Below, in pieces: positions 1 through 64,000 of a DNA stretch of 64,000 nucleotides. The stretch covers positions 2,152,001 to 2,216,000 of the forward strand of contig NZ_CP043506.1 in the NCBI RefSeq assembly GCF_008365315.1. Direction: 5' to 3'. Numbering within the stretch: the stretch's first letter is position 1; each line of letters opens with the position of its first letter. The notes below the pieces were generated by a model. The model was not told where the DNA came from, did no database searches, and worked only from the letters and a program-made list of their open reading frames with translations. Made by a program: the position numbers and the translations under genes. The stretch is from Acetobacter vaccinii. Its GTDB lineage: Bacteria > Pseudomonadota > Alphaproteobacteria > Acetobacterales > Acetobacteraceae.

Positions 1-645
1 GGGGCGGGTGTGTTCAGCGCTGTCGGGTTGCTGGTGGCTGACTACGAGATGGGCCGGTCGGTGTCCTTACCTTTGCTGCTGAGCGATGATCAGGCCAGTG
101 TGCTGGAAACAGCCTTTTGTGATCTTGAAGCATCTGTTCTGTCTGATATGGCGTGTGATCAGTCTCCAGTCTTATCCCGCTTTGTACAACTGCGTTACAA
201 AGGGCAGGGGTCGGAACTGGGCGTTGCCGTGCCACCGGGGGCCGTTGTGGCACAAACCATGCAGCAACTGGTGCAGGGTTTTGAGGCTGAACATAAACGG
301 AGCTATGGCTACCTTAACGACAATGGCCTGATAGAACTGGTGACTATCCGTGTTGTGGCATCCTTGCCGCCTGCGCGCGCACCTAGGGTAAGCCGGGTTG
401 CAGGCTTGGGAGAGGGTGGGGAGGAAACAACCCGCAACGCCTATTTTGGTGCGGCATCGGGGCTTTTGGAAACACCGGTCATAACCCGCATGATGTTGAC
501 GGACACCCCCCGCCAAGGACCGCTGATTGTGGAGGAATATGAAGGCACGACCGTTGTTCCGCCTGACTGTCAGGCGTGGCGGGACACCCACAACAATATC
601 GTGATTCAGCTTGGGACAGAGGAGCCGCATGATGGCCGAGTATGA
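1..645 (+). CDS. hyuA: Hydantoinase/oxoprolinase A subunit, C-terminal part
   Basis: The reading frame is open at the left edge, so only the last 214 residues are present and the start lies outside the window. The fragment matches the C-terminal part of the HyuA/5-oxoprolinase A family. That family forms the ATP-binding subunit of enzymes that hydrolyse cyclic amides such as N-methylhydantoin or 5-oxoproline together with HyuB. Visible family features are the GY stretch before a long beta-rich segment (around KRSYGYLNDNG) and the terminal GPLIVEEYEGTTVVPP segment, typical of HyuA C-termini. The stop codon lies inside the start of hyuB (14-nt overlap), so the two subunits are translationally coupled. 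Substrate cannot be read from the sequence. Confidence 0.88.
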   Translation, partial: GAGVFSAVGLLVADYEMGRSVSLPLLLSDDQASVLETAFCDLEASVLSDMACDQSPVLSRFVQLRYKGQGSELGVAVPPGAVVAQTMQQLVQGFEAEHKRSYGYLNDNGLIELVTIRVVASLPPARAPRVSRVAGLGEGGEETTRNAYFGAASGLLETPVITRMMLTDTPRQGPLIVEEYEGTTVVPPDCQAWRDTHNNIVIQLGTEEPHDGRV

Positions 646-2377
646 TCTGGCGCTGCTGGAAATCATCAAGAACGGGTTTGAGGCCGTCGCTGATGAAATG
701 GCAATTATCCTTATGCGGACAGCCCATTCCCCGATTGTTCGTGATGCTATGGATTTTTCCACGGCCCTGTGTGACCCGTACGGCCAGAATATTGCCCAGG
801 GCCTGACAACGCCCATGCACCTTGGCAGTTTTTATGATGCCATGCAGCACCTGATCGGGCAGTATGTGGGCGACATTGATGACGGTGATGTTTTTATTGG
901 CAATGACCCGTACATTGCCTCTGGTCAGCATCTGCCGGATATTTATGTCATCAAGCCGATTTTTCACGCGTCGGTTCTGTGCGGCTGGGCTGCGACCATT
1001 GCCCATCATGTTGATGTAGGGGGGCTGGTGCCGGGCAGTAATTCGCTCAGCTCCACCAGTATTCATCAGGAAGGGTTGCGTCTGCCATTCCTCAAACTGT
1101 TGCGTCGGGGCGTGGTGGATACCGCCATTCAGGCTATCATAGCGGCCAATGTACGCACGCCAGACCTGGTGCTGGGGGATATTACGGCCCAGTGCGCTGC
1201 CGTACAGGCAGGTGACAGGGGCTTGCATGATATGCTGCACCGCTATGGGGCTGCACGTCTGGCCAGCTATACGACCGCCCTGCATGACTATGCGGAAAAA
1301 CTCTCCCGCACTGCGATCAGCAACATTGCTGATGGTGTTTATATGTTTGAAGACCATATTGATGGGCTGGGCGATACCGGTGCGCCAATTGTCTTCCGCC
1401 TCCGGCTTGAGGTGGCGGGCGATGAAGTGACAGCAGACTGGACTGGCACATCCGCTCAGGTGGCTGGGGGGATTAATGCCCCGTTGTCCTTTTGCAAATC
1501 CAATGTGTATGCGGCTCTGCGTTCGGTCATGGGGGGGGATGTTCCCAACTGTCATGGCTATACGCGCCCCATTCATGTCGTGGCACCAGAAGGCACTGTG
1601 TTGAACTGCACCTACCCGGCAGCCTGTGGTGGGCGTGGTATAACCGGCTACCGGATTGTGGATTGTGTATTTGGGGCCTTGGCGGCCTGCCTGCCGGATA
1701 ATGTGGCAGCGGATGGGGCAGGGGGTTCCACACTCCCCAGCTTCAGCGGGCGGCAGCAGGGCAAGACCTTTGTGTTCTCAGAATGTGTGATGGGTGTCTG
1801 GGGTGCAACCAGTAGGCATGACGGGCAGGAAGGGGTGCCCCATATGGCATCCAATCAGGCCAATGTGCCGGTGGAGGTGATTGAGGCTGACTATCCTATC
1901 CGGGTTGAGCGTTATGGCATTGCCCCCGATACGGCGGGGCCGGGCCGCAACCGTGGCGGGTTTGGCATTGTCCGCGATTACCGCATTTTGCAGGACGGCG
2001 TGTATTTTGGTGTGCGTTCCGACAAGGTGCGCTTTCCCCCGCATGGTCTGGCTGGGGGTAGGGCAGGGGCTCCTGCCTCCAACATTCTGCTGATAGAGGG
2101 GCAGACCCAGACTTTGCCCGCCATGCCGCTTGACCCGATCATGCTCAACACCGGTGATGTGTACCGTCATGTCATGGCGGGCGGTGGGGGCTACGGCAAC
2201 CCTTATGAGCGTGAGCCGGAACGTGTGCTGGAAGATGTGCTGGATGGCAGAATTACAGTCGCGCACGCGCAGGAAGCCTATGGCGTTATTCTGACGCCGG
2301 ATCGGGCGGTGGATGTTGCAGCCACTCAGGCCCGTAGGGCCACAGTTACGGAGAAAACCGATGCAGATAGCCACTGA
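632..2377 (+). CDS. hyuB: Hydantoinase/oxoprolinase B subunit
   Basis: 581-residue HyuB-family protein, the partner of HyuA in ATP-dependent hydrolysis of hydantoin or oxoproline rings. Family hallmarks are the N-terminal LALLEIIKNGFEAVADEMA helix, the RTAHSPIVRDAMDFS segment, GNDPYIASGQHLPD, and a glycine-rich C-terminus ending in GGGGYGNP. The length is normal for bacterial HyuB. ATG at 632 is preferred over ATG 629 because AGAGGAG sits 7 nt upstream. It overlaps hyuA by 14 nt and the following P450 gene by 17 nt, so the operon is tightly coupled. Whether it acts on N-methylhydantoin, 5-oxoproline or another ring is unknown; the nearby carbamoyl-transfer genes favour a ureide-like compound (inference). 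Confidence 0.9.
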   Translation: MAEYDLALLEIIKNGFEAVADEMAIILMRTAHSPIVRDAMDFSTALCDPYGQNIAQGLTTPMHLGSFYDAMQHLIGQYVGDIDDGDVFIGNDPYIASGQHLPDIYVIKPIFHASVLCGWAATIAHHVDVGGLVPGSNSLSSTSIHQEGLRLPFLKLLRRGVVDTAIQAIIAANVRTPDLVLGDITAQCAAVQAGDRGLHDMLHRYGAARLASYTTALHDYAEKLSRTAISNIADGVYMFEDHIDGLGDTGAPIVFRLRLEVAGDEVTADWTGTSAQVAGGINAPLSFCKSNVYAALRSVMGGDVPNCHGYTRPIHVVAPEGTVLNCTYPAACGGRGITGYRIVDCVFGALAACLPDNVAADGAGGSTLPSFSGRQQGKTFVFSECVMGVWGATSRHDGQEGVPHMASNQANVPVEVIEADYPIRVERYGIAPDTAGPGRNRGGFGIVRDYRILQDGVYFGVRSDKVRFPPHGLAGGRAGAPASNILLIEGQTQTLPAMPLDPIMLNTGDVYRHVMAGGGGYGNPYEREPERVLEDVLDGRITVAHAQEAYGVILTPDRAVDVAATQARRATVTEKTDADSH

Positions 2378-3563
2378 CCGCCGCGTTGTTTCGGACATCG
2401 ACCCGTTTTCAGAAAGCTTTCGGGCGGACCCGTACAGCCATTATGCCCAGTTGCGTGCTTTGGGGCCGATTGTCTGGCTTGAAAAATACGGGATATGGGT
2501 TGTCCAGCATCATGCTCAGGTCAAAGCGGTACTGACGGACTGGAAGCGTTTTAGCAATGCAGGTGGTGGTGGTCTGACCAATTATTTCAAGGAACCCAAC
2601 TGGCGCAAACCCAGCATTATCCTTGAGGTTGACCCCCCTGAGCATGACCGCACGCGCAAGGTGCTGATGCGCCTGTTTACGCCCGGTGCTTTGCAGAAAA
2701 TGCGTAACGAGTTCACGCATGTTGCCGAGGCGCTAGTATCGGCAGCCATTGCCCAGGGGCAGGTGGATGGCGTGGCTGATCTGGTGCAGCCATTCCCCAT
2801 GAAAGTGTTCCCCGATGCTGTGGGCATGCCACCACTCGACCGGGATATGATGCTGGTTTACGGCGGTATGGTTTTTGGTGCGTTTGGCCCGCGCACACCC
2901 TGGTATGACCAGCTCCTGTCCCGGGCGGACGAGGTCAGTGCGTGGATCGACGCCCATTGTGAACGCTCGGCCCTGACAGAGGACGGGCTGGGGGCCGCTA
3001 TTTATGCAGCCGCTGACGGTGGTGAAATTACGCATGACGAAGCCAAGCTGCTGGTGCGTTCCTTCCTGTCGGCAGGGGTGGATACAACGATTGATTCCAT
3101 CGGCCTGTGCCTGCGTGCCTTGGCGGAGCACCCGGAGCAATGGGCACACCTGCGTGATGATCCCTCCCTTGCCCGCGCGGCTTTTGAGGAGGCCACGCGG
3201 TATGACAGTTCCTCACAAAGTCTGTTCCGCACCACGACGGATGCGTTCGAGTTTGAGGGCCAGATGCTGGGCAAGCATGAAAAGGTGCTTGTACTCATAG
3301 GCTCCGCAGGGCGCGACCCGTTGGTGTGGGACGAGCCGGAACGCTTTGACATCCGCCGCCGCATTACCCAGCAGGTCGGTTATGGCGCAGGGGTGCATGG
3401 CTGCGTGGCCCAGATGATGGCGCGGCTGGAAGGGGAGGTCTTCTTCCGTGCGCTGGCGACCCAGGTGGACAGGCTGGACGTGACCGGCCCGTCCACGCTG
3501 CGGCTGCACCCCGGTTTGCGGGGGCTGGTTACTCTACCGTTGGCCCTGACAGGCAAGAATTAG
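2361..3563 (+). CDS. Cytochrome P450, CYP199-like
   Basis: 400-residue soluble class I P450. Visible motifs are the I-helix AGVDTT, the K-helix ExxR (EEATR) and the heme loop GYGAGVHGC with ligand Cys348. The last Gly of the usual FGxGxHxCxG motif is Ala. Recalled comparison with CYP199A4 of Rhodopseudomonas, which oxidises para-substituted benzoates, shows the same stretches (ILE-DPP-H-R, LLVRS-LSAG-DTT, ARLEGEV), so CYP199-like is a reasonable family call; the substrate is inferred only. ATG 2361 follows ACGGAGAA and overlaps the end of hyuB by 17 nt. No ferredoxin or ferredoxin reductase gene is near, so electrons must come from elsewhere. Association with a hydantoinase is unusual and suggests oxidative opening, or dealkylation, of the pathway substrate. 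Confidence 0.88.
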   Translation: MQIATDRRVVSDIDPFSESFRADPYSHYAQLRALGPIVWLEKYGIWVVQHHAQVKAVLTDWKRFSNAGGGGLTNYFKEPNWRKPSIILEVDPPEHDRTRKVLMRLFTPGALQKMRNEFTHVAEALVSAAIAQGQVDGVADLVQPFPMKVFPDAVGMPPLDRDMMLVYGGMVFGAFGPRTPWYDQLLSRADEVSAWIDAHCERSALTEDGLGAAIYAAADGGEITHDEAKLLVRSFLSAGVDTTIDSIGLCLRALAEHPEQWAHLRDDPSLARAAFEEATRYDSSSQSLFRTTTDAFEFEGQMLGKHEKVLVLIGSAGRDPLVWDEPERFDIRRRITQQVGYGAGVHGCVAQMMARLEGEVFFRALATQVDRLDVTGPSTLRLHPGLRGLVTLPLALTGKN

Positions 3564-3574
3564 GAAAAAGAACC

Positions 3575-4315
3575 ATGGCAACAGTTATTGTCGCAGGGGG
3601 CACAACAGGCATAGGCCGGGCGTGCGTCGGCTTGTTTCGGGCACGGGGTGATAATGTCGTGCTGATCGACCACAGGCCGGAGGCCCAGAGCGTGGCGGAC
3701 AGTGAGGGCAAGGGAGCTTGCGTGTTCCTTCAGCGCGATCTGGCCGACCCCGCAGTGCCGCAGGAGGCCGTGGATCTGGCAGTCTCCCGCTTTGGGGGTG
3801 TGGATACGCTGCTGGTCACGGCGGCTCTCATGCTGTCCTCAGCCCTGGCGGACTGGACGAACGAGATGTGGGACCGCACGGTGGCCCTTAACCTTAAGAT
3901 GCCGTTTTTCTTTGCTCAGGCAGCCGCCCCCTATCTCAAGGCATCTGCTAACCCAAGCATTGTGTTTACATCGTCCACAGGTGCCATCAAAGGTCATGCG
4001 GGCATGTCGGCCTATCAGGCCACCAAGGCCGCTCTGCCGGGGCTTGCACGCAGCCTGACTGCCGAACTCGGCCCAGCGGGGGTGCGGATCAACTGTGTGC
4101 TGCCGGGGTGGATTGAAACACCTTTCAACGACCCGTTCTGGTCCTATCAGCAGGACCCGGCCGAACGGCGGGCTTTGATTGATGCCGAAATTCCCCTGCG
4201 TCGTCATGGCACGCCAGATGAGGTGGCGGCTCTGGTCCTGCTGCTGACATCGGATGCAGGGCGCTATATCGCAGGCACGTCGCTTGTGGTTGATGGTGGT
4301 TATACGGCGGTGTGA
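3575..4315 (+). CDS. SDR family NAD(P)-dependent oxidoreductase
   Basis: 246-residue classical short-chain dehydrogenase/reductase. The N-terminal GGTTGIG is the nucleotide-binding TGxxxGIG motif, the catalytic Tyr147 and Lys151 lie in YQATK, and the preceding SSTG supplies the catalytic Ser. The PG-ET segment (LPGWIETPF) and the GTSLVVDGGYT C-terminus are typical. The start is set by a GGAAAAAG Shine-Dalgarno sequence 11 nt after the P450 stop, placing the gene in the same operon. It probably oxidises an alcohol made by the P450 or by ring opening, but the substrate cannot be inferred. Confidence 0.9.
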   Translation: MATVIVAGGTTGIGRACVGLFRARGDNVVLIDHRPEAQSVADSEGKGACVFLQRDLADPAVPQEAVDLAVSRFGGVDTLLVTAALMLSSALADWTNEMWDRTVALNLKMPFFFAQAAAPYLKASANPSIVFTSSTGAIKGHAGMSAYQATKAALPGLARSLTAELGPAGVRINCVLPGWIETPFNDPFWSYQQDPAERRALIDAEIPLRRHGTPDEVAALVLLLTSDAGRYIAGTSLVVDGGYTAV

Positions 4316-4319
4316 TGGC

Positions 4320-5810
4320 ATGCAGTATTCTCATTGGCAGAGTGCGGACGGATATTCCTCAGCCGTAAGGCCGGTGCTGCCGGGGGTGGATGGGGCTGTG
4401 TGTGCAGCCCACCCGCTTGCCGTGGCCGCAGGGCAGGACATGCTGCTGCGCGGCGGCAGCGCGGTGGATGCCGCAATCGCGGCTCAGGCTGTGCTATGCG
4501 TGGTCATGCCTGATGCCTGCGGCATTGGTGGTGACCTGTTTGCGTTGGTGCGTGATAGTACAGGCACAAGCGCCATTAGTGGCGCAGGGGCTGCTCCGGC
4601 TAAGGGAACAGTGTGTGCGGATGATGGTGCGAACAGCATCACTGTCCCTGGCCTGGCAGGGGCTTGGGCGAGCATGCATGCCCGCTGGGGCACGTTGCCG
4701 TTTGCCGTTATTCTGTCGCGCGCCATTGCACTGGCCGAAGGTGGGATCGAGGTCTCGGCAGCGATGGTGCAGACAGTGCAGGCTCAGTCCAGCCGCCTGC
4801 GTGCCAATGGTGCTGCATCATGGACCTTGCTGGGGCTGACGGCAGGGGAGCGGTTTGTCCAGAAGGAGCTGGCGGCGTTACTGCGCCTGTTCGCCGAGCA
4901 TGGACCGTTGTGTTTTTATGAGGGAGAAGTGGCTGCCCATATAGCCCGTGCCGTAGCTGCCCACGGTGGGGCGTTGGACGAGGCTGATCTGGCCGCCCAT
5001 ATGACCGATGTGGGGCCTGCTCTGGCTGTCGCACTGGGTGATATGACCATGATGGTGCAGCCCCCTCCGACACAGGGTGTGCTGCTGGGGATGGCGCTGC
5101 GTAATTTCAGTGGCCTGTCCCCACACAGTGTGGTGCAGGCGGACCATCTTGCCGTGGAATTGACAGAGGCCGCTTTTGCCTACCGCGACCGGGCTGCGGA
5201 GGGTGCGGCCCTGCTGGATGTTGAACTGGCGGCAAACCCTAATAGTGCGAGCCGTCGGGGTGGGCCGCGCGCCTACCTGCATACGGCAGGTGTGTCGGTG
5301 GCAGACAGGCACGGGCTGGTTGTGTCTTCCCTTGTCAGTGTTTTTGATGATTTCGGGTCCTGCCTGCTGGTACCCGAGCTGGGTATAACCCTGAACAATA
5401 GAGCCGGTGGTTTTACGCAGGGGGCCAATGCCTGGGCACCGGGCAGGCGGCCGGTGCATACTCTGGCCCCGGCTCTGCTGTGTTCCCCCCAAGGCACATT
5501 GGCACTGGCAACACCAGGGGCGGATGGGCAGGTGCAGACCCTGCTGCAACTGGTTATGCGGATGCTGTGCCATGGCGAGGACATTGCAGCAGCCATAGCC
5601 GCCCCACGGTGGCGCAGTCAGGGCGGTAGCCTGTTGATAGAGGAGGGACATCCCTCCCACGCAGGTCTGGCGGCACTGGGGCATGATGTGGTGCCCATGG
5701 CTCCGGGCGCGACCTGCTTTGGGGCTGTGGTCTGTACAGGGATCGGCGCTAATGGTGCCCCCTTTGCTGTTGCCGACTGGCGGCGGACGACATGGGCGGG
5801 TGTCGTGTAA
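4320..5810 (+). CDS. Gamma-glutamyltransferase-like Ntn hydrolase
   Basis: 496-residue member of the gamma-glutamyltranspeptidase family, an N-terminal nucleophile hydrolase that normally cleaves itself in front of a Thr. The large-subunit start (AGQDMLLRGGSAVDAAIAAQ) and the GIGGDLF segment are present. The presumed small subunit begins at Thr322 in HTAGVSVAD. In classical enzymes the motif is TT-x-SV; here the second Thr is Ala. The C-terminal LNNR and a PHTLAP-like segment (RPVHTLAPALL) are also family features. No secretion signal is seen, so it may be cytoplasmic. It starts 4 nt after the SDR stop and is the last gene of the hyuA-hyuB-P450-SDR operon, followed by a terminator. In this setting it may cleave an amide of the pathway substrate, and glutathione cleavage need not be its role. 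Confidence 0.83.
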   Translation: MQYSHWQSADGYSSAVRPVLPGVDGAVCAAHPLAVAAGQDMLLRGGSAVDAAIAAQAVLCVVMPDACGIGGDLFALVRDSTGTSAISGAGAAPAKGTVCADDGANSITVPGLAGAWASMHARWGTLPFAVILSRAIALAEGGIEVSAAMVQTVQAQSSRLRANGAASWTLLGLTAGERFVQKELAALLRLFAEHGPLCFYEGEVAAHIARAVAAHGGALDEADLAAHMTDVGPALAVALGDMTMMVQPPPTQGVLLGMALRNFSGLSPHSVVQADHLAVELTEAAFAYRDRAAEGAALLDVELAANPNSASRRGGPRAYLHTAGVSVADRHGLVVSSLVSVFDDFGSCLLVPELGITLNNRAGGFTQGANAWAPGRRPVHTLAPALLCSPQGTLALATPGADGQVQTLLQLVMRMLCHGEDIAAAIAAPRWRSQGGSLLIEEGHPSHAGLAALGHDVVPMAPGATCFGAVVCTGIGANGAPFAVADWRRTTWAGVV

Positions 5811-5873
5811 GAACCGTATTGCCACTTTTGGGATGGACAATCCACCAATGGGTTACAGTTTTGCATTCTACAA

Positions 5874-5896
5874 CAGAGGCTTTTTTGAAGCCTCTG
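5874..5896. terminator. Rho-independent terminator between the hyu operon and kch
   Basis: Perfect 9-bp stem (CAGAGGCTT / AAGCCTCTG) with a 5-nt loop. T-rich sequence follows on the plus strand (GATTTTAATT), and the minus strand has A/T-rich flanks, so it can serve both converging genes. Confidence 0.8.
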
Positions 5897-5900
5897 GATT

Positions 5901-7067
5901 TTAATTATTGGAAGATGTTTTGCTGAAAAATGATTCAAGAACATCATTATTGATAGAATCGCCATTTAAGGTTCTTACAATAATTTCACAGCACAATTGT
6001 TCAAGTGACAAAATACCATCCGGGTGAGTGCCTTTTATTTTGGTGATGTTTTGACTTTTATTGGCAAGAGATATTATTTTTGTGCTTTCATCTGCAATTT
6101 CTTTGGCTGCAAGAATATTAAACGCATTGTCTGCATCACTTTCCATGAGTGTCACAACGTATTTTGCTTTATCTGCACCGGCTGCCTTTAAGGTAACTGC
6201 TGAAGAAGGGTCACCTTCAATAACATCCATGTTTTCCGGGAAGAGATTTTTGGAGCCAGGAGGGCATATAACAGTGATAATGGTCCCATTGGTAAATAAT
6301 ACCTGGCACACATTTTGCGTTAAAGAGGATGACCCAATAATGATATAGTGATTATTGCGTGTCACGTGTGCAAACCCTCCATGTAGAATGCGACTAATGT
6401 TGTTTCTGATCAGTGAGCCAGCTATTGATGCGACTGACGCTGCAAAAATAGTGATTCCGAAAATGATGACTGTAATGGTGAATATGCGAGCAAAAGATGT
6501 ATGGGGAACAATATCGCCAAATCCCACAGTAGACATACAAACAATAACGAAATAGAAAGCATCTGGCAAACTTTCTATTTTGGGTGTGAACTGGTCTCCA
6601 AGATAAAGAGACCCAAGTATTCCGTAAAAAATAAGTGAAATAATACTTGCTGTGGCGAGTATACTTGTGCTTCCAATGTTGCTTTTTGAAAAAACTTTCC
6701 AGTAAAAAATAAGAGATGAGAGTGTGATGAATTGGTAAAAAGAATTGATATAGGCATGATTAGAAATAAAAATATTCAAAAAAATCATGGATGATAGTAG
6801 TATTATTGAAAATATCCATGATATGCGCGTTCGCATGAGAATAACGCAAGACATTAATAAAATCAGAAAACCAATCATAAAACTTGGTATTTCCAACACA
6901 CCAAGAAAAATGATAACTTCCTGCCATGACTGAAAATTGTATATTTTTTGAGGAAGATCAAATATTAGTTTCTTCATAAATGGGTTGATAATTATAAACC
7001 CATTGTGAGCCATCATGAGAGCAATGCCATAAACAGCAATTTTGTTTTCAGAAGGTAATTTTCTCAT
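5901..7067 (-). CDS. kch: Potassium channel protein with RCK/TrkA-N domain (Kch-like)
   Basis: 388-residue inner-membrane K+ channel subunit resembling E. coli Kch. Several hydrophobic helices occupy residues 10-125, followed by a pore module with selectivity filter TVGFGD (residues 180-185). A C-terminal TrkA-N/RCK domain starts near residue 240 (HYIIIG). Segments such as IESLPDAFYF, SARIFTITVIIFGIT, ESDADNAFNILAAK and RTLNG close to the C-terminus line up with E. coli Kch. Base composition is strikingly AT-rich, with many ATT, AAA and TTT codons, unlike the GC-rich genes on both sides, which suggests recent transfer. It has no functional link to the catabolic genes it separates. Its start is followed upstream by an AT-rich promoter region. 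Confidence 0.9.
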   Translation of the reverse strand: MRKLPSENKIAVYGIALMMAHNGFIIINPFMKKLIFDLPQKIYNFQSWQEVIIFLGVLEIPSFMIGFLILLMSCVILMRTRISWIFSIILLSSMIFLNIFISNHAYINSFYQFITLSSLIFYWKVFSKSNIGSTSILATASIISLIFYGILGSLYLGDQFTPKIESLPDAFYFVIVCMSTVGFGDIVPHTSFARIFTITVIIFGITIFAASVASIAGSLIRNNISRILHGGFAHVTRNNHYIIIGSSSLTQNVCQVLFTNGTIITVICPPGSKNLFPENMDVIEGDPSSAVTLKAAGADKAKYVVTLMESDADNAFNILAAKEIADESTKIISLANKSQNITKIKGTHPDGILSLEQLCCEIIVRTLNGDSINNDVLESFFSKTSSNN

Positions 7068-7617
7068 TGTATTTGGTCACTCATCAAAGGCGTACTTTTT
7101 TTCATAAAAATATATCCCAGAGTTTGCATGCGTATTTAGAGTGAATGATCTTTATAACTCTATTGGAGCGTTATGGGTTGAATGTCACATGAGGATCATT
7201 TTATCAGAAAACGTTGAGCAAGGGAGCTGAGAGTTTTTCATGCCCTCCCCGTGTACACTCATCTCCCGCATATTTGACGTGCGAGTGGGGCTGCATGATC
7301 AGGTTTGGTGACTTGATATGCGGGTCTCACCCATGCGGCAGTTGGGTATAATCAGAGCCATCGGGTGCAGGTTCGGCACGTGACACCGCATTCAGACTTC
7401 GTGCCCAGTCTGGTTCCGGGGAGCCTTGCTGGCACCCTTATATTCGTGATCGTCGATTGATGGGTGCGAAATGCTTTGCGGGGGTCAAAGCTGCGTAAAA
7501 GGCACTATAGACTGGCACACAAACGTGACCAGTCTACTCCTTTTGGGCCTCCATCAAAGATGGAAAGCCCGTGTTTGCCACCTCTGAGGTGATTGTGAGG
7601 TCGAAAGGTAGTCAGTA
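7068..7617. other. Gene-free interval with mixed composition
   Basis: The first 170 bases are AT-rich and probably hold the kch promoter. From about 7240 composition returns to the GC-rich average, but no convincing gene is present. Short open stretches end quickly, and several small hairpins occur (7508-7536, 7551-7563, and CACCT/AGGTG near 7580). This looks like degraded sequence at the junction of the AT-rich kch insertion, but I could not assign it to a known element. Confidence 0.45.
7508..7536 (-). terminator. Possible terminator of the DUF1116-fdrA operon
   Basis: Inverted repeat TAGACTGG / CCAGTCTA with a 13-nt loop, lying 82 nt downstream of the last minus-strand gene. Read on the minus strand it is followed by only a short T stretch (GCCTTTTA), so the call is tentative. 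Confidence 0.4.
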
Positions 7618-8874
7618 TCAGCCTTGCTGATAAGCCTGCCCGAATGCCCGCAGGGCCGCAACAAAGCAGCCCGTTGGGGCCTGTGTCTGGCCTGCGCCAA
7701 TAACACCGCCTTTGCAGTGGGCAATGGCTGTATCAATGACGGGTGTCAGACCGTGTTGCACAACTTTGCGGATATCAATGCCAGCGGGGGCACCAATAAA
7801 ATCCATTGTCGGGATCTTGAATTCCATCATCTGCCCGACAGTAATCAACTGCATGTTGTGTACTGTTGAGACAGCCCGGGCAAAGGAGCCGTTGACAAAC
7901 TGCTGCAAGACAGGGGCCGCAGCCTGAGCATGCCCTCCAAGGCCAATGGTTTCCATAATGCTGCTGTCACCAATATCTGGCACGGCATCAGCATCACTCC
8001 ATTCGGAGGAGAAGTACAGCCCTTCAATCCGGTTGGCAGGGGCGGTAAACCATTGCTCACCAAGGCCACTGACCTTGATGCCAAAATCAACGCCGTTGCG
8101 GCACATGGCCGAGACAACCGTACTGTATTCAATCCCCTTGATGGCATCGGCCATGGCCTTGCCCGCAGCCATGGACAGGCAGAGGGAAAACTGTTCGTTC
8201 ACCTTCAGGTAGTCCAGCGTTTCCTGCAACAGGGCGCGATCTGTGCAGGTGTCATAAAGGGCAAGGGCGAGTGCGTTGAGGATAACCCCACTACCTGCAC
8301 TGTTGCGGTTATGACATTCATCCCCCATTTCCAGCGCCCGGGCGATCATGGGCTTGACGGGAATGGGGGCTATGCTGCGGATGGCCGTCCCCAGCACGGG
8401 GCCGAGTACGGTTTCCAGCCAGCGCCAGCGTTTACGGGCTTCCTGATTGTATTCATCCCTGTTAAGCAGGCCAGAGGCCGGGCCCTGAAAGAGCTGTGAA
8501 TATCCATACCGGTCATGCACGGGGTCGTGCACCACGGCCATGGGGCTGGAGGCACTGGTAATGCCCGCCATGCCACCAACGGCTCCATAGTCATGGCAGG
8601 GGGCCACCACAACCTGCCCTTGCAGGATCATGCGCTGGGCCTCGTCTTCCGTTTCGGCCAGACCTTCGTGCAACACGGCCTGCACCACCCCCATTTTCTG
8701 GGGACCGCACATATCCTGCCAGGCAATGGGCGGGCCAGCATGTAAGACCGTGGCGCGGGTCATGCCGGGCAGGACATCAATGGCTGGCTGCACGTCCACC
8801 CAGACCGGGCGGGCTGCTACCAGCCGAGACAGGGCTTGCGCGTTGGCGGCGGCAATTTTCTGCGGCAGTGTCAT
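7618..8874 (-). CDS. DUF1116 family protein, YlbE/AllG-like (copy A)
   Basis: 418 residues, full length for the DUF1116 family. E. coli YlbE (AllG) of this family is a subunit of the oxamate carbamoyltransferase complex AllFGH in allantoin degradation. Shared family blocks are DVLPGM, WQDMCGP, GITSASSPM, ALEMGDECHNRN, KGIEYSTVVSAMCRNGVDFGI and METIGLGG. It is clearly paralogous to the gene just upstream and starts 1 nt after that gene's stop. ATG 8874 is chosen because AAGGACAG lies just ahead; the in-frame extension upstream would overlap the neighbour. Being last in a five-gene minus-strand operon with fdrA, it probably forms part of the same carbamoyl-transfer complex. Which subunit function each paralogue holds is unknown. 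Confidence 0.87.
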   Translation of the reverse strand: MTLPQKIAAANAQALSRLVAARPVWVDVQPAIDVLPGMTRATVLHAGPPIAWQDMCGPQKMGVVQAVLHEGLAETEDEAQRMILQGQVVVAPCHDYGAVGGMAGITSASSPMAVVHDPVHDRYGYSQLFQGPASGLLNRDEYNQEARKRWRWLETVLGPVLGTAIRSIAPIPVKPMIARALEMGDECHNRNSAGSGVILNALALALYDTCTDRALLQETLDYLKVNEQFSLCLSMAAGKAMADAIKGIEYSTVVSAMCRNGVDFGIKVSGLGEQWFTAPANRIEGLYFSSEWSDADAVPDIGDSSIMETIGLGGHAQAAAPVLQQFVNGSFARAVSTVHNMQLITVGQMMEFKIPTMDFIGAPAGIDIRKVVQHGLTPVIDTAIAHCKGGVIGAGQTQAPTGCFVAALRAFGQAYQQG

Positions 8875-8875
8875 G

Positions 8876-10138
8876 TCATGCCTGTCCTTCCAGGGTTTGG
8901 GCAAAGGCGCGCAGGGCTTTTTCAAAACAGGCCAGCGGGGCATGGACTTCCCCCGCACCGATCAACCCGCCTTCCTTATGGGTAATGGCGGTGTCCAGCA
9001 GGGGGGTAATGCCGGTTTGCACAACTTTGCGAATATCGATCCCAAGCGGGCCGGGGGCAAAGTCCATGGCCGGGATACGCACATCGGGGTTGGTGGCGTG
9101 GCAGATGGACAGCATGTCCTGCGTATTGGCAATGGCCTGCTGCATGGTGGCCTGCACATACTGGGTTACGGTAGGGGCAGCGGGTTGAATAAAGCCACCC
9201 AGACCAATGGTTTCCGTAATGGCGCTGTCGCCCAGGTCGGGTGCAGCGTTGGAATCATTCCACTCCGCCCGGAAAAACAACCCCCGGACAGGGTTGGCTT
9301 TGGCAATAAACCACTGATCTCCCAGACCGCTGACCTTGATGCCAAAGTCCACCCCATTACGTGCCATGGCGGTGACGATGGTGCTATATTCAATCCCTTC
9401 CGCAGGCACCAGCATGGACTTGGCAGCGGCCATAATGGCGTGCAGGAAGAAATGCTCTGATTCAACAAGGAACTTTATGGAGTCGCGAACATCCTGCGCG
9501 GGCATATCCACCGCCATCAGGTGCCCATAGAGCTCTTTGAGGAACTGCGCCGTCGCGGCAATGGAGCGGTTATGGCACTCATCCCCCATTTCCACCGCGC
9601 GCGAGATGATGTTGCGGATATCAATAGGTCCAGATGCCCGTAGCGCCTGTTTCAGCACCGGGGCAAACACCTTTGCCTGCCATGTCAGGTTTTTAAAGAC
9701 TGTCTCGTCATAGGCTCCCCATTTTAACAGGCGCAGCCCGCCACCTTCGGAAATGCAGCTATAGGCCCGATTGCCAAATGCGGCGTTTTCAACCACCAGC
9801 ATGGGGGTGGAGGCTGATGTAATGCCAGCCCCGGCCCCCACAGCCATATGGTGGTGGCAGGGTGCGGTCAGGATTTCGCCAGAGCGGAGTTTCCGTTCAG
9901 CGTCTTCCGGAGTGCTGGCCAGACCTTCCCACAGGGCAGCGCCAATAATGCCGTGCTTGTGTGGGCCGCACATATCGTCCCAGGCGATGGCCGGGGCGGA
10001 GTGCAGGATAAGGTTGGGCAGCATGCCCGGCAGCACATCAAGAGCCGGGGCGACATCAATCAGTTGTGGCTTGCCCTGGCGGATAATATCAACCGTGCGG
10101 GTATTGGCGGCCTCTATACGGTCTTTGAGAGTGGACAT
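8876..10138 (-). CDS. DUF1116 family protein, YlbE/AllG-like (copy B)
   Basis: 420-residue paralogue of the next gene downstream, with the same blocks (DVLPGM, WDDMCGP, GITSASTPM, AVEMGDECHNRS, EGIEYSTIVTAMARNGVDFGIKVSGLG, TETIGLGGF). By eye roughly half of the residues are identical between the two copies, so they are old duplicates and both look intact. ATG 10138 is preceded by CCGGAGAAC. It follows the 58-residue ORF by 14 nt. The family is known from the E. coli AllFGH oxamate carbamoyltransferase (YlbE = AllG). Two adjacent copies suggest a hetero-oligomer with two distinct DUF1116 subunits (inference). Confidence 0.87.
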   Translation of the reverse strand: MSTLKDRIEAANTRTVDIIRQGKPQLIDVAPALDVLPGMLPNLILHSAPAIAWDDMCGPHKHGIIGAALWEGLASTPEDAERKLRSGEILTAPCHHHMAVGAGAGITSASTPMLVVENAAFGNRAYSCISEGGGLRLLKWGAYDETVFKNLTWQAKVFAPVLKQALRASGPIDIRNIISRAVEMGDECHNRSIAATAQFLKELYGHLMAVDMPAQDVRDSIKFLVESEHFFLHAIMAAAKSMLVPAEGIEYSTIVTAMARNGVDFGIKVSGLGDQWFIAKANPVRGLFFRAEWNDSNAAPDLGDSAITETIGLGGFIQPAAPTVTQYVQATMQQAIANTQDMLSICHATNPDVRIPAMDFAPGPLGIDIRKVVQTGITPLLDTAITHKEGGLIGAGEVHAPLACFEKALRAFAQTLEGQA

Positions 10139-10152
10139 GGGTTGTTCTCCGG

Positions 10153-10329
10153 TCAGATCAGGGCGTCAAGCAGGTTCAGCAGGTCGTCATCCTGCGGCGG
10201 AGGGGGCTTCCACAGCACTTGCACAACGGGCACGGACTGTTGCCTGAGTGTTTGGGCAAAAAGGTCTATGCCGATATTCACCACGCAGGGGGGCTGGCCT
10301 GCCAGCAGGGGGTTGCCAGTGTCAGTCAT
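10153..10329 (-). CDS. 58-residue protein associated with FdrA/DUF1116
   Basis: Short ORF found by reading the gap between fdrA and the DUF1116 genes. Its ATG overlaps the fdrA stop by 8 nt and its stop lies 14 nt before the next start, so it fits the operon exactly. The protein has a compact pattern: VVNIGIDLFAQTLRQQ, then VPVVQVLWKPPPPQDDDL, then LLNLLDAL. It resembles the short N-terminal module (VxNVGLxxFxxxLxxQGxxVxxVxWxPP) that I recall at the front of some FdrA or DUF1116 proteins, here standing alone. I infer a small accessory or linker subunit of the carbamoyl-transfer complex. No function is established. Confidence 0.72.
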   Translation of the reverse strand: MTDTGNPLLAGQPPCVVNIGIDLFAQTLRQQSVPVVQVLWKPPPPQDDDLLNLLDALI

Positions 10330-11863
10330 GGAGCATCCTCAGGTAACGGCCGGCCAGTGTCACGGCCTCGGCATTGTTGCGGGCAACCAGAATGTCCGCC
10401 GCACGCAGGGTTGCAGCTTGCAGGGCGTAGTTCTGGGGGTCGGCACGGGTGCCGCATATTGTAACAATGACAGGCAGGTGCCTGCCCTGCGCGGCTGCAA
10501 TGGCGCGGGCCTGTGTGACGGTTTCTGCCAGCAGGGCGGCAGGATTTTCATGCGCGCCATATCCCAGCACAAGGTCGATCAGCAGCAGGGCGACCTGCGG
10601 GTCCTGCGCCTCTTTAAGAATGCGCTGGTTGCGGAGTAGCGGGTCGATCATCGGGTGGGCGCGGCTTTCTGTGTAGGCGTCGTCTCCCAGGTCGATGACG
10701 GTGTGTTCCCTGCTGCTAAACGGGTCGGGCAGGGCGTAGGCGTTGTGGTGCAGGTTGGAGTAAACATCCCCAACCACGTCATGCAGCAGGAACAGGGCCT
10801 CGTAACACAAGGTACCCCCGGCATAGAGACCGCGCAGGTAACGCTGCTGCGGGGTACGCTTGCTGAGGCTGGTCTGGAGGAAGTCTTCCTGCTCAACCGT
10901 GCTCAGGGCGGGTAGCGGCACGCTGACACCCAGAGCCTGTGCGGCGGCCTGCGCGGTTTCTGCCAATGTGCGTGTGCGCTTCAGCGCCCCGTGTTCGTCA
11001 GTGCTGTCCTGGCCGATAAAGTTGACAATGACGGGTTTTGCAATGGCAGCACAGGCTGCCAGAACCTTGTCCGCGACCTCCGGGCTGGGGGGTTTGGAGG
11101 TGACAACAATAACATCGGTCCCGTCATCCTGTGCCAGCAGATCCAGCCCCTGCAGCATGCACAGGCCACCAATGTCCTGCTTGAGGTCACGTCCGCCGGT
11201 ACCAATAGCCTGGCTGACACCAAGCCCCAGCCAGTCCAGCAGGGATGAAATTTCCTGCGTGCCGGTGCCTGACGCCGCAACAATACCCACCCGGCCACGC
11301 GCAACGGCATTGGCAAAACCAATGCCGACACCATTGATAATGGCCGTCCCGCAGTCCGGCCCCATGAGCAGGCGGTTTTTGGCTGCGGCCAGCTCCTTCA
11401 GGCTGCGTTCGTGCTCAAGGCTGACATTGTCGCTGAACAGAAAAACATTCAGCCCGAGTTCCAGCGCTCTTTTTGCTTCCCGAAAAGCATAGGCTCCGGG
11501 CACCGAAATACAGGCTAGATTAGCCTGTGGCTGCATGGCGACAGCCGCATCGAGCGAGCGGGGCTGGAGAGCACCCTGGGCACTCTGGGGTTTTTGCGCC
11601 AGAAGCTGCTCGGCGGTGCCCAGCGCGTGCTCGGCTTGGGCATCGGTCTCAGCAACGATGGCGATGATGAGGTCATCAGGATTTGCCGTGCTGGCCTCGG
11701 GCGTTAACAGGCCCGACGTGGCAAGGATTTTGCGGTTGTTGGCAGTTGCCATCATGGCAATGGCTTCTGTCACACCCTCTTCATGGCGGAGCGCTTCGGA
11801 AACACGCATGAGCCTGACAGAGTCATGATATTCCCGTTGCCGGATGATAAGTCTGGATGCCAT
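10322..11863 (-). CDS. fdrA: FdrA family protein (AllF-like, acyl-CoA synthetase fold)
   Basis: 513 residues, normal FdrA length. The N-terminal half has the succinyl-CoA-synthetase-like CoA-binding fold (ISVPGAYAFREAKRALELGLNV, FSDNVSLEHE, LMGPDCGTAIINGVGIGFAN) and GIVAASGTGTQEISSLL. In E. coli FdrA (AllF) together with YlbE and YlbF forms oxamate carbamoyltransferase, whose product carbamoyl phosphate feeds carbamate kinase. Here the gene starts 3 nt after the solute-binding protein gene and overlaps the small ORF downstream, so it is the core of the minus-strand operon. Lack of any allantoin-pathway gene in the window argues that the physiological substrate differs from E. coli. Confidence 0.9.
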   Translation of the reverse strand: MASRLIIRQREYHDSVRLMRVSEALRHEEGVTEAIAMMATANNRKILATSGLLTPEASTANPDDLIIAIVAETDAQAEHALGTAEQLLAQKPQSAQGALQPRSLDAAVAMQPQANLACISVPGAYAFREAKRALELGLNVFLFSDNVSLEHERSLKELAAAKNRLLMGPDCGTAIINGVGIGFANAVARGRVGIVAASGTGTQEISSLLDWLGLGVSQAIGTGGRDLKQDIGGLCMLQGLDLLAQDDGTDVIVVTSKPPSPEVADKVLAACAAIAKPVIVNFIGQDSTDEHGALKRTRTLAETAQAAAQALGVSVPLPALSTVEQEDFLQTSLSKRTPQQRYLRGLYAGGTLCYEALFLLHDVVGDVYSNLHHNAYALPDPFSSREHTVIDLGDDAYTESRAHPMIDPLLRNQRILKEAQDPQVALLLIDLVLGYGAHENPAALLAETVTQARAIAAAQGRHLPVIVTICGTRADPQNYALQAATLRAADILVARNNAEAVTLAGRYLRMLHD

Positions 11864-11866
11864 GGC

Positions 11867-13399
11867 TCAGGCCTCGTCCTGCTGGAATGTGATGTCATGG
11901 AAAAGGGGGTAAGCCCCAATAGCGTCAAAGCGCAGGCCGCCAATTGTGTCGCGGGCGGCAACAAGGGTTGCATTGCAGTGCAGGGGCACAGCCAATGCAG
12001 CACGCATGATGTCCATTTGCACGGTAGCAAAATGCGGGACAAATTCTGCCGGGGTCAGGCAGGTTTCTGCCGCGTCAATTTGCGTATCAATGGTAGGGTA
12101 GTCCTGCGGGCCACGTTTGCTCCAGCCATAGGACCCAGGTCCACTTTTGCGGGAGTGATATACAAACCCCAGAAGTTGTGAGGAACTGGCGTATTTTCCC
12201 TGTGGGATCAGGTTGTGCAGCCCCTGCATGCCCGCCTGAATCCATTGTGGCGGGCTACAGAGTTCAACATCCACAGCAATACCGACCAGCGCCAGTTGGC
12301 GTGCGACAATGGCTCCAAACTGCGGGTAAAAATTGACTGGCAGGGCATAGAATGTCACCCGCAAGGCCTCACCATCACGCTCGCGGATACCATCGGGGCC
12401 GGGCATCCAGCCTTCCTGCTCCAGTAGTGTGGCGGCTTTTGTCGGGCTGTGGGGATACATGTTTTCCACGCCGGGTTCATAACCCAGAGTAAACTGTGAG
12501 ACCGGGCCGTAAGCCCGTGTGAACTCACCGCGAAACACTTCCTGCACAAGGGCATCCACATCCAGCGCGTGGCTGATGGCCTGCCGTACAGCCAGGCTGC
12601 TGGTGGGGCTACGTTTGATGTTCATCATCAGGGACACCGGCACACCACGGATTGGCCATGTGGTAACAGCCAGCCCAGCCGTAGCCCGCAGGGTTTGGGC
12701 ATCCGCCGGGTTGGCGGCAAGGATCATGTCCACGCTGCCATCCAGTAAGGCTGCGGTGCGCGCATTATCATCGGGTAGAAATTTGAACAGGATTTCATCC
12801 ACCAAAGGCGGACCTGCATTGTCCACCACAGGCGGTGCCCATGCATAAGCCTCGTTACGGCGGATGATCAGGCAGTCGCCTTTATTCCAGCGCACAAAGC
12901 GGAAGGGGCCGGTGCCAACGGGGTGGGTTATAAAGGTGCTGCCAGCACTGGTGGCGCAGGTGGGGGCAACCGGGGCAAGCCAACCTTGGCTGAGGGCATC
13001 CAGCAGCAGGGCGTAGGGGCTGTCCAGAATGATTTCCAGACAATGCTCGTCCACCGCACGGCTTTCGCGATAGCTGCCCAGCAGGCCACCTGCAAGCTGG
13101 GACTTGTTTTGCGGGTCGCGGGCGCGGTCGAGTGATATTTTCATGGCATGGGCGGTAAAGGGGGTGCCATCATGAAACACCACATCTTTACGAAGGTGGA
13201 ACGTATAGCGCAGATGATCGTCTGAAATGCTGAAAGTTTCTGCCAGTCCAGGCAGATATGCGCCATCAGCGGTCTTGTTCACCAATGTATCAAAAACGCC
13301 ATTGGTCATCTGCAACGCCAGTTCGGCGGCACCCAGATGAGGGTCCACATTGGAAGGTTCGTAGTGGACACCTATGCGGAGCTGTTTGGTTGCACCCAT
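11867..13399 (-). CDS. ABC-type solute-binding protein, family 5 (oligopeptide/nickel type)
   Basis: 510 residues of the DppA/OppA superfamily: early blocks LRIGVHYEPSNVDPHLG, YTFHLRKDVVFHDGTPFTA, HPVGTGPFRFVRW and RQAISHALD are characteristic. The ATG at 13399 follows AAGAGGCC; a longer in-frame start at 13465 exists. With neither start is a Sec or Tat signal peptide visible, although such proteins normally work in the periplasm. No permease or ATPase genes are in the window. The gene is the first of the operon with fdrA and the DUF1116 pair (3-nt gap to fdrA), so it may bind the pathway substrate. Cytoplasmic function, a missed start, or another export route are open. Confidence 0.82.
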   Translation of the reverse strand: MGATKQLRIGVHYEPSNVDPHLGAAELALQMTNGVFDTLVNKTADGAYLPGLAETFSISDDHLRYTFHLRKDVVFHDGTPFTAHAMKISLDRARDPQNKSQLAGGLLGSYRESRAVDEHCLEIILDSPYALLLDALSQGWLAPVAPTCATSAGSTFITHPVGTGPFRFVRWNKGDCLIIRRNEAYAWAPPVVDNAGPPLVDEILFKFLPDDNARTAALLDGSVDMILAANPADAQTLRATAGLAVTTWPIRGVPVSLMMNIKRSPTSSLAVRQAISHALDVDALVQEVFRGEFTRAYGPVSQFTLGYEPGVENMYPHSPTKAATLLEQEGWMPGPDGIRERDGEALRVTFYALPVNFYPQFGAIVARQLALVGIAVDVELCSPPQWIQAGMQGLHNLIPQGKYASSSQLLGFVYHSRKSGPGSYGWSKRGPQDYPTIDTQIDAAETCLTPAEFVPHFATVQMDIMRAALAVPLHCNATLVAARDTIGGLRFDAIGAYPLFHDITFQQDEA

Positions 13400-13426
13400 T
13401 CCGGCCTCTTGGTTTTTATTGTGAAC

Positions 13427-13438
13427 ATATGTGCGTAT
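13427..13438. promoter_or_regulatory. Candidate operator in the promoter of the fdrA operon
   Basis: Near-palindrome ATATG-TG-CGTAT, 28 nt upstream of the solute-binding-protein start. On the minus strand it lies between a TTGCTA (-35-like) and a CAATAA (-10-like) element. It shares the ATGTGC core and TG centre with the perfect 12-mer at 14665 and 26952, so it may be bound by the same regulator. Confidence 0.35.
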
Positions 13439-13554
13439 TAGCAACAAATGAACGCGCAAATGCAAGGGCGAAATTACACGCAGCCCTTTACCCTCGTGCT
13501 GTCAGCAGAGGAGGGTAATTAGTAATACATTGAAAATAATATGGATTTTTGTTT

Positions 13555-13584
13555 TTGGCAGGCGGTCCAAAACCCGCCTGCCAA
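13555..13584. repeat. Perfect 11-bp hairpin downstream of the IclR gene
   Basis: TTGGCAGGCGG / CCGCCTGCCAA with an 8-nt loop. It lies between the end of the IclR gene and the start of the solute-binding-protein gene, both on the minus strand. It could terminate IclR transcription, but the T run is on the wrong side for that (TTTTTG precedes it on the plus strand). Confidence 0.5.
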
Positions 13585-13627
13585 CGCTACGTCGTGCGCG
13601 GTAACCTTTGGCAGCCGTGTCAGGCTG

Positions 13628-14437
13628 TCAGATCAGTGTGTGTTGGATGTCCTGGGCAGCGGCCAGCATTTCTGGCAGCACATCGTCCATCAGTTTTTCT
13701 ACAGGCACAATGCTGCTGAACGTAAAGGTATTGAAGCTGGCAACAATGCGGTTACGGACATCAAAAATAGGCACAGCGAGCGAACGTACGCCAAGCTGCA
13801 TTTCCTGATCTACAATGGCATAGCCCTGTTTGCGTATGGCCCGCAGTTCCCGCCGCAGGTCTTCCATACTGGTTATGCTGTGGTCGGAAAGAGGCTCCAG
13901 AGTAATTTGCTTGAGCAGGCTGTCGCGTTCGGGCTTTTCCATCATGGCCAGAATGCAGCGCCCGGCAGAGGCATAGGCAATGGGGAAGCGACGGCCAATG
14001 GTGAGAGCAGGAAAGCTGAACTCATCAGTATTGGCCGAGGCAATATGCACAATATCCAGCCCGTCACGAATGCCCAGAGCCATGGGAAAACCACAGTGGT
14101 CGCGCACTTTATCCAGATAATACTGGGCCTTGTCCGCCAATGGGACAGAGGACAGGTAAGCATACCCCAGTTCCATAACCTTGGGCGTGAGCTGGAACAG
14201 CCGCCCGTCTTGCGACACAAAGCCCAGGTGCACCAGTGTCAGCAGGTAACGCCGCGCCCCGGCCCGGTCCATGCCGGTTTTTTCCGAAACCTGGGACAGG
14301 GTCATGCGCGGGTTGGCACGCCCAAAGGCCATAATAATGTTCAGGCCATAGGACAGGGAGCCTACAAAGGTTTTGGGCTTATCCTGAATGTCTGGTTCGC
14401 AAGTGCTTGCTGGCATGTCCATGCTCTTAAAAATCAC
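13628..14437 (-). CDS. IclR family transcriptional regulator
   Basis: 269 residues with the two IclR domains. The N-terminal winged helix-turn-helix spans about residues 25-85 (SLSYGLNIIMAFGRANPRMTLSQVSEKTGMDRAGARRYLLTL), and the C-terminal effector-binding domain follows (PAYASAGRCILA-like block GRRFPIAYASAGRCILAMM). The N-terminal spacing resembles the PcaR/PobR branch, which senses aromatic acids, but that is only suggestive. ATG 14437 is the longest start; 14422 and 14416 are alternatives. It lies upstream of the fdrA operon and divergently from carbamate kinase, so it is the natural regulator of both. No other regulator gene is present in the cluster. Confidence 0.9.
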   Translation of the reverse strand: MIFKSMDMPASTCEPDIQDKPKTFVGSLSYGLNIIMAFGRANPRMTLSQVSEKTGMDRAGARRYLLTLVHLGFVSQDGRLFQLTPKVMELGYAYLSSVPLADKAQYYLDKVRDHCGFPMALGIRDGLDIVHIASANTDEFSFPALTIGRRFPIAYASAGRCILAMMEKPERDSLLKQITLEPLSDHSITSMEDLRRELRAIRKQGYAIVDQEMQLGVRSLAVPIFDVRNRIVASFNTFTFSSIVPVEKLMDDVLPEMLAAAQDIQHTLI

Positions 14438-14649
14438 ATTAGGGGGTGGGTATAAGCCAAGACAGTGGGCGCTTCCATGATCTGGAGCATGCTAAACATG
14501 GATGGGTGCTATTCGAATTGCAAATTTGTGATGTCTGATACGGACAGAAAATTTTGCAGAATGTTCACAACAAGCCCTTTTCTTCACAATGCACACAGAG
14601 TCCGGGGTGGGTTGCAGCCTGATTTTTGGGAATGAGCTTCAGCATAAAG

Positions 14650-14680
14650 TTGTTTAATGCGAACTAATGTGCATTATATG
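14650..14680 (+). promoter_or_regulatory. Promoter with overlapping palindromic operator for carbamate kinase
   Basis: TTGTTT (14650-14655) and ATTATA (14673-14678) form a plausible -35/-10 pair with 17-bp spacing. Across the -10 lies the near-palindrome TAATG-TG-CATTA (14665-14676). The same 12-mer occurs in the TonB-receptor promoter at 26952-26963. A protein bound here would block the promoter; the divergent IclR gene is the obvious candidate. Another GTGCATT half (as AATGCAC) is at 14588-14594 nearer the IclR gene. Confidence 0.45.
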
Positions 14681-14726
14681 AACTTATTGCCGGTCATGGC
14701 ATCACGCATGCAGGAAAGTCATAGTC

Positions 14727-15650
14727 ATGAAACTGGTGATCGCACTGGGGGGCAACGCCCTGATGCAGCGGAACGAACCGCTTGGCATGGATGTGCAGTG
14801 GAAAAATGCACGGGTTGCAGCGGGCGCACTGGCCGCTGTCGCGCGGCAGCACCAACTTATTCTAACCCATGGCAACGGCCCGCAAGTGGGGCTTCTGGCT
14901 ATGCAGGCGGAGGCTTTTAAAGGCGCGGAACCTTACCCCTTTGATGTCATGGGCGCAGCAACGGAAGGGATGATCGGGTATATTCTGGAGCAGGAACTCG
15001 GCAATATCCTGGGGTATGATGTGCCCGTGGCTACATTGCTGACACGGGTGGAAGTTGATGCCAACGACCCGGAATTTACCGATCCCAGCAAGTTCATAGG
15101 TCCAACTTTCGAGCGCGAGCAGATCGATGCGCTTATTGCTGAATATGGTTGGACCTTCCGGCAGGATGGCAGGAAATGGCGGCGGGTCATCGCCTCTCCG
15201 CAGCCACGGCGTATTTTGTGGCACCGGCCTATCCGCTGGCTGCTGGACAACGGGGCTGTTGTTATCTGTGCCGGGGGCGGGGGTATTCCGGTCGCCACAC
15301 AGGATGGCCAGAGGATGGAAGGGGTGGAAGCGGTGATTGATAAAGACCGGGCTTCCAGCCTTCTGGCCGTTCAGATTCCAGCAGATCTGTTTATTATTGC
15401 AACCGATGTTGCCGGTGTTTTTGAGCATTATGACACACCACAACAGCGCCTGCTTCGTCGGGTGACCCCTGCGGAACTGATGGCAGAACAGTTTGCGAAA
15501 GGTTCCATGGGCCCCAAAATAGAGGCAGCCAGCCGCTTTGTGCGCCAGACAGGCAAGCCAGCGGCAATTGGCTCCCTTGCTGAAATTACGGATATTGTTG
15601 CCGGCAAAGCTGGGACCTGGATTGTTCCAGAAGGTGATGCACCTGCATGA
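14727..15650 (+). CDS. arcC: Carbamate kinase
   Basis: 307 residues, the usual length. It converts carbamoyl phosphate plus ADP to ATP, ammonia and CO2 in the cytoplasm. Family markers are the start VIALGGNALMQR, the THGNGPQVGLLAMQ block, AAGTEGMIGY-like GAATEGMIGYILEQEL, VICAGGGGIPV and the DKDRASSLLA segment, followed by GSMGPKIEAASRF. ATG 14727 is the only start that gives the canonical N-terminus. The stop overlaps the next start (ATGA), so it is coupled to the DUF2877 gene. In this cluster it would recover energy from carbamoyl phosphate released by the FdrA/DUF1116/DUF2877 complex; no arginine deiminase genes are present. Confidence 0.95.
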   Translation: MKLVIALGGNALMQRNEPLGMDVQWKNARVAAGALAAVARQHQLILTHGNGPQVGLLAMQAEAFKGAEPYPFDVMGAATEGMIGYILEQELGNILGYDVPVATLLTRVEVDANDPEFTDPSKFIGPTFEREQIDALIAEYGWTFRQDGRKWRRVIASPQPRRILWHRPIRWLLDNGAVVICAGGGGIPVATQDGQRMEGVEAVIDKDRASSLLAVQIPADLFIIATDVAGVFEHYDTPQQRLLRRVTPAELMAEQFAKGSMGPKIEAASRFVRQTGKPAAIGSLAEITDIVAGKAGTWIVPEGDAPA

Positions 15651-16504
15651 CAGGCATACGGGTGCGCAGGGTAGGGGCGTTTATCGCGCCTGCCGTGGCT
15701 CATGCTGCTGGTCCTGTGCGTGTTCTGGCGGTGTTTCCGCGCCACCTGTACATTATCTTCAGGGTTGGGGATGAGGATGTTACAGCGATTATATGCGCGC
15801 CAACGGAGCAGGATGGCCCGTTGTGTATTGTGCTGGAACAATGGCCAGACTGGACTGGCCTGCACGGGCAATATGGGTTTTTTCAGAATGGAATCCTGAA
15901 GCTTGGTTTATACAATATTATTTTTCAGGATTTTTGTATTTTCCCCTCTGCTGTGCCCATAGCTGAGGGCAAGGTTTTACGTAGTCAGAGTGAACTGATC
16001 GAAATTGCGCAAACCATTCAGCATGGGTCAGAATTTCTTTCATCTGTTCTGGTCGGAAAAAACCTGTCTTTCATAAAAGATGATGATGTTCTCATGCTGG
16101 AGACGGGGTTGCGGGAAAACAATGCAAGCCTGTTACAAAGCAGCGCTACGGCCTTGGCTGGGGTGGGCATGGGGCTGACCCCAGCGGGCGATGACTTTTT
16201 GTGTGGTGTCATGCTGGCAGCCTGGTTTTACATGCCAGAGGCCAGAGCGCTCTGTGCTCCCTTACGGCATGGGGCGCTGGGGATGACAACAACTCTATCC
16301 TACGCTTTTTTGGATTCAGCCGCCGCAGGTCATGCTTCTGCGGTGTGGTGTGCATTTCTTGATGCTCTTAAAACATCTGATCATGCTTCATCCCTTTATA
16401 AACACATGGTTGCCGTCGTGGCACATGGCGCAACATCCGGGGCGGATGCGTTGGCCGGATTTTTGTGGGCGGCGGGGATTATGCAGACGGAAAGCAGCAG
16501 ATAA
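15647..16504 (+). CDS. DUF2877 family protein, YlbF/AllH-like
   Basis: 285 residues with the DUF2877 signature GVGMGLTPAGDDFLCGVM near residue 178 and the C-terminal helix around HGATSGADALAGFLWA. E. coli YlbF (AllH) is the third subunit of oxamate carbamoyltransferase with FdrA and YlbE. It overlaps carbamate kinase by 4 nt and so is translated with it. In this genome the three complex genes are split over two divergent operons facing the same IclR control region. Residues 85-150 have lower GC and more Phe and Ile than the rest, though the frame is intact. Confidence 0.85.
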   Translation: MTGIRVRRVGAFIAPAVAHAAGPVRVLAVFPRHLYIIFRVGDEDVTAIICAPTEQDGPLCIVLEQWPDWTGLHGQYGFFQNGILKLGLYNIIFQDFCIFPSAVPIAEGKVLRSQSELIEIAQTIQHGSEFLSSVLVGKNLSFIKDDDVLMLETGLRENNASLLQSSATALAGVGMGLTPAGDDFLCGVMLAAWFYMPEARALCAPLRHGALGMTTTLSYAFLDSAAAGHASAVWCAFLDALKTSDHASSLYKHMVAVVAHGATSGADALAGFLWAAGIMQTESSR

Positions 16505-16593
16505 GCCCCTGTTTTTCGAATTGTAGCGGGCAGGTGCATATTTTTGTTTTCAACAGGCAAGAAGATGCGTTAGAAAAACAAAAGTTTCTTGAA

Positions 16594-16614
16594 CGAAACG
16601 TTCGGTATTCGAAC
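16594..16614. promoter_or_regulatory. Overlapping inverted repeats upstream of the GlcG/HbpS-like gene
   Basis: CGAA-ACG-TTCG (16594-16604) and GTTCG-GTATT-CGAAC (16600-16614) overlap each other 22 nt before the start codon. TTCG/CGAA half sites are of the kind bound by many dimeric regulators; no regulator can be named. Confidence 0.4.
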
Positions 16615-16635
16615 AAACGACAAAGAGAACCAAAA

Positions 16636-17037
16636 ATGACTCTTGCCCTTCTTGAGGCACAACAGGCCCTCGCAGCAGCTTTGCAAAAGGCTGAGGCACT
16701 GGGCATTGCCGTGTGTGTCAGTGTTTGTGATGCGGGGGGGCGTCTTGTTGTCTTTGGCCGCATGGACCAGTCAAACTGGGCCAGTATTTATGGCAGTCAG
16801 GGTAAGGCATTGACCGCTGCGGCCACCCGCTGCAGGAGCGGTGCCATCCCGCCAGAGTCTGTCGTTATGAACAGAATTTCGGAACTTGAGGGAAATAACA
16901 TGATTTATTCAAAGGGAGGTGTCCCTTTGGTGCGTCATGGTATTCTGCTGGGCGCTGTGGGTGTCGGTGGGGCCAGCGCAGAACTGGACGAGACCTGCGC
17001 GTTAGCCGCAGCACAAGCCCTGTCGTGTGATGAATAA
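16636..17037 (+). CDS. Heme-binding/GlcG-HbpS family protein
   Basis: 133-residue GlcG/HbpS (PduO C-terminal-like) domain protein. Features include ALQKAEALGIAVCVSVCDAGGRLVVFGRMD, then GKALTAAATRC, a GG-PL segment (SKGGVPLVRHGILLGAVGVGG) and GASAELDETCALAAAQAL, the usual ending. Members occur in catabolic clusters such as glycolate or propanediol use, and some bind heme; the molecular role here is unknown. ATG 16636 follows AAAGAGAAC. No signal peptide is present with this start. It lies downstream of the DUF2877 gene with a 131-nt gap holding its own inverted repeats, so it may have separate control. Confidence 0.85.
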   Translation: MTLALLEAQQALAAALQKAEALGIAVCVSVCDAGGRLVVFGRMDQSNWASIYGSQGKALTAAATRCRSGAIPPESVVMNRISELEGNNMIYSKGGVPLVRHGILLGAVGVGGASAELDETCALAAAQALSCDE

Positions 17038-17202
17038 TGGAACGTGCCAGTTCTATGAGAATGAGTGAGTATAAAAAATCATTTTCGTAGTGTTGTATGA
17101 AAGTTTTTCCAAGGTCAGCTTCGGTTCTGTCTGAGGTCTATTGGGAAGTTCAGGATAGCATGTCAGTGCGTGTGGCACGGAGGCAAGAAAAGGTGGACTA
17201 TA

Positions 17203-17907
17203 ATGCAGGATAAAACCGGGCATGAGCCTGCGGATGCCCGCCAGAAACAATGCACAGCCCTGCGCGTTGGGGGCGGGGTCAGTGCTCTGGCTCTGCTCAC
17301 AGTGTTTGTGCTGCATGGCCTGGGTGTTTTCATGCTGGTGCAAGGCATGGGCAGTGGTGAGGCCCCGCCTGTGCACAAGCCGCCGTTGCAGACGCGCATT
17401 CTGCCTCCACCCCCTCCACCTCCGCCGCCGCCTCCTCCGCCTCCCCCGCCGCCGGTTATGGCCGTGCCGCCACCGCCCTACATCCCGCCGCCCAAGATCG
17501 TGGTGCCGCCGCCGCCCAAGCCGCCCATCCGCCACGTCACGCGCACACCGCCCAAGGCCCCTCCGGCACCCCAGCGCCAGACCGCCGAGGCCCCGCCCGC
17601 ACCCGTGCCCGCACCCAACGTGCCGGACACCGCCGCAGGCTCGGTCCCGCTCAACAATGTGCAGCCCGTCTATCCGCCAGAAATGGAGGAAGAAAACATC
17701 GAAGGCCGGGTCACCCTGGTCTGCGACGTGGAAACAACCGGCATGACCAGCAACTGCACAGTGCGTTCGGTCAGCGGGGGACAGGCCTTTGCTGCCTCAG
17801 CCCTCGACTACGTCCGCCGTGCCCGCTACCGCCCGGCCCTGCGCAACGGTGCCCCGGTCAAGGAACTGCACAAGGTCTATGTCATCCGCTTCCGGCTGGA
17901 TAACTGA
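17203..17907 (+). CDS. tonB: Energy transducer TonB
   Basis: 234-residue TonB: a cytoplasmic N-terminus, one transmembrane helix around residues 26-47 (VSALALLTVFVLHGLGVFML), a proline-rich periplasmic spacer, and a C-terminal TonB domain (VQPVYPPEMEEENIEGRVTL to the YRPALRNG-P stretch). The spacer contains 17 prolines in a row (residues 68-84) plus further PPPP blocks. ATG 17203 is chosen because AAAGGTGG precedes it and the N-terminus is then hydrophilic. Together with the following exbB and two exbD genes it forms the inner-membrane motor that drives TonB-dependent receptors such as that at 24620. Confidence 0.93.
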   Translation: MQDKTGHEPADARQKQCTALRVGGGVSALALLTVFVLHGLGVFMLVQGMGSGEAPPVHKPPLQTRILPPPPPPPPPPPPPPPPPVMAVPPPPYIPPPKIVVPPPPKPPIRHVTRTPPKAPPAPQRQTAEAPPAPVPAPNVPDTAAGSVPLNNVQPVYPPEMEEENIEGRVTLVCDVETTGMTSNCTVRSVSGGQAFAASALDYVRRARYRPALRNGAPVKELHKVYVIRFRLDN

Positions 17908-17992
17908 CCACCCCATGCCCCCCACACCAACCCTTCCCCCGCACGCGCCATTGCCCGCCGGGCGGGGCTCCAGGACGAGGATTTCGCATACG

Positions 17993-18961
17993 ATGACCAG
18001 ACTGTCCCGCTCTTCGCTTTCCGCCCTGGCCCTCGCGGCGCTGCTGGGCGCAGGCCTGCCCGCCGCCGCCATGGCGCAGGACGCGGCCAGCCCGGCCCAG
18101 GGCACGGAACAGACAGCCCCGGCCCAGCCGCAGGCCGCCGCCCCGCAGGCTGAAGCCCCGGCCGCCCCTGTGGCTCCCGTGGCCAACCCGACCGAACAGG
18201 CTCCAGCCCCCGCCGCAGCCCCGCAGGCCGAGGCCAACCCTTACGGGCTGGGAGCACTGTGGAGCAATGGTGATGTCATCGCCCGTGGCGTGCTGCTGAT
18301 CATGCTGCTGATGTCGCTGGGCACCTGGTATATCATGATCACCAAGTTCATCGAGCAGGCCCGCCTGTTTGCCGCTGGCAAGGACGCGGTGCGCAGCTTC
18401 TGGACCAAGCAGAGCATTCAGGAAGGGGCCGCTGCCCTGTCCAGCACCTCGCCCTTCCGCTACATCGCCGACACCGGCATTGCGGCTGCCGAGCACCACG
18501 AAGGCACGATGCAGGAAAGCATCGACCTGCATAGCTGGACGGGCATGTCCATCCAGCGCGCGGTCAACAACATCCAGAACAGCCTGCAAAAGGGCCTGGC
18601 CTTTCTGGGCACCGTGGGCTCCACCTCTCCCTTCATCGGGCTGTTCGGCACGGTCTGGGGGATCTACCACGCGCTGACTGCCATCGGCATTGCCGGTCAG
18701 GCCTCCATCGACAAGGTGGCCGGGCCTGTGGGTGAATCGCTGATCATGACCGCCATTGGCCTTGCCACGGCTGTGCCCGCGGTGCTGGGCTACAACCTGC
18801 TGGTGCGCCGCAACAAGGGCGCCATGGACCAGGTGCGCGACTTTGCGGACGACCTGCAGTCCATTCTGATCGGTGGCGTGCGCCATGGTGCGGTGGAGCA
18901 TATTCAGGTCCGTCCTGACAGCTCCCCCACGACGGCGACCGCCTCCAACCGGGTGGGCTGA
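17993..18961 (+). CDS. exbB: TonB-system proton channel protein ExbB
   Basis: 322 residues, MotA/TolQ/ExbB family. An N-terminal signal peptide (ALALAALLGAGLPAAAMAQ, cleavage after about residue 29) is followed by a Pro/Ala-rich linker to about residue 80, as in extended ExbB proteins of alphaproteobacteria. Then come three membrane segments: residues near 95-115, and the pair around GSTSPFIGLFGTVWGI and LIMTAIGLATAVPAVLGYN. ATG 17993 follows a GAGG box 12 nt upstream. It forms the proton channel with ExbD in the inner membrane. Stop and exbD start are 3 nt apart. Confidence 0.93.
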   Translation: MTRLSRSSLSALALAALLGAGLPAAAMAQDAASPAQGTEQTAPAQPQAAAPQAEAPAAPVAPVANPTEQAPAPAAAPQAEANPYGLGALWSNGDVIARGVLLIMLLMSLGTWYIMITKFIEQARLFAAGKDAVRSFWTKQSIQEGAAALSSTSPFRYIADTGIAAAEHHEGTMQESIDLHSWTGMSIQRAVNNIQNSLQKGLAFLGTVGSTSPFIGLFGTVWGIYHALTAIGIAGQASIDKVAGPVGESLIMTAIGLATAVPAVLGYNLLVRRNKGAMDQVRDFADDLQSILIGGVRHGAVEHIQVRPDSSPTTATASNRVG

Positions 18962-18964
18962 CGC

Positions 18965-19393
18965 ATGGGGATGCATGTCGGCGGCGGTGATGGGGGGGAG
19001 GACGAGGTCGTCTCCGCCATCAACACCACCCCGCTTGTCGATGTCATGCTGGTGCTGCTGATCATCTTCCTGATCACGATCCCTGTTGCGACCCACACGG
19101 TCAAGCTGAGCCTGCCCAAGGACCTGAGCCAGCCGACCAAGACACAGGTCAGCAACATTGTTGTTGCCGTCACGTCGGACGGGCATGTGTGGTGGAACCA
19201 GACGGCGCTGCATGGGCAGGAGGAGCTTGAAAGCCAGCTTGAGAAAGTGGCTGTGCTCAAGCCCCAGCCGCAGATCCAGATCAGGGGTGACGCGGCGGTG
19301 AAGTATGAAACCGTGGGCCGGATTGTTGCTGCGTGCCAGCAGGCCGGGATCTACCACGTGGACTTCATTACCGAGAAGCCGAAGGACAACTGA
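18965..19393 (+). CDS. exbD: ExbD biopolymer transport protein (first copy)
   Basis: 142 residues. One transmembrane helix begins with INTTPLVDVMLVLLIIFLIT, whose Asp is the conserved proton-carrying residue of ExbD/TolR. The periplasmic domain follows, with YETVGRIVAACQQAGIYHVDFITE. It starts 3 nt after exbB. A second, distinct exbD follows after 69 nt. Confidence 0.93.
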   Translation: MGMHVGGGDGGEDEVVSAINTTPLVDVMLVLLIIFLITIPVATHTVKLSLPKDLSQPTKTQVSNIVVAVTSDGHVWWNQTALHGQEELESQLEKVAVLKPQPQIQIRGDAAVKYETVGRIVAACQQAGIYHVDFITEKPKDN

Positions 19394-19462
19394 GCCTGTG
19401 GGGGCGCTGCCCCCCGGTGCTCTCGCCCGGCCCGAGGAGGGTAGAGGCGCAGAAGAGAGTAA

Positions 19463-19903
19463 ATGGCCATGGGCATGAATGTCGGGTCGTCGAGCACGAC
19501 GGAAGACGAAGGCATTGTTGATATCAACACGACCCCGTTGATTGACGTGATGCTGGTGCTTCTGATCATGCTGATCATCACCATTCCGCTACAGACGCAG
19601 TCCGTTGCGATAGACCTGCCACAGGGCAACCCGCCGCCGCCAACAGTTGAGGTGCCGGTTGTGACGCTTGGAATCGACTTTGACAACAGCCTGAGCTGGA
19701 ACGGGGAACCCGTGACAACGGAGGAAGACCTGCAGGCCCGGCTGCGGCAGATTGCCACGGGGCCGGAGGACTTCCGCCCCGAGTTCCACATCCAGCCCAA
19801 CCGGCTGGCCAGCTACAAGACGGTCATCCACGTCATGGCAGACGCACAGCGTCTCGGCGTCACAAAGCTCGGAATCACCGGGCAGGAACAGTTCGTGCAG
19901 TAA
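19463..19903 (+). CDS. exbD: ExbD biopolymer transport protein (second copy)
   Basis: 146 residues, same layout as the preceding gene with INTTPLIDVMLVLLIMLIIT and a C-terminal LASYKTVIHVMADAQRLGVTKLGI. The two copies differ over most of the periplasmic domain, so they are old paralogues. Tandem exbD genes occur in several proteobacteria, where the second copy can be needed for particular receptors. The operon ends at the strong terminator just downstream. Confidence 0.93.
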   Translation: MAMGMNVGSSSTTEDEGIVDINTTPLIDVMLVLLIMLIITIPLQTQSVAIDLPQGNPPPPTVEVPVVTLGIDFDNSLSWNGEPVTTEEDLQARLRQIATGPEDFRPEFHIQPNRLASYKTVIHVMADAQRLGVTKLGITGQEQFVQ

Positions 19904-19919
19904 AGTGCGGTTATTTGAA

Positions 19920-19951
19920 CGGCAGGTTTTCTGAGGAACGAAAACCTGCCG
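19920..19951 (+). terminator. Terminator of the tonB-exbBDD operon
   Basis: Perfect 12-bp stem CGGCAGGTTTTC / GAAAACCTGCCG with an 8-nt loop and TTTTC after it. The A/T-rich arm also makes it usable for the converging aldo/keto reductase gene. Confidence 0.85.
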
Positions 19952-19964
19952 TTTTCATGCAGTC

Positions 19965-20987
19965 TTATTCAGACAGGTTGCGCCACAGGTCGATATGCCC
20001 TTCGCGGGCGTATTGGTCGATCAGGGCGATCTCTTCCGCACTGAAGTCCAGCGTGTTCAGGGCGTTCAGCGAATCGTCAAGCTGCTGGACATTGCGGGCA
20101 CCGATCAGTGCCGAGGTTACGCGGGTGTCACGCAGCACCCAGGCAATGGCCATCTGTGCCAGGCTCTGCCCCCGCTTGGCAGCAATATCGTTGAGTGCAC
20201 GGACATGGGCCAGGTTGCTTTCTGACAGCATGGTGCGGGTAAAGGAATCCCCTGCGGCGGCGCGGGAATGTTCTGGCACACCGTTCAGATACTTGTTGGT
20301 CAGCAGCCCTTGCGCCAGGGGCGAAAAGGCAATGCAGCCAACGCCGAGGTCTTCCAGCGTGTCCAGCAACTCCACTTCCACCCAGCGGTTCAGCATGGAG
20401 TAGGAGGGCTGGTGGATCAGCAGTGGCACACCTTCGCGCCGCAGAATCTCAGCAGCCTGTCGGGTGCGCTGTGGGCCGTAGGAGGAAATGCCAACATACA
20501 GTGCCTTGCCCTGACGGTGCATCTGCACCAGCGCGCCCATGGTTTCTTCCAGCGGGACATCGGGTGTGGGGCGATGGGAATAGAAAATATCAACATAATC
20601 CAGCCCCATGCGCTGGAGGCTCTGGTCAAGCGAGGCCAGCAGATACTTGCGTGAGCCGCCAACCCCATAAGGACCGGGCCACATATCCCACCCTGCCTTG
20701 GAGGAAATGATCATTTCATCCCGGTGGGCTGCGAAGTCCTTTTTCAGGATTGTGCCAAAGTTTTCTTCAGCCGAGCCATAGGGCGGGCCATAGTTGTTGG
20801 CGAGGTCAAAATGGGTAACCCCACGGTCAAACGCACGGCGGATGACGGCGCGCCCGGTTTCAAACACATCCACGCCACCGAAATTATGCCACAGCCCCAG
20901 AGAGATGGGTGGCAGGTCCAGCCCCGAGCGGCCACAGCGGCGGAAGGAGGCAGTGTCGTAACGGGTGGAGGAGGGAGCCCATGTCAT
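19965..20987 (-). CDS. gpr: Aldo/keto reductase, L-glyceraldehyde 3-phosphate reductase type (YghZ)
   Basis: 340-residue aldo/keto reductase of the AKR14 (YghZ/Gpr) group, cytoplasmic and NADPH-dependent. The catalytic tetrad is visible: Asp and Tyr in HFDLANNYGPPYGSAEENFG, Lys in SSKAGW and His in YSHRP. The C-terminal SALIGARNVQQLDDSLNAL binds the cofactor phosphate region. E. coli YghZ detoxifies L-glyceraldehyde 3-phosphate and reduces methylglyoxal. ATG 20987 follows TAAGGATA; a longer frame to 21059 has no sign of use. It follows the LLM monooxygenase gene on the same strand with a gap of 78 nt and may be co-transcribed. Confidence 0.88.
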   Translation of the reverse strand: MTWAPSSTRYDTASFRRCGRSGLDLPPISLGLWHNFGGVDVFETGRAVIRRAFDRGVTHFDLANNYGPPYGSAEENFGTILKKDFAAHRDEMIISSKAGWDMWPGPYGVGGSRKYLLASLDQSLQRMGLDYVDIFYSHRPTPDVPLEETMGALVQMHRQGKALYVGISSYGPQRTRQAAEILRREGVPLLIHQPSYSMLNRWVEVELLDTLEDLGVGCIAFSPLAQGLLTNKYLNGVPEHSRAAAGDSFTRTMLSESNLAHVRALNDIAAKRGQSLAQMAIAWVLRDTRVTSALIGARNVQQLDDSLNALNTLDFSAEEIALIDQYAREGHIDLWRNLSE

Positions 20988-21065
20988 TGCAGGCGGTATC
21001 CTTATAAAAATGACAGGATGAAAAAGGAGGAGCACGGGCAGGTCAAACCCTGCCCGCAAACGTGG

Positions 21066-22154
21066 TCAGCCGTGCCGCGAGAGCGGCGCATGGTTAAGGC
21101 GGGGCAGAACATGCCGCGCAAACAGGTCACATTCGGCTTGATGAGGATAGCCTGAAAGCACAAAAGCCTCCATGCCGATCTCCTGATAAGCTTGGAGCTT
21201 GGCCAGTACCTGGTCTGGGTCGCCCACAATAGCGGCCCCGCAGCCTGAGCGAGCGCGGCCGATGCCAGTCCACAAATGGTCTTCCACATAGCCATCCAGG
21301 TCAGCACTCTGGCGCAGTTCCCCTTGGCGCAGTACCCCTGCTGTCTGGGCGTCGAGCGAGCGGTTGCGGATTTGGTCGCCTGTTGCGCCCTCCAGCTTGG
21401 AGACCAGCCGGTTGGCCGCAATTCGGGCTTCGGTTTCCGTTTCGCGCACAATCACATGCACCCGGTAGCCAAAGCGCAGACTGCGACCGTAGCGGGCGGC
21501 GCGGGCGCGCATGTCGGCTACAACCTCCGCCACTTTGTCCAGCGTGTCGGGCCACATCAGATAGACATCGGCTGCGGCTGCCGCTGTTTCACGCGCAGCG
21601 TCTGACAGGCCGCCAAAATAGAACAGGGGCGCTTTGCCGCCATGGCCTTGCAGGCGTGGGGGATCAATCGCCAACTGGTAGAATTCGCCTTTGGTCTCGA
21701 CAGCCTGACCATTCAGCAAAGCGCGCAGGATGTGCATGTATTCCAAAGACCTGCGGTAGCGTGGTGCGCTTTCCAGCGTTTCCCCCGGCAGGTCGGAGGA
21801 GATGATATTGATATCCAGCCGCCCTTCCGTCATCTGGTCCAGGGTCGCAAGCTGGCGGGCCTGCTGGGGTGGCCACAGTTCCGCGCAGCGTATGGCGGTG
21901 AGCAGGCGGATGTTGCGGAGCAGGGGAGCTACGCCGCCAGCAAACGCCATGGTGTCCAGCCCCAATGTGTAGCCAGATGGCAGGAGAATGCGGTCAAAAC
22001 CGCCGGTTTCCGCCCCCAGAACAATATCCCGACAGTGTTGCCAGCTAGAGCGCAGGCGGGGTTCTGGCACGCCGAGGAATTCGTAATCATCATCACACAA
22101 GGCGGAAAACCAGCTGACTTCGCAAGGGGTGCTGGTGGTGGTTGTCTGGGGCAT
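21066..22154 (-). CDS. LLM class flavin-dependent monooxygenase (SsuD-like)
   Basis: 362-residue luciferase-like monooxygenase resembling the alkanesulfonate monooxygenase SsuD. Matching segments are GGFDRILLPSGYTLGLDTMAFAGG, TEGRLDINIISSDLPGE, YRRSLEYMHILRALL, PLFYFGGLSDAARETAAAAADVYLMWPDT and RVHVIVRETE. It uses reduced FMN from a separate reductase. No ssuE reductase or sulfonate ABC transporter is nearby, so the substrate could be a sulfonate or another small molecule. The ATG at 22154 or a GTG at 22169 may be the start; ribosome site evidence is weak for both. It is divergent from the Gfo/Idh/MocA gene across an AT-rich 100-bp region. Confidence 0.85.
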   Translation of the reverse strand: MPQTTTTSTPCEVSWFSALCDDDYEFLGVPEPRLRSSWQHCRDIVLGAETGGFDRILLPSGYTLGLDTMAFAGGVAPLLRNIRLLTAIRCAELWPPQQARQLATLDQMTEGRLDINIISSDLPGETLESAPRYRRSLEYMHILRALLNGQAVETKGEFYQLAIDPPRLQGHGGKAPLFYFGGLSDAARETAAAAADVYLMWPDTLDKVAEVVADMRARAARYGRSLRFGYRVHVIVRETETEARIAANRLVSKLEGATGDQIRNRSLDAQTAGVLRQGELRQSADLDGYVEDHLWTGIGRARSGCGAAIVGDPDQVLAKLQAYQEIGMEAFVLSGYPHQAECDLFARHVLPRLNHAPLSRHG

Positions 22155-22254
22155 GCGGGGTAATTCCACGTTTCTTTACAGTCAATATATGTTTACTATC
22201 TTAAAAGTATCGTGTATATAATTTTTATTTGTAATTTTCGGTAAAATAAGAATC

Positions 22255-23346
22255 ATGCGCTTCGCTCTGGTTGGTACGGGCCTGATGGCCCAGGAACACA
22301 TTCGCAATCTTGCCCTTGTGGAGGGGATGCAGGTTGTCGCTCTGGTGGACCCTGAGGAGTCCTCGCTCGACTGGGCAAAGGCGAGTCTGCGTGAAAGTTT
22401 TGGTACTTCGCATGACAACATAGCGTGTTTTGCGAATGTTTCCGACATGGTTGGCGCTGTGGATGTTGATGCTGTCATTATTGCATCGCCTAACTACACG
22501 CACCATGATGTGCTGCTGCCGTTGTTGGAAACGGACCTGCATATCCTGTGTGAAAAACCACTCTGCACAACTGTGGAAGATGCACAGGATATCGCCCGCA
22601 GGGTTGCTGGCCATCAGGGTGTTTTCTGGGTTGGTATGGAATATCGCTTCATGCCGCCTGTCAGCAGTTTTATTGCCGATGTGCACACAGGCCGGGCCGG
22701 ACAGTTGCGCCGCCTTGCCCTGCATGAACATCGCTTTCCGTTCCTGCGTAAGGTTGGGGACTGGAACCGCTTCAACCGTAACACAGGCGGCACAATGGTA
22801 GAAAAATGCTGCCATTTTTTCGACCTCATGCGGTATATCGTACAGGCCAAGCCTGTCCGGGTTTTTTGCTCTGGTGCAGCGGATGTCAACCATCAGGACG
22901 AGCGTTACGACGGGCAGGTGCCTGACATTATCGACAACAGCTATACCGTGGTCGATTTTGAAAACGGGGTGCGTGCCCTGCTTGACCTGTGCATGTTTGC
23001 GGAAGGCTCGGAGGAGCAGGAAAGCCTTGTGGCTATTGGCGATAAGGCCAAGCTGGAAGTCGGGATTCCGTCTGGTATTAAAGTGTTTTCGCCTCGTTCG
23101 GCACAGAATACCCCTGCTGAAATTGTGCGTGAGCATGTTGATGTGGACAGCAGTGTGCTGGCGGCAGGCCACCATCATGGAGCAACCTATTTCCAGCTTC
23201 TGGCGTTTCTTGATGCTGTGGCCGGGCGTGGACCTGTGCAGGTGACTGCGGAAGACGGGGTCTGGGCTGTGGCCATGGGGGCAGCGGCAGAGCTGAGCGC
23301 GCGGGAAAAGCGCGCTGTGGAAATTGCTGAACTCCTGCCTCTCTAA
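22255..23346 (+). CDS. Gfo/Idh/MocA family NAD(P)-dependent oxidoreductase
   Basis: 363 residues. The N-terminal Rossmann motif is VGTGLMAQEHIRNLA, the family Lys motif is CEKPLC, and the middle contains a substrate-binding beta-sheet domain with the GGTMVEKCCHFFDLMRY segment, typical of myo-inositol or sugar dehydrogenases. It probably oxidises a polyol or sugar derivative. It is divergent from the LLM monooxygenase and convergent with the MFS gene (7 nt between stops). Together with the adjacent MFS transporter and TonB receptor it may form a small uptake-and-oxidation unit (inference). Confidence 0.88.
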   Translation: MRFALVGTGLMAQEHIRNLALVEGMQVVALVDPEESSLDWAKASLRESFGTSHDNIACFANVSDMVGAVDVDAVIIASPNYTHHDVLLPLLETDLHILCEKPLCTTVEDAQDIARRVAGHQGVFWVGMEYRFMPPVSSFIADVHTGRAGQLRRLALHEHRFPFLRKVGDWNRFNRNTGGTMVEKCCHFFDLMRYIVQAKPVRVFCSGAADVNHQDERYDGQVPDIIDNSYTVVDFENGVRALLDLCMFAEGSEEQESLVAIGDKAKLEVGIPSGIKVFSPRSAQNTPAEIVREHVDVDSSVLAAGHHHGATYFQLLAFLDAVAGRGPVQVTAEDGVWAVAMGAAAELSAREKRAVEIAELLPL

Positions 23347-23353
23347 ACTGTTT

Positions 23354-24616
23354 TCAAGCCACCCGGCGTCTCAGGCGCCGTGGTGGCGCAAGGGCTGACA
23401 GGGCCAGCCAGGCCGCAAGATAGGCAAGAGCACCATAGGCAAAAACCGGCAGGAGCGAGACACCCGGGGCTGCAAAATGACCCATGAGGGACAGCATGAG
23501 CGCTCCGCCGACATTGCCACAAAAAGCCCCAAGGCCTGTTATGCGCCCCGTGCGGCTGGCAGGCACCCATTCTGTCGCAAAGCCGAACAGGTTGGTTGCA
23601 AAAACCTGATGGGCAGCCAAGGTTAAGCCACAGAGAAACACTGCCAGAGCAAGGTTGCCAGTCTGCAAGACATAGGGCAGGGGTAGCACGCAGCAGGCGG
23701 CTACCAGCATGATCAGGCGGCGGGCTGTCTCGGTCTGTAGTCCCGCCTTGCGTGCCAGAATGGCCGGACCGTGCCCCCCTGCAATGGAGCCGCAGCCAGC
23801 CATGGCGTAGGCACAGGCCAAGGGCAGGCCACTACTGGCGGCATCAAGCCCGAAGCGACGGTGCAGCAGGTCAGGCAGCCAGAACAGCAACATCCACCAG
23901 ACTGGGTCAGTCAGGAATTTGCCTAGGGCAAAGCCTGTGGCCCGCCGCCATAAGGGCAGGGACGGAGCAGGGTCGGTTGTGGTGTCTGGTGTGTGGGTGG
24001 CGCTTGTATAGGGGTTAATACGGGCAAACAGCAGCCATGCCAGCACGCAGAGCAGGCCCGAGGCCCCAATCAGCACAACAGTGCCACGCCAGCCCGCAAT
24101 GGGGAATAGTAGGGACACGATGACAGGGGTCAGCATGGCTGCCAAATTGGGGGCTGCGTTGAGGACGCCAATCACGCGGCCTCGGGCTTCAGGCGGAAAG
24201 CAGGTGCTGACAGCTTTCATGGTTGCGGGAGTGCCCACACCCTCGAAAACTCCCAACGCTACCCGCACAACCACAAACCCCCGCACCGTGTTGACAACAG
24301 CATGGAGCAGGGTGGCCAGGCTCCAGCCCCCAAGCCCTGCGGCCAGCACGGTTTTGACCCCCAGCCGGTCAACAATCCACCCGCTGAGCAGCAGGCTGAC
24401 CGCAATGGACAGTTGTGACCAAGATGAAATGGCGGCGTAATCCGCGGCACTCCACCCGAACACTTTGTCCAGTTCGGGCTTAAGTAGCGCAATGACCTGC
24501 CTGTCGGCATAGGCAATGATGCTGATGAGAAACAGCAGCACCATGAGAAGAGTGGAGGATGCGTGCTTACTCCCACTCACAAGGCTTGGTGTGCTGGGGC
24601 TGGCATCCTCACGCAT
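23354..24616 (-). CDS. MFS transporter (sugar-acid/organic-anion symporter type)
   Basis: 420 residues with about 12 hydrophobic segments and a central loop near residues 200-220. The first helix carries YADRQVIALLKPEL, the D-R-x-x motif of the ACS/ExuT group that imports hexuronates and related anions with protons, and the second loop RLGVKTVLAAGLGG. It starts 3 nt after the TonB-receptor stop, so receptor and inner-membrane carrier are one operon. They probably take the same substrate across the two membranes in turn. Substrate unknown. Confidence 0.88.
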   Translation of the reverse strand: MREDASPSTPSLVSGSKHASSTLLMVLLFLISIIAYADRQVIALLKPELDKVFGWSAADYAAISSWSQLSIAVSLLLSGWIVDRLGVKTVLAAGLGGWSLATLLHAVVNTVRGFVVVRVALGVFEGVGTPATMKAVSTCFPPEARGRVIGVLNAAPNLAAMLTPVIVSLLFPIAGWRGTVVLIGASGLLCVLAWLLFARINPYTSATHTPDTTTDPAPSLPLWRRATGFALGKFLTDPVWWMLLFWLPDLLHRRFGLDAASSGLPLACAYAMAGCGSIAGGHGPAILARKAGLQTETARRLIMLVAACCVLPLPYVLQTGNLALAVFLCGLTLAAHQVFATNLFGFATEWVPASRTGRITGLGAFCGNVGGALMLSLMGHFAAPGVSLLPVFAYGALAYLAAWLALSALAPPRRLRRRVA

Positions 24617-24619
24617 GCT

Positions 24620-26923
24620 TTAGAAGTCCTTGTGCAGCACAAAGCCACCATAGCGGCCATAGTCACGCGGCATCCAGTCCACGACCCCCCCCAGGTTGCC
24701 GTAAGCAATATAGGACGCATAATGGGTGTTGATGGCATTACGCATGACCAAGGAAAGCCGCAGCCGGGCTTTTTTATCTTCAATCGTGGTGCTCAGGTTC
24801 CAGATCCCATAGGCTTTCTGGACCGTGTCTGGTGTTTCTGTCAGCGAATACTGGGTGCGGCTCTGCCATGTGTAATCACTGTCCAGTGACAGGTTGAAGC
24901 GGTCGTTCAGCGGGCGGGTGTAGTCTGCATTCAGCACAAACTTCCAGCGCGGGGCATAGGGCAGGGGCTGCCCGTCCACGTTGCACGATGTGGGGGCGTT
25001 GGATGGGCAGCGAAAATGATCAACCGTGGCATAGGTATAGGCAAAATTGCCGCCCAGAGTCAGGTAACGGATGGGGCGGGCGGTAATGTCCCCTTCAATC
25101 CCCTTGCTGGATACCGCGCCGGCATTGATCAGCCGTGTGACCGTTGCCCCGGCGACATTGTCCAGAAAGTTTGCCTGATAGTTTGAGAAGTTCTCGATAA
25201 ACGCGGCAAAGTTGGCTGTGACCTTGTGGTGCAGGAACTGCGTTTTCAGGCCGATTTCATAGCTGTTGTTCTGTTCTGGCTTAAGGGCCTGGGTGTCGGT
25301 GTTCTGCATGTTGAAGAACACGTTGTACGCTGGCCCCTTGTAGCCGTGAGAATATGTGAAATAGGCATGAACATCCGGCGTAAAGTCGTATTGCAGGCCA
25401 ATACGGTCCACATAGCCGTTATGGGCGGTGGAGCCTGTGCTGTTAAAGTCAGGGCGGATGCCGGTGACAGCCGCCGCAGAGGTGGAGTGGCGGTTGAACG
25501 TATAGGACAGGTCATCCCGCAGCAGGCGCAGGCCCAGGACAGCGCGGAACTTTTTGGTAAAGTTCAGGTTGCCTTCGGCAAAGGCTGCGTAGTTGTTGCC
25601 TGTGGTGCCAAACTGGGCACGGCCCGAATTCTGCGGCCCACCTACAGGGCTGAGTGATCGGTCATAGGTTTCGCTATCCACCGCGTGCATATAGTAAAGC
25701 CCAGCCACATAGTCGAAAAAATGGCCCTTGGGGGAGGCAATACGCACTTCCTGCGTGGCCTGCCAGAAGTCCAGCCAGCCGTGGTCTTTCAGCTCCGGCA
25801 GGCCGACATAGGCCTGGGACAACTGGTCATAATCCTGGTCCTGCGTATTTTGCCAGCGCCGATAGGCCGAGATTGATGTCAGCGTGTAGCCCCCACCCAG
25901 TTTGCGATCTAGGGTGATGGAAACCCCGCCATTATTATCAATGGATTTGCTGAGGGTGTTATTGCTGATGCGCGTGTTGTGGCTGGAGGGTGAAATGCCT
26001 TCCGACGCCAAAGCCTGCGCCAGTGCCGGGTTGTGGGTGGTGATATTGCTGGGATACGCCACACGTGAGGAGGACACAAACACGCCGTTAGGCACGGCAT
26101 CGTTTGAATACATGTAGTCCAGGCCAAGGGTTACCTTGGTGTCATCATCGGGTGTCCAGACCAGCTTGGTGCGGCCGCCTCTGTGCTGGTAGCCGTTGAC
26201 ATCCTGACCGGAATACAGGTTCTGCACGTTGCCGGTGTAGCCGCCAACCAGGAAGGAAGCATTGCCAATCAACTTGGACGGAATGAGCGTGCCCGACACG
26301 CCACCGCTCAGCCGGTATTCATCACCCGAGAAATAGGATGCATCCGCATAGGCATGGAAAGCTGCCGTAGGCGCTGCGGTGACGATATTGACGGCCCCGG
26401 CAGAAGCATTTTTGCCAAAGAGTGTGCCCTGTGGCCCGCGCATGACTTCGATATGGTCCAGATCAAGCAGGTCTGCCGTTGCCTGGCCAGAGCGGGCCAG
26501 CACAACACCATCAACCACGGTAGAGACCGAAGGCTCCACACCGGGGGAGGTCGAAATTGTGCCGATCCCACGCACAAACATGCTGCGGTCCTTGGAGGAG
26601 GCACTGGTGCGGAAGTTGGCAGAAGGCACGAACTGAAAAATACCCTGCAGGTCATGCACATTGTCACGGCTGGCCTGCTTGGCGGTGTAAACCGATGTGG
26701 CAACAGGCACTTTCTGCAACGGCTCGCTCCGGCGGCGCACGCTGACAGTGATTTCTTCCGCCTTTGGGGCTGCGGCCTGGGTTTTGGTGACTGCGGGGGT
26801 GGGGGCCGGGTCCGCAACAGCCGCGGCCTGGGCAGCCTCGGTCATGCTCAGGCAAAGGGCCACGGCAAGGCTGATCTGACTGGCGCTGGCCGCCCATGAG
26901 GCTTTTGTTGCGATAGGTTCCAC
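24620..26923 (-). CDS. TonB-dependent receptor
   Basis: 767-residue outer-membrane receptor. A signal peptide with hydrophobic core ISLAVALCLSM and AxA cleavage near residue 33 is followed by a plug domain with EITVSVRRRSEPLQKVPVA, QGIFQFVPSANF and EVMRGPQGTLFGKNASAGAVNIVT. A 22-stranded barrel follows and ends in a Phe (FVLHKDF), as expected for BAM-folded barrels. It begins with GTG. It shares its operon with the MFS gene (3-nt gap), unlike siderophore receptors, which usually come with ABC transporters, so the ligand may be an organic compound. Energy would come from the tonB-exbBDD system at 17.2 kb. Confidence 0.93.
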   Translation of the reverse strand: MEPIATKASWAASASQISLAVALCLSMTEAAQAAAVADPAPTPAVTKTQAAAPKAEEITVSVRRRSEPLQKVPVATSVYTAKQASRDNVHDLQGIFQFVPSANFRTSASSKDRSMFVRGIGTISTSPGVEPSVSTVVDGVVLARSGQATADLLDLDHIEVMRGPQGTLFGKNASAGAVNIVTAAPTAAFHAYADASYFSGDEYRLSGGVSGTLIPSKLIGNASFLVGGYTGNVQNLYSGQDVNGYQHRGGRTKLVWTPDDDTKVTLGLDYMYSNDAVPNGVFVSSSRVAYPSNITTHNPALAQALASEGISPSSHNTRISNNTLSKSIDNNGGVSITLDRKLGGGYTLTSISAYRRWQNTQDQDYDQLSQAYVGLPELKDHGWLDFWQATQEVRIASPKGHFFDYVAGLYYMHAVDSETYDRSLSPVGGPQNSGRAQFGTTGNNYAAFAEGNLNFTKKFRAVLGLRLLRDDLSYTFNRHSTSAAAVTGIRPDFNSTGSTAHNGYVDRIGLQYDFTPDVHAYFTYSHGYKGPAYNVFFNMQNTDTQALKPEQNNSYEIGLKTQFLHHKVTANFAAFIENFSNYQANFLDNVAGATVTRLINAGAVSSKGIEGDITARPIRYLTLGGNFAYTYATVDHFRCPSNAPTSCNVDGQPLPYAPRWKFVLNADYTRPLNDRFNLSLDSDYTWQSRTQYSLTETPDTVQKAYGIWNLSTTIEDKKARLRLSLVMRNAINTHYASYIAYGNLGGVVDWMPRDYGRYGGFVLHKDF

Positions 26924-26951
26924 GAAATTACACCGTTAAACGTTAATATAT

Positions 26952-26986
26952 TAATGCACATTATGAATTGAGTGTTTCAGAGTCAA
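26952..26986 (-). promoter_or_regulatory. Promoter and operator of the TonB-receptor operon
   Basis: On the minus strand TTGACT (26986-26981) is followed, after exactly 17 bp, by TAATGT (26963-26958). The -10 is the first half of the near-palindrome TAATG-TG-CATTA (26963-26952), the identical 12-mer found over the -10 region of the carbamate-kinase promoter. Start codon is about 29 nt beyond the palindrome. Confidence 0.55.
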
Positions 26987-27549
26987 ATTAATACCATAGT
27001 TGATGATATTTTTTCAAGAATCCCATTTCATTTGGTAATTTCAGGGGGTGTTTTGGGACTCCACATGAGGGGGTTCGGATAATTTTCTTTCGTAATTTGC
27101 TGTAAAAATTCAATTTTCCCCCGTTTTTCTCAAAATCTGAGAAAGAGGGAGGCTCTGGTGGATACATGAGCAATGTAAAAGTGTGGAAAGCCATTTTTGG
27201 GGGTAAAAATAAACTATAATAAATAGTGTTTATGCTGCTGCCAGCATACCGTATCCCATAACCTTGCACGAAGGCGGCGCCAGTAACCTGTTGATGAAGC
27301 AGGCGGGGCAAGATGTTTCACAACAGGAATGGCCTGAAGCATAACATCTGGAAACCATTAAATAAGAATTTAAGAAGTGAATGATTGAGCAGGATCACCG
27401 GGAAAACATCGGGCTCTGAGGCTCTGTCATCATTCTGTTATAATTAACGTCTTGTAATCTTTGATGCAGATCAATGTCCCATGCCCTTCAAACGCCTTGT
27501 GTAGGCCATAGATACCCTTTGCCGAGCAAAGGGTTGTGAAGGAGCCCGT
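26987..27549. other. Gene-free AT-rich interval between divergent receptor and porin genes
   Basis: No credible gene is seen on either strand. The first half is AT-rich with T and A runs; the second half holds the putative porin promoter. Some codon-like stretches around 27240-27330 have no start or homology I can recognise. Confidence 0.5.
27436..27444 (+). promoter_or_regulatory. Extended -10 promoter for the porin-pdc pair
   Basis: TGTTATAAT is a perfect extended -10 element. No good -35 is present, which is usual for this promoter class. It would give a leader of about 100 nt before the porin GTG. Confidence 0.4.
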
Positions 27550-29397
27550 GTGAAACCTGTCGTCGCAGAAAATCCAGCCGGAAGACGCAAGCTGGATCCT
27601 AAGCTGGTTGTGGGGACAGTCGTTTTCGGCCTGCTGCAAGACCCCACACAACTTCTGGCGGACGATGCACAGGAACTGGCAGCCATCAAAGCGCAGATGC
27701 GGTTTCTGGCGGCCCGTGTTGCGGTGATTGAAAGCCATCAGGCGCGTAAAAAAGCGCAAGCGCAGTCAGGAGCAGGGCGTGTTGCCGCTGGGGGCCGGGT
27801 GGTTACCCGTCAGCGGCGTTTACAGTCCACCAATATTTCAGATGCTCCGGCAGACCCCTCCATTCGTTTTCCATCCGATACAGTGCCTGATAACGCCGCC
27901 ACTACTCCCGCTCTGTGGCGTGCGGGACTGACGCCTGTTGCTTTGCCTGCTTTGAGCGTGGCTGATGCTGCCCATGTTGGTATGGACCTTTCTTCCTCCA
28001 GCCCGGCGGCCATTACCCAGACATCGGTTGACCATCTTCCTCCGGTTTTCAGCATTGGTGGCATTTCCGTCCGCCTTGGCGGGTTTGTGGAACTGTCCAA
28101 TATCTGGCGGGATTCTAACCTGAGCGCAGGCCCTGCAACGGCGTGGAATAACTTTCCCTATGCCAACAGTGTCGAACATGGCCTGAGTGAGGAAAGACTG
28201 TCCGCGCAGTTGTCGCGCATGTCTATCCTGATGGAAGCCAACCCAAGCCCCGTCGTGCGTTTGCAGGCCTATGTGGAGAGTGACTTCGGGGGGGCCGCAG
28301 GCACCAGCAACAGTGTGCAGATCAGCGGCTACACGCCCCGCATGCGTCAGGCGTATTTTACGTTTACGCAGAAAGACTGGGGCTTTCATCTGCTGATGGG
28401 GCAAGCCTGGAGCCTGGTGACTAATTATGCCAAGGGCATATTGCCCCGGCATGAGCAACTGCCCGCCGTAACCGATAATAACCAGATACCCGGCATTGCT
28501 TTTACTCGCGTCCCTCAGATCCGCCTTGGTAAGGACTGGCACGAGAAATACTGGCTTGGACTGTCGGTGGAAGATGCTCAGGCAACCGTTGCTTTTTCAT
28601 CCCTCCTGTCGTCGGGTGGGACGCTGCCCGCCGCGTATGGGCAGGCAGGCGGGGCAACTGTGTATTATCAGGATAGCGGGGGCGTGCTGCTGAACAGCAC
28701 AACACATTATACCTATAACCCAGCCCCGGATGTTGTTTTGAAAGCGGCAGTTGATACCAACTATGGCCATTATGAAGTTTTTGGTCTGGCGCGGTGGTTC
28801 CGCTCGCTGAGTGTGCCGCCGGGTGGTAAAACAACGCAGCAGCATACCAGTTTTGGTGGGGGTGTCGGGGCAGGTATCACGGCTCCACTTGGCACGGACA
28901 AGCTGCAACTGGCTGGCAATATTCTGGCCGGGCGTGGGGTGGGGCGTTATGGCCCTTCCCTGTTGCCCGATACAACGCTGGGCAGTCGCGGGCAGCTGGT
29001 GCCCGTGCCTGAAATTATCGGCTCACTCGGCCTGATAGGGCACCCGACATCGTCCCTGCTGCTTTACACCTATGGCGGGGTCGAGACCGCCGGGCGGGAG
29101 CGATATATCGGGGCCGATGGCCGCCAGTACGGGTACGGTGTGACCGACCTGAACCTTGGTGGCTGCGCGGTCGAGTTTGGCACCTGCAATGCACAGACAC
29201 GCACACTTGCATCTTTTACCGCAGGTGGGTGGTGGCATGTCATGCAGGGGCATTACGGTAGCCTGATGGGTGGGCTGCAATACACGTATATCCGGAAATT
29301 TGCCTTTCGGGGTAATGACGGCAGGCAGAACAGTGTCTACCCTGCGACCGCAGGCAACACGGTTTATGTTACGTTCCGGTATTTTCCGTTCCAGTAA
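27550..29397 (+). CDS. Porin-like outer-membrane protein (DcaP-like)
   Basis: 615 residues. A GTG start is fixed by a GAAGGAG box 5 nt upstream. The N-terminus has a short hydrophobic stretch (LVVGTVVFGLL) followed by an alpha-helical, coiled-coil-like region (DDAQELAAIKAQMRFLAARVAVIESH), the arrangement of DcaP-type porins. A low-complexity linker leads to a beta-barrel from about residue 175 (GGISVRLGGFVELSNIW) with many alternating aromatic and hydrophobic residues. The end is YVTFRYFPFQ, close to the usual terminal aromatic signature. It probably allows diffusion of small organic molecules. It lies 39 nt upstream of pyruvate decarboxylase on the same strand, so the two may be transcribed together. 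Confidence 0.72.
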   Translation: MKPVVAENPAGRRKLDPKLVVGTVVFGLLQDPTQLLADDAQELAAIKAQMRFLAARVAVIESHQARKKAQAQSGAGRVAAGGRVVTRQRRLQSTNISDAPADPSIRFPSDTVPDNAATTPALWRAGLTPVALPALSVADAAHVGMDLSSSSPAAITQTSVDHLPPVFSIGGISVRLGGFVELSNIWRDSNLSAGPATAWNNFPYANSVEHGLSEERLSAQLSRMSILMEANPSPVVRLQAYVESDFGGAAGTSNSVQISGYTPRMRQAYFTFTQKDWGFHLLMGQAWSLVTNYAKGILPRHEQLPAVTDNNQIPGIAFTRVPQIRLGKDWHEKYWLGLSVEDAQATVAFSSLLSSGGTLPAAYGQAGGATVYYQDSGGVLLNSTTHYTYNPAPDVVLKAAVDTNYGHYEVFGLARWFRSLSVPPGGKTTQQHTSFGGGVGAGITAPLGTDKLQLAGNILAGRGVGRYGPSLLPDTTLGSRGQLVPVPEIIGSLGLIGHPTSSLLLYTYGGVETAGRERYIGADGRQYGYGVTDLNLGGCAVEFGTCNAQTRTLASFTAGGWWHVMQGHYGSLMGGLQYTYIRKFAFRGNDGRQNSVYPATAGNTVYVTFRYFPFQ

Positions 29398-29436
29398 AAT
29401 GGGATCGCAAGATCATCCATTAAGGGAGAAAGCAGA

Positions 29437-31128
29437 ATGACTTATACTGTAGGTACCTATCTTGCCGAACGTCTTTCCCAGATTGGTCTGAAGCACCACT
29501 TCGCCGTTGCTGGCGATTATAACCTGGTGCTGCTGGACCAGCTTCTGCTCAACAAGGACTGCGAACAGGTTTATTGCTGCAACGAACTTAACTGCGGCTT
29601 TTCCGCAGAGGGTTATGCTCGCGCCAATGGGGCTGCTGCTGCTGTCGTAACCTTTAACGTCGGTGCGTTTTCCGCGCTGAACGCCATTGGTGGCGCCTAT
29701 GCTGAAAACCTGCCGGTTATTCTGATTTCTGGCGCCCCCAACTCCAACGACTATGGCAGCGGCCATATCCTGCACCACACGATTGGCGTGCCGGACTATG
29801 GGTATCAGCTTGAAATTGCAAAAAAGCTGACCTGTGCTGCGGTGTCCATCACCAGCGCGGAAGATGCGCCGGAAAAGATCGACCACGCAATCCGCACCGC
29901 CCTGCGTGAAAAAAAGCCCGCTTACATTGAAATTTCCTGCAACGTTTCTGCACAGCCCTGTGCGGCCCCTGGCCCGATCAGCGCTGTTCTGGACATCCGT
30001 CCGTCCGATCAGGAAACGCTGGCAGCAGCCGTCGCGGCGGTGGCTGAGTTTATTGAAAAGCACGAAAAGCCCGCCATCCTGATCGGCAGCCGCCTGCGCG
30101 CCGCCGGTGCGGAAGCAGCAGCCGTTAAACTGGCCGATGCTCTGGGCTGCGTTGTCGCAACCATGGCTGCTGCAAAAAGCTTCTTCCCCGAAGATCACGC
30201 CGGGTATGTCGGCACCTACTGGGGCAGCGCCAGCACCCCGGGTGTGAATGAAATCTTCAACTGGACGGACAGCATTCTGGCGCTGGCCCCCATCTTCAAC
30301 GATTACTCCACCGAAGGCTGGACCGCATGGCCCAAGGGGCCGAATGTTGCTGTTCTGGACAAGAACATCAGCAAGGTGGAAGGCCATTCCTTCGACAATA
30401 TCCACCTGACCGAACTGCTTGAGGCTCTGGCCGAGCACTTCAAGGACAAGCCGAAGAAGGATGCCACGCTGACGCAGTACAAGCGTGTGCACACCACCAC
30501 CATTACCGAGACAACCGGTAGCGGTGACGACAAGCTGTCCCGTGCGGATATCCAGAAGACCCTGCAGAGCCTCGTGACCCCCGAAACCACCATTCTGGGT
30601 GAAACGGGTGACTCCTGGTTCAACGTCGTACGCACCAAGCTGCCCCGCGGCGCGCGTGTCGAATTTGAAATGCAGTGGGGCCATATTGGCTGGTCGGTTC
30701 CCGCAGCATTCGGTTACGCTGTTGGCGCCCCGGAACGCCAGACCATCCTGATGGTTGGTGACGGCTCCTTCCAGCTGACGGCGCAGGAAGTTGCTCAGAT
30801 GACCCGGCGCAAGCTGCCCGTCATCATCTTCCTGATCAACAACGCTGGTTACACCATCGAAGTTGAAATTCACGACGGCCCCTACAACAACATCAAAAAC
30901 TGGGATTACGCCGCCGTTGTCAACGCCTTCAATGCTGAAGACGGCAAGGGCAAGGGCCTGCGCGCCACGACAGCGGGTGAACTGGCCGAAGCCGTCAAGG
31001 TGGCTTTGGACAACAAGGAAGGCCCCACGCTGATCGAGTGTGTCATCCCGCGTGATGACTGCACACCGGAGCTGATTTCCTGGGGTCGCCACGTGGCTAC
31101 GGCCAACGCTCGTCCGCCTGCGAAATAA
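29437..31128 (+). CDS. pdc: Pyruvate decarboxylase
   Basis: 563-residue thiamine-diphosphate enzyme that converts pyruvate to acetaldehyde and CO2 in the cytoplasm. The N-terminus ([20 protein letters not shown]) and [21 protein letters not shown] with catalytic Glu50 match Acetobacter and Zymomonas PDC. The TDP/Mg motif runs from [11 protein letters not shown] (G441) to LINN. HH in ILHHTIG is the conserved active-site histidine pair. Bacterial PDC is rare and confined mainly to acetic acid bacteria, Zymomonas and a few others; here acetaldehyde would go to acetate or acetyl-CoA, for example during growth on lactate. Codon choice is strongly biased toward common codons, as expected for high expression. 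AAGGGAGAAAG precedes ATG. Confidence 0.97.
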
Positions 31129-31140
31129 CGCAACCAGCCC

Positions 31141-31172
31141 CGCCCGCCTTTCTCGATTATGGAAGGCGGGCG
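31141..31172 (+). terminator. Terminator after pdc
   Basis: 10-bp GC-rich stem CGCCCGCCTT / AAGGCGGGCG with a 12-nt loop. The T run after it is short (CCTTTATG), so termination may be partial and the next MFS gene could receive read-through. Confidence 0.6.
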
Positions 31173-31200
31173 GAGCCTTTATGATAGACCGGAATTGTTT

Positions 31201-32499
31201 ATGTCGGCTTCCAAGACGTCCAGCGCCACGCCTTTGCCGCAGTCCGCACCGGCAGGCCAGCCGCAGACAATCCAGCCGCTTTATGTGCTGGCATGGTTTT
31301 TGTGTGCGTTATTCTATTTCTATCAGTACGCCATCCGCTCGGCCCCCGGCATTATGCAGGACGAGCTGGCTCTGGCCTGGGGTAACAGCCACCTTGGGCT
31401 GATGATTGCCTCCTATTACATTGTTTACGCGCTGGCCGCTCTGGCTGTCGGGGTGCTGCTGGACCGTTATGGTGCCCATGCCACCATGGCTGTCGGCATT
31501 AGTGTGACCAGTGTCGGCTGCCTTATTTTTGCACAGGGCAGTCTGGCTGCAGGTATTGGTGGGTATGTTATCCAGGCTCTGGGGGCAATCTGCGCATTTG
31601 TGGGCTCGTCCTATGTTGCTGCACGGTACCTGCCGGCACGGACACTCGCTCTTTTTGTCGGGCTGACCCAGTGCCTTGGCATGGCCGGGGCCGCATTTGG
31701 GTCCAAACCGACCCGTATCCTGATCGACCCCAACGGGTCATTCCATATTCCGTGGCAGACGGTGTGGCTGGGCTTTGGTATTCTTGGGATCTGCCTTGCC
31801 GTTTCCACCTGGTTTGTCATGCCCCGTGATTCAGGCGACAGCGCTGACCACCACGGGCATTTTTCCTTTGGTAACCTGCTCAAGCCGTTCCGGATCATTT
31901 TCAGCAACCGGCAAAGCTGGTACGCCGGTATTATTGGCGGCCTGCTGTTTGTGCCCACTACGATTGGGGCACTTGGCTGGGGCGCGTCCATGCTGAACAA
32001 GGGTGAGCATGTGAGCATGGCCTTTGCGGCTTCCGATGTTTCCATGGTGCCGATCGGCTGGGTGATCGGGTGCCCGTTGCTGGGGTGGCTGTCAGACCGG
32101 ATCGGCCTGCGTAAACCGATCCTGATTGGCGGAGCGCTGGTGCTGCTGGCGGCTTCCCTCTGTGCGCTGTATGTGCCGGTTGGGGTTATGCCGCGCTATT
32201 CTGTGGCGCTGGTCATGGGTATTGCTTCTGGCGCAGCCATGATCCCGTTTTCCTCCATGAAGGAAGTCAACCCGCCGGAAGTCAAAGGGACCGCTGCGGG
32301 GGTCATGAACTTCCTTGTGTTTGGTACAACGGGGGTCATGTCCCCGCTGGTGTCAGCCCTTATGGCAGGTGGCAGCACGGACAGCATGGCACTGTTCCAC
32401 AAGGCATTTCTGCCTTTGCTGATTGGTATTGTCATTGCCATTCTGCTCTCCTTCCGTTTGCAGGAAACGGGCTGGAAAGTTCAGAAACACGCAGCGTAA
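31201..32499 (+). CDS. MFS transporter
   Basis: 432 residues, about 12 transmembrane helices (first at residues 28-45, last near 395-420). The loop-2 motif reads GVLLDRYGAHATMAVG, and the second half repeats the pattern with GWLSDRIGLRKPILIGG. An N-terminal hydrophilic stretch of about 25 residues precedes the first helix. It resembles the MFS nitrate/organic-acid branch found in many alphaproteobacteria, but the substrate cannot be assigned. ATG 31201 is preferred because the upstream frame runs through the pdc terminator. Confidence 0.85.
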   Translation: MSASKTSSATPLPQSAPAGQPQTIQPLYVLAWFLCALFYFYQYAIRSAPGIMQDELALAWGNSHLGLMIASYYIVYALAALAVGVLLDRYGAHATMAVGISVTSVGCLIFAQGSLAAGIGGYVIQALGAICAFVGSSYVAARYLPARTLALFVGLTQCLGMAGAAFGSKPTRILIDPNGSFHIPWQTVWLGFGILGICLAVSTWFVMPRDSGDSADHHGHFSFGNLLKPFRIIFSNRQSWYAGIIGGLLFVPTTIGALGWGASMLNKGEHVSMAFAASDVSMVPIGWVIGCPLLGWLSDRIGLRKPILIGGALVLLAASLCALYVPVGVMPRYSVALVMGIASGAAMIPFSSMKEVNPPEVKGTAAGVMNFLVFGTTGVMSPLVSALMAGGSTDSMALFHKAFLPLLIGIVIAILLSFRLQETGWKVQKHAA

Positions 32500-32511
32500 G
32501 GTAGTTTACGC

Positions 32512-32545
32512 AAAAAACCGGCTCCTTCTCAGGGGCCGGTTTTTT
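32512..32545. terminator. Bidirectional terminator between MFS and Hint genes
   Basis: AAAAAACCGGC / GCCGGTTTTTT, an 11-bp perfect stem with a 12-nt loop, flanked by T run on the plus strand and A run giving a T run on the minus strand. Confidence 0.9.
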
Positions 32546-32575
32546 TTATGTACTGTCGCTTTTGCTGCATGGTCT

Positions 32576-34435
32576 TCAGGCAAGGCGGGCTGTGTCGGGG
32601 GTAAGCGTGCCCTGTGGCAGGCAATAAGGCCCGCACGCGCGGATATGGAGTGTCAGCAGGGCGATGCTGTCGGCCGCCCGACCTGGCAAGGGTAATATGG
32701 CGTTGCCTGTGGTCCAGCGGCTATCTGCCCATTCCGGTGCCTGCCAGCCAGGCAGGGTTGGGGTGTGCAGGTGGTCCTCCAGAATACGGATGCGGCCCCC
32801 TTCGCAAAGATGGACAGCGCCGACCAATACCCCAAACAGTCTGCGGTCATCCATGAACGGGCCGATAGTGTCACTCGGTCTGCTGGCGCGGGAGCGGATG
32901 CGGACTGTGTCGATATTGGCGGGCAGCATAAAGACAGCATAACGGTCGGTGGCCCGTATCTTGCGGATTGCCCTGCCGTCGTGCGTCGTCAGGTGCAGGG
33001 CGGGGTCATGGGTTAGAATAGGGCAGGGCGGGGTATCGGGGGGGGAGGGACTGAGTGTTGCAGCGCGGGTAGCCAGAGAGATGAACATTGGTTCCACCAC
33101 CTCCCGGTGCACGGCCAGCGGGGCGGCGGCATCTTTCTCCCACGTGCGGCGTGTATGGTGCTTCATGCTGACAACGGTGCCAGCAGGCCGGTTGCCTGTA
33201 TCCAGATAGCTTTCCGTCAGCAGGCCATTGGCGGTGATGATGGAGTGCTGGCTGGTTTCAACATGATAGTAATCATAGGATGTGATGGAGCGGTCATAGG
33301 CAATCGACCTGCCGTTGACGAGCATCCGCACAGGCACGAAACATCCGTTCAGAAACAGGCAGTGCTCAGCAGTCACCAGCAGGTCAGTATGGGGCACCCC
33401 ATCAGCCACAGCATTTTTGCATACACGCACAGGGTAGCCCGCAATATCATCGGGCAGGTTGGGCCTTACGGTTACGTGGTGCCTGCCTGTCCATATGACC
33501 GGGCGGTGTTCCTCTGCGCCAGTGCCAGCAATGGCCAGTTCGTCCCCGGTCCGGAGGGTTTCCACGGCCTTTTCACCATGGCGGGTCAGGATCATCGCGC
33601 CTGCCAGAAAGCAGGTGCCAATATAGGTGTTGTCGCTATCGTAGGTAATACGGAGCGGGTTGGTGCTGACATCGTCGCTCAGGGCGTTGTAGGTGCCTGT
33701 TGGTAGGCTGGCGCTGCTGGCCAGGGTGACGGAATAGGTGGCAATGGTTGTGTTGTCGTCCCCACCAAACAGCGTGACGGTGCGGGTTAGTCCCGAGCCT
33801 TCCACGGTGTAGCCAGTAATCTGAGCGGTCGTATTTTGTAGCTTGATCGTATCTTTTGTGGGGTCGTAGTTGTTCAGGGTAACGTTGGAGCCGTTGCTGG
33901 ACAGCAGGTTGAGCACATTGCCACCTGCATTTAGCACCAGTGTGCCGCCGCCCTCTGCAAAGTTGATGGTGGTGCCTTGCAGGATGCTGGCAAGGTTGGT
34001 GCCGCTGGAAAAAGAGCCGCCATAGCCGATGGTAATGGTGGACCCGCTGAGCAGACCTGCCAGAATCGAGCCTGAAAAAGATGCATTGCCACCATAGACA
34101 TTAACGGTAATGGCTGTTGCCGCAGTAATGGCCATGTTGATGGCCGTTGTGCCGCCAATATAAAACTGCGGGGCTGTCAGGGCGCTGAGAAGAATGTTGA
34201 TCTGCCCTGTGCTGCCGGGGGTGGACACCCACGTGCCCCCGAGCAGAGAGATCAGGCTGCCGATGGTTGCGTCCTGTCCGGTCAGGATATGATTGGCCAG
34301 CAGGCCGCTGGGAATGTTCGACAGGGTCGTAATGACGGCCCCGTTTTTGTCCTTGATGACAACCTGGGAGGAGGACAGAAGATTGGTCGTAACGGTGTAG
34401 GATGTGCCGTTGGTCGTATCCGTATATGTGGCCAT
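32576..34435 (-). CDS. Hint-domain-containing surface protein
   Basis: 619 residues. The N-terminal 270 residues are rich in Thr, Ser, Gly and Asn with repeats such as TAATAITVNVYGGNASF, as in bacterial adhesin or autotransporter passenger domains. Then a Hint (hedgehog/intein-type) module begins at Cys275 (TCFLAGAMILTRHGEKAVETL) and contains LLVTAEHCLFLNGCFVPVRMLVNG. Hint modules normally cut the peptide bond before this Cys. The C-terminal 180 residues have no domain I recognise. Proteins with this layout are multiplied in Acetobacteraceae genomes but poorly studied. ATG 34435 follows CTGGAG. No Sec signal is seen, so export, if any, uses another route such as type I secretion. Confidence 0.82.
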   Translation of the reverse strand: MATYTDTTNGTSYTVTTNLLSSSQVVIKDKNGAVITTLSNIPSGLLANHILTGQDATIGSLISLLGGTWVSTPGSTGQINILLSALTAPQFYIGGTTAINMAITAATAITVNVYGGNASFSGSILAGLLSGSTITIGYGGSFSSGTNLASILQGTTINFAEGGGTLVLNAGGNVLNLLSSNGSNVTLNNYDPTKDTIKLQNTTAQITGYTVEGSGLTRTVTLFGGDDNTTIATYSVTLASSASLPTGTYNALSDDVSTNPLRITYDSDNTYIGTCFLAGAMILTRHGEKAVETLRTGDELAIAGTGAEEHRPVIWTGRHHVTVRPNLPDDIAGYPVRVCKNAVADGVPHTDLLVTAEHCLFLNGCFVPVRMLVNGRSIAYDRSITSYDYYHVETSQHSIITANGLLTESYLDTGNRPAGTVVSMKHHTRRTWEKDAAAPLAVHREVVEPMFISLATRAATLSPSPPDTPPCPILTHDPALHLTTHDGRAIRKIRATDRYAVFMLPANIDTVRIRSRASRPSDTIGPFMDDRRLFGVLVGAVHLCEGGRIRILEDHLHTPTLPGWQAPEWADSRWTTGNAILPLPGRAADSIALLTLHIRACGPYCLPQGTLTPDTARLA

Positions 34436-34743
34436 GATTGAAGACTCCAGAGGGGCTTTGGGGTATGTCTTCCATCTGAACTGTGGCATGTTTTATTTTG
34501 ATTATTACGTCAAATGTGCAATAAAAATCATAAAATAGAAGAATATTTTCCTAAATAATATCCCTTTATTAGTATTTATGGGTGCGCGGTGGCGGGTGCA
34601 GCTGTTGCTTCTGCCAGGGGGTGGGGTGGCGCTAAAAACATGGCAGGCGCATTGCACACCGGGGGCAAAGCGGGCATGTCTGCCCCAGCCGGGTGTTGGT
34701 TGCGATGTCTGGCCATGGACCATCTGGAGTGGAGAAAAAGCTC
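34436..34743. other. Divergent intergenic region of the Hint and ugd genes
   Basis: AT-rich between 34490 and 34580, the likely site of divergent promoters. The part from 34580 to 34743 is GC-rich leader before ugd; no gene or clear hairpin was found. Confidence 0.45.
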
Positions 34744-36069
34744 GTGCGCATAGCCATGATTGGTGGCGGATATGTCGGCCTGGTTTCTGCCGCATGTTTT
34801 GCTGAATTCGGGATGCATGTTTCCGTGGTGGAAACCAACGCTGAACGGCTGGCGGCATTGCGTGAGGGGCGTATCCCCATTTACGAGCCCGGGCTGGACA
34901 CTCTTGTCGTTTCCAACAGTCAGGCCGGTCGGCTGGTTTTTGGGGATGATATTGCCAGCGCCGTGGTCGGGGCCGAGGCTGTGTTTATTGCGGTAGGTAC
35001 CCCCCCGCGCAATGGTGATGGTGCCGCCGACCTGCAGTATGTGCATGCCGCCGCCCGCCAGATCGCCCAGGCTCTGACCGGCTATGCTGTTATTGTCACC
35101 AAATCCACCGTACCGGTGGGCAGCAGCCGTAGAATTGCGGAAATCATCCGCGAGGCCCGGCCCGATCTGGACTTTGATGTGGCGTCCAACCCCGAATTCC
35201 TGCGTGAAGGCAGCGCGATTGATGACTTCATGCGCCCGGACCGGGTGATCATCGGTCTGGACGAAGCAGGCAAGAACGGCACGGCACGGGCCGAGAATGT
35301 CATGCGGCGTGTGTATCGCCCGCTGGCGCAGTCTGCTGCCGAGCTGGTGTTTACCGGGCTGGAAACGGCAGAACTGACCAAATATGCCTCTAACTCCTTC
35401 CTGGCGATGAAGATTTCCTTCATCAACGAAATGGCCGACCTGTGCGAAAAGCTGGGTGCCAATGTGGAAGGGCTGGCCCGTGGCATGGGGCTGGATACAC
35501 GCATCGGGCAGCGCTTCCTCAACCCCGGTCCGGGGTATGGCGGGTCGTGCTTTCCCAAAGACACACTGGCTCTGTCGCGTATTGCGCAGGAAAGCCAGAG
35601 CGGCTGCCGTCTGGTGGAAACCACCGTGCAGGTTAACGAGGCCCGCAAGGCGGCCATGGCGGGGCGGATTATTGCAGCCTGTGGGGGCGCGGTAAACGGC
35701 CGGACCGTGGCGGTGCTGGGGCTGACCTTCAAACCCGAAACGGACGATATGCGCGAGTCCGCATCCATTCCCATTCTGCACCGCCTGGCGGAAGCCGGGG
35801 CCGTGCTGCGTGCGTATGACCCGGTTGGGATGGAGGCCGCCAAGCCCCTGCTGCCAGCCCAGACCATCTACTGTGCCGATGCCATGGACGCCGCACAGGG
35901 GGCGGATGTGCTGGTGGTGCTGACAGAGTGGAACATTTTCCGTGCGCTCTCGCCCGAAAGTCTGGCCCAGCAGATGCGTGCAAAGGTTGTTGTGGACCTG
36001 CGCAACATCTTTGACCCAGACGCCATGCGGGCTGCGGGCTTTGTCTATCAGTCGGTTGGTCGCCCCTGA
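34744..36069 (+). CDS. ugd: UDP-glucose 6-dehydrogenase
   Basis: 441 residues, typical length. It oxidises UDP-glucose twice to UDP-glucuronate for exopolysaccharide and LPS. Motifs are the N-terminal NAD fold RIAMIGGGYVGLVS, the catalytic loop PGPGYGGSCFPKD with the active-site Cys, the SNPEFLREG segment and GLTFKPETDDMRES. GTG 34744 is preferred because it gives the canonical N-terminus (M-R-I-A-M-I-G) and GGAG lies 9 nt before it. The gene is alone before gpt, which begins 83 nt later. Confidence 0.94.
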   Translation: MRIAMIGGGYVGLVSAACFAEFGMHVSVVETNAERLAALREGRIPIYEPGLDTLVVSNSQAGRLVFGDDIASAVVGAEAVFIAVGTPPRNGDGAADLQYVHAAARQIAQALTGYAVIVTKSTVPVGSSRRIAEIIREARPDLDFDVASNPEFLREGSAIDDFMRPDRVIIGLDEAGKNGTARAENVMRRVYRPLAQSAAELVFTGLETAELTKYASNSFLAMKISFINEMADLCEKLGANVEGLARGMGLDTRIGQRFLNPGPGYGGSCFPKDTLALSRIAQESQSGCRLVETTVQVNEARKAAMAGRIIAACGGAVNGRTVAVLGLTFKPETDDMRESASIPILHRLAEAGAVLRAYDPVGMEAAKPLLPAQTIYCADAMDAAQGADVLVVLTEWNIFRALSPESLAQQMRAKVVVDLRNIFDPDAMRAAGFVYQSVGRP

Positions 36070-36152
36070 CAGGCTAAGGTCGCACTTGCCTCTGCCGTTA
36101 CGGAGGGGGCAAGTGCTCGCACATGGGCTGAACCTTAAGGTATGGGAACATC

Positions 36153-36638
36153 ATGGCCATCAACTACGCAACAGTGACATGGGACCAACTGCACCGTGAC
36201 GGCAGGCGGCTGGCGGAACTGCTGGTGCCCCGTATGCCGTTTCGCGGGATTGTGGCTGTGACACGGGGTGGGCTTATCCCTGCGGCCATTGTGGCGCGTG
36301 AACTGGGCTGCCGTCTGGTGGAGACCATAGGTGTCGTCACCTATGATGATGAGCGCATGGGCACCCCCACCATTATCAAACGGGCAGAAGCCGCAGGTGA
36401 TGGCGAGGGGTTTCTGGTCGTTGATGACCTTGTGGATTCTGGCGTAACGGCCCGGATGGTGCGTGAGCAACTGCCCAAAGCCTGCTTTGCGTGCCTGTAT
36501 GCCAAGCCTGCAGGCCGCGACCTGACAGATGTTTTTGTGACGGAAGTGCCGCAGGATACCTGGGTACTGTTCCCGTGGGATACGGCTCCGCTGTTTGTGC
36601 CGCCGCTGGTCAAAAGCGAAAGTGAGCAGAATAAGTAA
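36153..36638 (+). CDS. gpt: Xanthine phosphoribosyltransferase
   Basis: 161 residues, close to E. coli Gpt. It salvages xanthine and guanine with PRPP. The PRPP-binding loop is FLVVDDLVDSGVTA, the N-terminal VAVTRGGLIPAAIVARELGCR block holds the PPi loop, and the WVLFPWD ending contacts the base. ATG 36153 begins MAINYATVTWDQLH, the common N-terminus. Confidence 0.94.
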   Translation: MAINYATVTWDQLHRDGRRLAELLVPRMPFRGIVAVTRGGLIPAAIVARELGCRLVETIGVVTYDDERMGTPTIIKRAEAAGDGEGFLVVDDLVDSGVTARMVREQLPKACFACLYAKPAGRDLTDVFVTEVPQDTWVLFPWDTAPLFVPPLVKSESEQNK

Positions 36639-36696
36639 TTTTTTTGTAAAGTCGCTCTTGCCAGATGGGGGCGGGGCGCTTAGGTTCCGGGTCATT

Positions 36697-36773
36697 CGGG
36701 GCGTGGCGCAGCCTGGTAGCGCGCGTGTTTTGGGTACACGAGGCCCCCGGTTCGAGTCCGGGCGCCCCGACCA
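36697..36773 (+). tRNA. tRNA-Pro (anticodon TGG)
   Basis: 77-nt cloverleaf including encoded CCA. The acceptor pairs CGGGGCG with CGCCCCG, the anticodon stem is CGTGT/ACACG around loop TTTGGGT (anticodon TGG), and the T arm has GGTTCGAGTCC. Confidence 0.97.
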
Positions 36774-36799
36774 TAAAAGAGAAGCGGGAGGCACATTGC

Positions 36800-37105
36800 A
36801 TGCCAGCGCGTATCTACAGGCAGTCCAAGCCAGCCGGTCAGTCCGGTCGGGCAGGAACGCATAAATGGATTCTCGAATATGGGCAGACTGCACCGCGTGT
36901 GCAGGACGCTCTTATGGGCTGGACCGGCAGCCAGGACACTCTTTCCCAGATCAGGCTCGTTTTTGATAGCCTTGATGCGGCAGAAGCCTATGCTGCACAG
37001 GAAGGCGTTGCCTATCAGGTCGAGCAGCCGGGTGTGCGTTTGCAGCGCCCTAAAGTCTATGCCGATAATTTCCGATTTGACCGTATCCAGAACTGGACGC
37101 ATTGA
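36800..37105 (+). CDS. Complex I accessory subunit, NDUFS4/18 kDa type
   Basis: 101 residues of the ETC_C1_NDUFS4 family. Mitochondria and most alphaproteobacteria keep this small subunit near the flavin and Fe-S arm of NADH:ubiquinone oxidoreductase. Visible family features are the ARIYR start, GWTGSQDTLSQIRLVFDSLDAAEAYA and the YADNFRFDR-NWTH ending. ATG 36800 follows a GGGAGGC site 10 nt ahead; the frame extends upstream into the tRNA gene but is not used. It lies between two tRNA genes, away from the nuo operon, as often in this class. Confidence 0.92.
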   Translation: MPARIYRQSKPAGQSGRAGTHKWILEYGQTAPRVQDALMGWTGSQDTLSQIRLVFDSLDAAEAYAAQEGVAYQVEQPGVRLQRPKVYADNFRFDRIQNWTH

Positions 37106-37146
37106 TTTCACTCTGCGTTCCGGTTATGGGACAGCCCTGTTGATAT

Positions 37147-37223
37147 GCGCCCTTAGCTCAGTTGGATAGAGCAACAGCCTTCTAAGCTGTGGGTCGCTGG
37201 TTCGAATCCAGCAGGGCGCGCCA
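37147..37223 (+). tRNA. tRNA-Arg (anticodon TCT)
   Basis: 77-nt cloverleaf with encoded CCA. The acceptor pairs GCGCCCT with AGGGCGC, the anticodon stem is ACAGC/GCTGT with loop CTTCTAA (anticodon TCT), and the T arm is GGTTCGAATCC. Confidence 0.97.
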
Positions 37224-37470
37224 CCTTCCTGCCTCTTAAATGTGGGTAGTTGAAGTGATGGGCCTCCGCCTGTCCTTTTCCTTTCGAATAGTCTTCCCAA
37301 ATCATCTGTTCTTACAGTTCTGGCCATGCCTGTGGTGCCGGTAGGTAAGGGCGTTTGTGTGTGGTTTTTTGGCAGGGCGGTCTGGTGGCTTTGCAGCCAG
37401 ACTTTTTTGCTGTGGGGTCTTGCTGTCTTTGCCCTTGACGGCGGGCGGGTGTGGTCGCATTGCTTGCCAC

Positions 37471-38625
37471 ATGCGAGTAGCTGCCATTCTTCTGGCTGCC
37501 GGAACGGGCAGTCGCTATGCCGCCTCAACAGGCACGAGCATTCCCAAGCAGTATGTGCTGCTGGCCGGTCGGCCAGTTATCCGCCACGCGGCGGAGGCCT
37601 TGTTGCCGCATGTTACCTGCCTTCAGCCTGTGGGGGACCCCGAATCCCTGACCGAGGCACTGGATGGCCTGTCCGTCCTGCCCCCCGTCATGGGGGGGGA
37701 GACCCGGCAGGCTAGTGTGCGTGCAGGGCTGGAGGCGCTGGATGCCCTGCCTGAACACGAAAAGCCCGATGTCGTGCTGGTGCACGATGGCGCACGCCCC
37801 TACGTCACCGACCGGCTGGTGTGGAATGTGCTGGAAGGGCTCAAGGCCCATCCCGGTGCTATTCCTGCCGTGCCTGTGGCGGATACGCTCAAGCGGGGTG
37901 TGGACGGGGTTATTGATGGCACTGTCCCGCGTGACAATCTTTTCAGGGCGCAGACACCGCAGGGCTTCCGTTTTGGCCTGTTTCTGGGGCTGCACCGCTC
38001 TGCCGCGGCCCTGACGGCAACAGATGATGCCAGCCTGCTGGAAGACGCCGGTTTTGGCGTGGCCCTTGTGCCGGGCGACGAAGACAATATCAAACTGACA
38101 TATGAGGGGGATCTGGTGCGTCTTGAACGGCTGGTCAGCCCCATGCTCCTGCCGCGTGTGGGGCTGGGGTACGATGTGCATGCCTTTGAAGAAGGGCGTC
38201 CCCTTATTCTATGCGGCATTACGGTGCCCCATACGCTGGGGCTTGCCGGTCATTCTGATGCCGATGTGGGCATCCATGCGCTGTGCGATGCCATTTACGG
38301 CGCTTTGGCGGAAGGCGACATCGGCCGTCACTTCCCCCCCAGCCAGAATGAGTGGAAAGACGCCGACAGTGCGCGTTTTCTGGTGCATGCAGGCCAACGC
38401 ATCCGCGACCGTGGGGGTATGCTGGCCAATGCGGATCTCACACTGATCTGCGAGCGGCCCAAGATCGGCCCCCATGCCCAAGCCATGCGTGAGCGTCTGG
38501 CAGCCCTGCTGGAGGTTGATGTTGACCGTATTTCGGTCAAAGCTACCACCAGCGAGCGTCTGGGCTTTACCGGGCGGGAAGAGGGTATCGCCTGCGCGGC
38601 AACGGTTTCTGTCCTGCTGCCTTAA
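37471..38625 (+). CDS. ispDF: Bifunctional IspD/IspF isoprenoid enzyme
   Basis: 384-residue fusion of 4-diphosphocytidyl-2-C-methyl-D-erythritol synthase (residues 1 to about 225) and 2-C-methyl-D-erythritol 2,4-cyclodiphosphate synthase (about 230 to 384). They carry out the third and fifth steps of the MEP pathway. IspD features are [12 protein letters not shown] and [11 protein letters not shown]; IspF features are [11 protein letters not shown] (metal-binding Asp and His), [27 protein letters not shown] and [17 protein letters not shown]. The fusion is usual in alphaproteobacteria. ATG 37471 gives the normal N-terminus though its ribosome site is weak. The next gene is dusB. Confidence 0.94.
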
Positions 38626-38711
38626 ACGCAGGGGTGCGGGCTGGAGCCCCGGTGCATTAAAGCATTGCACCGTGGGCAGCGGGTCTGTATTTCTGCTTAC
38701 TCTGTAGGCAA

Positions 38712-39791
38712 ATGGAAAAAACCGTGCATTCGCAACCCCACCTGCGACCGATCGACCTTGGCGGCATTACGCTGGACAGCCCTGTCATTCTGGCCCCCAT
38801 GTCGGGTGTGACGGATCTGCCTTTCCGCCGCCTTGCCCGCAAACTGGGGGCAGGGCTTGTCGTCTCGGAAATGATCGCCTCCTGGGCTATGGTGCGGGAA
38901 AATGAGACAACCCTGCGTATGGCTGAAACAGCCGATGCCGCAGGCCCCAATGCCGTGCAGCTTGCCGGGTGCGACCCCGATGCCATGGCCGAGGCCGCCC
39001 GCATTGCCGTAGGGCGCGGGGCGGACCTTATTGATATCAATTTTGGCTGCCCGGTTAAAAAAGTGGCAGTCGGGCAGATGGCAGGCTCCGCCCTGATGCG
39101 GGATGAAGCCGCCGCCGCCCGCCTGCTGGACGCCGTGGTCAAAGCCGTGCCTGTGCCCGTGACCCTCAAGATGCGTATGGGCTGGGACCACCAGCACCTC
39201 AATGCACCGGTTCTGGCGCGGATCGCGCAGGATGTTGGTATCCGTATGATTACGGTGCATGGCCGCACCCGTCAGCAGTTTTACAACGGTGTGGCTGACT
39301 GGGCTTTTGTCCGTCAGGTCAAGGACGCGGTTGCTCTGCCAGTTATCGTCAACGGGGATATCCTGACTGTGGAGGATGCCCGTCTGGCGCTGCGCCAGTC
39401 CGGGGCCGATGGGGTTATGATCGGGCGCGGCTGCTATGGACGGCCCTGGTTTCTGGCTCAGGTCTCGCAGGCCTTGTGCCATGGGCAGGAGATACCTGAC
39501 CCCGACCTGCAAGCCGAAAAGCTGATTGTGCTGGAACATTACGGCATGATGCTCGACCATTTTGGCGACAGGCCCGGCCTGCGTCTGGCGCGTAAGCATG
39601 TCTCCTGGTACTCGGCCGGGCTGCCGGATTCCGCTGCGTTCAGGGCGGCGTTCAACCGGGTAGAAACATCCGCCCAGGCGCTGGATATGATTGCGGAGTT
39701 CTATGACGCGCGGATTGCCGCAGGTGCTGTGCGTGAAGCCCGTGTCTCCCGGCATGGGGCCGACCAGCAGGCGGAGGTCTGCGCCGCGTGA
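38712..39791 (+). CDS. dusB: tRNA-dihydrouridine synthase B
   Basis: 359 residues, FMN-dependent TIM-barrel enzyme that reduces uridine in the tRNA D-loop. Key segments are the start [16 protein letters not shown], catalytic Cys in [21 protein letters not shown] and [15 protein letters not shown]. It is the former nifR3, the standard first gene before ntrBC in alphaproteobacteria. Its stop overlaps the ntrB GTG start (GTGA). Confidence 0.94.
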
Positions 39792-40918
39792 AACAGTTTT
39801 CTCGCGGGTCGGAGCCTCGTGCCCCGGGCGCGGAAAACCTGCTCGACAGCCTGCCCGTCCCTGTTCTGGAAGTGGGCGGGGACATGGATATTATCGCCGT
39901 CAATGTGGCGGCGGAAGAGTTCTTTGCCATGTCGCGCCAGCAGCTCAAACAAGGGGGGCTGCGCGCTCTTGCCCCGGCGGATCACCCGCTGTTTACGCTG
40001 ATGGAGCATTTGCAGCAGCGCGGCGGCAGCGTGACAGAGCACGAAGTGGTTTTTAGCTCGGCGCGTTTCCACCATGAGAATGTGACGATTCAGGCAGCAG
40101 ATGTGCCCGATTATCCAGGCATTATCCTGCTAACGTTCCACGTGGCACATGTGGCCCGAGCACTTGACCAGCAGATGACGTATCGCTCCGCTGCTCGCAG
40201 TGTTTCTGGCATGGCGGCCATGCTGGCACATGAAATCCGTAACCCTCTGTCGGGTATCAAGGGGGCTGCCCAGCTTCTGGAACAGGCCGCGAGCGAAGGG
40301 GACCGGGAGCTTGCGACCCTGATCTGCGATGAGGTTGACCGGATTGATGCTCTGGTGGACCGCATGGGCATTTTTGGTGAGGCAGAACTGCATTGCAGTG
40401 CCCTGAACATTCATCGTCTTCTTGAACACGTCCGGCTGCTGGCAATGAACGGCTTTGCCAGAGGCATTCGTATTGTTGAACGTTATGACCCCTCGCTGCC
40501 GCCTGTCTGGGGCGACCGGGACAGGCTGGTGCAGGTGTTGATCAATCTGGTCAAAAACGCGGCGGAAGCCATGCGCGACAGCGGGCGGGAAGGGCAGATT
40601 ACCCTCATGACCAGCTACCGCCCCGGCATCCGTCTGGCCGAACCCGGCACAGGGGCGTGGCGGCACCTGCCGTTGGTGGTGACGGTGCGTGATACTGGCC
40701 CAGGGATTGCCCCAAGCATCCGACCACATCTGTTTGAACCTTTTATTACCAGCAAGGCCAATGGCAGTGGGCTGGGGTTGGCCCTGGTGGGCAAGATCAT
40801 GGATGACCACGGTGGTGCGATTGATGTGGACAGTCGGCCAGGCCGGACGGATATCAGCCTCTTCCTGCCCGTAGCGGAGGAAAATACGCAGGGGCCAGCA
40901 CCCCCGCTGGGTGACTGA
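39788..40918 (+). CDS. ntrB: Nitrogen-regulation sensor kinase NtrB
   Basis: 376-residue soluble histidine kinase. A PAS domain covers residues 20-130, followed by HisKA with phosphorylated His148 in [11 protein letters not shown], and the ATPase domain with N-box [12 protein letters not shown], a DTGPGI G1 box and [18 protein letters not shown]. It phosphorylates NtrC when nitrogen is scarce, under PII control. GTG 39788 overlaps dusB by 4 nt. Confidence 0.93.
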
Positions 40919-40968
40919 ACCATGTTCCTCCGCCTTATTCCAGCCCGCCTTTTGTTGGTTCTGTAACC

Positions 40969-42417
40969 ATGACGCCACCGCCCACCATTCTTGTTGCTGA
41001 TGACGACCGCTCAATCCGCACCGTTCTGGGGCAGGCCTTGGGGCGTGCGGGTTATCAGGTCCGCAGCACCCCCTATGCCTCCACCTTGTGGCAATGGGTG
41101 GAGGAGGGAGAGGGCGATCTGGTTATTACCGATGTGGTCATGCCCGACGGGAGTGGGCTGGACCTTATCCCACGTATTCGCCAGACCCGACCTGATCTGC
41201 GGATTGTGGTCATGAGTGCGCAGTCCACCCTGACCATGGCCGTCAAGGCCATGCAGCGTGGTGCGTTTGAGTATCTGGCCAAACCGTTTGATCTGGCGGA
41301 ATTGCAGGCTGTTGTCGCCAGGGCGCTGACAGCCCCCGCGCGGGAGGGGGAAAGCACACAGCAGGATGGCCCGCCGGAGGAACGCCTGCCCCTGATCGGG
41401 CAGTCGGTAGCCATGCAGGCGATTTACCGCACCATTGCCCGCCTGACGACGTCCGATCTGACAGTCATGATCACGGGGGAAAGTGGCACGGGCAAGGAAC
41501 TGGTTGCCTATGCCCTGCATGAATATGGCCACCGCCGGAATGGGCCATTTGTTGCGGTGAACATGGCGGCGATCCCCCGCACTCAGATTGAGAGTGAACT
41601 GTTCGGCTACGAGCGTGATGGTGTGCAGGGGCGCATGCCCGGTCGGTTTGAGCAGGCCAGCGGCGGCACCCTGTTTTTGGATGAAATCGGCGATATGCCG
41701 CAGGAGGCCCAGACCCGCCTGCTCAGGGTCTTGCAGGAAGGCGAGTTTACAACAGTCGGTGGCACCCGCCCGCTCAAAGCCGATGTCAGAATTGTAGCTG
41801 CAACCCACCGTGACCTGCGACAGGCCATTCAGTCCGGCACTTTCCGCGAGGATCTGTTTTATCGGCTCAATGTGGTGCCCTTGCGCCTGCCCCCCCTGCG
41901 GGAGCGGCTGGAGGATATTCCCTTGCTGGCACGCCACTTCCTCAACCAGTGCCGGGAGGAAGGCGGTGGGTACCGCCAGATTGATGAGGATGCGATCAGC
42001 AGCCTGCAGGCCTGGCGCTGGCCGGGGAATGTGCGGGAACTGGAAAACCTGATCCGGCGTGTTGTCGTGCTGCACTCGCAGGAAACCATTACCAGAGACC
42101 TGGTGGAAACCGAGCTGGCCGAAAATCTGGCTCTGGAAAGCGGGCGTGAGCCGCCTGTTGAAGGGGGCGGGGAGGCTCTGGTGGATGCCGTGTCCCGCCA
42201 TATCGGGCGTTATCTGCAAGCCGGTCGGGACGGTGTTTCTCTCTACGACCTGCATGCCAGGATTATTGCCGAGGTAGAACGCCCGTTGATCCAGATGACA
42301 TTGGCAGAAACGAGAGGCAACCAGATCAAAGCCGCTGCCATGCTTGGCCTTAACCGCAACACGCTCCGCAAGAAAATCCGTGATCTGGAAATTCCCGTCG
42401 TGCGCGGCGTGGTGTGA
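40969..42417 (+). CDS. ntrC: Nitrogen-regulation response regulator NtrC, lacking GAFTGA
   Basis: 482 residues: receiver domain with Asp55 in [16 protein letters not shown]+ domain with Walker A GESGTGKE, and C-terminal Fis-type helix-turn-helix ([24 protein letters not shown]). The sigma54-contact loop is abnormal. Where E. coli NtrC has FGHEKGAFTGA, this protein reads [18 protein letters not shown] (residues 212-229), about three residues shorter and with no GAFTGA. The same loss is known from Rhodobacter capsulatus NtrC, which activates the normal sigma70 polymerase. The gene therefore probably works without RpoN. Stop overlaps the ntrY start. Confidence 0.94.
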
Positions 42418-44690
42418 CATCCCGCATGAGGCGCTTGAAAACAATGCTCCAGAGCTGTTTATCGCGGGCGCGATTGCGTTGGGTCCTGCGCTCGCTTGAG
42501 CGCCGCAGTGTCGCTCTGGCGCTGGCGGCCCTGACCCTGTGCCTTGGCTTTGCAACCTTTGTGGTGCTGTCGGCGGGGATGTCGTTCGGGCGTTATGCGC
42601 TGCTGGAGCCTATTATTCTGTTCCTCAATGGGTTGGTACTGGCGCTGTTCCTGCTGGCGCTGATCTTGCGGCTATGGCCCATGTTGCTGGAGCACCGTGG
42701 GGACCTGGTGGGCACCCGCCTGCATGTCCGGCTGGTGACACTGTTTGGTATTGTCGCGGTGGCACCCACACTTGTGGTTGGTGGTTTTGCTACGCTGTTC
42801 TTCCATTACGGAATCCAGATCTGGTTTTCGGACAGGGTCAACACAGCCCTGACCGAGGCGCTGCAAACCTCGCGCGGGTATCTGACCGAACATAACGCCA
42901 ATATCCGCACCGATGCGTTCTCCATGGCCAACTATATCATGGGGGCACAGAACGAGCTGACATCCAGCGGGGTGGACCTGTTTCAGGACCATAATGCGCT
43001 GGGTGAGATCCTCGACAGTCAGGCGACTATGCGTGGCCTGACAGAAGCCGTGGTGTATGACCCCATTACCAACCGCGTTGTGGCAGCAGGGGGGCTGATG
43101 AGCCGCGCTGGCTACCAGCGGGAACTCCCCCCGCCAGCAGCCACCCTCATGGCCCGCTCGAACGATGTCGCTATTCTGGATTCCCCCGATGCCCGCACCG
43201 TGCGCGCCGTGGTGGAACTGTCGCAGACACCGGCCCTTATGCTGGTGATTACGCGACTGGTGGACCCGGTCATTCTTGAACACATGCACCGGACCGAAAA
43301 GGTGGTGGCGGATTACCACCACCTGAACAGCAACAAGGCCAAGATCCAGCTCACCTTTGTCATGATCTTCATGCTGGTGGCGTTTTTGGTGCTGGCAGCG
43401 GCGGTGCTGACGGGGCTTGCCCTGGCCAACCAGATTGCCCGCCCCCTGGGGCTGCTGAGTGTCGCGGCCCGGAGGGTGAGCGAGGGCGATCTGGGCGTGC
43501 ATGTGCCCGAAACCGGGCGGGATGATGAGGTGGCCAGCCTGTCCCGCGCCTTTAACCGCATGACGGAGGAACTGGCCAGCCAGCGCGCCGAGCTTATGGC
43601 CGCCTATAGCCAGATTAACGAGCGCAGGCGTTTTACCGAGGCCGTTCTGTCCGGCGTTTCCGCCGGGGTTATCGGGCTTGATGTGGAGCAGAAAATAGAG
43701 CTGCCCAACAAGGCGGCCTGTGTTCTGCTGCAAACAGACCTGATGGATGCCATTGGGGAACCTCTGGCCCGGCGCGTGCCTGAATTTGCAGACCTGCTGG
43801 CCGAGGCCGCCATCGCACCCGATCAGGCCCTTACGCGGGAAATCCAGACAGGCCCGGTTGCCAGCCAGCGGACTCTCCTTGTCCGTATCGGTGCGGAGCG
43901 GCGCGGCACTGTGACGGAAGGGTATGTCATGACGTTTGATGACATTACCGCCCTGCAACAGGCTCAGCGCAAGGCAGCCTGGGCGGATGTGGCGCGGCGT
44001 ATCGCGCATGAAATCAAAAACCCGCTGACCCCCATCCAGCTTGCGGCAGAGCGTCTCAAGCGCCGTTTTCTCAAGGAAATTACGTCTGACCCGGAAACAT
44101 TCTCCCAATGTGCCGATACCATCGTGCGGCAGGTGGGGGACATTGGCCGTATGGTGGATGAGTTCTCGGCTTTTGCCCGGATGCCCCAGCCGGTGATGAA
44201 GGATGAAAACCTGTCGCGCATCGTGCGGGAGGTTTTGATTCTCCAGCGTAACGCTCATCCCGAAATCCGCTATACGCTTGATCTGCCGGTGGAAGGCCCG
44301 GTCATACGGTGCGACCGGCGGTTGATCAGTCAGGCGTTGATCAACCTGTTGCAGAATGCAGCCGACGCCATTGGCATGAATGGCCGCACAGCCGACGCAG
44401 AGGCCGAGGCAACCGCCATTCGTGGGGATGTTACGGTCGGGTTAGTGCAGGCTGGGGCAGAGATCAGCATCGCTGTATCGGACAATGGTGTCGGTTTACC
44501 AGCCGACGACAGGAACCGACTGACCGAGCCATATGTTACACACAAGGCTAAAGGTACCGGTCTGGGGCTGGCCATTGTAAAAAAAATCATGGAAGATCAT
44601 GGGGGAACCGTGCGTCTGGAAGACAGGGCAGGAGAGAAGGGAACGGTGGCTACTCTGATTTTACCGGTGAAAGACGACCATGGCGCATGA
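42414..44690 (+). CDS. ntrY: Membrane sensor kinase NtrY
   Basis: 758 residues. Hydrophobic helices at about 30-55, 62-85 and 105-128, then a periplasmic-sensor-sized loop and another helix near 303-325. A HAMP domain ([26 protein letters not shown]), a PAS domain from about 405, HisKA with His532 in [20 protein letters not shown], and the ATPase domain ([36 protein letters not shown]) follow. Its partner is NtrX. GTG 42414 overlaps ntrC by 4 nt, and ATG 42426 is an alternative start. Confidence 0.93.
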
Positions 44691-46071
44691 AATCCTGATT
44701 GTTGATGATGAACCCGATATCAGGATGCTGATAGAAGGCATCCTGAGTGACGAAGGATATGAAACACGCGTGGCCGCCAGTGCGGATGCAGCTCTTGCGG
44801 CATTCCGGCTACGTCGGCCTTCGCTGGTCATTCTCGACATCTGGTTGCAAGGCTCCAGCATGGACGGGCTGGGTATCCTCCAGGCCATGAAGCTGGAAGA
44901 TGCCTCCGTGCCTGTCGTGATGATCTCGGGCCATGGCACGATTGAAACTGCGGTCACAGCCCTGCAGCATGGTGCGTATGACTTTATAGAAAAACCGTTT
45001 CAGGCAGACCGCCTGCTGGTGATCGTCCGCCGTGCGCTCGAAGCCTCACGCCTTGCGCGGGAGAATGAGGAACTGAGACTGCGCGCCGGGCAGGATGCGG
45101 ACCTGTTTGGCAACAGCACCCAGATTGCCGCCGTCCGCCACCAGATTGAAAAGGTGGCTCCCACCGGCTCACGCGTGCTGATCAGCGGTGGACCGGGGTC
45201 GGGTAAGGAAGTGGCGGCCCGGATGATCCACGCCAGTTCCCGCAGGGAGGACGGCCCCTTTGTGGCGCTTAACTGCGCCATTCTGGCCCCCGGCCGGTTT
45301 GAGGAAGAACTGTTTGGGCTGGAAGGTGGGGCCGATGGTGTCGGCCGCCGCACAGGGGTGCTTGAGCGCGCCCATGGCGGCACGCTGGTGCTGGATGAAG
45401 TGGCCGATATGCCCATGGAAACGCAGGGCAAGATTGTACGCGCCCTGCAGGACCAGACATTCGAGCGGCTGGGTGGTGCCTCCCGCGTGAAGGTGGATGT
45501 GCGGGTGCTGGCCACAACCAACCGTGACCTGCAAGCCGAAATCGTGGCCGGGCGCTTTCGGGAGGATTTGTATTACCGTCTGGCGGTCGTGCCCCTGCGG
45601 ATGCCCGCCCTGAAGGAGCGGCGCGACGACATCCCCGGTCTTGCGGCCCTGTTCTTGCGCCGTGCGGCGGAAATGGCGGGCCTGCCCCCGCGTGAACTGT
45701 CGCCCGATGCCGTAGCCGTGTTGCAGGCCTACGACTGGCCGGGCAATGTGCGTGAATTGCGGAACCTGATGGAGCGGGTGCTGATTATGCAGCCGGGCGG
45801 CAGTCAGGAACCCATACGCGCCGACATGCTGCCTTCCACCGTGGGGGAGAGTGCCCCGGCATTGCTGAAGTTTGATGCCAGCACCGATGTCATGAGCCTG
45901 CCCCTGCGTGAGGCGCGTGACCTGTTTGAAACACAGTATCTTCAGGCCCAGTTGTTGCGTTTTGGCGGTAATATCAGCCGTACAGCCCTGTTCGTAGGGA
46001 TGGAACGTAGCGCTCTCCATCGTAAACTCAAGCAGCTTGGTGTAACGTCCGATGAACGGGGAGCAGGCTGA
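44680..46071 (+). CDS. ntrX: Response regulator NtrX
   Basis: 463 residues: receiver with Asp53 (VILDIWLQGSSMDG), AAA+ domain with GGPGSGKE, and a C-terminal helix-turn-helix (GGNISRTALFVGMERSALHRKLKQL). The GAFTGA loop is replaced by FGLEGGADGVGRRTGVLE (residues 212-229), a known trait of alphaproteobacterial NtrX, which does not depend on sigma54. In related bacteria NtrYX controls nitrogen, redox and envelope functions. It overlaps ntrY by 11 nt. hfq follows after 79 nt. Confidence 0.94.
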   Translation: MAHEILIVDDEPDIRMLIEGILSDEGYETRVAASADAALAAFRLRRPSLVILDIWLQGSSMDGLGILQAMKLEDASVPVVMISGHGTIETAVTALQHGAYDFIEKPFQADRLLVIVRRALEASRLARENEELRLRAGQDADLFGNSTQIAAVRHQIEKVAPTGSRVLISGGPGSGKEVAARMIHASSRREDGPFVALNCAILAPGRFEEELFGLEGGADGVGRRTGVLERAHGGTLVLDEVADMPMETQGKIVRALQDQTFERLGGASRVKVDVRVLATTNRDLQAEIVAGRFREDLYYRLAVVPLRMPALKERRDDIPGLAALFLRRAAEMAGLPPRELSPDAVAVLQAYDWPGNVRELRNLMERVLIMQPGGSQEPIRADMLPSTVGESAPALLKFDASTDVMSLPLREARDLFETQYLQAQLLRFGGNISRTALFVGMERSALHRKLKQLGVTSDERGAG

Positions 46072-46150
46072 CGCGTGTTGACGACACAGGCCGGTGCTTT
46101 TCCCGGTTAGCCACGTGCGAATGCAGAAGAATGGAATAAGGTTTCACACT

Positions 46151-46435
46151 GTGGAAAAAGAGAATGTCCATAACGTACAGGACGCGTTTTTAAGCCAGAT
46201 CCGTCGTTCACGCGCGGCGGTGACCATTTTTCTGGTCAACGGTGTCAAGCTGCAGGGCTTTATCACATGGTTTGACGAGCAGGTGGTCCTGCTCCGCCGG
46301 GATGAACAGACCCAGCTTATCTATAAACATGCCATCAGCACCGTCATGCCCAGCATTGCGGTCAATCTTTCAGACACAACCGGGTCAGAGACAAAGGCGG
46401 ACAGGGAACCAATTCTTGGCGACGAGCTTTTCTGA
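46151..46435 (+). CDS. hfq: RNA chaperone Hfq
   Basis: 94 residues. The Sm1 motif is [19 protein letters not shown] and Sm2 is YKHAIST, with the [14 protein letters not shown]-terminal helix. It forms a hexamer that matches small RNAs with mRNAs. GTG 46151 follows AAGGTTTCACACT with correct spacing; an upstream frame to 46094 lacks family similarity. It overlaps hflX, as in many alphaproteobacteria. Confidence 0.95.
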
Positions 46436-47735
46436 GAAGAAAAAGAAGGTCGCCACGCGCGCGGCCGTCATATTACCGTGGGAACGCGGGGCACAAGGGC
46501 AGGACATGCGGGCCGCAGAGGCCCGGCTGGAAGAAGCCGTTGGCCTGACAGCCTCCATTGGCCTTGTGGTTGTGCGCAAAGCCGCATTGATTTTGCGTAC
46601 GCGCCGTTCCGCCACATTGCTGGGGCAGGGGCAGATCGATTCCCTCAAACCCGTTGTGGAGGAGGACGGCATTGATGTGCTGGTGGTCGATTCCAAGCTG
46701 ACCCCGGCCCAGCAACGCAATCTGGAAACCAGTCTGGGCTGCAAGGTCATAGACCGCACAGGGCTGATCCTGGATATTTTTGGTGCCCGCGCCGCCACGA
46801 AGGAAGGGACACTGCAGGTTGAGCTGGCGCATCTGGAATACCAGAAGTCGCGGCTTGTCCGGCTCTGGACCCATCTGGAGCGCCAGCGCGGTGGCTTTGG
46901 CTTTCTGGGTGGCCCAGGTGAGACGCAGATTGAAGCCGACCGCCGGATGATCAGCGAGCGGATTGTCCGCCTCAAGAAAGACCTTGAGCAGGTGCGCCGC
47001 ACCCGTGGGCTGCACAGGCAGGCCCGCAAGCGTGTGCCTTTTCCCGTGGTGGCTCTGGTGGGCTATACCAATGCGGGCAAATCTACGCTCTTCAATGCGC
47101 TGACCGGGGCCACGGTTTACGCCAAGGACCAGTTGTTCGCGACGCTCGACCCCACGATGCGGGCCATTACGCTGCCGTCCGGGCGGAGGGTCATTTTGTC
47201 CGATACGGTTGGTTTTATCAGCGACCTGCCGACAGAACTCATCGCGGCGTTCCGTGCTACGCTGGAAGAGGTGGCCGAGGCCGACATCATCCTGCATGTG
47301 CGCGACATTGCCCACCCCGACAGTGCTGCCCAGAAAAAGGACGTGCTTGGCGTGCTGGAAAGCATGGCGCGCGATGACATGCTGGAACCAGACTGGGCTG
47401 GCCGCGTGGTGGAAGTGCTGAACAAGGTTGACCTGCTGGGCGGTGCCCGCACCCTGCCGCAGACAGAGGAAACCGTGGCCATTTCCGCCATGACGGGGGA
47501 TGGGCTTGAGGTTCTTCTGGGCAGGATGGACCAGTTGCTGACAGCAAATATGGAGGTGGTGCGTTATCGCCTGCCTCTGTCTGACGGTGCGGCATCGTCC
47601 TGGCTGTATCAGCACGGTGAGGTTTTGCAGCGTGATGACAAGGAGGAGCAGATGGATATTACAGTCCGCCTGCTGGCCGAGGATCGCGCACGTTTTGAAC
47701 GCCTGTTTACCGATATTACCCCATTGCTGGCGTAG
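46416..47735 (+). CDS. hflX: GTPase HflX
   Basis: 439 residues. The N-terminal GTP-binding-related domain ([23 protein letters not shown]) leads into the [19 protein letters not shown] helical linker. The G domain follows with G1 [10 protein letters not shown]3 DTVGF and G4 NKVD. HflX splits stalled 70S ribosomes. A TTG start at 46416 is proposed because AGGGA lies 8 nt ahead and no ATG fits; this overlaps hfq by 20 nt. An internal ATG (in DMRAAE) would cut the conserved N-terminal strand. Confidence 0.88.
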
Positions 47736-47782
47736 CCCGCAGTGCGCTGCCTTCCGCAGGGTTTGGCAGGAACGGAACAATA

Positions 47783-47814
47783 AAAAAGGGGGAGGCATCA
47801 GCCTCCCCCTTTTT
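47783..47814. terminator. Strong bidirectional terminator between hflX and clpB
   Basis: 14-bp perfect stem AAAAAGGGGGAGGC / GCCTCCCCCTTTTT with a 4-nt loop, T run on both sides, between two converging genes. Confidence 0.95.
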
Positions 47815-47831
47815 CGTGGGCGGTGGGATGG

Positions 47832-50441
47832 TCAGGCGTCTACCTGAGCATCCGTCTTGCCGTTGATCAGCAGGCCTTCGCCGTTGGCGGAGACAGTGAC
47901 ATTTTCCCCATCGTGGATGGCACCTTCCAGCAGCAGACCGGCCAGCGGGTTTTGCAGGGTGCGTTGGATAACGCGCTTGAGGGGGCGTGCGCCATAAACC
48001 GGGTCGTATCCCTCGTTGGCCAGCCAAGCTTCGGCCAGCGGGTCTAGCTGAAGGGTGATCTTGCGGTCTTCCAGCAGCTTTTGCAGGCGCCCGATCTGGA
48101 TTTCGACAATCCTGGTCATATCCACCTTTTGCAGGCGGGAGAACAGAATGATCTCGTCCAGACGGTTCAGGAATTCGGGGCGGAAGTGTTCGCGCACCAC
48201 CTTCATTACCTGGGCCTGCACCATTTCGGGGGTTTCCCCATCTGGCTGGTTTGCCAGATATTCCGAGCCGAGGTTGCTGGTCAGGATAATCAGCGTGTTG
48301 CGGAAATCGACCGTCCGGCCCTGACCATCGGTCAGCCTGCCGTCGTCAAGAACCTGCAGGAGGATGTTGAAAACGTCCTCATGCGCTTTTTCCACTTCGT
48401 CAAACAGAATGACCTGGTACGGCCTGCGCCGGACGGCCTCTGTCAGCACACCGCCTTCCTCATAGCCAACATAGCCGGGCGGGGCACCAATAAGGCGGGC
48501 CACGGCGTGTTTTTCCATGAACTCGCTCATGTCAATGCGCAGTAGCGCCTTGTCATCATCGAACAGAAAGCGCGCCAGTGCTTTTGTCAGCTCTGTCTTG
48601 CCGACACCCGTAGGCCCAAGGAACAGGAACGACCCGATCGGGCGATTGGGGTCCTGCAAGCCAGCTCTGGCCCGCCGGACAGCGTTGGAGACCGCCTTGA
48701 GGGCAGGTTCCTGCCCGATGACGGACTTACGCAGTTCATCTTCCATCCGCAGCAGCTTGGCGCGTTCGCCTTCAAGCATGCGGTCTACGGGCACACCAGT
48801 CCAGCGGGAGACAACCGCCGCAATGCCCTGATCGGTCACGGCCTCGGACACCAGATCCGGCCGGGCACTGCCTTCGGCATCGGTTTCACGGGTCTGGGCA
48901 ATCTGGGCTTCCAGATTGGGGATGACGCCGTACATCAACTCCGAGGCGCGGCCCAGATCACCACGGCGCTGGGCGACTTCCACATCCGAGCGGGCCTGAT
49001 CAAGCTGCTCCTGTAGTTTCTGGGTAGCGTTGACGCGGTCTTTCTCGGCGTGCCAGGCGGCGCTGAGCGTGTTGGACTTTTCTTCCAGATCAGCCAGTTC
49101 CGCTTCCACAGCTTCAAGCCTGTCGCGGCTGGCGGTGTCATCTTCCTTCCGCAGGGCTTCACGCTCGATCTTGAGTTGGATGATCCTGCGGTCCAGTTCG
49201 TCCAGTTCCTCGGGCTTGCTGTCAATCTGCATCCGCAGGCGGCTAGCGGCTTCATCCACCAGATCAATTGCTTTATCGGGCAGGAACCGGTCGGTAATGT
49301 AACGGTTGGACAGAGTTGCCGCCGCAACCAGCGCGCCATCGGTAATACGCACACCGTGGTGGAGTTCGTATTTTTCTTTGATGCCACGCAGGATGGAAAT
49401 AGTGTCGGCAACCGTGGGTTCGCCCACAAAGACAGGCTGGAAGCGGCGGGCAAGGGCCGCGTCCTTTTCTATGTATTTGCGGTATTCATCCAGCGTGGTT
49501 GCACCAATGCAGTGCAGCGTGCCACGTGCCAGTTCAGGCTTGATCAGGTTGGACGCATCCATTGCGCCATCCGTTCGGCCTGCGCCCACCAGCGTGTGCA
49601 TTTCGTCAATAAAGAGAATGACCTGTCCTTCGGCCGATTCAATTTCTTTCAGAACAGCTTTCAGGCGTTCCTCAAACTCACCACGATATTTGGCTCCGGC
49701 GACCAGCGCCCCCATGTCGAGTGAGAGCAGCTTTTTGTTGCGCAGGGCCTCGGGCACATCCCCGTTGACAATGCGCTGGGCCAGACCTTCGACAATGGCG
49801 GTCTTGCCTACGCCGGGCTCACCAATCAGCACCGGATTGTTCTTGCTGCGGCGGGCCAGAACCTGAATGGCGCGGCGGATTTCCTCATCACGCCCGATCA
49901 CGGGGTCCAGCTTGCCCTGCTGGGCCACTTCGGTCACGTCGCGCGCGTATTTTTTCAGCGCGTCAAAGCCTGCTTCCGCGTTCTCGCTGGTCACGGTACG
50001 GCCTTTGCGGATGGTCGCAATAGCTTTGTCCAGAGCGTCGGCCGAGGCTCCGTTGTCCTTGAGTGCCTGCCCTGCGGGGGAGGTGGAGGCAGCCAGAGCG
50101 GACAGCAGGCGGTCCTGTGCCACAAAACTGTCGCCAGCCTTCTGGGCGGTCTGCTCAGCGGCATCAAGAATACGGATAAGGTCGGGGGTGGCGGCGGGCT
50201 GGCCTGCACCGTTGCCCTGCACTTTGGGCAGCTTGGCCAAGGCCTGTTCCGTTGCTGCCTTAACGGCTTCGGGCTTGCCCCCTGCGGCGCGGATCAGGGC
50301 GGAGGCTGCGCCTTCGTTATCATCGAGCATGGCTTTGAGAAGATGCTCGGGCGTAAGCTGCTGGTTGAAGTCACGCAGCGCAATGGTCTGTGCGGCTTGC
50401 AGAAAACCGCGTGAACGTTCGGTAAATTTTTCGATATTCAT
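47832..50441 (-). CDS. clpB: ATP-dependent disaggregase ClpB
   Basis: 869 residues, usual ClpB length. N-terminal Clp-repeat domain (residues 1-150), first AAA+ module with Walker A GEPGVGKT, the coiled-coil M domain from about 400 to 525, and second AAA+ module with GPTGVGKT and [26 protein letters not shown]. With DnaK it dissolves protein aggregates. ATG 50441 follows AGAGGGT; a frame upstream to 50513 is not used. CTTGAT and CCCTTACC boxes around 50542-50566 vaguely resemble a heat-shock promoter, but the 11-bp spacing is short. Confidence 0.96.
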
Positions 50442-50616
50442 ATGTACCCTCTTGTCCCTTTGCTTAGGCGACTGAAGGCCCTGCTGCCATCCCGTCAAGC
50501 GGCGATGGTGCATGGTCTGTCTGTTGCTACACCATCAAGGTGGTAAGGGATGAGAGAACAATCAAGAGGTTGGGAGCAAGTCCCTTATACCCGCCAGGCA
50601 TGGGCGGTGTGCGTAA

Positions 50617-50648
50617 CGAAGGGCGAAACCCCAAAGGGCTGCCCTTCG
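50617..50648 (-). terminator. Possible terminator downstream of sodB
   Basis: 8-bp stem CGAAGGGC / GCCCTTCG with a 16-nt loop containing an AAACCCC/GGG-like inner pairing, 28 nt after the sodB stop. There is no T run, so it may act with Rho or only stabilise the mRNA end. Confidence 0.4.
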
Positions 50649-50675
50649 CCTGCTTCCCGTGTACTGTAGTGTGTT

Positions 50676-51284
50676 TTACGCGGCGTTAAGCTGGGCTTCC
50701 GCGAATTCGTAGTTGGCAAGCTTGTCCAGGAAGTTGGTGACATAGTCAGGACGACGGTTGCGGAAGTCGATGTAGTAGGAATGTTCCCACACATCGGCGG
50801 TCAGCAGCGCGGTGCCCTGGCCTTCGGCCATCGGGTTGCTGGCGTTGGGGGTCTTGGTGATGGCCAGCTTGCCATCTTTACCCAGCACCAGCCATGCCCA
50901 GCCGGAGCCGAACTGCGAGATCGCAGCCTTGCGGAATTCGTCCTTGAAGGTGTCAACACTGCCAAAATCGGCGGCAATACGTGCTGCAAACGTGTCGGAC
51001 ATCACACCGCCGTTGGCGGACAGGCTGTTCCAGAAGAAGGAATGGTTCCAATGCTGACCGGCATTGTTGAACAGGCCAACAAGATCAGCCTTGCCATTGC
51101 TGGCCTGGATGATGTCTTCCAGCGACTTGCCCTGGAACTCCGGCTTGCTGTCCAGCAGGGTGTTCAGTGTGGTCACATAGGCCTGGTGGTGCTTGCCGTG
51201 GTGGAATTCCAGTGTTTCCTGGCACATGCCACGCGCACCCAGCGCGTTTGTGGTGTAGGGGAGGGATGGCAGTTCAAACGCCAT
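50676..51284 (-). CDS. sodB: Superoxide dismutase (Fe/Mn type)
   Basis: 202 residues. Metal ligands lie in EFHHGKHHQAYVTTLN (His), HWNHSFFWNSL (His) and the C-terminal DVWEHSYYIDFRNRRPDYV (Asp and His). The FNNAGQHWNHSFFW and FGSGWAWLV segments fit the Fe-type branch. It converts superoxide to hydrogen peroxide in the cytoplasm. ATG 51284 follows TTAAGGAGTTAC, a strong ribosome site. Confidence 0.96.
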   Translation of the reverse strand: MAFELPSLPYTTNALGARGMCQETLEFHHGKHHQAYVTTLNTLLDSKPEFQGKSLEDIIQASNGKADLVGLFNNAGQHWNHSFFWNSLSANGGVMSDTFAARIAADFGSVDTFKDEFRKAAISQFGSGWAWLVLGKDGKLAITKTPNASNPMAEGQGTALLTADVWEHSYYIDFRNRRPDYVTNFLDKLANYEFAEAQLNAA

Positions 51285-51528
51285 GACGTAACTCCTTAAT
51301 TCAACAGGTAATGTGCGTGTGTGGCGCACAGGCGCCACAGCTATGGGGGTATGTCGGGCACGTCAAGGGAAAGGCGTAAGACCCTGCCTTCCTTTTCCTG
51401 CGGCATCACACACACGTGCCGGGCCAGATGGCGGGGTGATATTTTGCGCCCAAGGCTGTAAGGAGCCCCGCAGGGCAAGCATGGCCTCTGCCTCTGGCAG
51501 CTATTTTTTTCATGATGAGGACACAGCA

Positions 51529-52317
51529 ATGACCACCACAGGCCAGGAAACGGCAGAGCAGGCCATGGCCCGTATGGTGGCGGCTGATCCTGACCGCCAG
51601 CTATGCGTGCGTTTCATGCCTGCATCTGTGCAGCCTCAGGCGTATGCGTTGCTGGCTTTGCGGCACGAACTGCTGCGCGCCATTGCGCCGGGGCGGTCGG
51701 GCGCGGTCGCAGGCCCCATGGCGGCCTATGTCCGCCTGCAATGGTGGCGAGAGGTGCTGGAGGGCACCCGCAGGCCAGAGCATGCCATTGCCCCCCTGCT
51801 GCTTAACGCTGTTGCACATGGAGGGCTGGCCCGAGGGACCGTGCTGCGCCTTGTGACCTCGGCCGAGGCCGAGGTGGAAGGTGGAGCCGATGTTCTGGCC
51901 TGGCAGGCCATGCTGCGTGACGGCGCAGGGGCATTGCAACGGGGTATGGGGGAGTTACTGGGGTTGGATAGCCAGCAACCGGCGCAGGCTGCGGTGCTTG
52001 ACCAGTTGGAAGCCGTCGGCATGGCCTATGGTGCGGGCAGTATGCTGCGGCACCTGCCCGTTCTGGCGGGGCAGGGGCGCTACCTGTATCCAGGGATGGA
52101 GGCAGAGTTGCGACAGGCCGGGCTGGCTTGGTTGGAGACTGCCCGTGCCACCCCGCTGCCACCGCGCTGGCGGGTGGCGGCTTTGCCTGCCGTGCTGGCC
52201 CGGCGAGACCTGGCGCGCGGGGTGGCTCAGGCAGGCCGCGCGCGAGGCCTGGGGGACAGGCTGGCCGTCATGCTGGCCGGACTACGCTGCGCGAGGCAGG
52301 CTGCCAGACCAGCATAG
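51529..52317 (+). CDS. Squalene/phytoene synthase family protein (NDUFAF6-like)
   Basis: 262 residues. It matches the squalene/phytoene synthase fold of the alphaproteobacterial NDUFAF6-type group: DPDRQLCVRFMPASVQPQAYALLALRHELLR, then VRLQWWREVLEG. In mitochondria NDUFAF6 helps build complex I, and the bacterial relatives have unknown roles. The aspartate-rich DxxxD motif of true prenyl synthases is not obvious, so it is probably not a hopanoid or carotenoid synthase. ATG 51529 follows GAGG with 8-nt spacing; another ATG at 51481 is possible. Confidence 0.75.
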   Translation: MTTTGQETAEQAMARMVAADPDRQLCVRFMPASVQPQAYALLALRHELLRAIAPGRSGAVAGPMAAYVRLQWWREVLEGTRRPEHAIAPLLLNAVAHGGLARGTVLRLVTSAEAEVEGGADVLAWQAMLRDGAGALQRGMGELLGLDSQQPAQAAVLDQLEAVGMAYGAGSMLRHLPVLAGQGRYLYPGMEAELRQAGLAWLETARATPLPPRWRVAALPAVLARRDLARGVAQAGRARGLGDRLAVMLAGLRCARQAARPA

Positions 52318-52335
52318 GCTGTGTTGAGCGCCGTC

Positions 52336-53211
52336 TTATACGTCGTTGGCCGCAATGTTTTCCATAATGCCAATCAGGGCGGCATAATCAGAATCTGCTG
52401 CTGCCCGGCGGGCGAGTGAAAGTTGCTGGGTGGCGGCTGCCAGTGTGGGGGCGGGTACGGCCTCGCGTGCGGCGGCATCCATCAGCAGGCGCATGTCTTT
52501 TTGCATCAGGCGGGCAGGAAACTGGGGTGAGAAATCTCCCGCCTGCGCCATGCGGAGCTTGCGTTTGTGGTGGGGGGAAATCACGGCCATTTCGTCCAGC
52601 GCACCAAACAGCATGTCCCGCTCAAGCCCGGCTGCCAGCCCATAAGCTACGGCTTCAGCCAGGGCTGTCAGCCCAGCCCCCATAATACCATTAATAACAA
52701 GCTTGAGGCGCGCACCGCTACCCGCAGGCCCGGCCTGGACAGTCAGACGGCCGATAGCGTCAAAAACAGGTTTGGCCTGTGCCAGAGCCTGAGTGTCGCC
52801 CCCAGCCAGCACCACCAGCGCGGCGCTGTCGGCTTCTGGTGTGCTGCCAGAAACGGGACAGTCCACAACTGCAATGCCCAGAGCCTTGCCCGCGTCGTAA
52901 AGGGACAACGCAGCCTCTGGCGAGACGGAACTGGTGTTGAGCAGCAGGCCGTTAGCGGTCATGCCCGCCAGTGCTCCGGTCGGGCCATACATGCTGGCGG
53001 ACAGGGCTTCGTCATCTGGCACGCAGACAAGGACAATGTCGGCCTGCCGGGCCACCTCCGCCGGGGTGGGCAGGAAAGGGACAGACCCATCGCCCCCCTT
53101 ACCAGAGGGAGTATAGGCGAGTGCCTTGTAGCCGGCTTTTACTAGATGGGCTGCCATGCGGCTGGCCATTGCGCCAAAGCCAATGAAGCCGATTGTCTGT
53201 TCAGTTGCCAT
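52336..53211 (-). CDS. NAD(P)-dependent oxidoreductase, 3-hydroxyisobutyrate dehydrogenase family
   Basis: 291 residues of the beta-hydroxyacid dehydrogenase family. The N-terminal Rossmann motif is IGFIGFGAMASRMAAHLVKAG, the substrate loop DCPVSGSTPEADSAALVVLAGG contains the SGS motif, and the catalytic Lys lies in LKLVINGIMG (GxxxKxxxN pattern). Members reduce or oxidise 3-hydroxyisobutyrate, tartronate semialdehyde or glyoxylate-type substrates. The substrate cannot be named here. ATG 53211 is preferred over upstream in-frame starts because it directly precedes the Rossmann fold. It converges with the squalene/phytoene-synthase-like gene. Confidence 0.87.
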   Translation of the reverse strand: MATEQTIGFIGFGAMASRMAAHLVKAGYKALAYTPSGKGGDGSVPFLPTPAEVARQADIVLVCVPDDEALSASMYGPTGALAGMTANGLLLNTSSVSPEAALSLYDAGKALGIAVVDCPVSGSTPEADSAALVVLAGGDTQALAQAKPVFDAIGRLTVQAGPAGSGARLKLVINGIMGAGLTALAEAVAYGLAAGLERDMLFGALDEMAVISPHHKRKLRMAQAGDFSPQFPARLMQKDMRLLMDAAAREAVPAPTLAAATQQLSLARRAAADSDYAALIGIMENIAANDV

Positions 53212-53343
53212 GATTTTGCGGAACTCCGTACTGATCACGTGGTGCATTATAAGCAAGCGGCTTTAAAAGTCCCGTAGCACAGCAAAGAGCGGTCACATGG
53301 TTGCTGCAGCCGCATCGTAGCCTGCCCCCAAGCATTGAGGTGC

Positions 53344-53402
53344 GGGTAGGTATTGGCATCACTCTGTTGGTGACCCGTTATGCGGGTGCATGGAGCCTAC
53401 CC
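53344..53402. other. Structured intergenic element, three-way-junction-like
   Basis: GGGTAGG (53344-53350) pairs with CCTACCC (53396-53402) and encloses two small hairpins: TCAC/GTGA (53359-53373) and CCCG/CGGG (53374-53386). Such a closed arrangement is typical of riboswitches or small RNAs, but no known class is recognised. It lies in the region between the 3-hydroxyisobutyrate-dehydrogenase-like gene and sulP. Confidence 0.4.
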
Positions 53403-53409
53403 ACTATGC

Positions 53410-53441
53410 CACACCGGGCAGGCACATAACTGCCCGGTGTG
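53410..53441 (-). terminator. Hairpin after the SulP gene
   Basis: 12-bp perfect stem CACACCGGGCAG / CTGCCCGGTGTG with an 8-nt loop, 30 nt beyond the sulP stop. No T run on either side, so it may be a Rho-assisted terminator or mRNA-stability structure. Confidence 0.5.
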
Positions 53442-53470
53442 CTGTTAAAGCCGTGTGTGGGCGGGCGAGG

Positions 53471-54964
53471 TTACTCGGCCGTCAGCGCGGCATAGCCTGC
53501 TGTGGCCAGCAGGTTTCTCGCACGGGCATCGGCATGGGTCAGACTGACGGTTTTGCCCCGTTCACGCAGACGGGTCAGTGTTTTGCCCAGTGTATCGGCC
53601 GCACTGATGTCCCAGATATGCGCGTCTTTGAGGTCAATGACGACATGGGGCGCTGTGTTCTGGAAGTCTATGCTGTCGGGCAGGATACTGGCCGATGCAA
53701 AGAACATCTGCCCTCGCACATGGTACAGGCAGGTCGCGCCATCAGCGCTTGTGTCCGTGTCTACCCGCATCAGGGACATGACCTGAAAGGAAAAGAAAAG
53801 CCCATTCAGCAGCACGCCGACCCCGACCCCGGCGGCAAGGTCATGTGTCAGCACCACAACCGCCACTGTGGCCAGCATGACGGTGGTGGACAAGCGTGGG
53901 TGGCGCACCAGATCACGCAGTGATGACCACGAAAATGTGCTGACAGACACCATGATCATGATTGCAACCAGCGCAGCAACGGGCACGCGGGCCACAAAGC
54001 GGTGCAGCACCACCAGCAGGAGCAGCAGAAAAGCCCCGGCCGTAAAGGTCGACAGGCGGCCACGCCCCCCATAACGCAGGTTGCCGACGGTCTGGCCGAT
54101 CATACCGCACCCGGCCATGCCACCAAACAGACCGGCAAGAATGTTGGACAGTCCAAGGCCCGTGCATTCCGCGCGCTTGTTGCTGTGGGTGTCGGTCAGT
54201 TCATCCACCACCGTGGCGGTCAGCAGGGATTCCAGAAGCCCAACCATGGCCATGGCAAACGCATAGGGCAGCACAATCCCGAGTGTTGTGGTGTTGAGGG
54301 GGACATCTGGCAGAGCAAAATGAGGCAGGCCCTGTGGCAGTGCCCCCAGGTCTGCAATGGTGTGGACAGGCATGGGCCATATCCAGGTTACAAGAAACAG
54401 CACCACAATGCACACAAGGGGGGAGGGAATGGCCGTGCTGAGACGGGGCAGCAGATACACGATGGCCAGCCCGAGGGCGATGAGCGCATAGGTGTGCCAG
54501 GTGACATGCAGCATCTGCGGGAGTTGCGCGGAGAAGATGAGAATGGCCAGCGCGTTGACAAACCCGGTTTCCACCTCGCGCGACACAAAACGCATGATAC
54601 TTTGCAGGCGCAGCAGGCCAAAAGCAATCTGGATGGTCCCCGCCAGCACGCTGGCTACAATCAGGTAGTCAAAACCGTGATTATGCACCAGGTCCGCGGC
54701 AACGAGTGCGACAGACCCGGCAGCACCGGAAATCATGCCCGGTCTGCCGCCGGTCAGGGCAATGGTGATGCTGATGATAAAGGAGGCAAACAGCCCAACC
54801 TGCGGGGCAACCCCGGCAGCGTAGGAAAACGCTATAACTTCGGGGATCAGGGCAAATGTTCCCACCATGCCCGCAAGCACATTGCGGACGGGTTGGTCTG
54901 TCCATTCACGGAGGTATGTTCGGGCTGTCACGCGGTCTTTTGCTTTCCTGTCTGTCGGGGTCAA
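53471..54964 (-). CDS. SulP family anion transporter with STAS domain
   Basis: 497 residues: about 11-14 transmembrane segments in the first 400 residues, including PEVIAFSYAAGVAPQVGLFASF and the RPGMISGAAGSVALV helix, then a C-terminal STAS domain (VVIDLKDAHIWDISAADTLGKTL). SulP proteins move sulfate, bicarbonate or dicarboxylates with Na+ or H+. The NALAI-F-AQ segment resembles the bicarbonate branch (BicA-like), but specificity is uncertain. Start ATG 54964 is the longest frame. It faces lpxB divergently. Confidence 0.88.
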   Translation of the reverse strand: MTPTDRKAKDRVTARTYLREWTDQPVRNVLAGMVGTFALIPEVIAFSYAAGVAPQVGLFASFIISITIALTGGRPGMISGAAGSVALVAADLVHNHGFDYLIVASVLAGTIQIAFGLLRLQSIMRFVSREVETGFVNALAILIFSAQLPQMLHVTWHTYALIALGLAIVYLLPRLSTAIPSPLVCIVVLFLVTWIWPMPVHTIADLGALPQGLPHFALPDVPLNTTTLGIVLPYAFAMAMVGLLESLLTATVVDELTDTHSNKRAECTGLGLSNILAGLFGGMAGCGMIGQTVGNLRYGGRGRLSTFTAGAFLLLLLVVLHRFVARVPVAALVAIMIMVSVSTFSWSSLRDLVRHPRLSTTVMLATVAVVVLTHDLAAGVGVGVLLNGLFFSFQVMSLMRVDTDTSADGATCLYHVRGQMFFASASILPDSIDFQNTAPHVVIDLKDAHIWDISAADTLGKTLTRLRERGKTVSLTHADARARNLLATAGYAALTAE

Positions 54965-55026
54965 TCAGGGCATAAACCGTGGGCTTTTGCAGGGTAAAGG
55001 GTTTTTGGCATGACCGGAGGGTGATT

Positions 55027-56238
55027 GTGCTGCCAGGGCAGGCGCTTTATGCGGGGTATATGCCAACAGCTAAACCCTACGCCCCCCTGATCTGGATTCT
55101 GGCTGGTGAAGCCAGTGGTGATATTCTGGGCGCACGCCTGATGCAGGCGTTACGTGCCCGTGTGCCTGCCATCCGCTTTGCGGGTGTCGGCGGGGTGCAG
55201 ATGGAGGCACAGGGCCTGCACAGCCTGTTCCCGCTGCGTGATCTGGCCGTTATGGGGCTGGTCGAGGTACTGCCGCGCCTGCGCCATCTGTCGCGCAGGC
55301 TCGATATGGCCGTGGCTGATGTTGAGGCATACAGGCCGGATATGGTTATTACTATCGACAGCCCCGGTTTTACCTTGCGCCTGCTGCGTAAGATCGAGGG
55401 CATGGGCATCCCCCGTGTTCATTACGTTGCGCCGCAGGTCTGGGCCTGGCGGCCCAGGCGGGTGCGCGAATTCCCCGGTCTGTGGGATGAACTGCTGTGC
55501 CTTCTGCCTTTTGAGGAAGAGTTTTTTGGCCGCCACGGGCTGAAAACCCGCTTTGTGGGGCACCCGGTGTTGCAGTCTGGCGCGGGGGAGGGGGATGGAG
55601 CCCGTTTCCGGCGGCAGCACGGCCTTGGCATGGGGGCACGGGTGCTGGTGCTTATGCCCGGCAGCCGCCGGTCGGAAGTGCCACGCCTGTTGCCCGTTTT
55701 TGGCCGCATGCTGGTACTGCTTCGTGCGACAATGCCCGATGTGGTGCCTGTTGTCCCGGTTTCCCCCGTTGTGGCCTCGGCGGTTGTGCAGGCTACCCGG
55801 AACTGGCCCGTACGGCCTATTGTGGTGACAGAGACGCAGGATAAGCACGATGCCTTTGCCGCAGCGGGTGCCGCGCTGACAAAATCAGGCACCTCAACGC
55901 TGGAACTGGCATTGGCTGGCGTGCCCATGGCGGTAACCTATCGCGTCAACCCTGTAACGGCCTTTCTGGCGCGGCGGCTGATCCGGGTGCCTTATGTGGC
56001 CATGGTTAATCTGCTGGCAGGTAAGGCTGTGGTGCCGGAACTGCTGCAAGAGCAGTGCCGCCCCGATGTGCTGGCGCATGCAGTGCAGACCTTGTTTGAA
56101 GATGCCGAGGCCGCCCGGAAACAGAAGGCCGCATTCAAGACACTTCTCAAAGGCTTGGAAGGGCCGGAAGGCACGCTCCCAGCCGAAGCTGCGGCTCAGG
56201 CTGTGCTGGATGTGCTGGCTCGCTCTCGTGCGCCGTAA
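55027..56238 (+). CDS. lpxB: Lipid-A-disaccharide synthase
   Basis: 403 residues, GT19 enzyme joining UDP-diacylglucosamine and lipid X in lipid A synthesis. Key blocks are AGEASGDILGARLM, FAGVGGVQMEAQGL, IDSPGFTLRLLRK, HYVAPQVWAWRPRR, LPGSRRSEV-like LMPGSRRSEVPRL and the TKSGTSTLELALAGVPM sugar-binding site. A GTG start at 55027 has GGAGG 7 nt ahead; ATG 55060 is an alternative that would shorten it by 11 residues. It sits alone in this window; lpxA and lpxD are elsewhere. Confidence 0.9.
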   Translation: MLPGQALYAGYMPTAKPYAPLIWILAGEASGDILGARLMQALRARVPAIRFAGVGGVQMEAQGLHSLFPLRDLAVMGLVEVLPRLRHLSRRLDMAVADVEAYRPDMVITIDSPGFTLRLLRKIEGMGIPRVHYVAPQVWAWRPRRVREFPGLWDELLCLLPFEEEFFGRHGLKTRFVGHPVLQSGAGEGDGARFRRQHGLGMGARVLVLMPGSRRSEVPRLLPVFGRMLVLLRATMPDVVPVVPVSPVVASAVVQATRNWPVRPIVVTETQDKHDAFAAAGAALTKSGTSTLELALAGVPMAVTYRVNPVTAFLARRLIRVPYVAMVNLLAGKAVVPELLQEQCRPDVLAHAVQTLFEDAEAARKQKAAFKTLLKGLEGPEGTLPAEAAAQAVLDVLARSRAP

Positions 56239-56258
56239 AGAGTGGTGGTCCCGGAGGG

Positions 56259-56310
56259 TTGTCTGACATGCCTCAACACGCGTGTGGAGACGTTAAGGGG
56301 TGTCAGACAA
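56259..56310. repeat. Long inverted repeat downstream of lpxB
   Basis: TTGTCTGACA (56259-56268) pairs with TGTCAGACAA (56301-56310), and the space between contains CTCaACACGCGTGTgGAG, itself a palindrome. It may terminate lpxB or belong to a larger RNA. Confidence 0.5.
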
Positions 56311-56343
56311 TTGGCAGGCAAGGCTGCCGTCTGATGGAGAAGA

Positions 56344-56412
56344 CAAGAGCGAAAGCCCCCTGAGCCATGGGACGGTAAAAGACCGCAGTCTCTCAGGGGA
56401 TGCTTGTTCTTG
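56344..56412. other. Rod-shaped RNA-like structure between lpxB and hisI
   Basis: CAAGA, AAGC and CCCCTGAG on the left pair in order with CTCAGGGG, GCTT and TCTTG on the right, separated by small bulges. The tip is closed by CGGT-AAAAG-ACCG (56373-56385). Total length is 69 nt. Either strand could encode it; as the genes on both sides converge, it could be a terminator, an sRNA or a 3' UTR element. Confidence 0.45.
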
Positions 56413-56419
56413 CCGGGTG

Positions 56420-56839
56420 TCAGGCGTGGGTGTGGTAAAGCTGGGCAGGATCAATCTCAGGCGCACTGAGGATGCTCAACCCGTCTGGCGTGAAGGCCTG
56501 GTAAAAGCAGGAGCGGCGGCCCGTGTGGCAGGCAACGCCGGTTTGTTCCACCAGCAGCAGAACGGCGTCTCCATCACAGTCCAGCCGGGCTTCCACAAGG
56601 CGCTGGATCTGGCCCGATGTCTCCCCTTTGCGCCACAGGTTCTGCCGGCTGCGTGAATAATAGCACACGCGCCCCGTCGTCAGTGTTTCACGCAGGGCTT
56701 CCTGGTTCATCCAGGCAATCATCAGGATTTCACCCGTGTCATGCTGCTGGGCGATGGCGGCAACAAGACCGGCTTTGTCGTAGCTGACCTGGGTCAGCAT
56801 GCTGTCGAGCACATCGGGGGCGGGGGGTGTATAGGGCAT
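56420..56839 (-). CDS. hisI: Phosphoribosyl-AMP cyclohydrolase
   Basis: 139 residues, third step of histidine synthesis. Signature segments are ILMIAWMNQEALRETLTTGRVCYYSRSRQNLWRKGETSG with the zinc-linked Asp and Cys region DCDGDAVLLLVEQTGVACHTGRRSCFY. It is the separate HisI form, not fused to HisE, and is transcribed after ygfZ with a gap of 3 nt. His genes otherwise are not near. Confidence 0.94.
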   Translation of the reverse strand: MPYTPPAPDVLDSMLTQVSYDKAGLVAAIAQQHDTGEILMIAWMNQEALRETLTTGRVCYYSRSRQNLWRKGETSGQIQRLVEARLDCDGDAVLLLVEQTGVACHTGRRSCFYQAFTPDGLSILSAPEIDPAQLYHTHA

Positions 56840-56842
56840 TGC

Positions 56843-57709
56843 TTAGTCCGCTGTCGGGGTCGAGGAAGGGTCGGGTGTCAGGGCGTCTGCCATCCAGCCT
56901 GGGGGGCGGGCCACCAGTGTCAGGCCCGCACAGTCCAGCGGGCCGGCCAGTGCGTCAAGCTTGAGCATCGCCAACCCGATATGATCGCGGGAGGACCGCA
57001 GGGTACCAACTTCCACCCCATTGCGCAGGATCGGGCTACCGGGTGGGGGCAGGGGGTGGGGGCTGGCAACAGGCACAAGCCTGCGCTTGAGCAGGCCACG
57101 ATACCGCATGCGGGCGGTTACTTCCTGCCCCATGTAGCAGCCTTTCTCCCAGGAAATTCCGCCCAGCAGGTCCATGTTGGCCTCGGCGGCAAGGGTTCGG
57201 GCAGGCTCACAGTCCTGCACGCCATCAGGCAGGCCAAGGGCAAGACGGTGCAGGTCGTAGTCCGCAGGTGTTGCGTTCAGTGGGGTGTCGGCTGGTGCGT
57301 CAATCAGTCGCCATCCTGCGGCTTGCAGGCGCGGGTCGGTAACGCTGATGGCGTTTTCCAGCAGGGCGGCATCCGGGGTGTTGCCCCAGGCGACATGCAC
57401 TGGCAGGCCGGTAATATCGAGTTGCACATCGGCCCGTAGTCGAAAGCGCGACAGGGTGGTGCGCAGGGTCTCGGCCTGCTCGGCGGCGCAGTCCAGCAGC
57501 AGGCTGGGTTCATCAGGGTTGGCGATGACAAAAAAATCACTCTGCCAGCGGCCTTGTGGTGTCAGACAGGCCGCCCAGGTCGCAAGCCCCGGTACCACAG
57601 CATTGATATCTGCTGTGACCAGACCCTGCAAAAAGCGCACACGGTCTGCCCCGGATAGCCTGATGACCGTGCGATCAGGAAGGTGGGCAAGATGGGGCGG
57701 AGCGGACAT
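56843..57709 (-). CDS. ygfZ: tRNA-modifying/folate-binding protein YgfZ
   Basis: 288 residues of the aminomethyltransferase-related COG0354 family, which binds tetrahydrofolate and supports Fe-S enzymes. The signature KGCYMGQEVTARMRYRG is present near residue 190, and the early VIRLSGADRVRFLQGLVTAD matches the family start. It is followed 3 nt later by hisI on the same strand. Confidence 0.9.
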   Translation of the reverse strand: MSAPPHLAHLPDRTVIRLSGADRVRFLQGLVTADINAVVPGLATWAACLTPQGRWQSDFFVIANPDEPSLLLDCAAEQAETLRTTLSRFRLRADVQLDITGLPVHVAWGNTPDAALLENAISVTDPRLQAAGWRLIDAPADTPLNATPADYDLHRLALGLPDGVQDCEPARTLAAEANMDLLGGISWEKGCYMGQEVTARMRYRGLLKRRLVPVASPHPLPPPGSPILRNGVEVGTLRSSRDHIGLAMLKLDALAGPLDCAGLTLVARPPGWMADALTPDPSSTPTAD

Positions 57710-57807
57710 GGCGCTAATACTCCTGCAAAATAGGCTGTCAGTTTAACAGGACCAAAACAGTACCATACATGCGTGGTGCTGTCTTTGACCAGTCTGCTGG
57801 CCGTGCC

Positions 57808-59580
57808 TCAGCCTTGCAGGCTCAGGGCCTCAAACACGTCTCCTTCAGGGGGCAGGGCGCGGATATGGGCGCGGTGCCACAGGGCATAAAACAGCAGGTT
57901 CCAGGCCGCTGCGGCCTCGCGCGTGCCACGGATGTCGCGCAGCAGGGCGCGTACCCTGTCGGGCCGGGCAATTTCGGCGATGCAGTCCTGGCCCGCCAGA
58001 AGGTCAGCCAGCCTGTGGCTGTCCTGTGCCATCCACGCCCCTATGGGCACGGTAAAGCCCTGCTTGGGGGCAAACGGCTGGGCTGCGGGGTTATGCTGGG
58101 CAAGCCATTGGCGCAAAAGCCACTTTCCCTTGCCGCCGCGCACACGCAGGGTGTCGGGCAGGTGGCAGGCAACGTCGGCCACGACGGGGTCCAGCAAAGG
58201 GGTGCGCCCTTCCAGACCATGGGCCATCAGGCAGCGGTCGAGCTTGAGCAGCAGGTCATTGGGCAGCCATTCCGCCGTGTCCACCGCCTGCACACGGGCC
58301 AGGGGAGTGCCGTGGGCATGGTATGTGGCTTCGGCCTGGGCGATGCCGTCCCGCCAGTGGCGCGTGGGCTGGCGTAGAATGTCCAGCCCGTCAAAAATAC
58401 CACGTCGCCAGGGTTTTTTGCGGCCCCGCCACCAGGGGCGGGTGGCGGCACGGTAGCGGCCATAACCGCAGAACAGTTCATCCCCACCTTCACCGCTCAG
58501 CACAACCCGCACATCGGCAGCGGCTTTGCGGGCCAACAGCCAGGTGGGGATAATAGCGTAATCTGCCGCAGGGTCATCCATACTGGCAACGATGGCGGGC
58601 AGGTGCTGCCATACCATCGCGCGGGTAATGTGCAGCGTTTCATGCTCGGTCCCGGCGGCATGGGCCAGGGCTTGTGCGGCTTCGGCCTCGTTCGCAGCAC
58701 CTGGGGCGTCAAAGGTGGCGGTCCAGCTTCGGAGTGGTGCAGTGCGTGGCTGGCGGCTCATGGCGGTCAGCAGGCAGGCACTGTCGATACCGCCGGACAG
58801 AAACAGCCCAAAAGGCACGTCCGCACGTTCATGCACGGCAATACTGTCCATTAACGCTGCATCCAGCCTGTCCAGCGCCTCTGTTTCAGAGGTCAGCAGG
58901 GTGGCTTTGTCGGGCTGGGGCAGGGCGGGTAAAGTGTGGCGTTGGGTAATCTGCCCTTGTGTGATGCATAGGGTCTCGCCGGGCAAGAGGCGGCGGATGG
59001 TGGGGAAAATGCTTTGCGCCCCGGTGGTAAACTGGAGTTGCAGCAGTTCCTCCCGCCGGGCGGGGTCTATGGCGCGGGGGGCGAGGCCCGCAGCCAGCAG
59101 GGCGGAGGGTTCGGAGGCAAATGCCACCCCATTGGTCGAGCTTGTGTAGTAGAGCGGCTTTATCCCGAATGGGTCGCGCGACAGCAGGGCGGTCTTGCTG
59201 CTGGAATCGTACAGGGCTGTGGCATACATGCCCCGCAAATGGCGCGGAAAATCCGGGCCGTGGCGTTGCCACAGGGCCAGCGCTGATTCGCAGTCACTTC
59301 CGGTTTTGAACGCCTCTGGCCCCAGCGCCTGGCGGATGGCGGGGTCGTTGTAGAGTTCCCCATTGGCTACCAGCGTGCCGGTGCCTGCATAAAGTGGCTG
59401 GTCACCCCCGGCCAGATCAATGATCGACAGGCGGGTGTGCAGCAACTCGGCCTGATCCAGATGGGCAACGTGGCTGCCATCTGGCCCCCGGTGGCGCAGG
59501 GCAAGGGCCATTTGCTCAAGGCATGCCGGGGCTGTTGCCGGGGCATGCGGGGTGTGGAGCAGGCCGCCAATGCCGCACAT
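57808..59580 (-). CDS. asnB: Asparagine synthase-like amidotransferase
   Basis: 590 residues. The N-terminal class II glutamine amidotransferase domain begins MCGIGGLLH with nucleophile Cys2 and contains LRHRGPDG, LSIIDLAGGDQPL and NGELYN; the C-terminal synthase domain has the PP-loop FLSGGIDSACL and LSGEGGDELFCGYGRY. The family makes asparagine or amidates sugar-linked carboxylates in surface polysaccharides. Context favours the latter: two glycosyltransferase genes directly precede it (gap of 4 nt to GT4). ATG 59580 is chosen because Cys must be residue 2; a frame upstream is open but inside the neighbour. Confidence 0.87.
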   Translation of the reverse strand: MCGIGGLLHTPHAPATAPACLEQMALALRHRGPDGSHVAHLDQAELLHTRLSIIDLAGGDQPLYAGTGTLVANGELYNDPAIRQALGPEAFKTGSDCESALALWQRHGPDFPRHLRGMYATALYDSSSKTALLSRDPFGIKPLYYTSSTNGVAFASEPSALLAAGLAPRAIDPARREELLQLQFTTGAQSIFPTIRRLLPGETLCITQGQITQRHTLPALPQPDKATLLTSETEALDRLDAALMDSIAVHERADVPFGLFLSGGIDSACLLTAMSRQPRTAPLRSWTATFDAPGAANEAEAAQALAHAAGTEHETLHITRAMVWQHLPAIVASMDDPAADYAIIPTWLLARKAAADVRVVLSGEGGDELFCGYGRYRAATRPWWRGRKKPWRRGIFDGLDILRQPTRHWRDGIAQAEATYHAHGTPLARVQAVDTAEWLPNDLLLKLDRCLMAHGLEGRTPLLDPVVADVACHLPDTLRVRGGKGKWLLRQWLAQHNPAAQPFAPKQGFTVPIGAWMAQDSHRLADLLAGQDCIAEIARPDRVRALLRDIRGTREAAAAWNLLFYALWHRAHIRALPPEGDVFEALSLQG

Positions 59581-59584
59581 GGAA

Positions 59585-60628
59585 CTAGTGCTCCACCGTG
59601 GACAGGAACTGCTGCCACGCTGCCAGCACAGGGGGGGCAGCAAAGGCGGTATCGTAGTCCTGCCTGCCTGCCTGGGCGATGCGTTGTGCCAGACTGGGGG
59701 TGTCCAGCACTTCCGACAGTGCGGCGGCCAATCCCACGTCGTCTTCCAGCGGGGCGAGGACACCATTGTCCAACGTGCGGATCAGTTCAGTCGGCCCCTG
59801 TGCTGCGGTGGCAACAACGGGGCGGGTGGCGGAAAACCCTTCAATGACAACATTGCCCAGAGGTTCATGCCGGGAGGGGCAGACCAGAATGGTGCAGGCC
59901 CGGATCAGCCCTCCGGGGTTTGCTGCCCAGCCGGGCATGTGTACGCGCTCGGCAACACCTTCGCGCCGGGCCAGGTCTTCCAGCGCCGCCCGTTCTGGCC
60001 CCTCTCCGGCAATCACAAGGGGAATGTGGGGGACGCGGCGCATGGCGCGGATCAGCACATCAAACCCCTTGTTGCGGTGCAGGCGGCCCAGCGCCAGCAG
60101 AAAGGGTGTACCGTGTGGGATACAGGCGGGCCAGACGGGGGCAGTATCGGCCAGATCGGTTGCAAAATTGGGTAGGTAGTGGGTTCTGTCCTGCGGCCAG
60201 CCCTGTTCGCGCATCCATTGGACAAGCCCGCGTGTGTTGCCGATCAGGTGGCTGCACCGCCGGTAATAAGACAGATCATAAAACCCGCCCAAGCGGCCTG
60301 CCAGCACCCAGTCCCCTTTTGGAGTAAAGCGGGCAGCCCGGTTCATCCACGTCACCACCACGCGGGGGGCGAATGTGCGCAGGGTGCGGCGTAGACGCGG
60401 GCGGGTGAGCAGGTCGGCCAGCCCGCCAAAAGGCAGTTCCACCGGGTTTACGCCCCCTGCGCGTAACCGCTGGGCACGTGCTGGGTCACGCCGGATGGTT
60501 GCGAGCACCGACAGGCCGGAAGCGGCCTGGGCTGTACACAGGCGCTCGTAAAACAGCTCGGCTCCGCCAGCGGCAGCGCCTGCCATAATGTGGGCGACTT
60601 TTAAGGGGGGCAGTGCTGTGTCTGTCAT
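59585..60628 (-). CDS. Glycosyltransferase family 4 protein
   Basis: 347 residues with GT-B fold. The N-terminus VAHIMAGAAAGGAELFYERL is the acceptor-side motif; the donor-side motif is CPSRHEPLGNVVIEGFSATRPVVAT with its conserved Glu pair, and LGRLHRNKGFDVLIRAM is the start of the C-terminal domain. It uses an activated sugar to build LPS or capsule. Overlaps the GT9 gene by 4 nt (ATGA). Confidence 0.9.
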   Translation of the reverse strand: MTDTALPPLKVAHIMAGAAAGGAELFYERLCTAQAASGLSVLATIRRDPARAQRLRAGGVNPVELPFGGLADLLTRPRLRRTLRTFAPRVVVTWMNRAARFTPKGDWVLAGRLGGFYDLSYYRRCSHLIGNTRGLVQWMREQGWPQDRTHYLPNFATDLADTAPVWPACIPHGTPFLLALGRLHRNKGFDVLIRAMRRVPHIPLVIAGEGPERAALEDLARREGVAERVHMPGWAANPGGLIRACTILVCPSRHEPLGNVVIEGFSATRPVVATAAQGPTELIRTLDNGVLAPLEDDVGLAAALSEVLDTPSLAQRIAQAGRQDYDTAFAAPPVLAAWQQFLSTVEH

Positions 60629-61536
60629 GTCCGGGGTTCCGTCTGCTCAAGCAGGGTTAGCGCCGTATGGGCGACAGTGTCTGCATGGAGTCCTGCAATC
60701 GGGGCCTCGCCCTCAGCCCCTGGTGCTGCGACCCAGCGCGAGAGGGGGCCAGCAGGGGCATATTCCGAAGCGCGGGAGGGGCCAAAAAGGCCAAGTGTGG
60801 GAATACCCGTCGCGGCGGCAAGGTGCATCAGGCCCGAATCGTTGCCCACATACAGGCGGCAGCGGGCCAGCATGGCGGCGGTCTGGGTGAGTGAGAAACG
60901 GCCACCGGCATCAATGGCGTTGGGTAATGCGGCCAGCACAGGGCGGGCCAGCGCAGCTTCCTGCTCTCCGGGGCCGTAAAAAATGGCGGGGCGGGCTGTG
61001 GGGTAGGCTGTGCTGAGGTCTTGCCAGAGGGGCAGGTAATTCTGGGTGGGCCACACTTTACCCAGCCAGTTCGCGGTCGGGCCAAGAGCGACAATGGGTT
61101 GGTCAGACGGGATGATACTGGCTGCCATGGCGTTGTCCGCCGGGCTGAGCCAGACCGTCGGCAGGGGGGCAGGGTTAAGGCCCAGTGCGTTTGCCAGGTG
61201 CTCGGTCCTGCGGCCGGGGCGGCGTCCCCCCCGCATGATGTGCCGCGTGCCCGAGTGCAGGAGTAGGGTGACGGCTGAGCCCCGCAAATCCACGGTGATG
61301 TCCCATTTGTGGGGCACGCAGGCTTTCCAGAGGTCAAACCAGTGCAGGTCATGGCGGCGTTTGGTCATGGTTATGACACGCTCAAGCCCGGGCACATTGG
61401 CAAAAAGCCCGGCGGCGACCGGCCCGCAGGCAACGGTCACGCGGGCACCGGGCCAGCGTTGCAGCAGGGCCGCCAGCACACCGGTGGAGAGCACGGCGTC
61501 ACCCAGGCGTGTTGCCGTGATAAAGAGAATGCGCAT
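60625..61536 (-). CDS. Glycosyltransferase family 9 (heptosyltransferase-like)
   Basis: 303 residues. It has the ADP-heptose:LPS heptosyltransferase family start (RILFITATRLGDAVLSTGVLAALLQRWPGARVTV), the ALGPTANWLGKVWP segment and GNDSGLMHLAAATGIPTLGLFGPS in the donor site. It probably adds a core heptose or related sugar. It is the first gene of the GT9-GT4-asnB operon and faces the small secreted protein gene. Confidence 0.9.
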   Translation of the reverse strand: MRILFITATRLGDAVLSTGVLAALLQRWPGARVTVACGPVAAGLFANVPGLERVITMTKRRHDLHWFDLWKACVPHKWDITVDLRGSAVTLLLHSGTRHIMRGGRRPGRRTEHLANALGLNPAPLPTVWLSPADNAMAASIIPSDQPIVALGPTANWLGKVWPTQNYLPLWQDLSTAYPTARPAIFYGPGEQEAALARPVLAALPNAIDAGGRFSLTQTAAMLARCRLYVGNDSGLMHLAAATGIPTLGLFGPSRASEYAPAGPLSRWVAAPGAEGEAPIAGLHADTVAHTALTLLEQTEPRT

Positions 61537-61544
61537 CCCCCCAG

Positions 61545-61585
61545 CCTATAGCGGCTATAGGGGGGCTTTCCAAGCCGAAGCCCCC
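61545..61585. repeat. Adjacent inverted repeats in a divergent promoter region
   Basis: CCTATAG-CGG-CTATAGG (61545-61561) is immediately joined to GGGGGCTT / AAGCCCCC (61561-61585). They lie between the GT9 start and the secreted-protein gene. An operator or a 5' UTR hairpin are both possible. Confidence 0.45.
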
Positions 61586-61697
61586 GGCTGATAACGCAGG
61601 GATATGGACTTTTACGCCGCCTGTGTCAGAAGGTGCAGGCAGGAGGCGGAACGCCGTCATGACTCGGCCACCGCCCGCTTTTGGGGATAGGAACATG

Positions 61698-62090
61698 ATG
61701 AGGAAAGGTTTTGTTCTGGCTGTTGGACTGCTGGTGTCTGGCCCGGCTCTGGGTGTGGCAACACCGGCCCATGCTGCGGCACACGGCTGGACTGCTGCGG
61801 CCTGCGGGGAAGAACCGGCGGCCCCCACGGTCGATGTTTCGACAATCGAGCATTACAACATCAGTGTCGACAAGGTCAGCGCGTATGAAAAAGCTGCGCG
61901 TGCCTATAATTCCTGCGTGGCCAAGACCGCCGTCAAGGAAGAGACTATCATCAGCAACGACGCGCGTGACAAGATTGCCTATGTGCATGAAGGCAGCACC
62001 ACCGTGCAGAAGCGTATTGCAGGCAATTTCTCTCGCTTGACCACAGCCCTTAAGGCGGGTGGCGCCAAGTTGCAGAAAAGCGCACAGTAA
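61698..62090 (+). CDS. Small secreted protein of unknown function
   Basis: 130 residues. A signal peptide (KGFVLAVGLLVSGPALGVATPAHA, cleavage after AHA) is followed by a mature part of about 105 residues with two Cys (AAACGEEP and YNSCVAK), which may form a disulfide, and several charged helices. ATG 61698 is preferred over 61695 because GGAAC lies 7 nt away from it. No family is recognised. It precedes the YfgM-like gene by 101 nt, so it may belong to an envelope group. Confidence 0.7.
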   Translation: MRKGFVLAVGLLVSGPALGVATPAHAAAHGWTAAACGEEPAAPTVDVSTIEHYNISVDKVSAYEKAARAYNSCVAKTAVKEETIISNDARDKIAYVHEGSTTVQKRIAGNFSRLTTALKAGGAKLQKSAQ

Positions 62091-62191
62091 AAGTCCGCCC
62101 ACAGGGGATCAGGCGCAGGCCGCGTGGTCCTGCACGCTGGCCGATGCACCCGCCCGCCTTGTATGATATGGCAGGGTGGGGCAGATAGGCT

Positions 62192-62935
62192 GTGGATACA
62201 GATGACGCAGACCGCCAGGAACAGGAAGCAGGCCAGACCGTGGCAGAGGATATTTTCAGGGAAGTTGACGAGGAACTGAAGGCTGAACGTCTGCGCCGTG
62301 TCGCATGGCGTTATGCCGGTGTGGCTGTGGCACTGGTTGTTGTGGCAGCCAGTGGTGTGGGCGTTATGTCCTGGCGGGCTACGCAGCAGGCCAGGCAGGC
62401 TCAGGTTGCCACAGGCACCTACCTGACGGCCCTGCAACAGACAGATCACCTGCCTGACCCGCCTGCAACAGGCGTTGCGGAGCTGGGGCAGAGTGCGCGT
62501 ACTGGGCTGGATACCCTCCGCCAGCTTGCGGCTTCTGGCCCGGCGGGTGTTGCCGTGCTGGCCCGTATGCAGGAAGCGGCCGTACAGGCTGGGCGTGGCG
62601 ACAAGGCCGCCGCTCTGGCAGCCTGGGACGCCGTGCAGTCCGATGCCAAGGCAGACCCCGCCCTGCGAGACCTGGCCACCCTGATCTGGTGCCAGCAGCA
62701 GCTCGATACCGGCAGCCCGGCCGTCCTGCGCTCCCGCCTGCTTCTGCTGTCTGGCAAGGGCAAGGCCTGGCAGGGGCTGGCGACCGAGGCTCTGGCTCTG
62801 CTGGACGTGCGGGAAGGTCACCTGGATGACGCCCGCCGGAAATTCGCATCGCTGGTGGCTTCGGGGGATGCGCCCGCAGGTGTGCGCCACCGCGCGCAGG
62901 ATATGATGCAGGCTCTTGATCCGTCAGCAGGATAA
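62192..62935 (+). CDS. YfgM-like membrane-anchored TPR protein
   Basis: 247 residues with a cytoplasmic N-terminus of about 40 residues, one transmembrane helix (VAVALVVVAASGVGVM, residues 45-60) and a periplasmic helical region with TPR-like repeats (residues 95-235). This is the layout of YfgM, which in E. coli lies beside bamB and works with periplasmic chaperones. GTG 62192 is used. It ends 4 nt before the bamB start. Confidence 0.82.
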   Translation: MDTDDADRQEQEAGQTVAEDIFREVDEELKAERLRRVAWRYAGVAVALVVVAASGVGVMSWRATQQARQAQVATGTYLTALQQTDHLPDPPATGVAELGQSARTGLDTLRQLAASGPAGVAVLARMQEAAVQAGRGDKAAALAAWDAVQSDAKADPALRDLATLIWCQQQLDTGSPAVLRSRLLLLSGKGKAWQGLATEALALLDVREGHLDDARRKFASLVASGDAPAGVRHRAQDMMQALDPSAG

Positions 62936-62939
62936 AACC

Positions 62940-64000
62940 ATGAACAGCAAGACACCCTCCCGCTTTGCCAGACATTGGGGGCTGACCCGCAGGAGCCTGC
63001 TCGCCGCCGGTGTTGTAGCCCCCGTGCTGACAGCCTGTGGTGATGATGACGACAAAAAACTGATTCTGCCGGGTCATCGGACGGATATTCTGTCCTCCGG
63101 TGCAGGGCTGATGGTTGATGGGGAAGATAAAACCCCCATCACCATTCCAGCCCCGATTTCGGTGTCGCAATGGCCGATGAGCGGGCGAGTGCCTGCCCAT
63201 ACGGGTGAAAATTACGCCTGGGGCGGCCTGCACAAGCGCTGGAGCCAGAATATCGGGGCAGGTATTTCCGAGCCTGATTTTCTGGCATGGGCGGCGCTGG
63301 GCTCACTGGGGCGTGGGATCATCCCCTCCACTCCGGTGGTGCAGGACGGTCGACTGTTCATTATGGATGCACAGGGCACCGTACGGGCATTTTCCTGGCC
63401 GGGCATGCGCAAGCTGTGGTCGCTCAATCCCCGCGTCAAACATTCCCGCTCCAGCAACATCGGTGGTGGCTTGGGCGTGGATGGGGATACGCTCTATATT
63501 GTTGATGGTGTGTCCCAGACAGTGGCGGTGCATGTCGCGACCGGCAAGGTGAAGTGGCGTACCGACATTGGCACCCCAGGCCGTTCTGCCCCCACAATTG
63601 CTGAGGGGCGCGTGTTTTTTGGCACGATTGACGAGCGGTTTTTTGCCTTGGATGCCGCCACAGGCCGCCAGCTCTGGACCTATGCCGCAACCTCGGTTGA
63701 AACCACAGTGTTTGGGCAGCCCGCACCGGCTGTTGCCAATGGTGTGGTGGTGGCCGGTTTTGGCGGGGGCGATCTGGTAGCGTTCCGTGCGGAAAGTGGT
63801 GAGGTTGTCTGGAGCAACATGCTCGGCAACGTCAACAGCCAGGCCAGCACCCTTAACCTGAGCTGTGTGCGTGGCCTGCCTGTTATTGTTGGCAGTGTGA
63901 TCTATGCTGTCAGCATGGCGCAGGTGCTGACTGCGGTGGATATCCGCACCGGCCGCCGCGTGTGGGAACGTTCAGTCGCCAGCCAGAACAATATTCTATG
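62940..64000 (+). CDS. bamB: Outer-membrane assembly lipoprotein BamB-like, 5' part
   Basis: Open at the right edge; 353 codons are seen. The N-terminus has RRSLLAAG and then lipobox LTAC with Cys33, so it is exported as a lipoprotein. From about residue 95 PQQ-like beta-propeller repeats occur (TGKVKWRTDIGTPGRSAPTI, GRVFFGTIDERFFALDAATGRQLWTY, GDLVAFRAESGEVVWS, and DIRTGRRVWERSVA), each with the AxD/TGxxxW pattern. It follows the YfgM-like gene, the standard order. Confidence 0.88.
   Translation, partial: MNSKTPSRFARHWGLTRRSLLAAGVVAPVLTACGDDDDKKLILPGHRTDILSSGAGLMVDGEDKTPITIPAPISVSQWPMSGRVPAHTGENYAWGGLHKRWSQNIGAGISEPDFLAWAALGSLGRGIIPSTPVVQDGRLFIMDAQGTVRAFSWPGMRKLWSLNPRVKHSRSSNIGGGLGVDGDTLYIVDGVSQTVAVHVATGKVKWRTDIGTPGRSAPTIAEGRVFFGTIDERFFALDAATGRQLWTYAATSVETTVFGQPAPAVANGVVVAGFGGGDLVAFRAESGEVVWSNMLGNVNSQASTLNLSCVRGLPVIVGSVIYAVSMAQVLTAVDIRTGRRVWERSVASQNNIL

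Follow-up and report, generated by a model that had tools for sequence, protein, structure and literature searches.

A conserved Acetobacter island linking a hydantoinase/P450 operon to a divergent FdrA-AllG module

At one end of a 64,000-nucleotide stretch of Acetobacter DNA (the window), genes for a HyuA/HyuB-type hydrolase and a cytochrome P450 lie next to genes for FdrA, AllG, AllH and carbamate kinase. Do the two halves serve one pathway, and for what compound? An earlier note had proposed that they do, and profile searches found every gene that it named. The two halves are parts of one island of about 34 kb. The best explanation, to which we give a probability of roughly 45%, is that the whole island serves the catabolism of one compound that contains nitrogen and is probably aromatic or heteroaromatic, and that would be degraded via an oxalurate-like intermediate.

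Extent and Inheritance of the Island

AllG is present in 4 of the 49 Acetobacter genomes searched, and orthologues of hyuB and the P450 gene occur in the same four and in no others. Identities there are at least 79% for hyuB and at least 83% for the P450, against at most 37% and 29% for the remaining Acetobacter matches. Gene order of nearly the whole set is kept, with exceptions, across the four islands, which is more than chance would produce. The island core is found again, rearranged, in Mesobacterium pallidum, a member of another order, where the two halves are once more linked. The earlier note would have yielded to halves that never co-occur elsewhere; they do co-occur, and the four Acetobacter islands together with Mesobacterium rule out a chance neighbourhood. 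These observations support inheritance of the two halves as one unit.

The unit is larger than the region first described, because genes upstream of the window (locus L003) belong to it. One strand carries an amidohydrolase, a LIP-type lipase, an IclR regulator, a glutamine synthetase-like (GS-like) protein and a Rieske oxygenase; the other carries a ferredoxin reductase, a TonB receptor, a carboxylesterase, an MFS transporter and an MR/MLE enzyme.

Between the two halves lies a K+ channel gene with a TrkA_N domain (5901..7067, minus strand; PF07885/PF02254). Its GC content is 0.35 and nothing matches it in the corresponding regions of the three other Acetobacter genomes; it is a low-GC local insert and was ruled out as a member of the system. 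An unrelated gene separates the convergent operons in two of the four Acetobacter islands, as might be expected if two pathways merely travelled together, one an operon for an aromatic amine or a lactam, the other a standard module for oxalurate/oxamate. We consider this unlikely; the linkage outlasts rearrangement between orders.

The Carbamoyl Module

FdrA is spread over two minus-strand open reading frames. The main piece, fdrA or allF (10322..11863), scores 479.5 bits against NF004760, above the NCBIfam cut-off of 433. The C-terminus is carried separately by fdrA-C (10153..10329), a 58-residue product that matches model positions 510-554 of 555; it is thus the end of a split FdrA, and its candidacy as a new small protein was rejected. 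The ATG of fdrA-C overlaps the fdrA stop codon in all four Acetobacter islands. Using a rough profile on 76 loci that have fdrA, the C-terminal part was fused in 29, a separate small reading frame in 11 and not found in 36; the group of 11 includes A. papayae and Mesobacterium.

Two DUF1116 genes follow on the same strand, allG1 (8876..10138; PF06545, 267 bits) and allG2 (7618..8874; PF06545, 240 bits). Their products form sister clades, G1 and G2 (SH-aLRT 98 and 99; joint clade 99). Judged by a near-invariant-column criterion of our own, AllG1 and AllG2 do not keep all residues that are near-invariant in other AllG: 16-19 of 84 such columns are substituted in the 12 tandem-type sequences relative to single AllG, a count to be read with the greater overall divergence of the tandem type. 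Leave-one-out treatment of 80 other AllG, namely the loci nearest AllG1 plus E. coli and genome G047, gave a maximum of 11 substituted columns, a next value of 7 and a median of 0.

On the plus strand are carbamate kinase (arcC/allK, 14727..15650) and allH (DUF2877, 15647..16504; PF11392, 77.5 bits). The kinase exceeds the cut-offs of NF009008 (438.9 bits; cut-off 361) and TIGR00746 (370.3; cut-off 358.25) and falls below that of NF006926 (361.7; cut-off 416). AllH is poorly conserved (30-48% identity), a point against the single-island reading. The HbpS/GlcG-like gene (PF03928) ends at 17037 on the same strand; its reading frame opens at 16465, and a start at about 16636 was inferred from Mesobacterium. 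Two further genes of this half are on the minus strand. One encodes a peptide/nickel-type solute-binding protein (11867..13465; SBP_bac_5 profile; 56-84% identity in other genomes). The other encodes an IclR regulator (13628..14437) for which the nearest model is that of PcaR/PcaU/PobR (TIGR02431, 248 bits, below the cut-off of 284.75); a plus-strand reading frame that overlies it (13541-14455) is without a Pfam match.

FdrA, AllG and AllH genes occur together at the locus, as they do for oxamic transcarbamylase (AllFGH). That enzyme lacked a known gene until 2024, according to PMC11326118, which also gives experimental evidence for AllFGH chemistry in E. coli and describes the carbamoyl-phosphate route of FdrA/AllG/AllH and carbamate kinase. 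The E. coli route to ATP cited in the earlier note agrees with this text. Linkage of FdrA, AllG, AllH and carbamate kinase is common to the island and to E. coli allFGHK (fdrA, ylbE, ylbF and ybcF). In contrast to E. coli, the island has FdrA over two reading frames, two AllG paralogues rather than one, two divergent operons and hyuAB, P450 and GGT-like neighbours, with no allantoin gene among the genes identified; AllG is 44% and FdrA 39% identical to the E. coli proteins. In nitrifiers, allFGHK genes beside biuret/triuret genes (PMC12625717) similarly tie AllFGH and carbamate kinase to a further pathway for organic nitrogen in which the upstream purine genes are absent, but the partner enzymes differ.

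Carbamoyl phosphorolysis with ATP recovery by the island complex is plausible. The substituted AllG columns, together with weak matches of FdrA to succinyl-CoA ligase alpha models, could instead mean that FdrA, AllG1, AllG2 and AllH transfer another acyl group, through acyl-phosphate or CoA chemistry, and that carbamate kinase serves something else. This is distinctly improbable, given that the carbamate kinase gene has stayed next to that of FdrA or AllH, with identities of 76-89% in the genus, 67% in Mesobacterium and 57% in a Proteobacteria metagenome-assembled genome (MAG).

The Predicted Ring-opening Operon

The hyuA gene starts about 1.47 kb upstream of the window (L003:15534-17645), so that only its 3' part, encoding the C-terminal part of HyuA (Hydant_A_C), lies within it (1..645, plus strand). 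It is followed on that strand by hyuB (611..2377; hydantoinase B/oxoprolinase family, PF02538, 543 bits), with orthologues of 79-93% identity in the other three Acetobacter islands and 64% in Mesobacterium. Both subunits match, at family level, the ATP-dependent hydrolases that include N-methylhydantoinase, 5-oxoprolinase and caprolactamase CapAB. The nearest NCBIfam models of HyuA and HyuB are those of caprolactamase; unlike CapAB, the pair falls far short of both curated equivalog cut-offs (516.7 and 263.3 bits; 1000 each). Since these are nevertheless the nearest models, a lactam is as possible a substrate as a hydantoin.

The best PDB match of HyuA is an N-methylhydantoinase (465 bits). 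It accords with the pathway first suggested for the locus, in which the P450 oxidizes an N-alkyl hydantoin or cyclic ureide, HyuAB yields an N-carbamoyl amino acid and FdrA/AllG/AllH move the carbamoyl group to phosphate. The linkage in four Acetobacter islands and Mesobacterium fits that scheme equally, but the P450 (2361..3563, plus strand) speaks against it. The reading frame of this gene opens at 2313, and its start was inferred from where orthologues begin to align. The protein scores 379 bits against PDB 2fr7, which we take to be CYP199A2, with identity at 178 of 387 columns (46%). Residues R44, R94, S97, F185, F188, S247 and S250 of 2fr7 are identical in the island P450, and F301 is Leu; these eight are presumably the CYP199A2 residues that anchor an aromatic carboxylate. 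CYP199A2 and CYP199A4 are aromatic-acid P450s. The island protein thus resembles them in sequence and in these anchors, but differs at Phe301 and in having its gene within a hyuAB operon. The P450 announced in the earlier note is present, whereas its oxidation of a ureide is doubtful. Because the P450 looks aromatic-acid specific, a hydantoin-parabanate-oxalurate sequence is retained only as a sub-version of the single-island reading. An aromatic carboxylate, to which the anchors point, is hard to fit into a simple ureide pathway, and this counts against the single-island reading as well.

An SDR oxidoreductase (3575..4315; PF13561) and a GGT-family Ntn hydrolase (4320..5810; PF01019, 290 bits) complete the operon on the plus strand; the reading frame of the latter opens at 4254 and its start was inferred. 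The nucleophile Thr (HT) is aligned in 6/6. For the small-subunit part, the best PDB match is 5hft_B (67.6 bits; runner-up 54.1), with DGQxQT common to both, whereas in full-length comparison 2i3o_A (143 bits), 2nlz_A, 4y23_A and 2e0w_A outscore either single 5hft chain. The structure table names 5hft only as a gamma-glutamyltranspeptidase; we take it to be HpxW. HpxW converts oxamate to oxalate and ammonium (PMC5270733). Its small-subunit similarity makes the GGT-like protein a candidate amidohydrolase of the oxamate type.

Putative Aromatic-degradation Genes Upstream

The GS-like protein is 49-62% identical to relatives on four plasmids: Delftia pLME1, Novosphingobium resinovorum SA1 pSA3, Cupriavidus pinatubonensis p2 and Methylobacterium nodulans pMNOD01. 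On all four, its gene adjoins that of a Rieske alpha subunit or is one gene away; in Acetobacter, in contrast to those clusters, the pair sits within a larger island. GS-like/Rieske pairs degrade arylamines, and this pair, outside the region covered by the earlier note, points to an aromatic amine. The predicted structure of the GS-like protein, from a four-sequence model, has a mean pLDDT of 33.6, too low to be of use.

In the MR/MLE enzyme, QIK replaces KxK and IYLAK replaces KxxK in 5 of 5 orthologues, the G029 gene being taken as two pieces. We assume that these lysines are the catalytic positions of enolase-superfamily racemases and epimerases. With two of the three missing, the enzyme is unlikely to be a racemase, and that role was set aside.

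These upstream genes weigh further against hydantoin oxidation followed by N-carbamoyl amino acid formation, which leaves the GS-like/Rieske pair unexplained and might have used a racemase. What stands of the ureide proposal is carbamoyl phosphorolysis with ATP recovery, and what speaks against it is the CYP199A-like P450, the GS-like/Rieske pair and the oxamate-type GGT-like candidate. As a whole, it is rather improbable.

The amidohydrolase matches 8-oxoguanine and guanine deaminases weakly, below all cut-offs. Combined with a CYP199A-like P450, a GS-like/Rieske pair of the arylamine type and the M20 peptidase that the cluster of Mesobacterium contains, it is suggestive of folate or pteroate breakdown: the P450 would N-dealkylate pteroate, p-aminobenzoate would pass to the GS-like/Rieske pair, and a deaminase-type amidohydrolase would open the pterin ring with HyuAB. 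The scheme is pure inference from family roles; no pterin-specific enzyme was identified among the island genes, the amidohydrolase is below its thresholds, and the M20 gene was seen in Mesobacterium only, the one cluster searched for it. We regard it as very remote.

The Carbamoyl Module in Other Lineages

In a third lineage, the Proteobacteria MAG SB0676_bin_28, an AllG1-AllG2 pair is accompanied by genes of the GGT-like, Rieske, GS-like, GlcG-like and LigAB types; a second contig carries FdrA, FdrA-C, SBP5, carbamate kinase and AllH. Neither hyuAB, P450, MR/MLE nor SDR genes were found on the two contigs read, and P450s of this MAG are distant only (at most 34%). The carbamoyl part can therefore exist without these four, which agrees with two pathways travelling together, as does the finding that most AllG loci among the best 80 of 581 lack such catabolic neighbours; many loci are short, and absence here means within the flank. 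Against that separation, AllG copies abut in only three of these 80 loci and all three bear part of the catabolic set. A GGT-like match lies near AllG in only 2 of the 77 others, which counts against the single-island reading. A contig scan with a single FdrA query gave no match.

Proposed Pathway

For the single island, we infer the reactions and their order as follows. Oxygenation by the P450 and SDR would prepare the ring. HyuA and HyuB would then spend ATP on the hydrolysis of a cyclic ureide or amide, and ring opening would lead to a carbamoyl compound resembling oxalurate. An oxamic transcarbamylase of divergent type, probably composed of split FdrA, an AllG1-AllG2 heteromer and AllH, would pass the carbamoyl group to phosphate, and carbamate kinase would use the carbamoyl phosphate to form ATP. 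The GGT-like hydrolase may then take ammonia off the leftover oxamate-like amide, and the peptide-type binding protein may share in uptake. The MR/MLE enzyme is left without a step in this scheme, which speaks against it.

It is possible, and we propose it tentatively, that this is an undescribed aerobic pathway, in which HyuAB opening of an aromatic or heteroaromatic ureide or amide is coupled to heteromeric AllG1-AllG2 phosphorolysis of new specificity and the ATP spent is repaid via carbamate kinase. The AllG pair and split FdrA, with a ring-opening operon in two orders and aromatic-degradation genes in a third lineage, suggest an oxamic transcarbamylase class reaching beyond allantoin. The gene set is bounded, and tests of growth and induction could identify its substrate.

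Plasmid-borne Relatives

Relatives of AllG, P450 and HyuB appear in 193, 1226 and 910 plasmid records, respectively, all below 60% identity. No hyuAB is annotated in the stretch read around the nearest plasmid P450 (51.7%), and no AllG near close HyuB relatives on three plasmids, in plasmid annotation that is incomplete. On those three plasmids, HyuB is accompanied by transporters and variously by an FAD oxidoreductase, a DSD1-type enzyme and an alanine racemase.

Co-occurrence and layout of the two halves

The hyuA-hyuB-P450-SDR-GGT-like operon and the adjoining part with AllG (DUF1116), FdrA, carbamate kinase and AllH (DUF2877) are the two halves of one inherited system. Among 49 Acetobacter genomes (37 + 12), AllG occurs in four, the window's own (G000) and those designated G014, G029 (Acetobacter papayae) and G072, each with two adjacent copies. 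HyuB has matches in 18 of the 49 and the P450 in 7, and those of at least 79% and 83%, respectively, are confined to the same four genomes; the others reach at most 37% and 29%. The earlier note would have counted a lack of co-occurrence in other genomes against its pathway; the halves do co-occur, in the other three of these Acetobacter genomes and in a cluster of Mesobacterium pallidum (Roseobacteraceae). The Acetobacter counts ignore kinship, and because the four genomes may be close relatives with linked genes, the four co-occurrences are not independent events.

In wider scans, AllG was found in 7 of 299 genomes of the family and 37 of 385 of the class, with adjacent copies in the window's own genome only, and in 17 of 394 genomes of Mesobacterium's family, with an adjacent pair in Mesobacterium only. 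The P450 has matches in 136 of the 299, at most 50% outside the window's genome among the matches listed.

The window (C1:2152001-2216000) lies in a genome of 3.08 Mb, and a profile search recovered all the genes that had been listed from its sequence. The 58-aa ORF is also present and is identified as the C-terminus of FdrA (fdrA-C); in all four Acetobacter islands the start codon (ATG) of this piece overlaps the stop codon of fdrA. A lactonase-like gene (L003:2-718) stands at the left edge, in the upstream stretch L003. Amidohydrolase, LIP, IclR, GS-like and Rieske genes share a strand in L003; on the opposite strand, ferredoxin reductase, TonB receptor, carboxylesterase, MFS, MR/MLE, hyuA, hyuB, P450, SDR and GGT-like genes run from L003 into the window, hyuA starting upstream of it. 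Convergent to these lie allG2, allG1, fdrA-C, fdrA, SBP5 (an SBP_bac_5 solute-binding protein) and a second IclR gene, after which carbamate kinase, allH and a GlcG-like gene diverge. Outside the island, the window's aldo/keto reductase (19968-21059) and luciferase-like monooxygenase (21069-22169) genes were unmatched in the other regions read.

The junction between the halves varies. In the window's genome they are separated by a low-GC insert at 5811-7617 that carries a K+ channel gene (GC 0.40 for the insert and 0.35 for the channel gene, versus 0.63 and 0.59 for the adjoining genes). G072 has a different gene here, judged from its sequence to encode a metallophosphoesterase. In G014 and G029 there are 76 and 95 bases, respectively, between the ends of the two operons' protein matches.

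Gene order in the other three islands is that of the window's genome, with reservations for the upstream IclR and AllH. The upstream IclR has a match in place in G029 alone (78%); for G014 and G072 the best hit, at 36%, either coincides with the second IclR gene or was lost to filtering. AllH in both falls under the 45% filter of the gene-order comparison, at 35% in G014, where it sits between carbamate kinase and GlcG, and 30% in the G072 region. Overall AllH (15647-16504) is 30-48% conserved, far less than AllG or the adjoining carbamate kinase. DNA similarity to the lactonase-like gene lies just past the amidohydrolase in all three. The flank past GlcG matches G029 at 79% over 1954 bases and is unmatched in the G014 and G072 stretches read, suggesting that the island may have another location in both. 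In the A. papayae draft (loci L014, L015 and L048), amidohydrolase, MFS, MR/MLE, hyuA, hyuB, P450, SDR, fdrA and allH match as separate pieces, reflecting either sequencing error or decay.

The AllG pair and its other carriers

In a 92-sequence tree, built by a quick method with SH-aLRT support and without bootstrap, AllG1 and AllG2 each form one clade of 6 rows (98 and 99) within a joint clade of 12 (99). The pair thus predates the split of its carrier lineages or was transferred as a pair. At 84 columns, each conserved in at least 97% of 80 non-tandem sequences, the tandem proteins depart at 16-19; leave-one-out departures of the 80 have a maximum of 11, a next value of 7 and a median of 0. 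General divergence may account for some of these departures, as mean identity of tandem to other AllG is 42-46%, against a median average of 56% among the others.

Of 581 AllG relatives in a contig scan, the best 80 were examined as loci. Three have abutting pairs: A. papayae, Mesobacterium pallidum and the Proteobacteria MAG SB0676_bin_28. HyuA and HyuB matches occur only at the first two of these 80, and GGT-like matches of 30-34% at the MAG and at L104 and L116, both without abutting pairs. L116, from Bradyrhizobium acaciae, has AllG at 10001-11230 and a second, divergent AllG at 15732-16967, about 4.5 kb apart. Relatives of AllG with less than 60% identity are also carried by 193 records of a plasmid collection, and 140 of these records are predicted to be conjugative.

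The Mesobacterium cluster carries GGT-like, SDR, P450, hyuB, hyuA and MR/MLE genes (52-64%) on one strand, then an M20 peptidase gene, and SBP5, fdrA, fdrA-C, allG1 and allG2 (62-78%) with two oligopeptide-transporter ATPases on the other. It continues with IclR, carbamate kinase, AllH, an amidohydrolase (29%), permeases, a second SBP, a GlcG-like gene (66%) and an esterase. The GS-like/Rieske pair is on a separate contig (49% each); TonB, carboxylesterase, MFS, LIP and ferredoxin reductase were unmatched within the cluster. One contig of the MAG holds allG1, allG2, GlcG-like, GS-like, aldehyde dehydrogenase, Rieske, LigA, LigB, cyclase/arylformamidase-like and GGT-like genes, and a second holds SBP5 (56%), fdrA (52%), fdrA-C, carbamate kinase, an aminotransferase, a TonB receptor, AllH and a peptide-type transporter; hyuAB, P450, MR/MLE, SDR and IclR were unmatched on these two contigs.

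Proposed route and candidate enzymes

According to PMC11326118, E. coli AllFGH converts oxalurate to carbamoyl phosphate and oxamate, the latter a dead end in that organism; the words 'hydantoin' and 'HpxW' are absent from its main text. HpxW converts oxamate to oxalate and ammonium, as cited in PMC5270733, and in nitrifiers allFGHK adjoins biuret genes, according to PMC12625717. The most economical route that we infer has four steps: oxygenation and ring opening would give an oxalurate-like compound, a modified AllFGH would carry out carbamoyl phosphorolysis, ATP would then be regained, and the GGT-like enzyme would take off the leftover amide.

Several enzymes of the island have structural matches. 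The P450 aligns with PDB 2fr7, CYP199A2, at 379 bits (178/387 identical), and keeps most of the residues that bind the carboxylate there. For the GGT-like protein, 5hft_B is the best small-chain match; searched whole, it has 2i3o_A on top (143 bits), while the two 5hft chains, scored separately, reach 87 (5hft_A) and 65 (5hft_B). The Rieske protein best matches 9ina, a Rieske-domain protein, and 7fhr, a putative phthalate 4,5-dioxygenase. The structure nearest to the GS-like protein is 8wwu (461 bits), and in four plasmids read its homologue either adjoins the gene for a Rieske alpha subunit or is separated from it by a single gene. The motifs QIK and IYLAK are present in all five MR/MLE orthologues.
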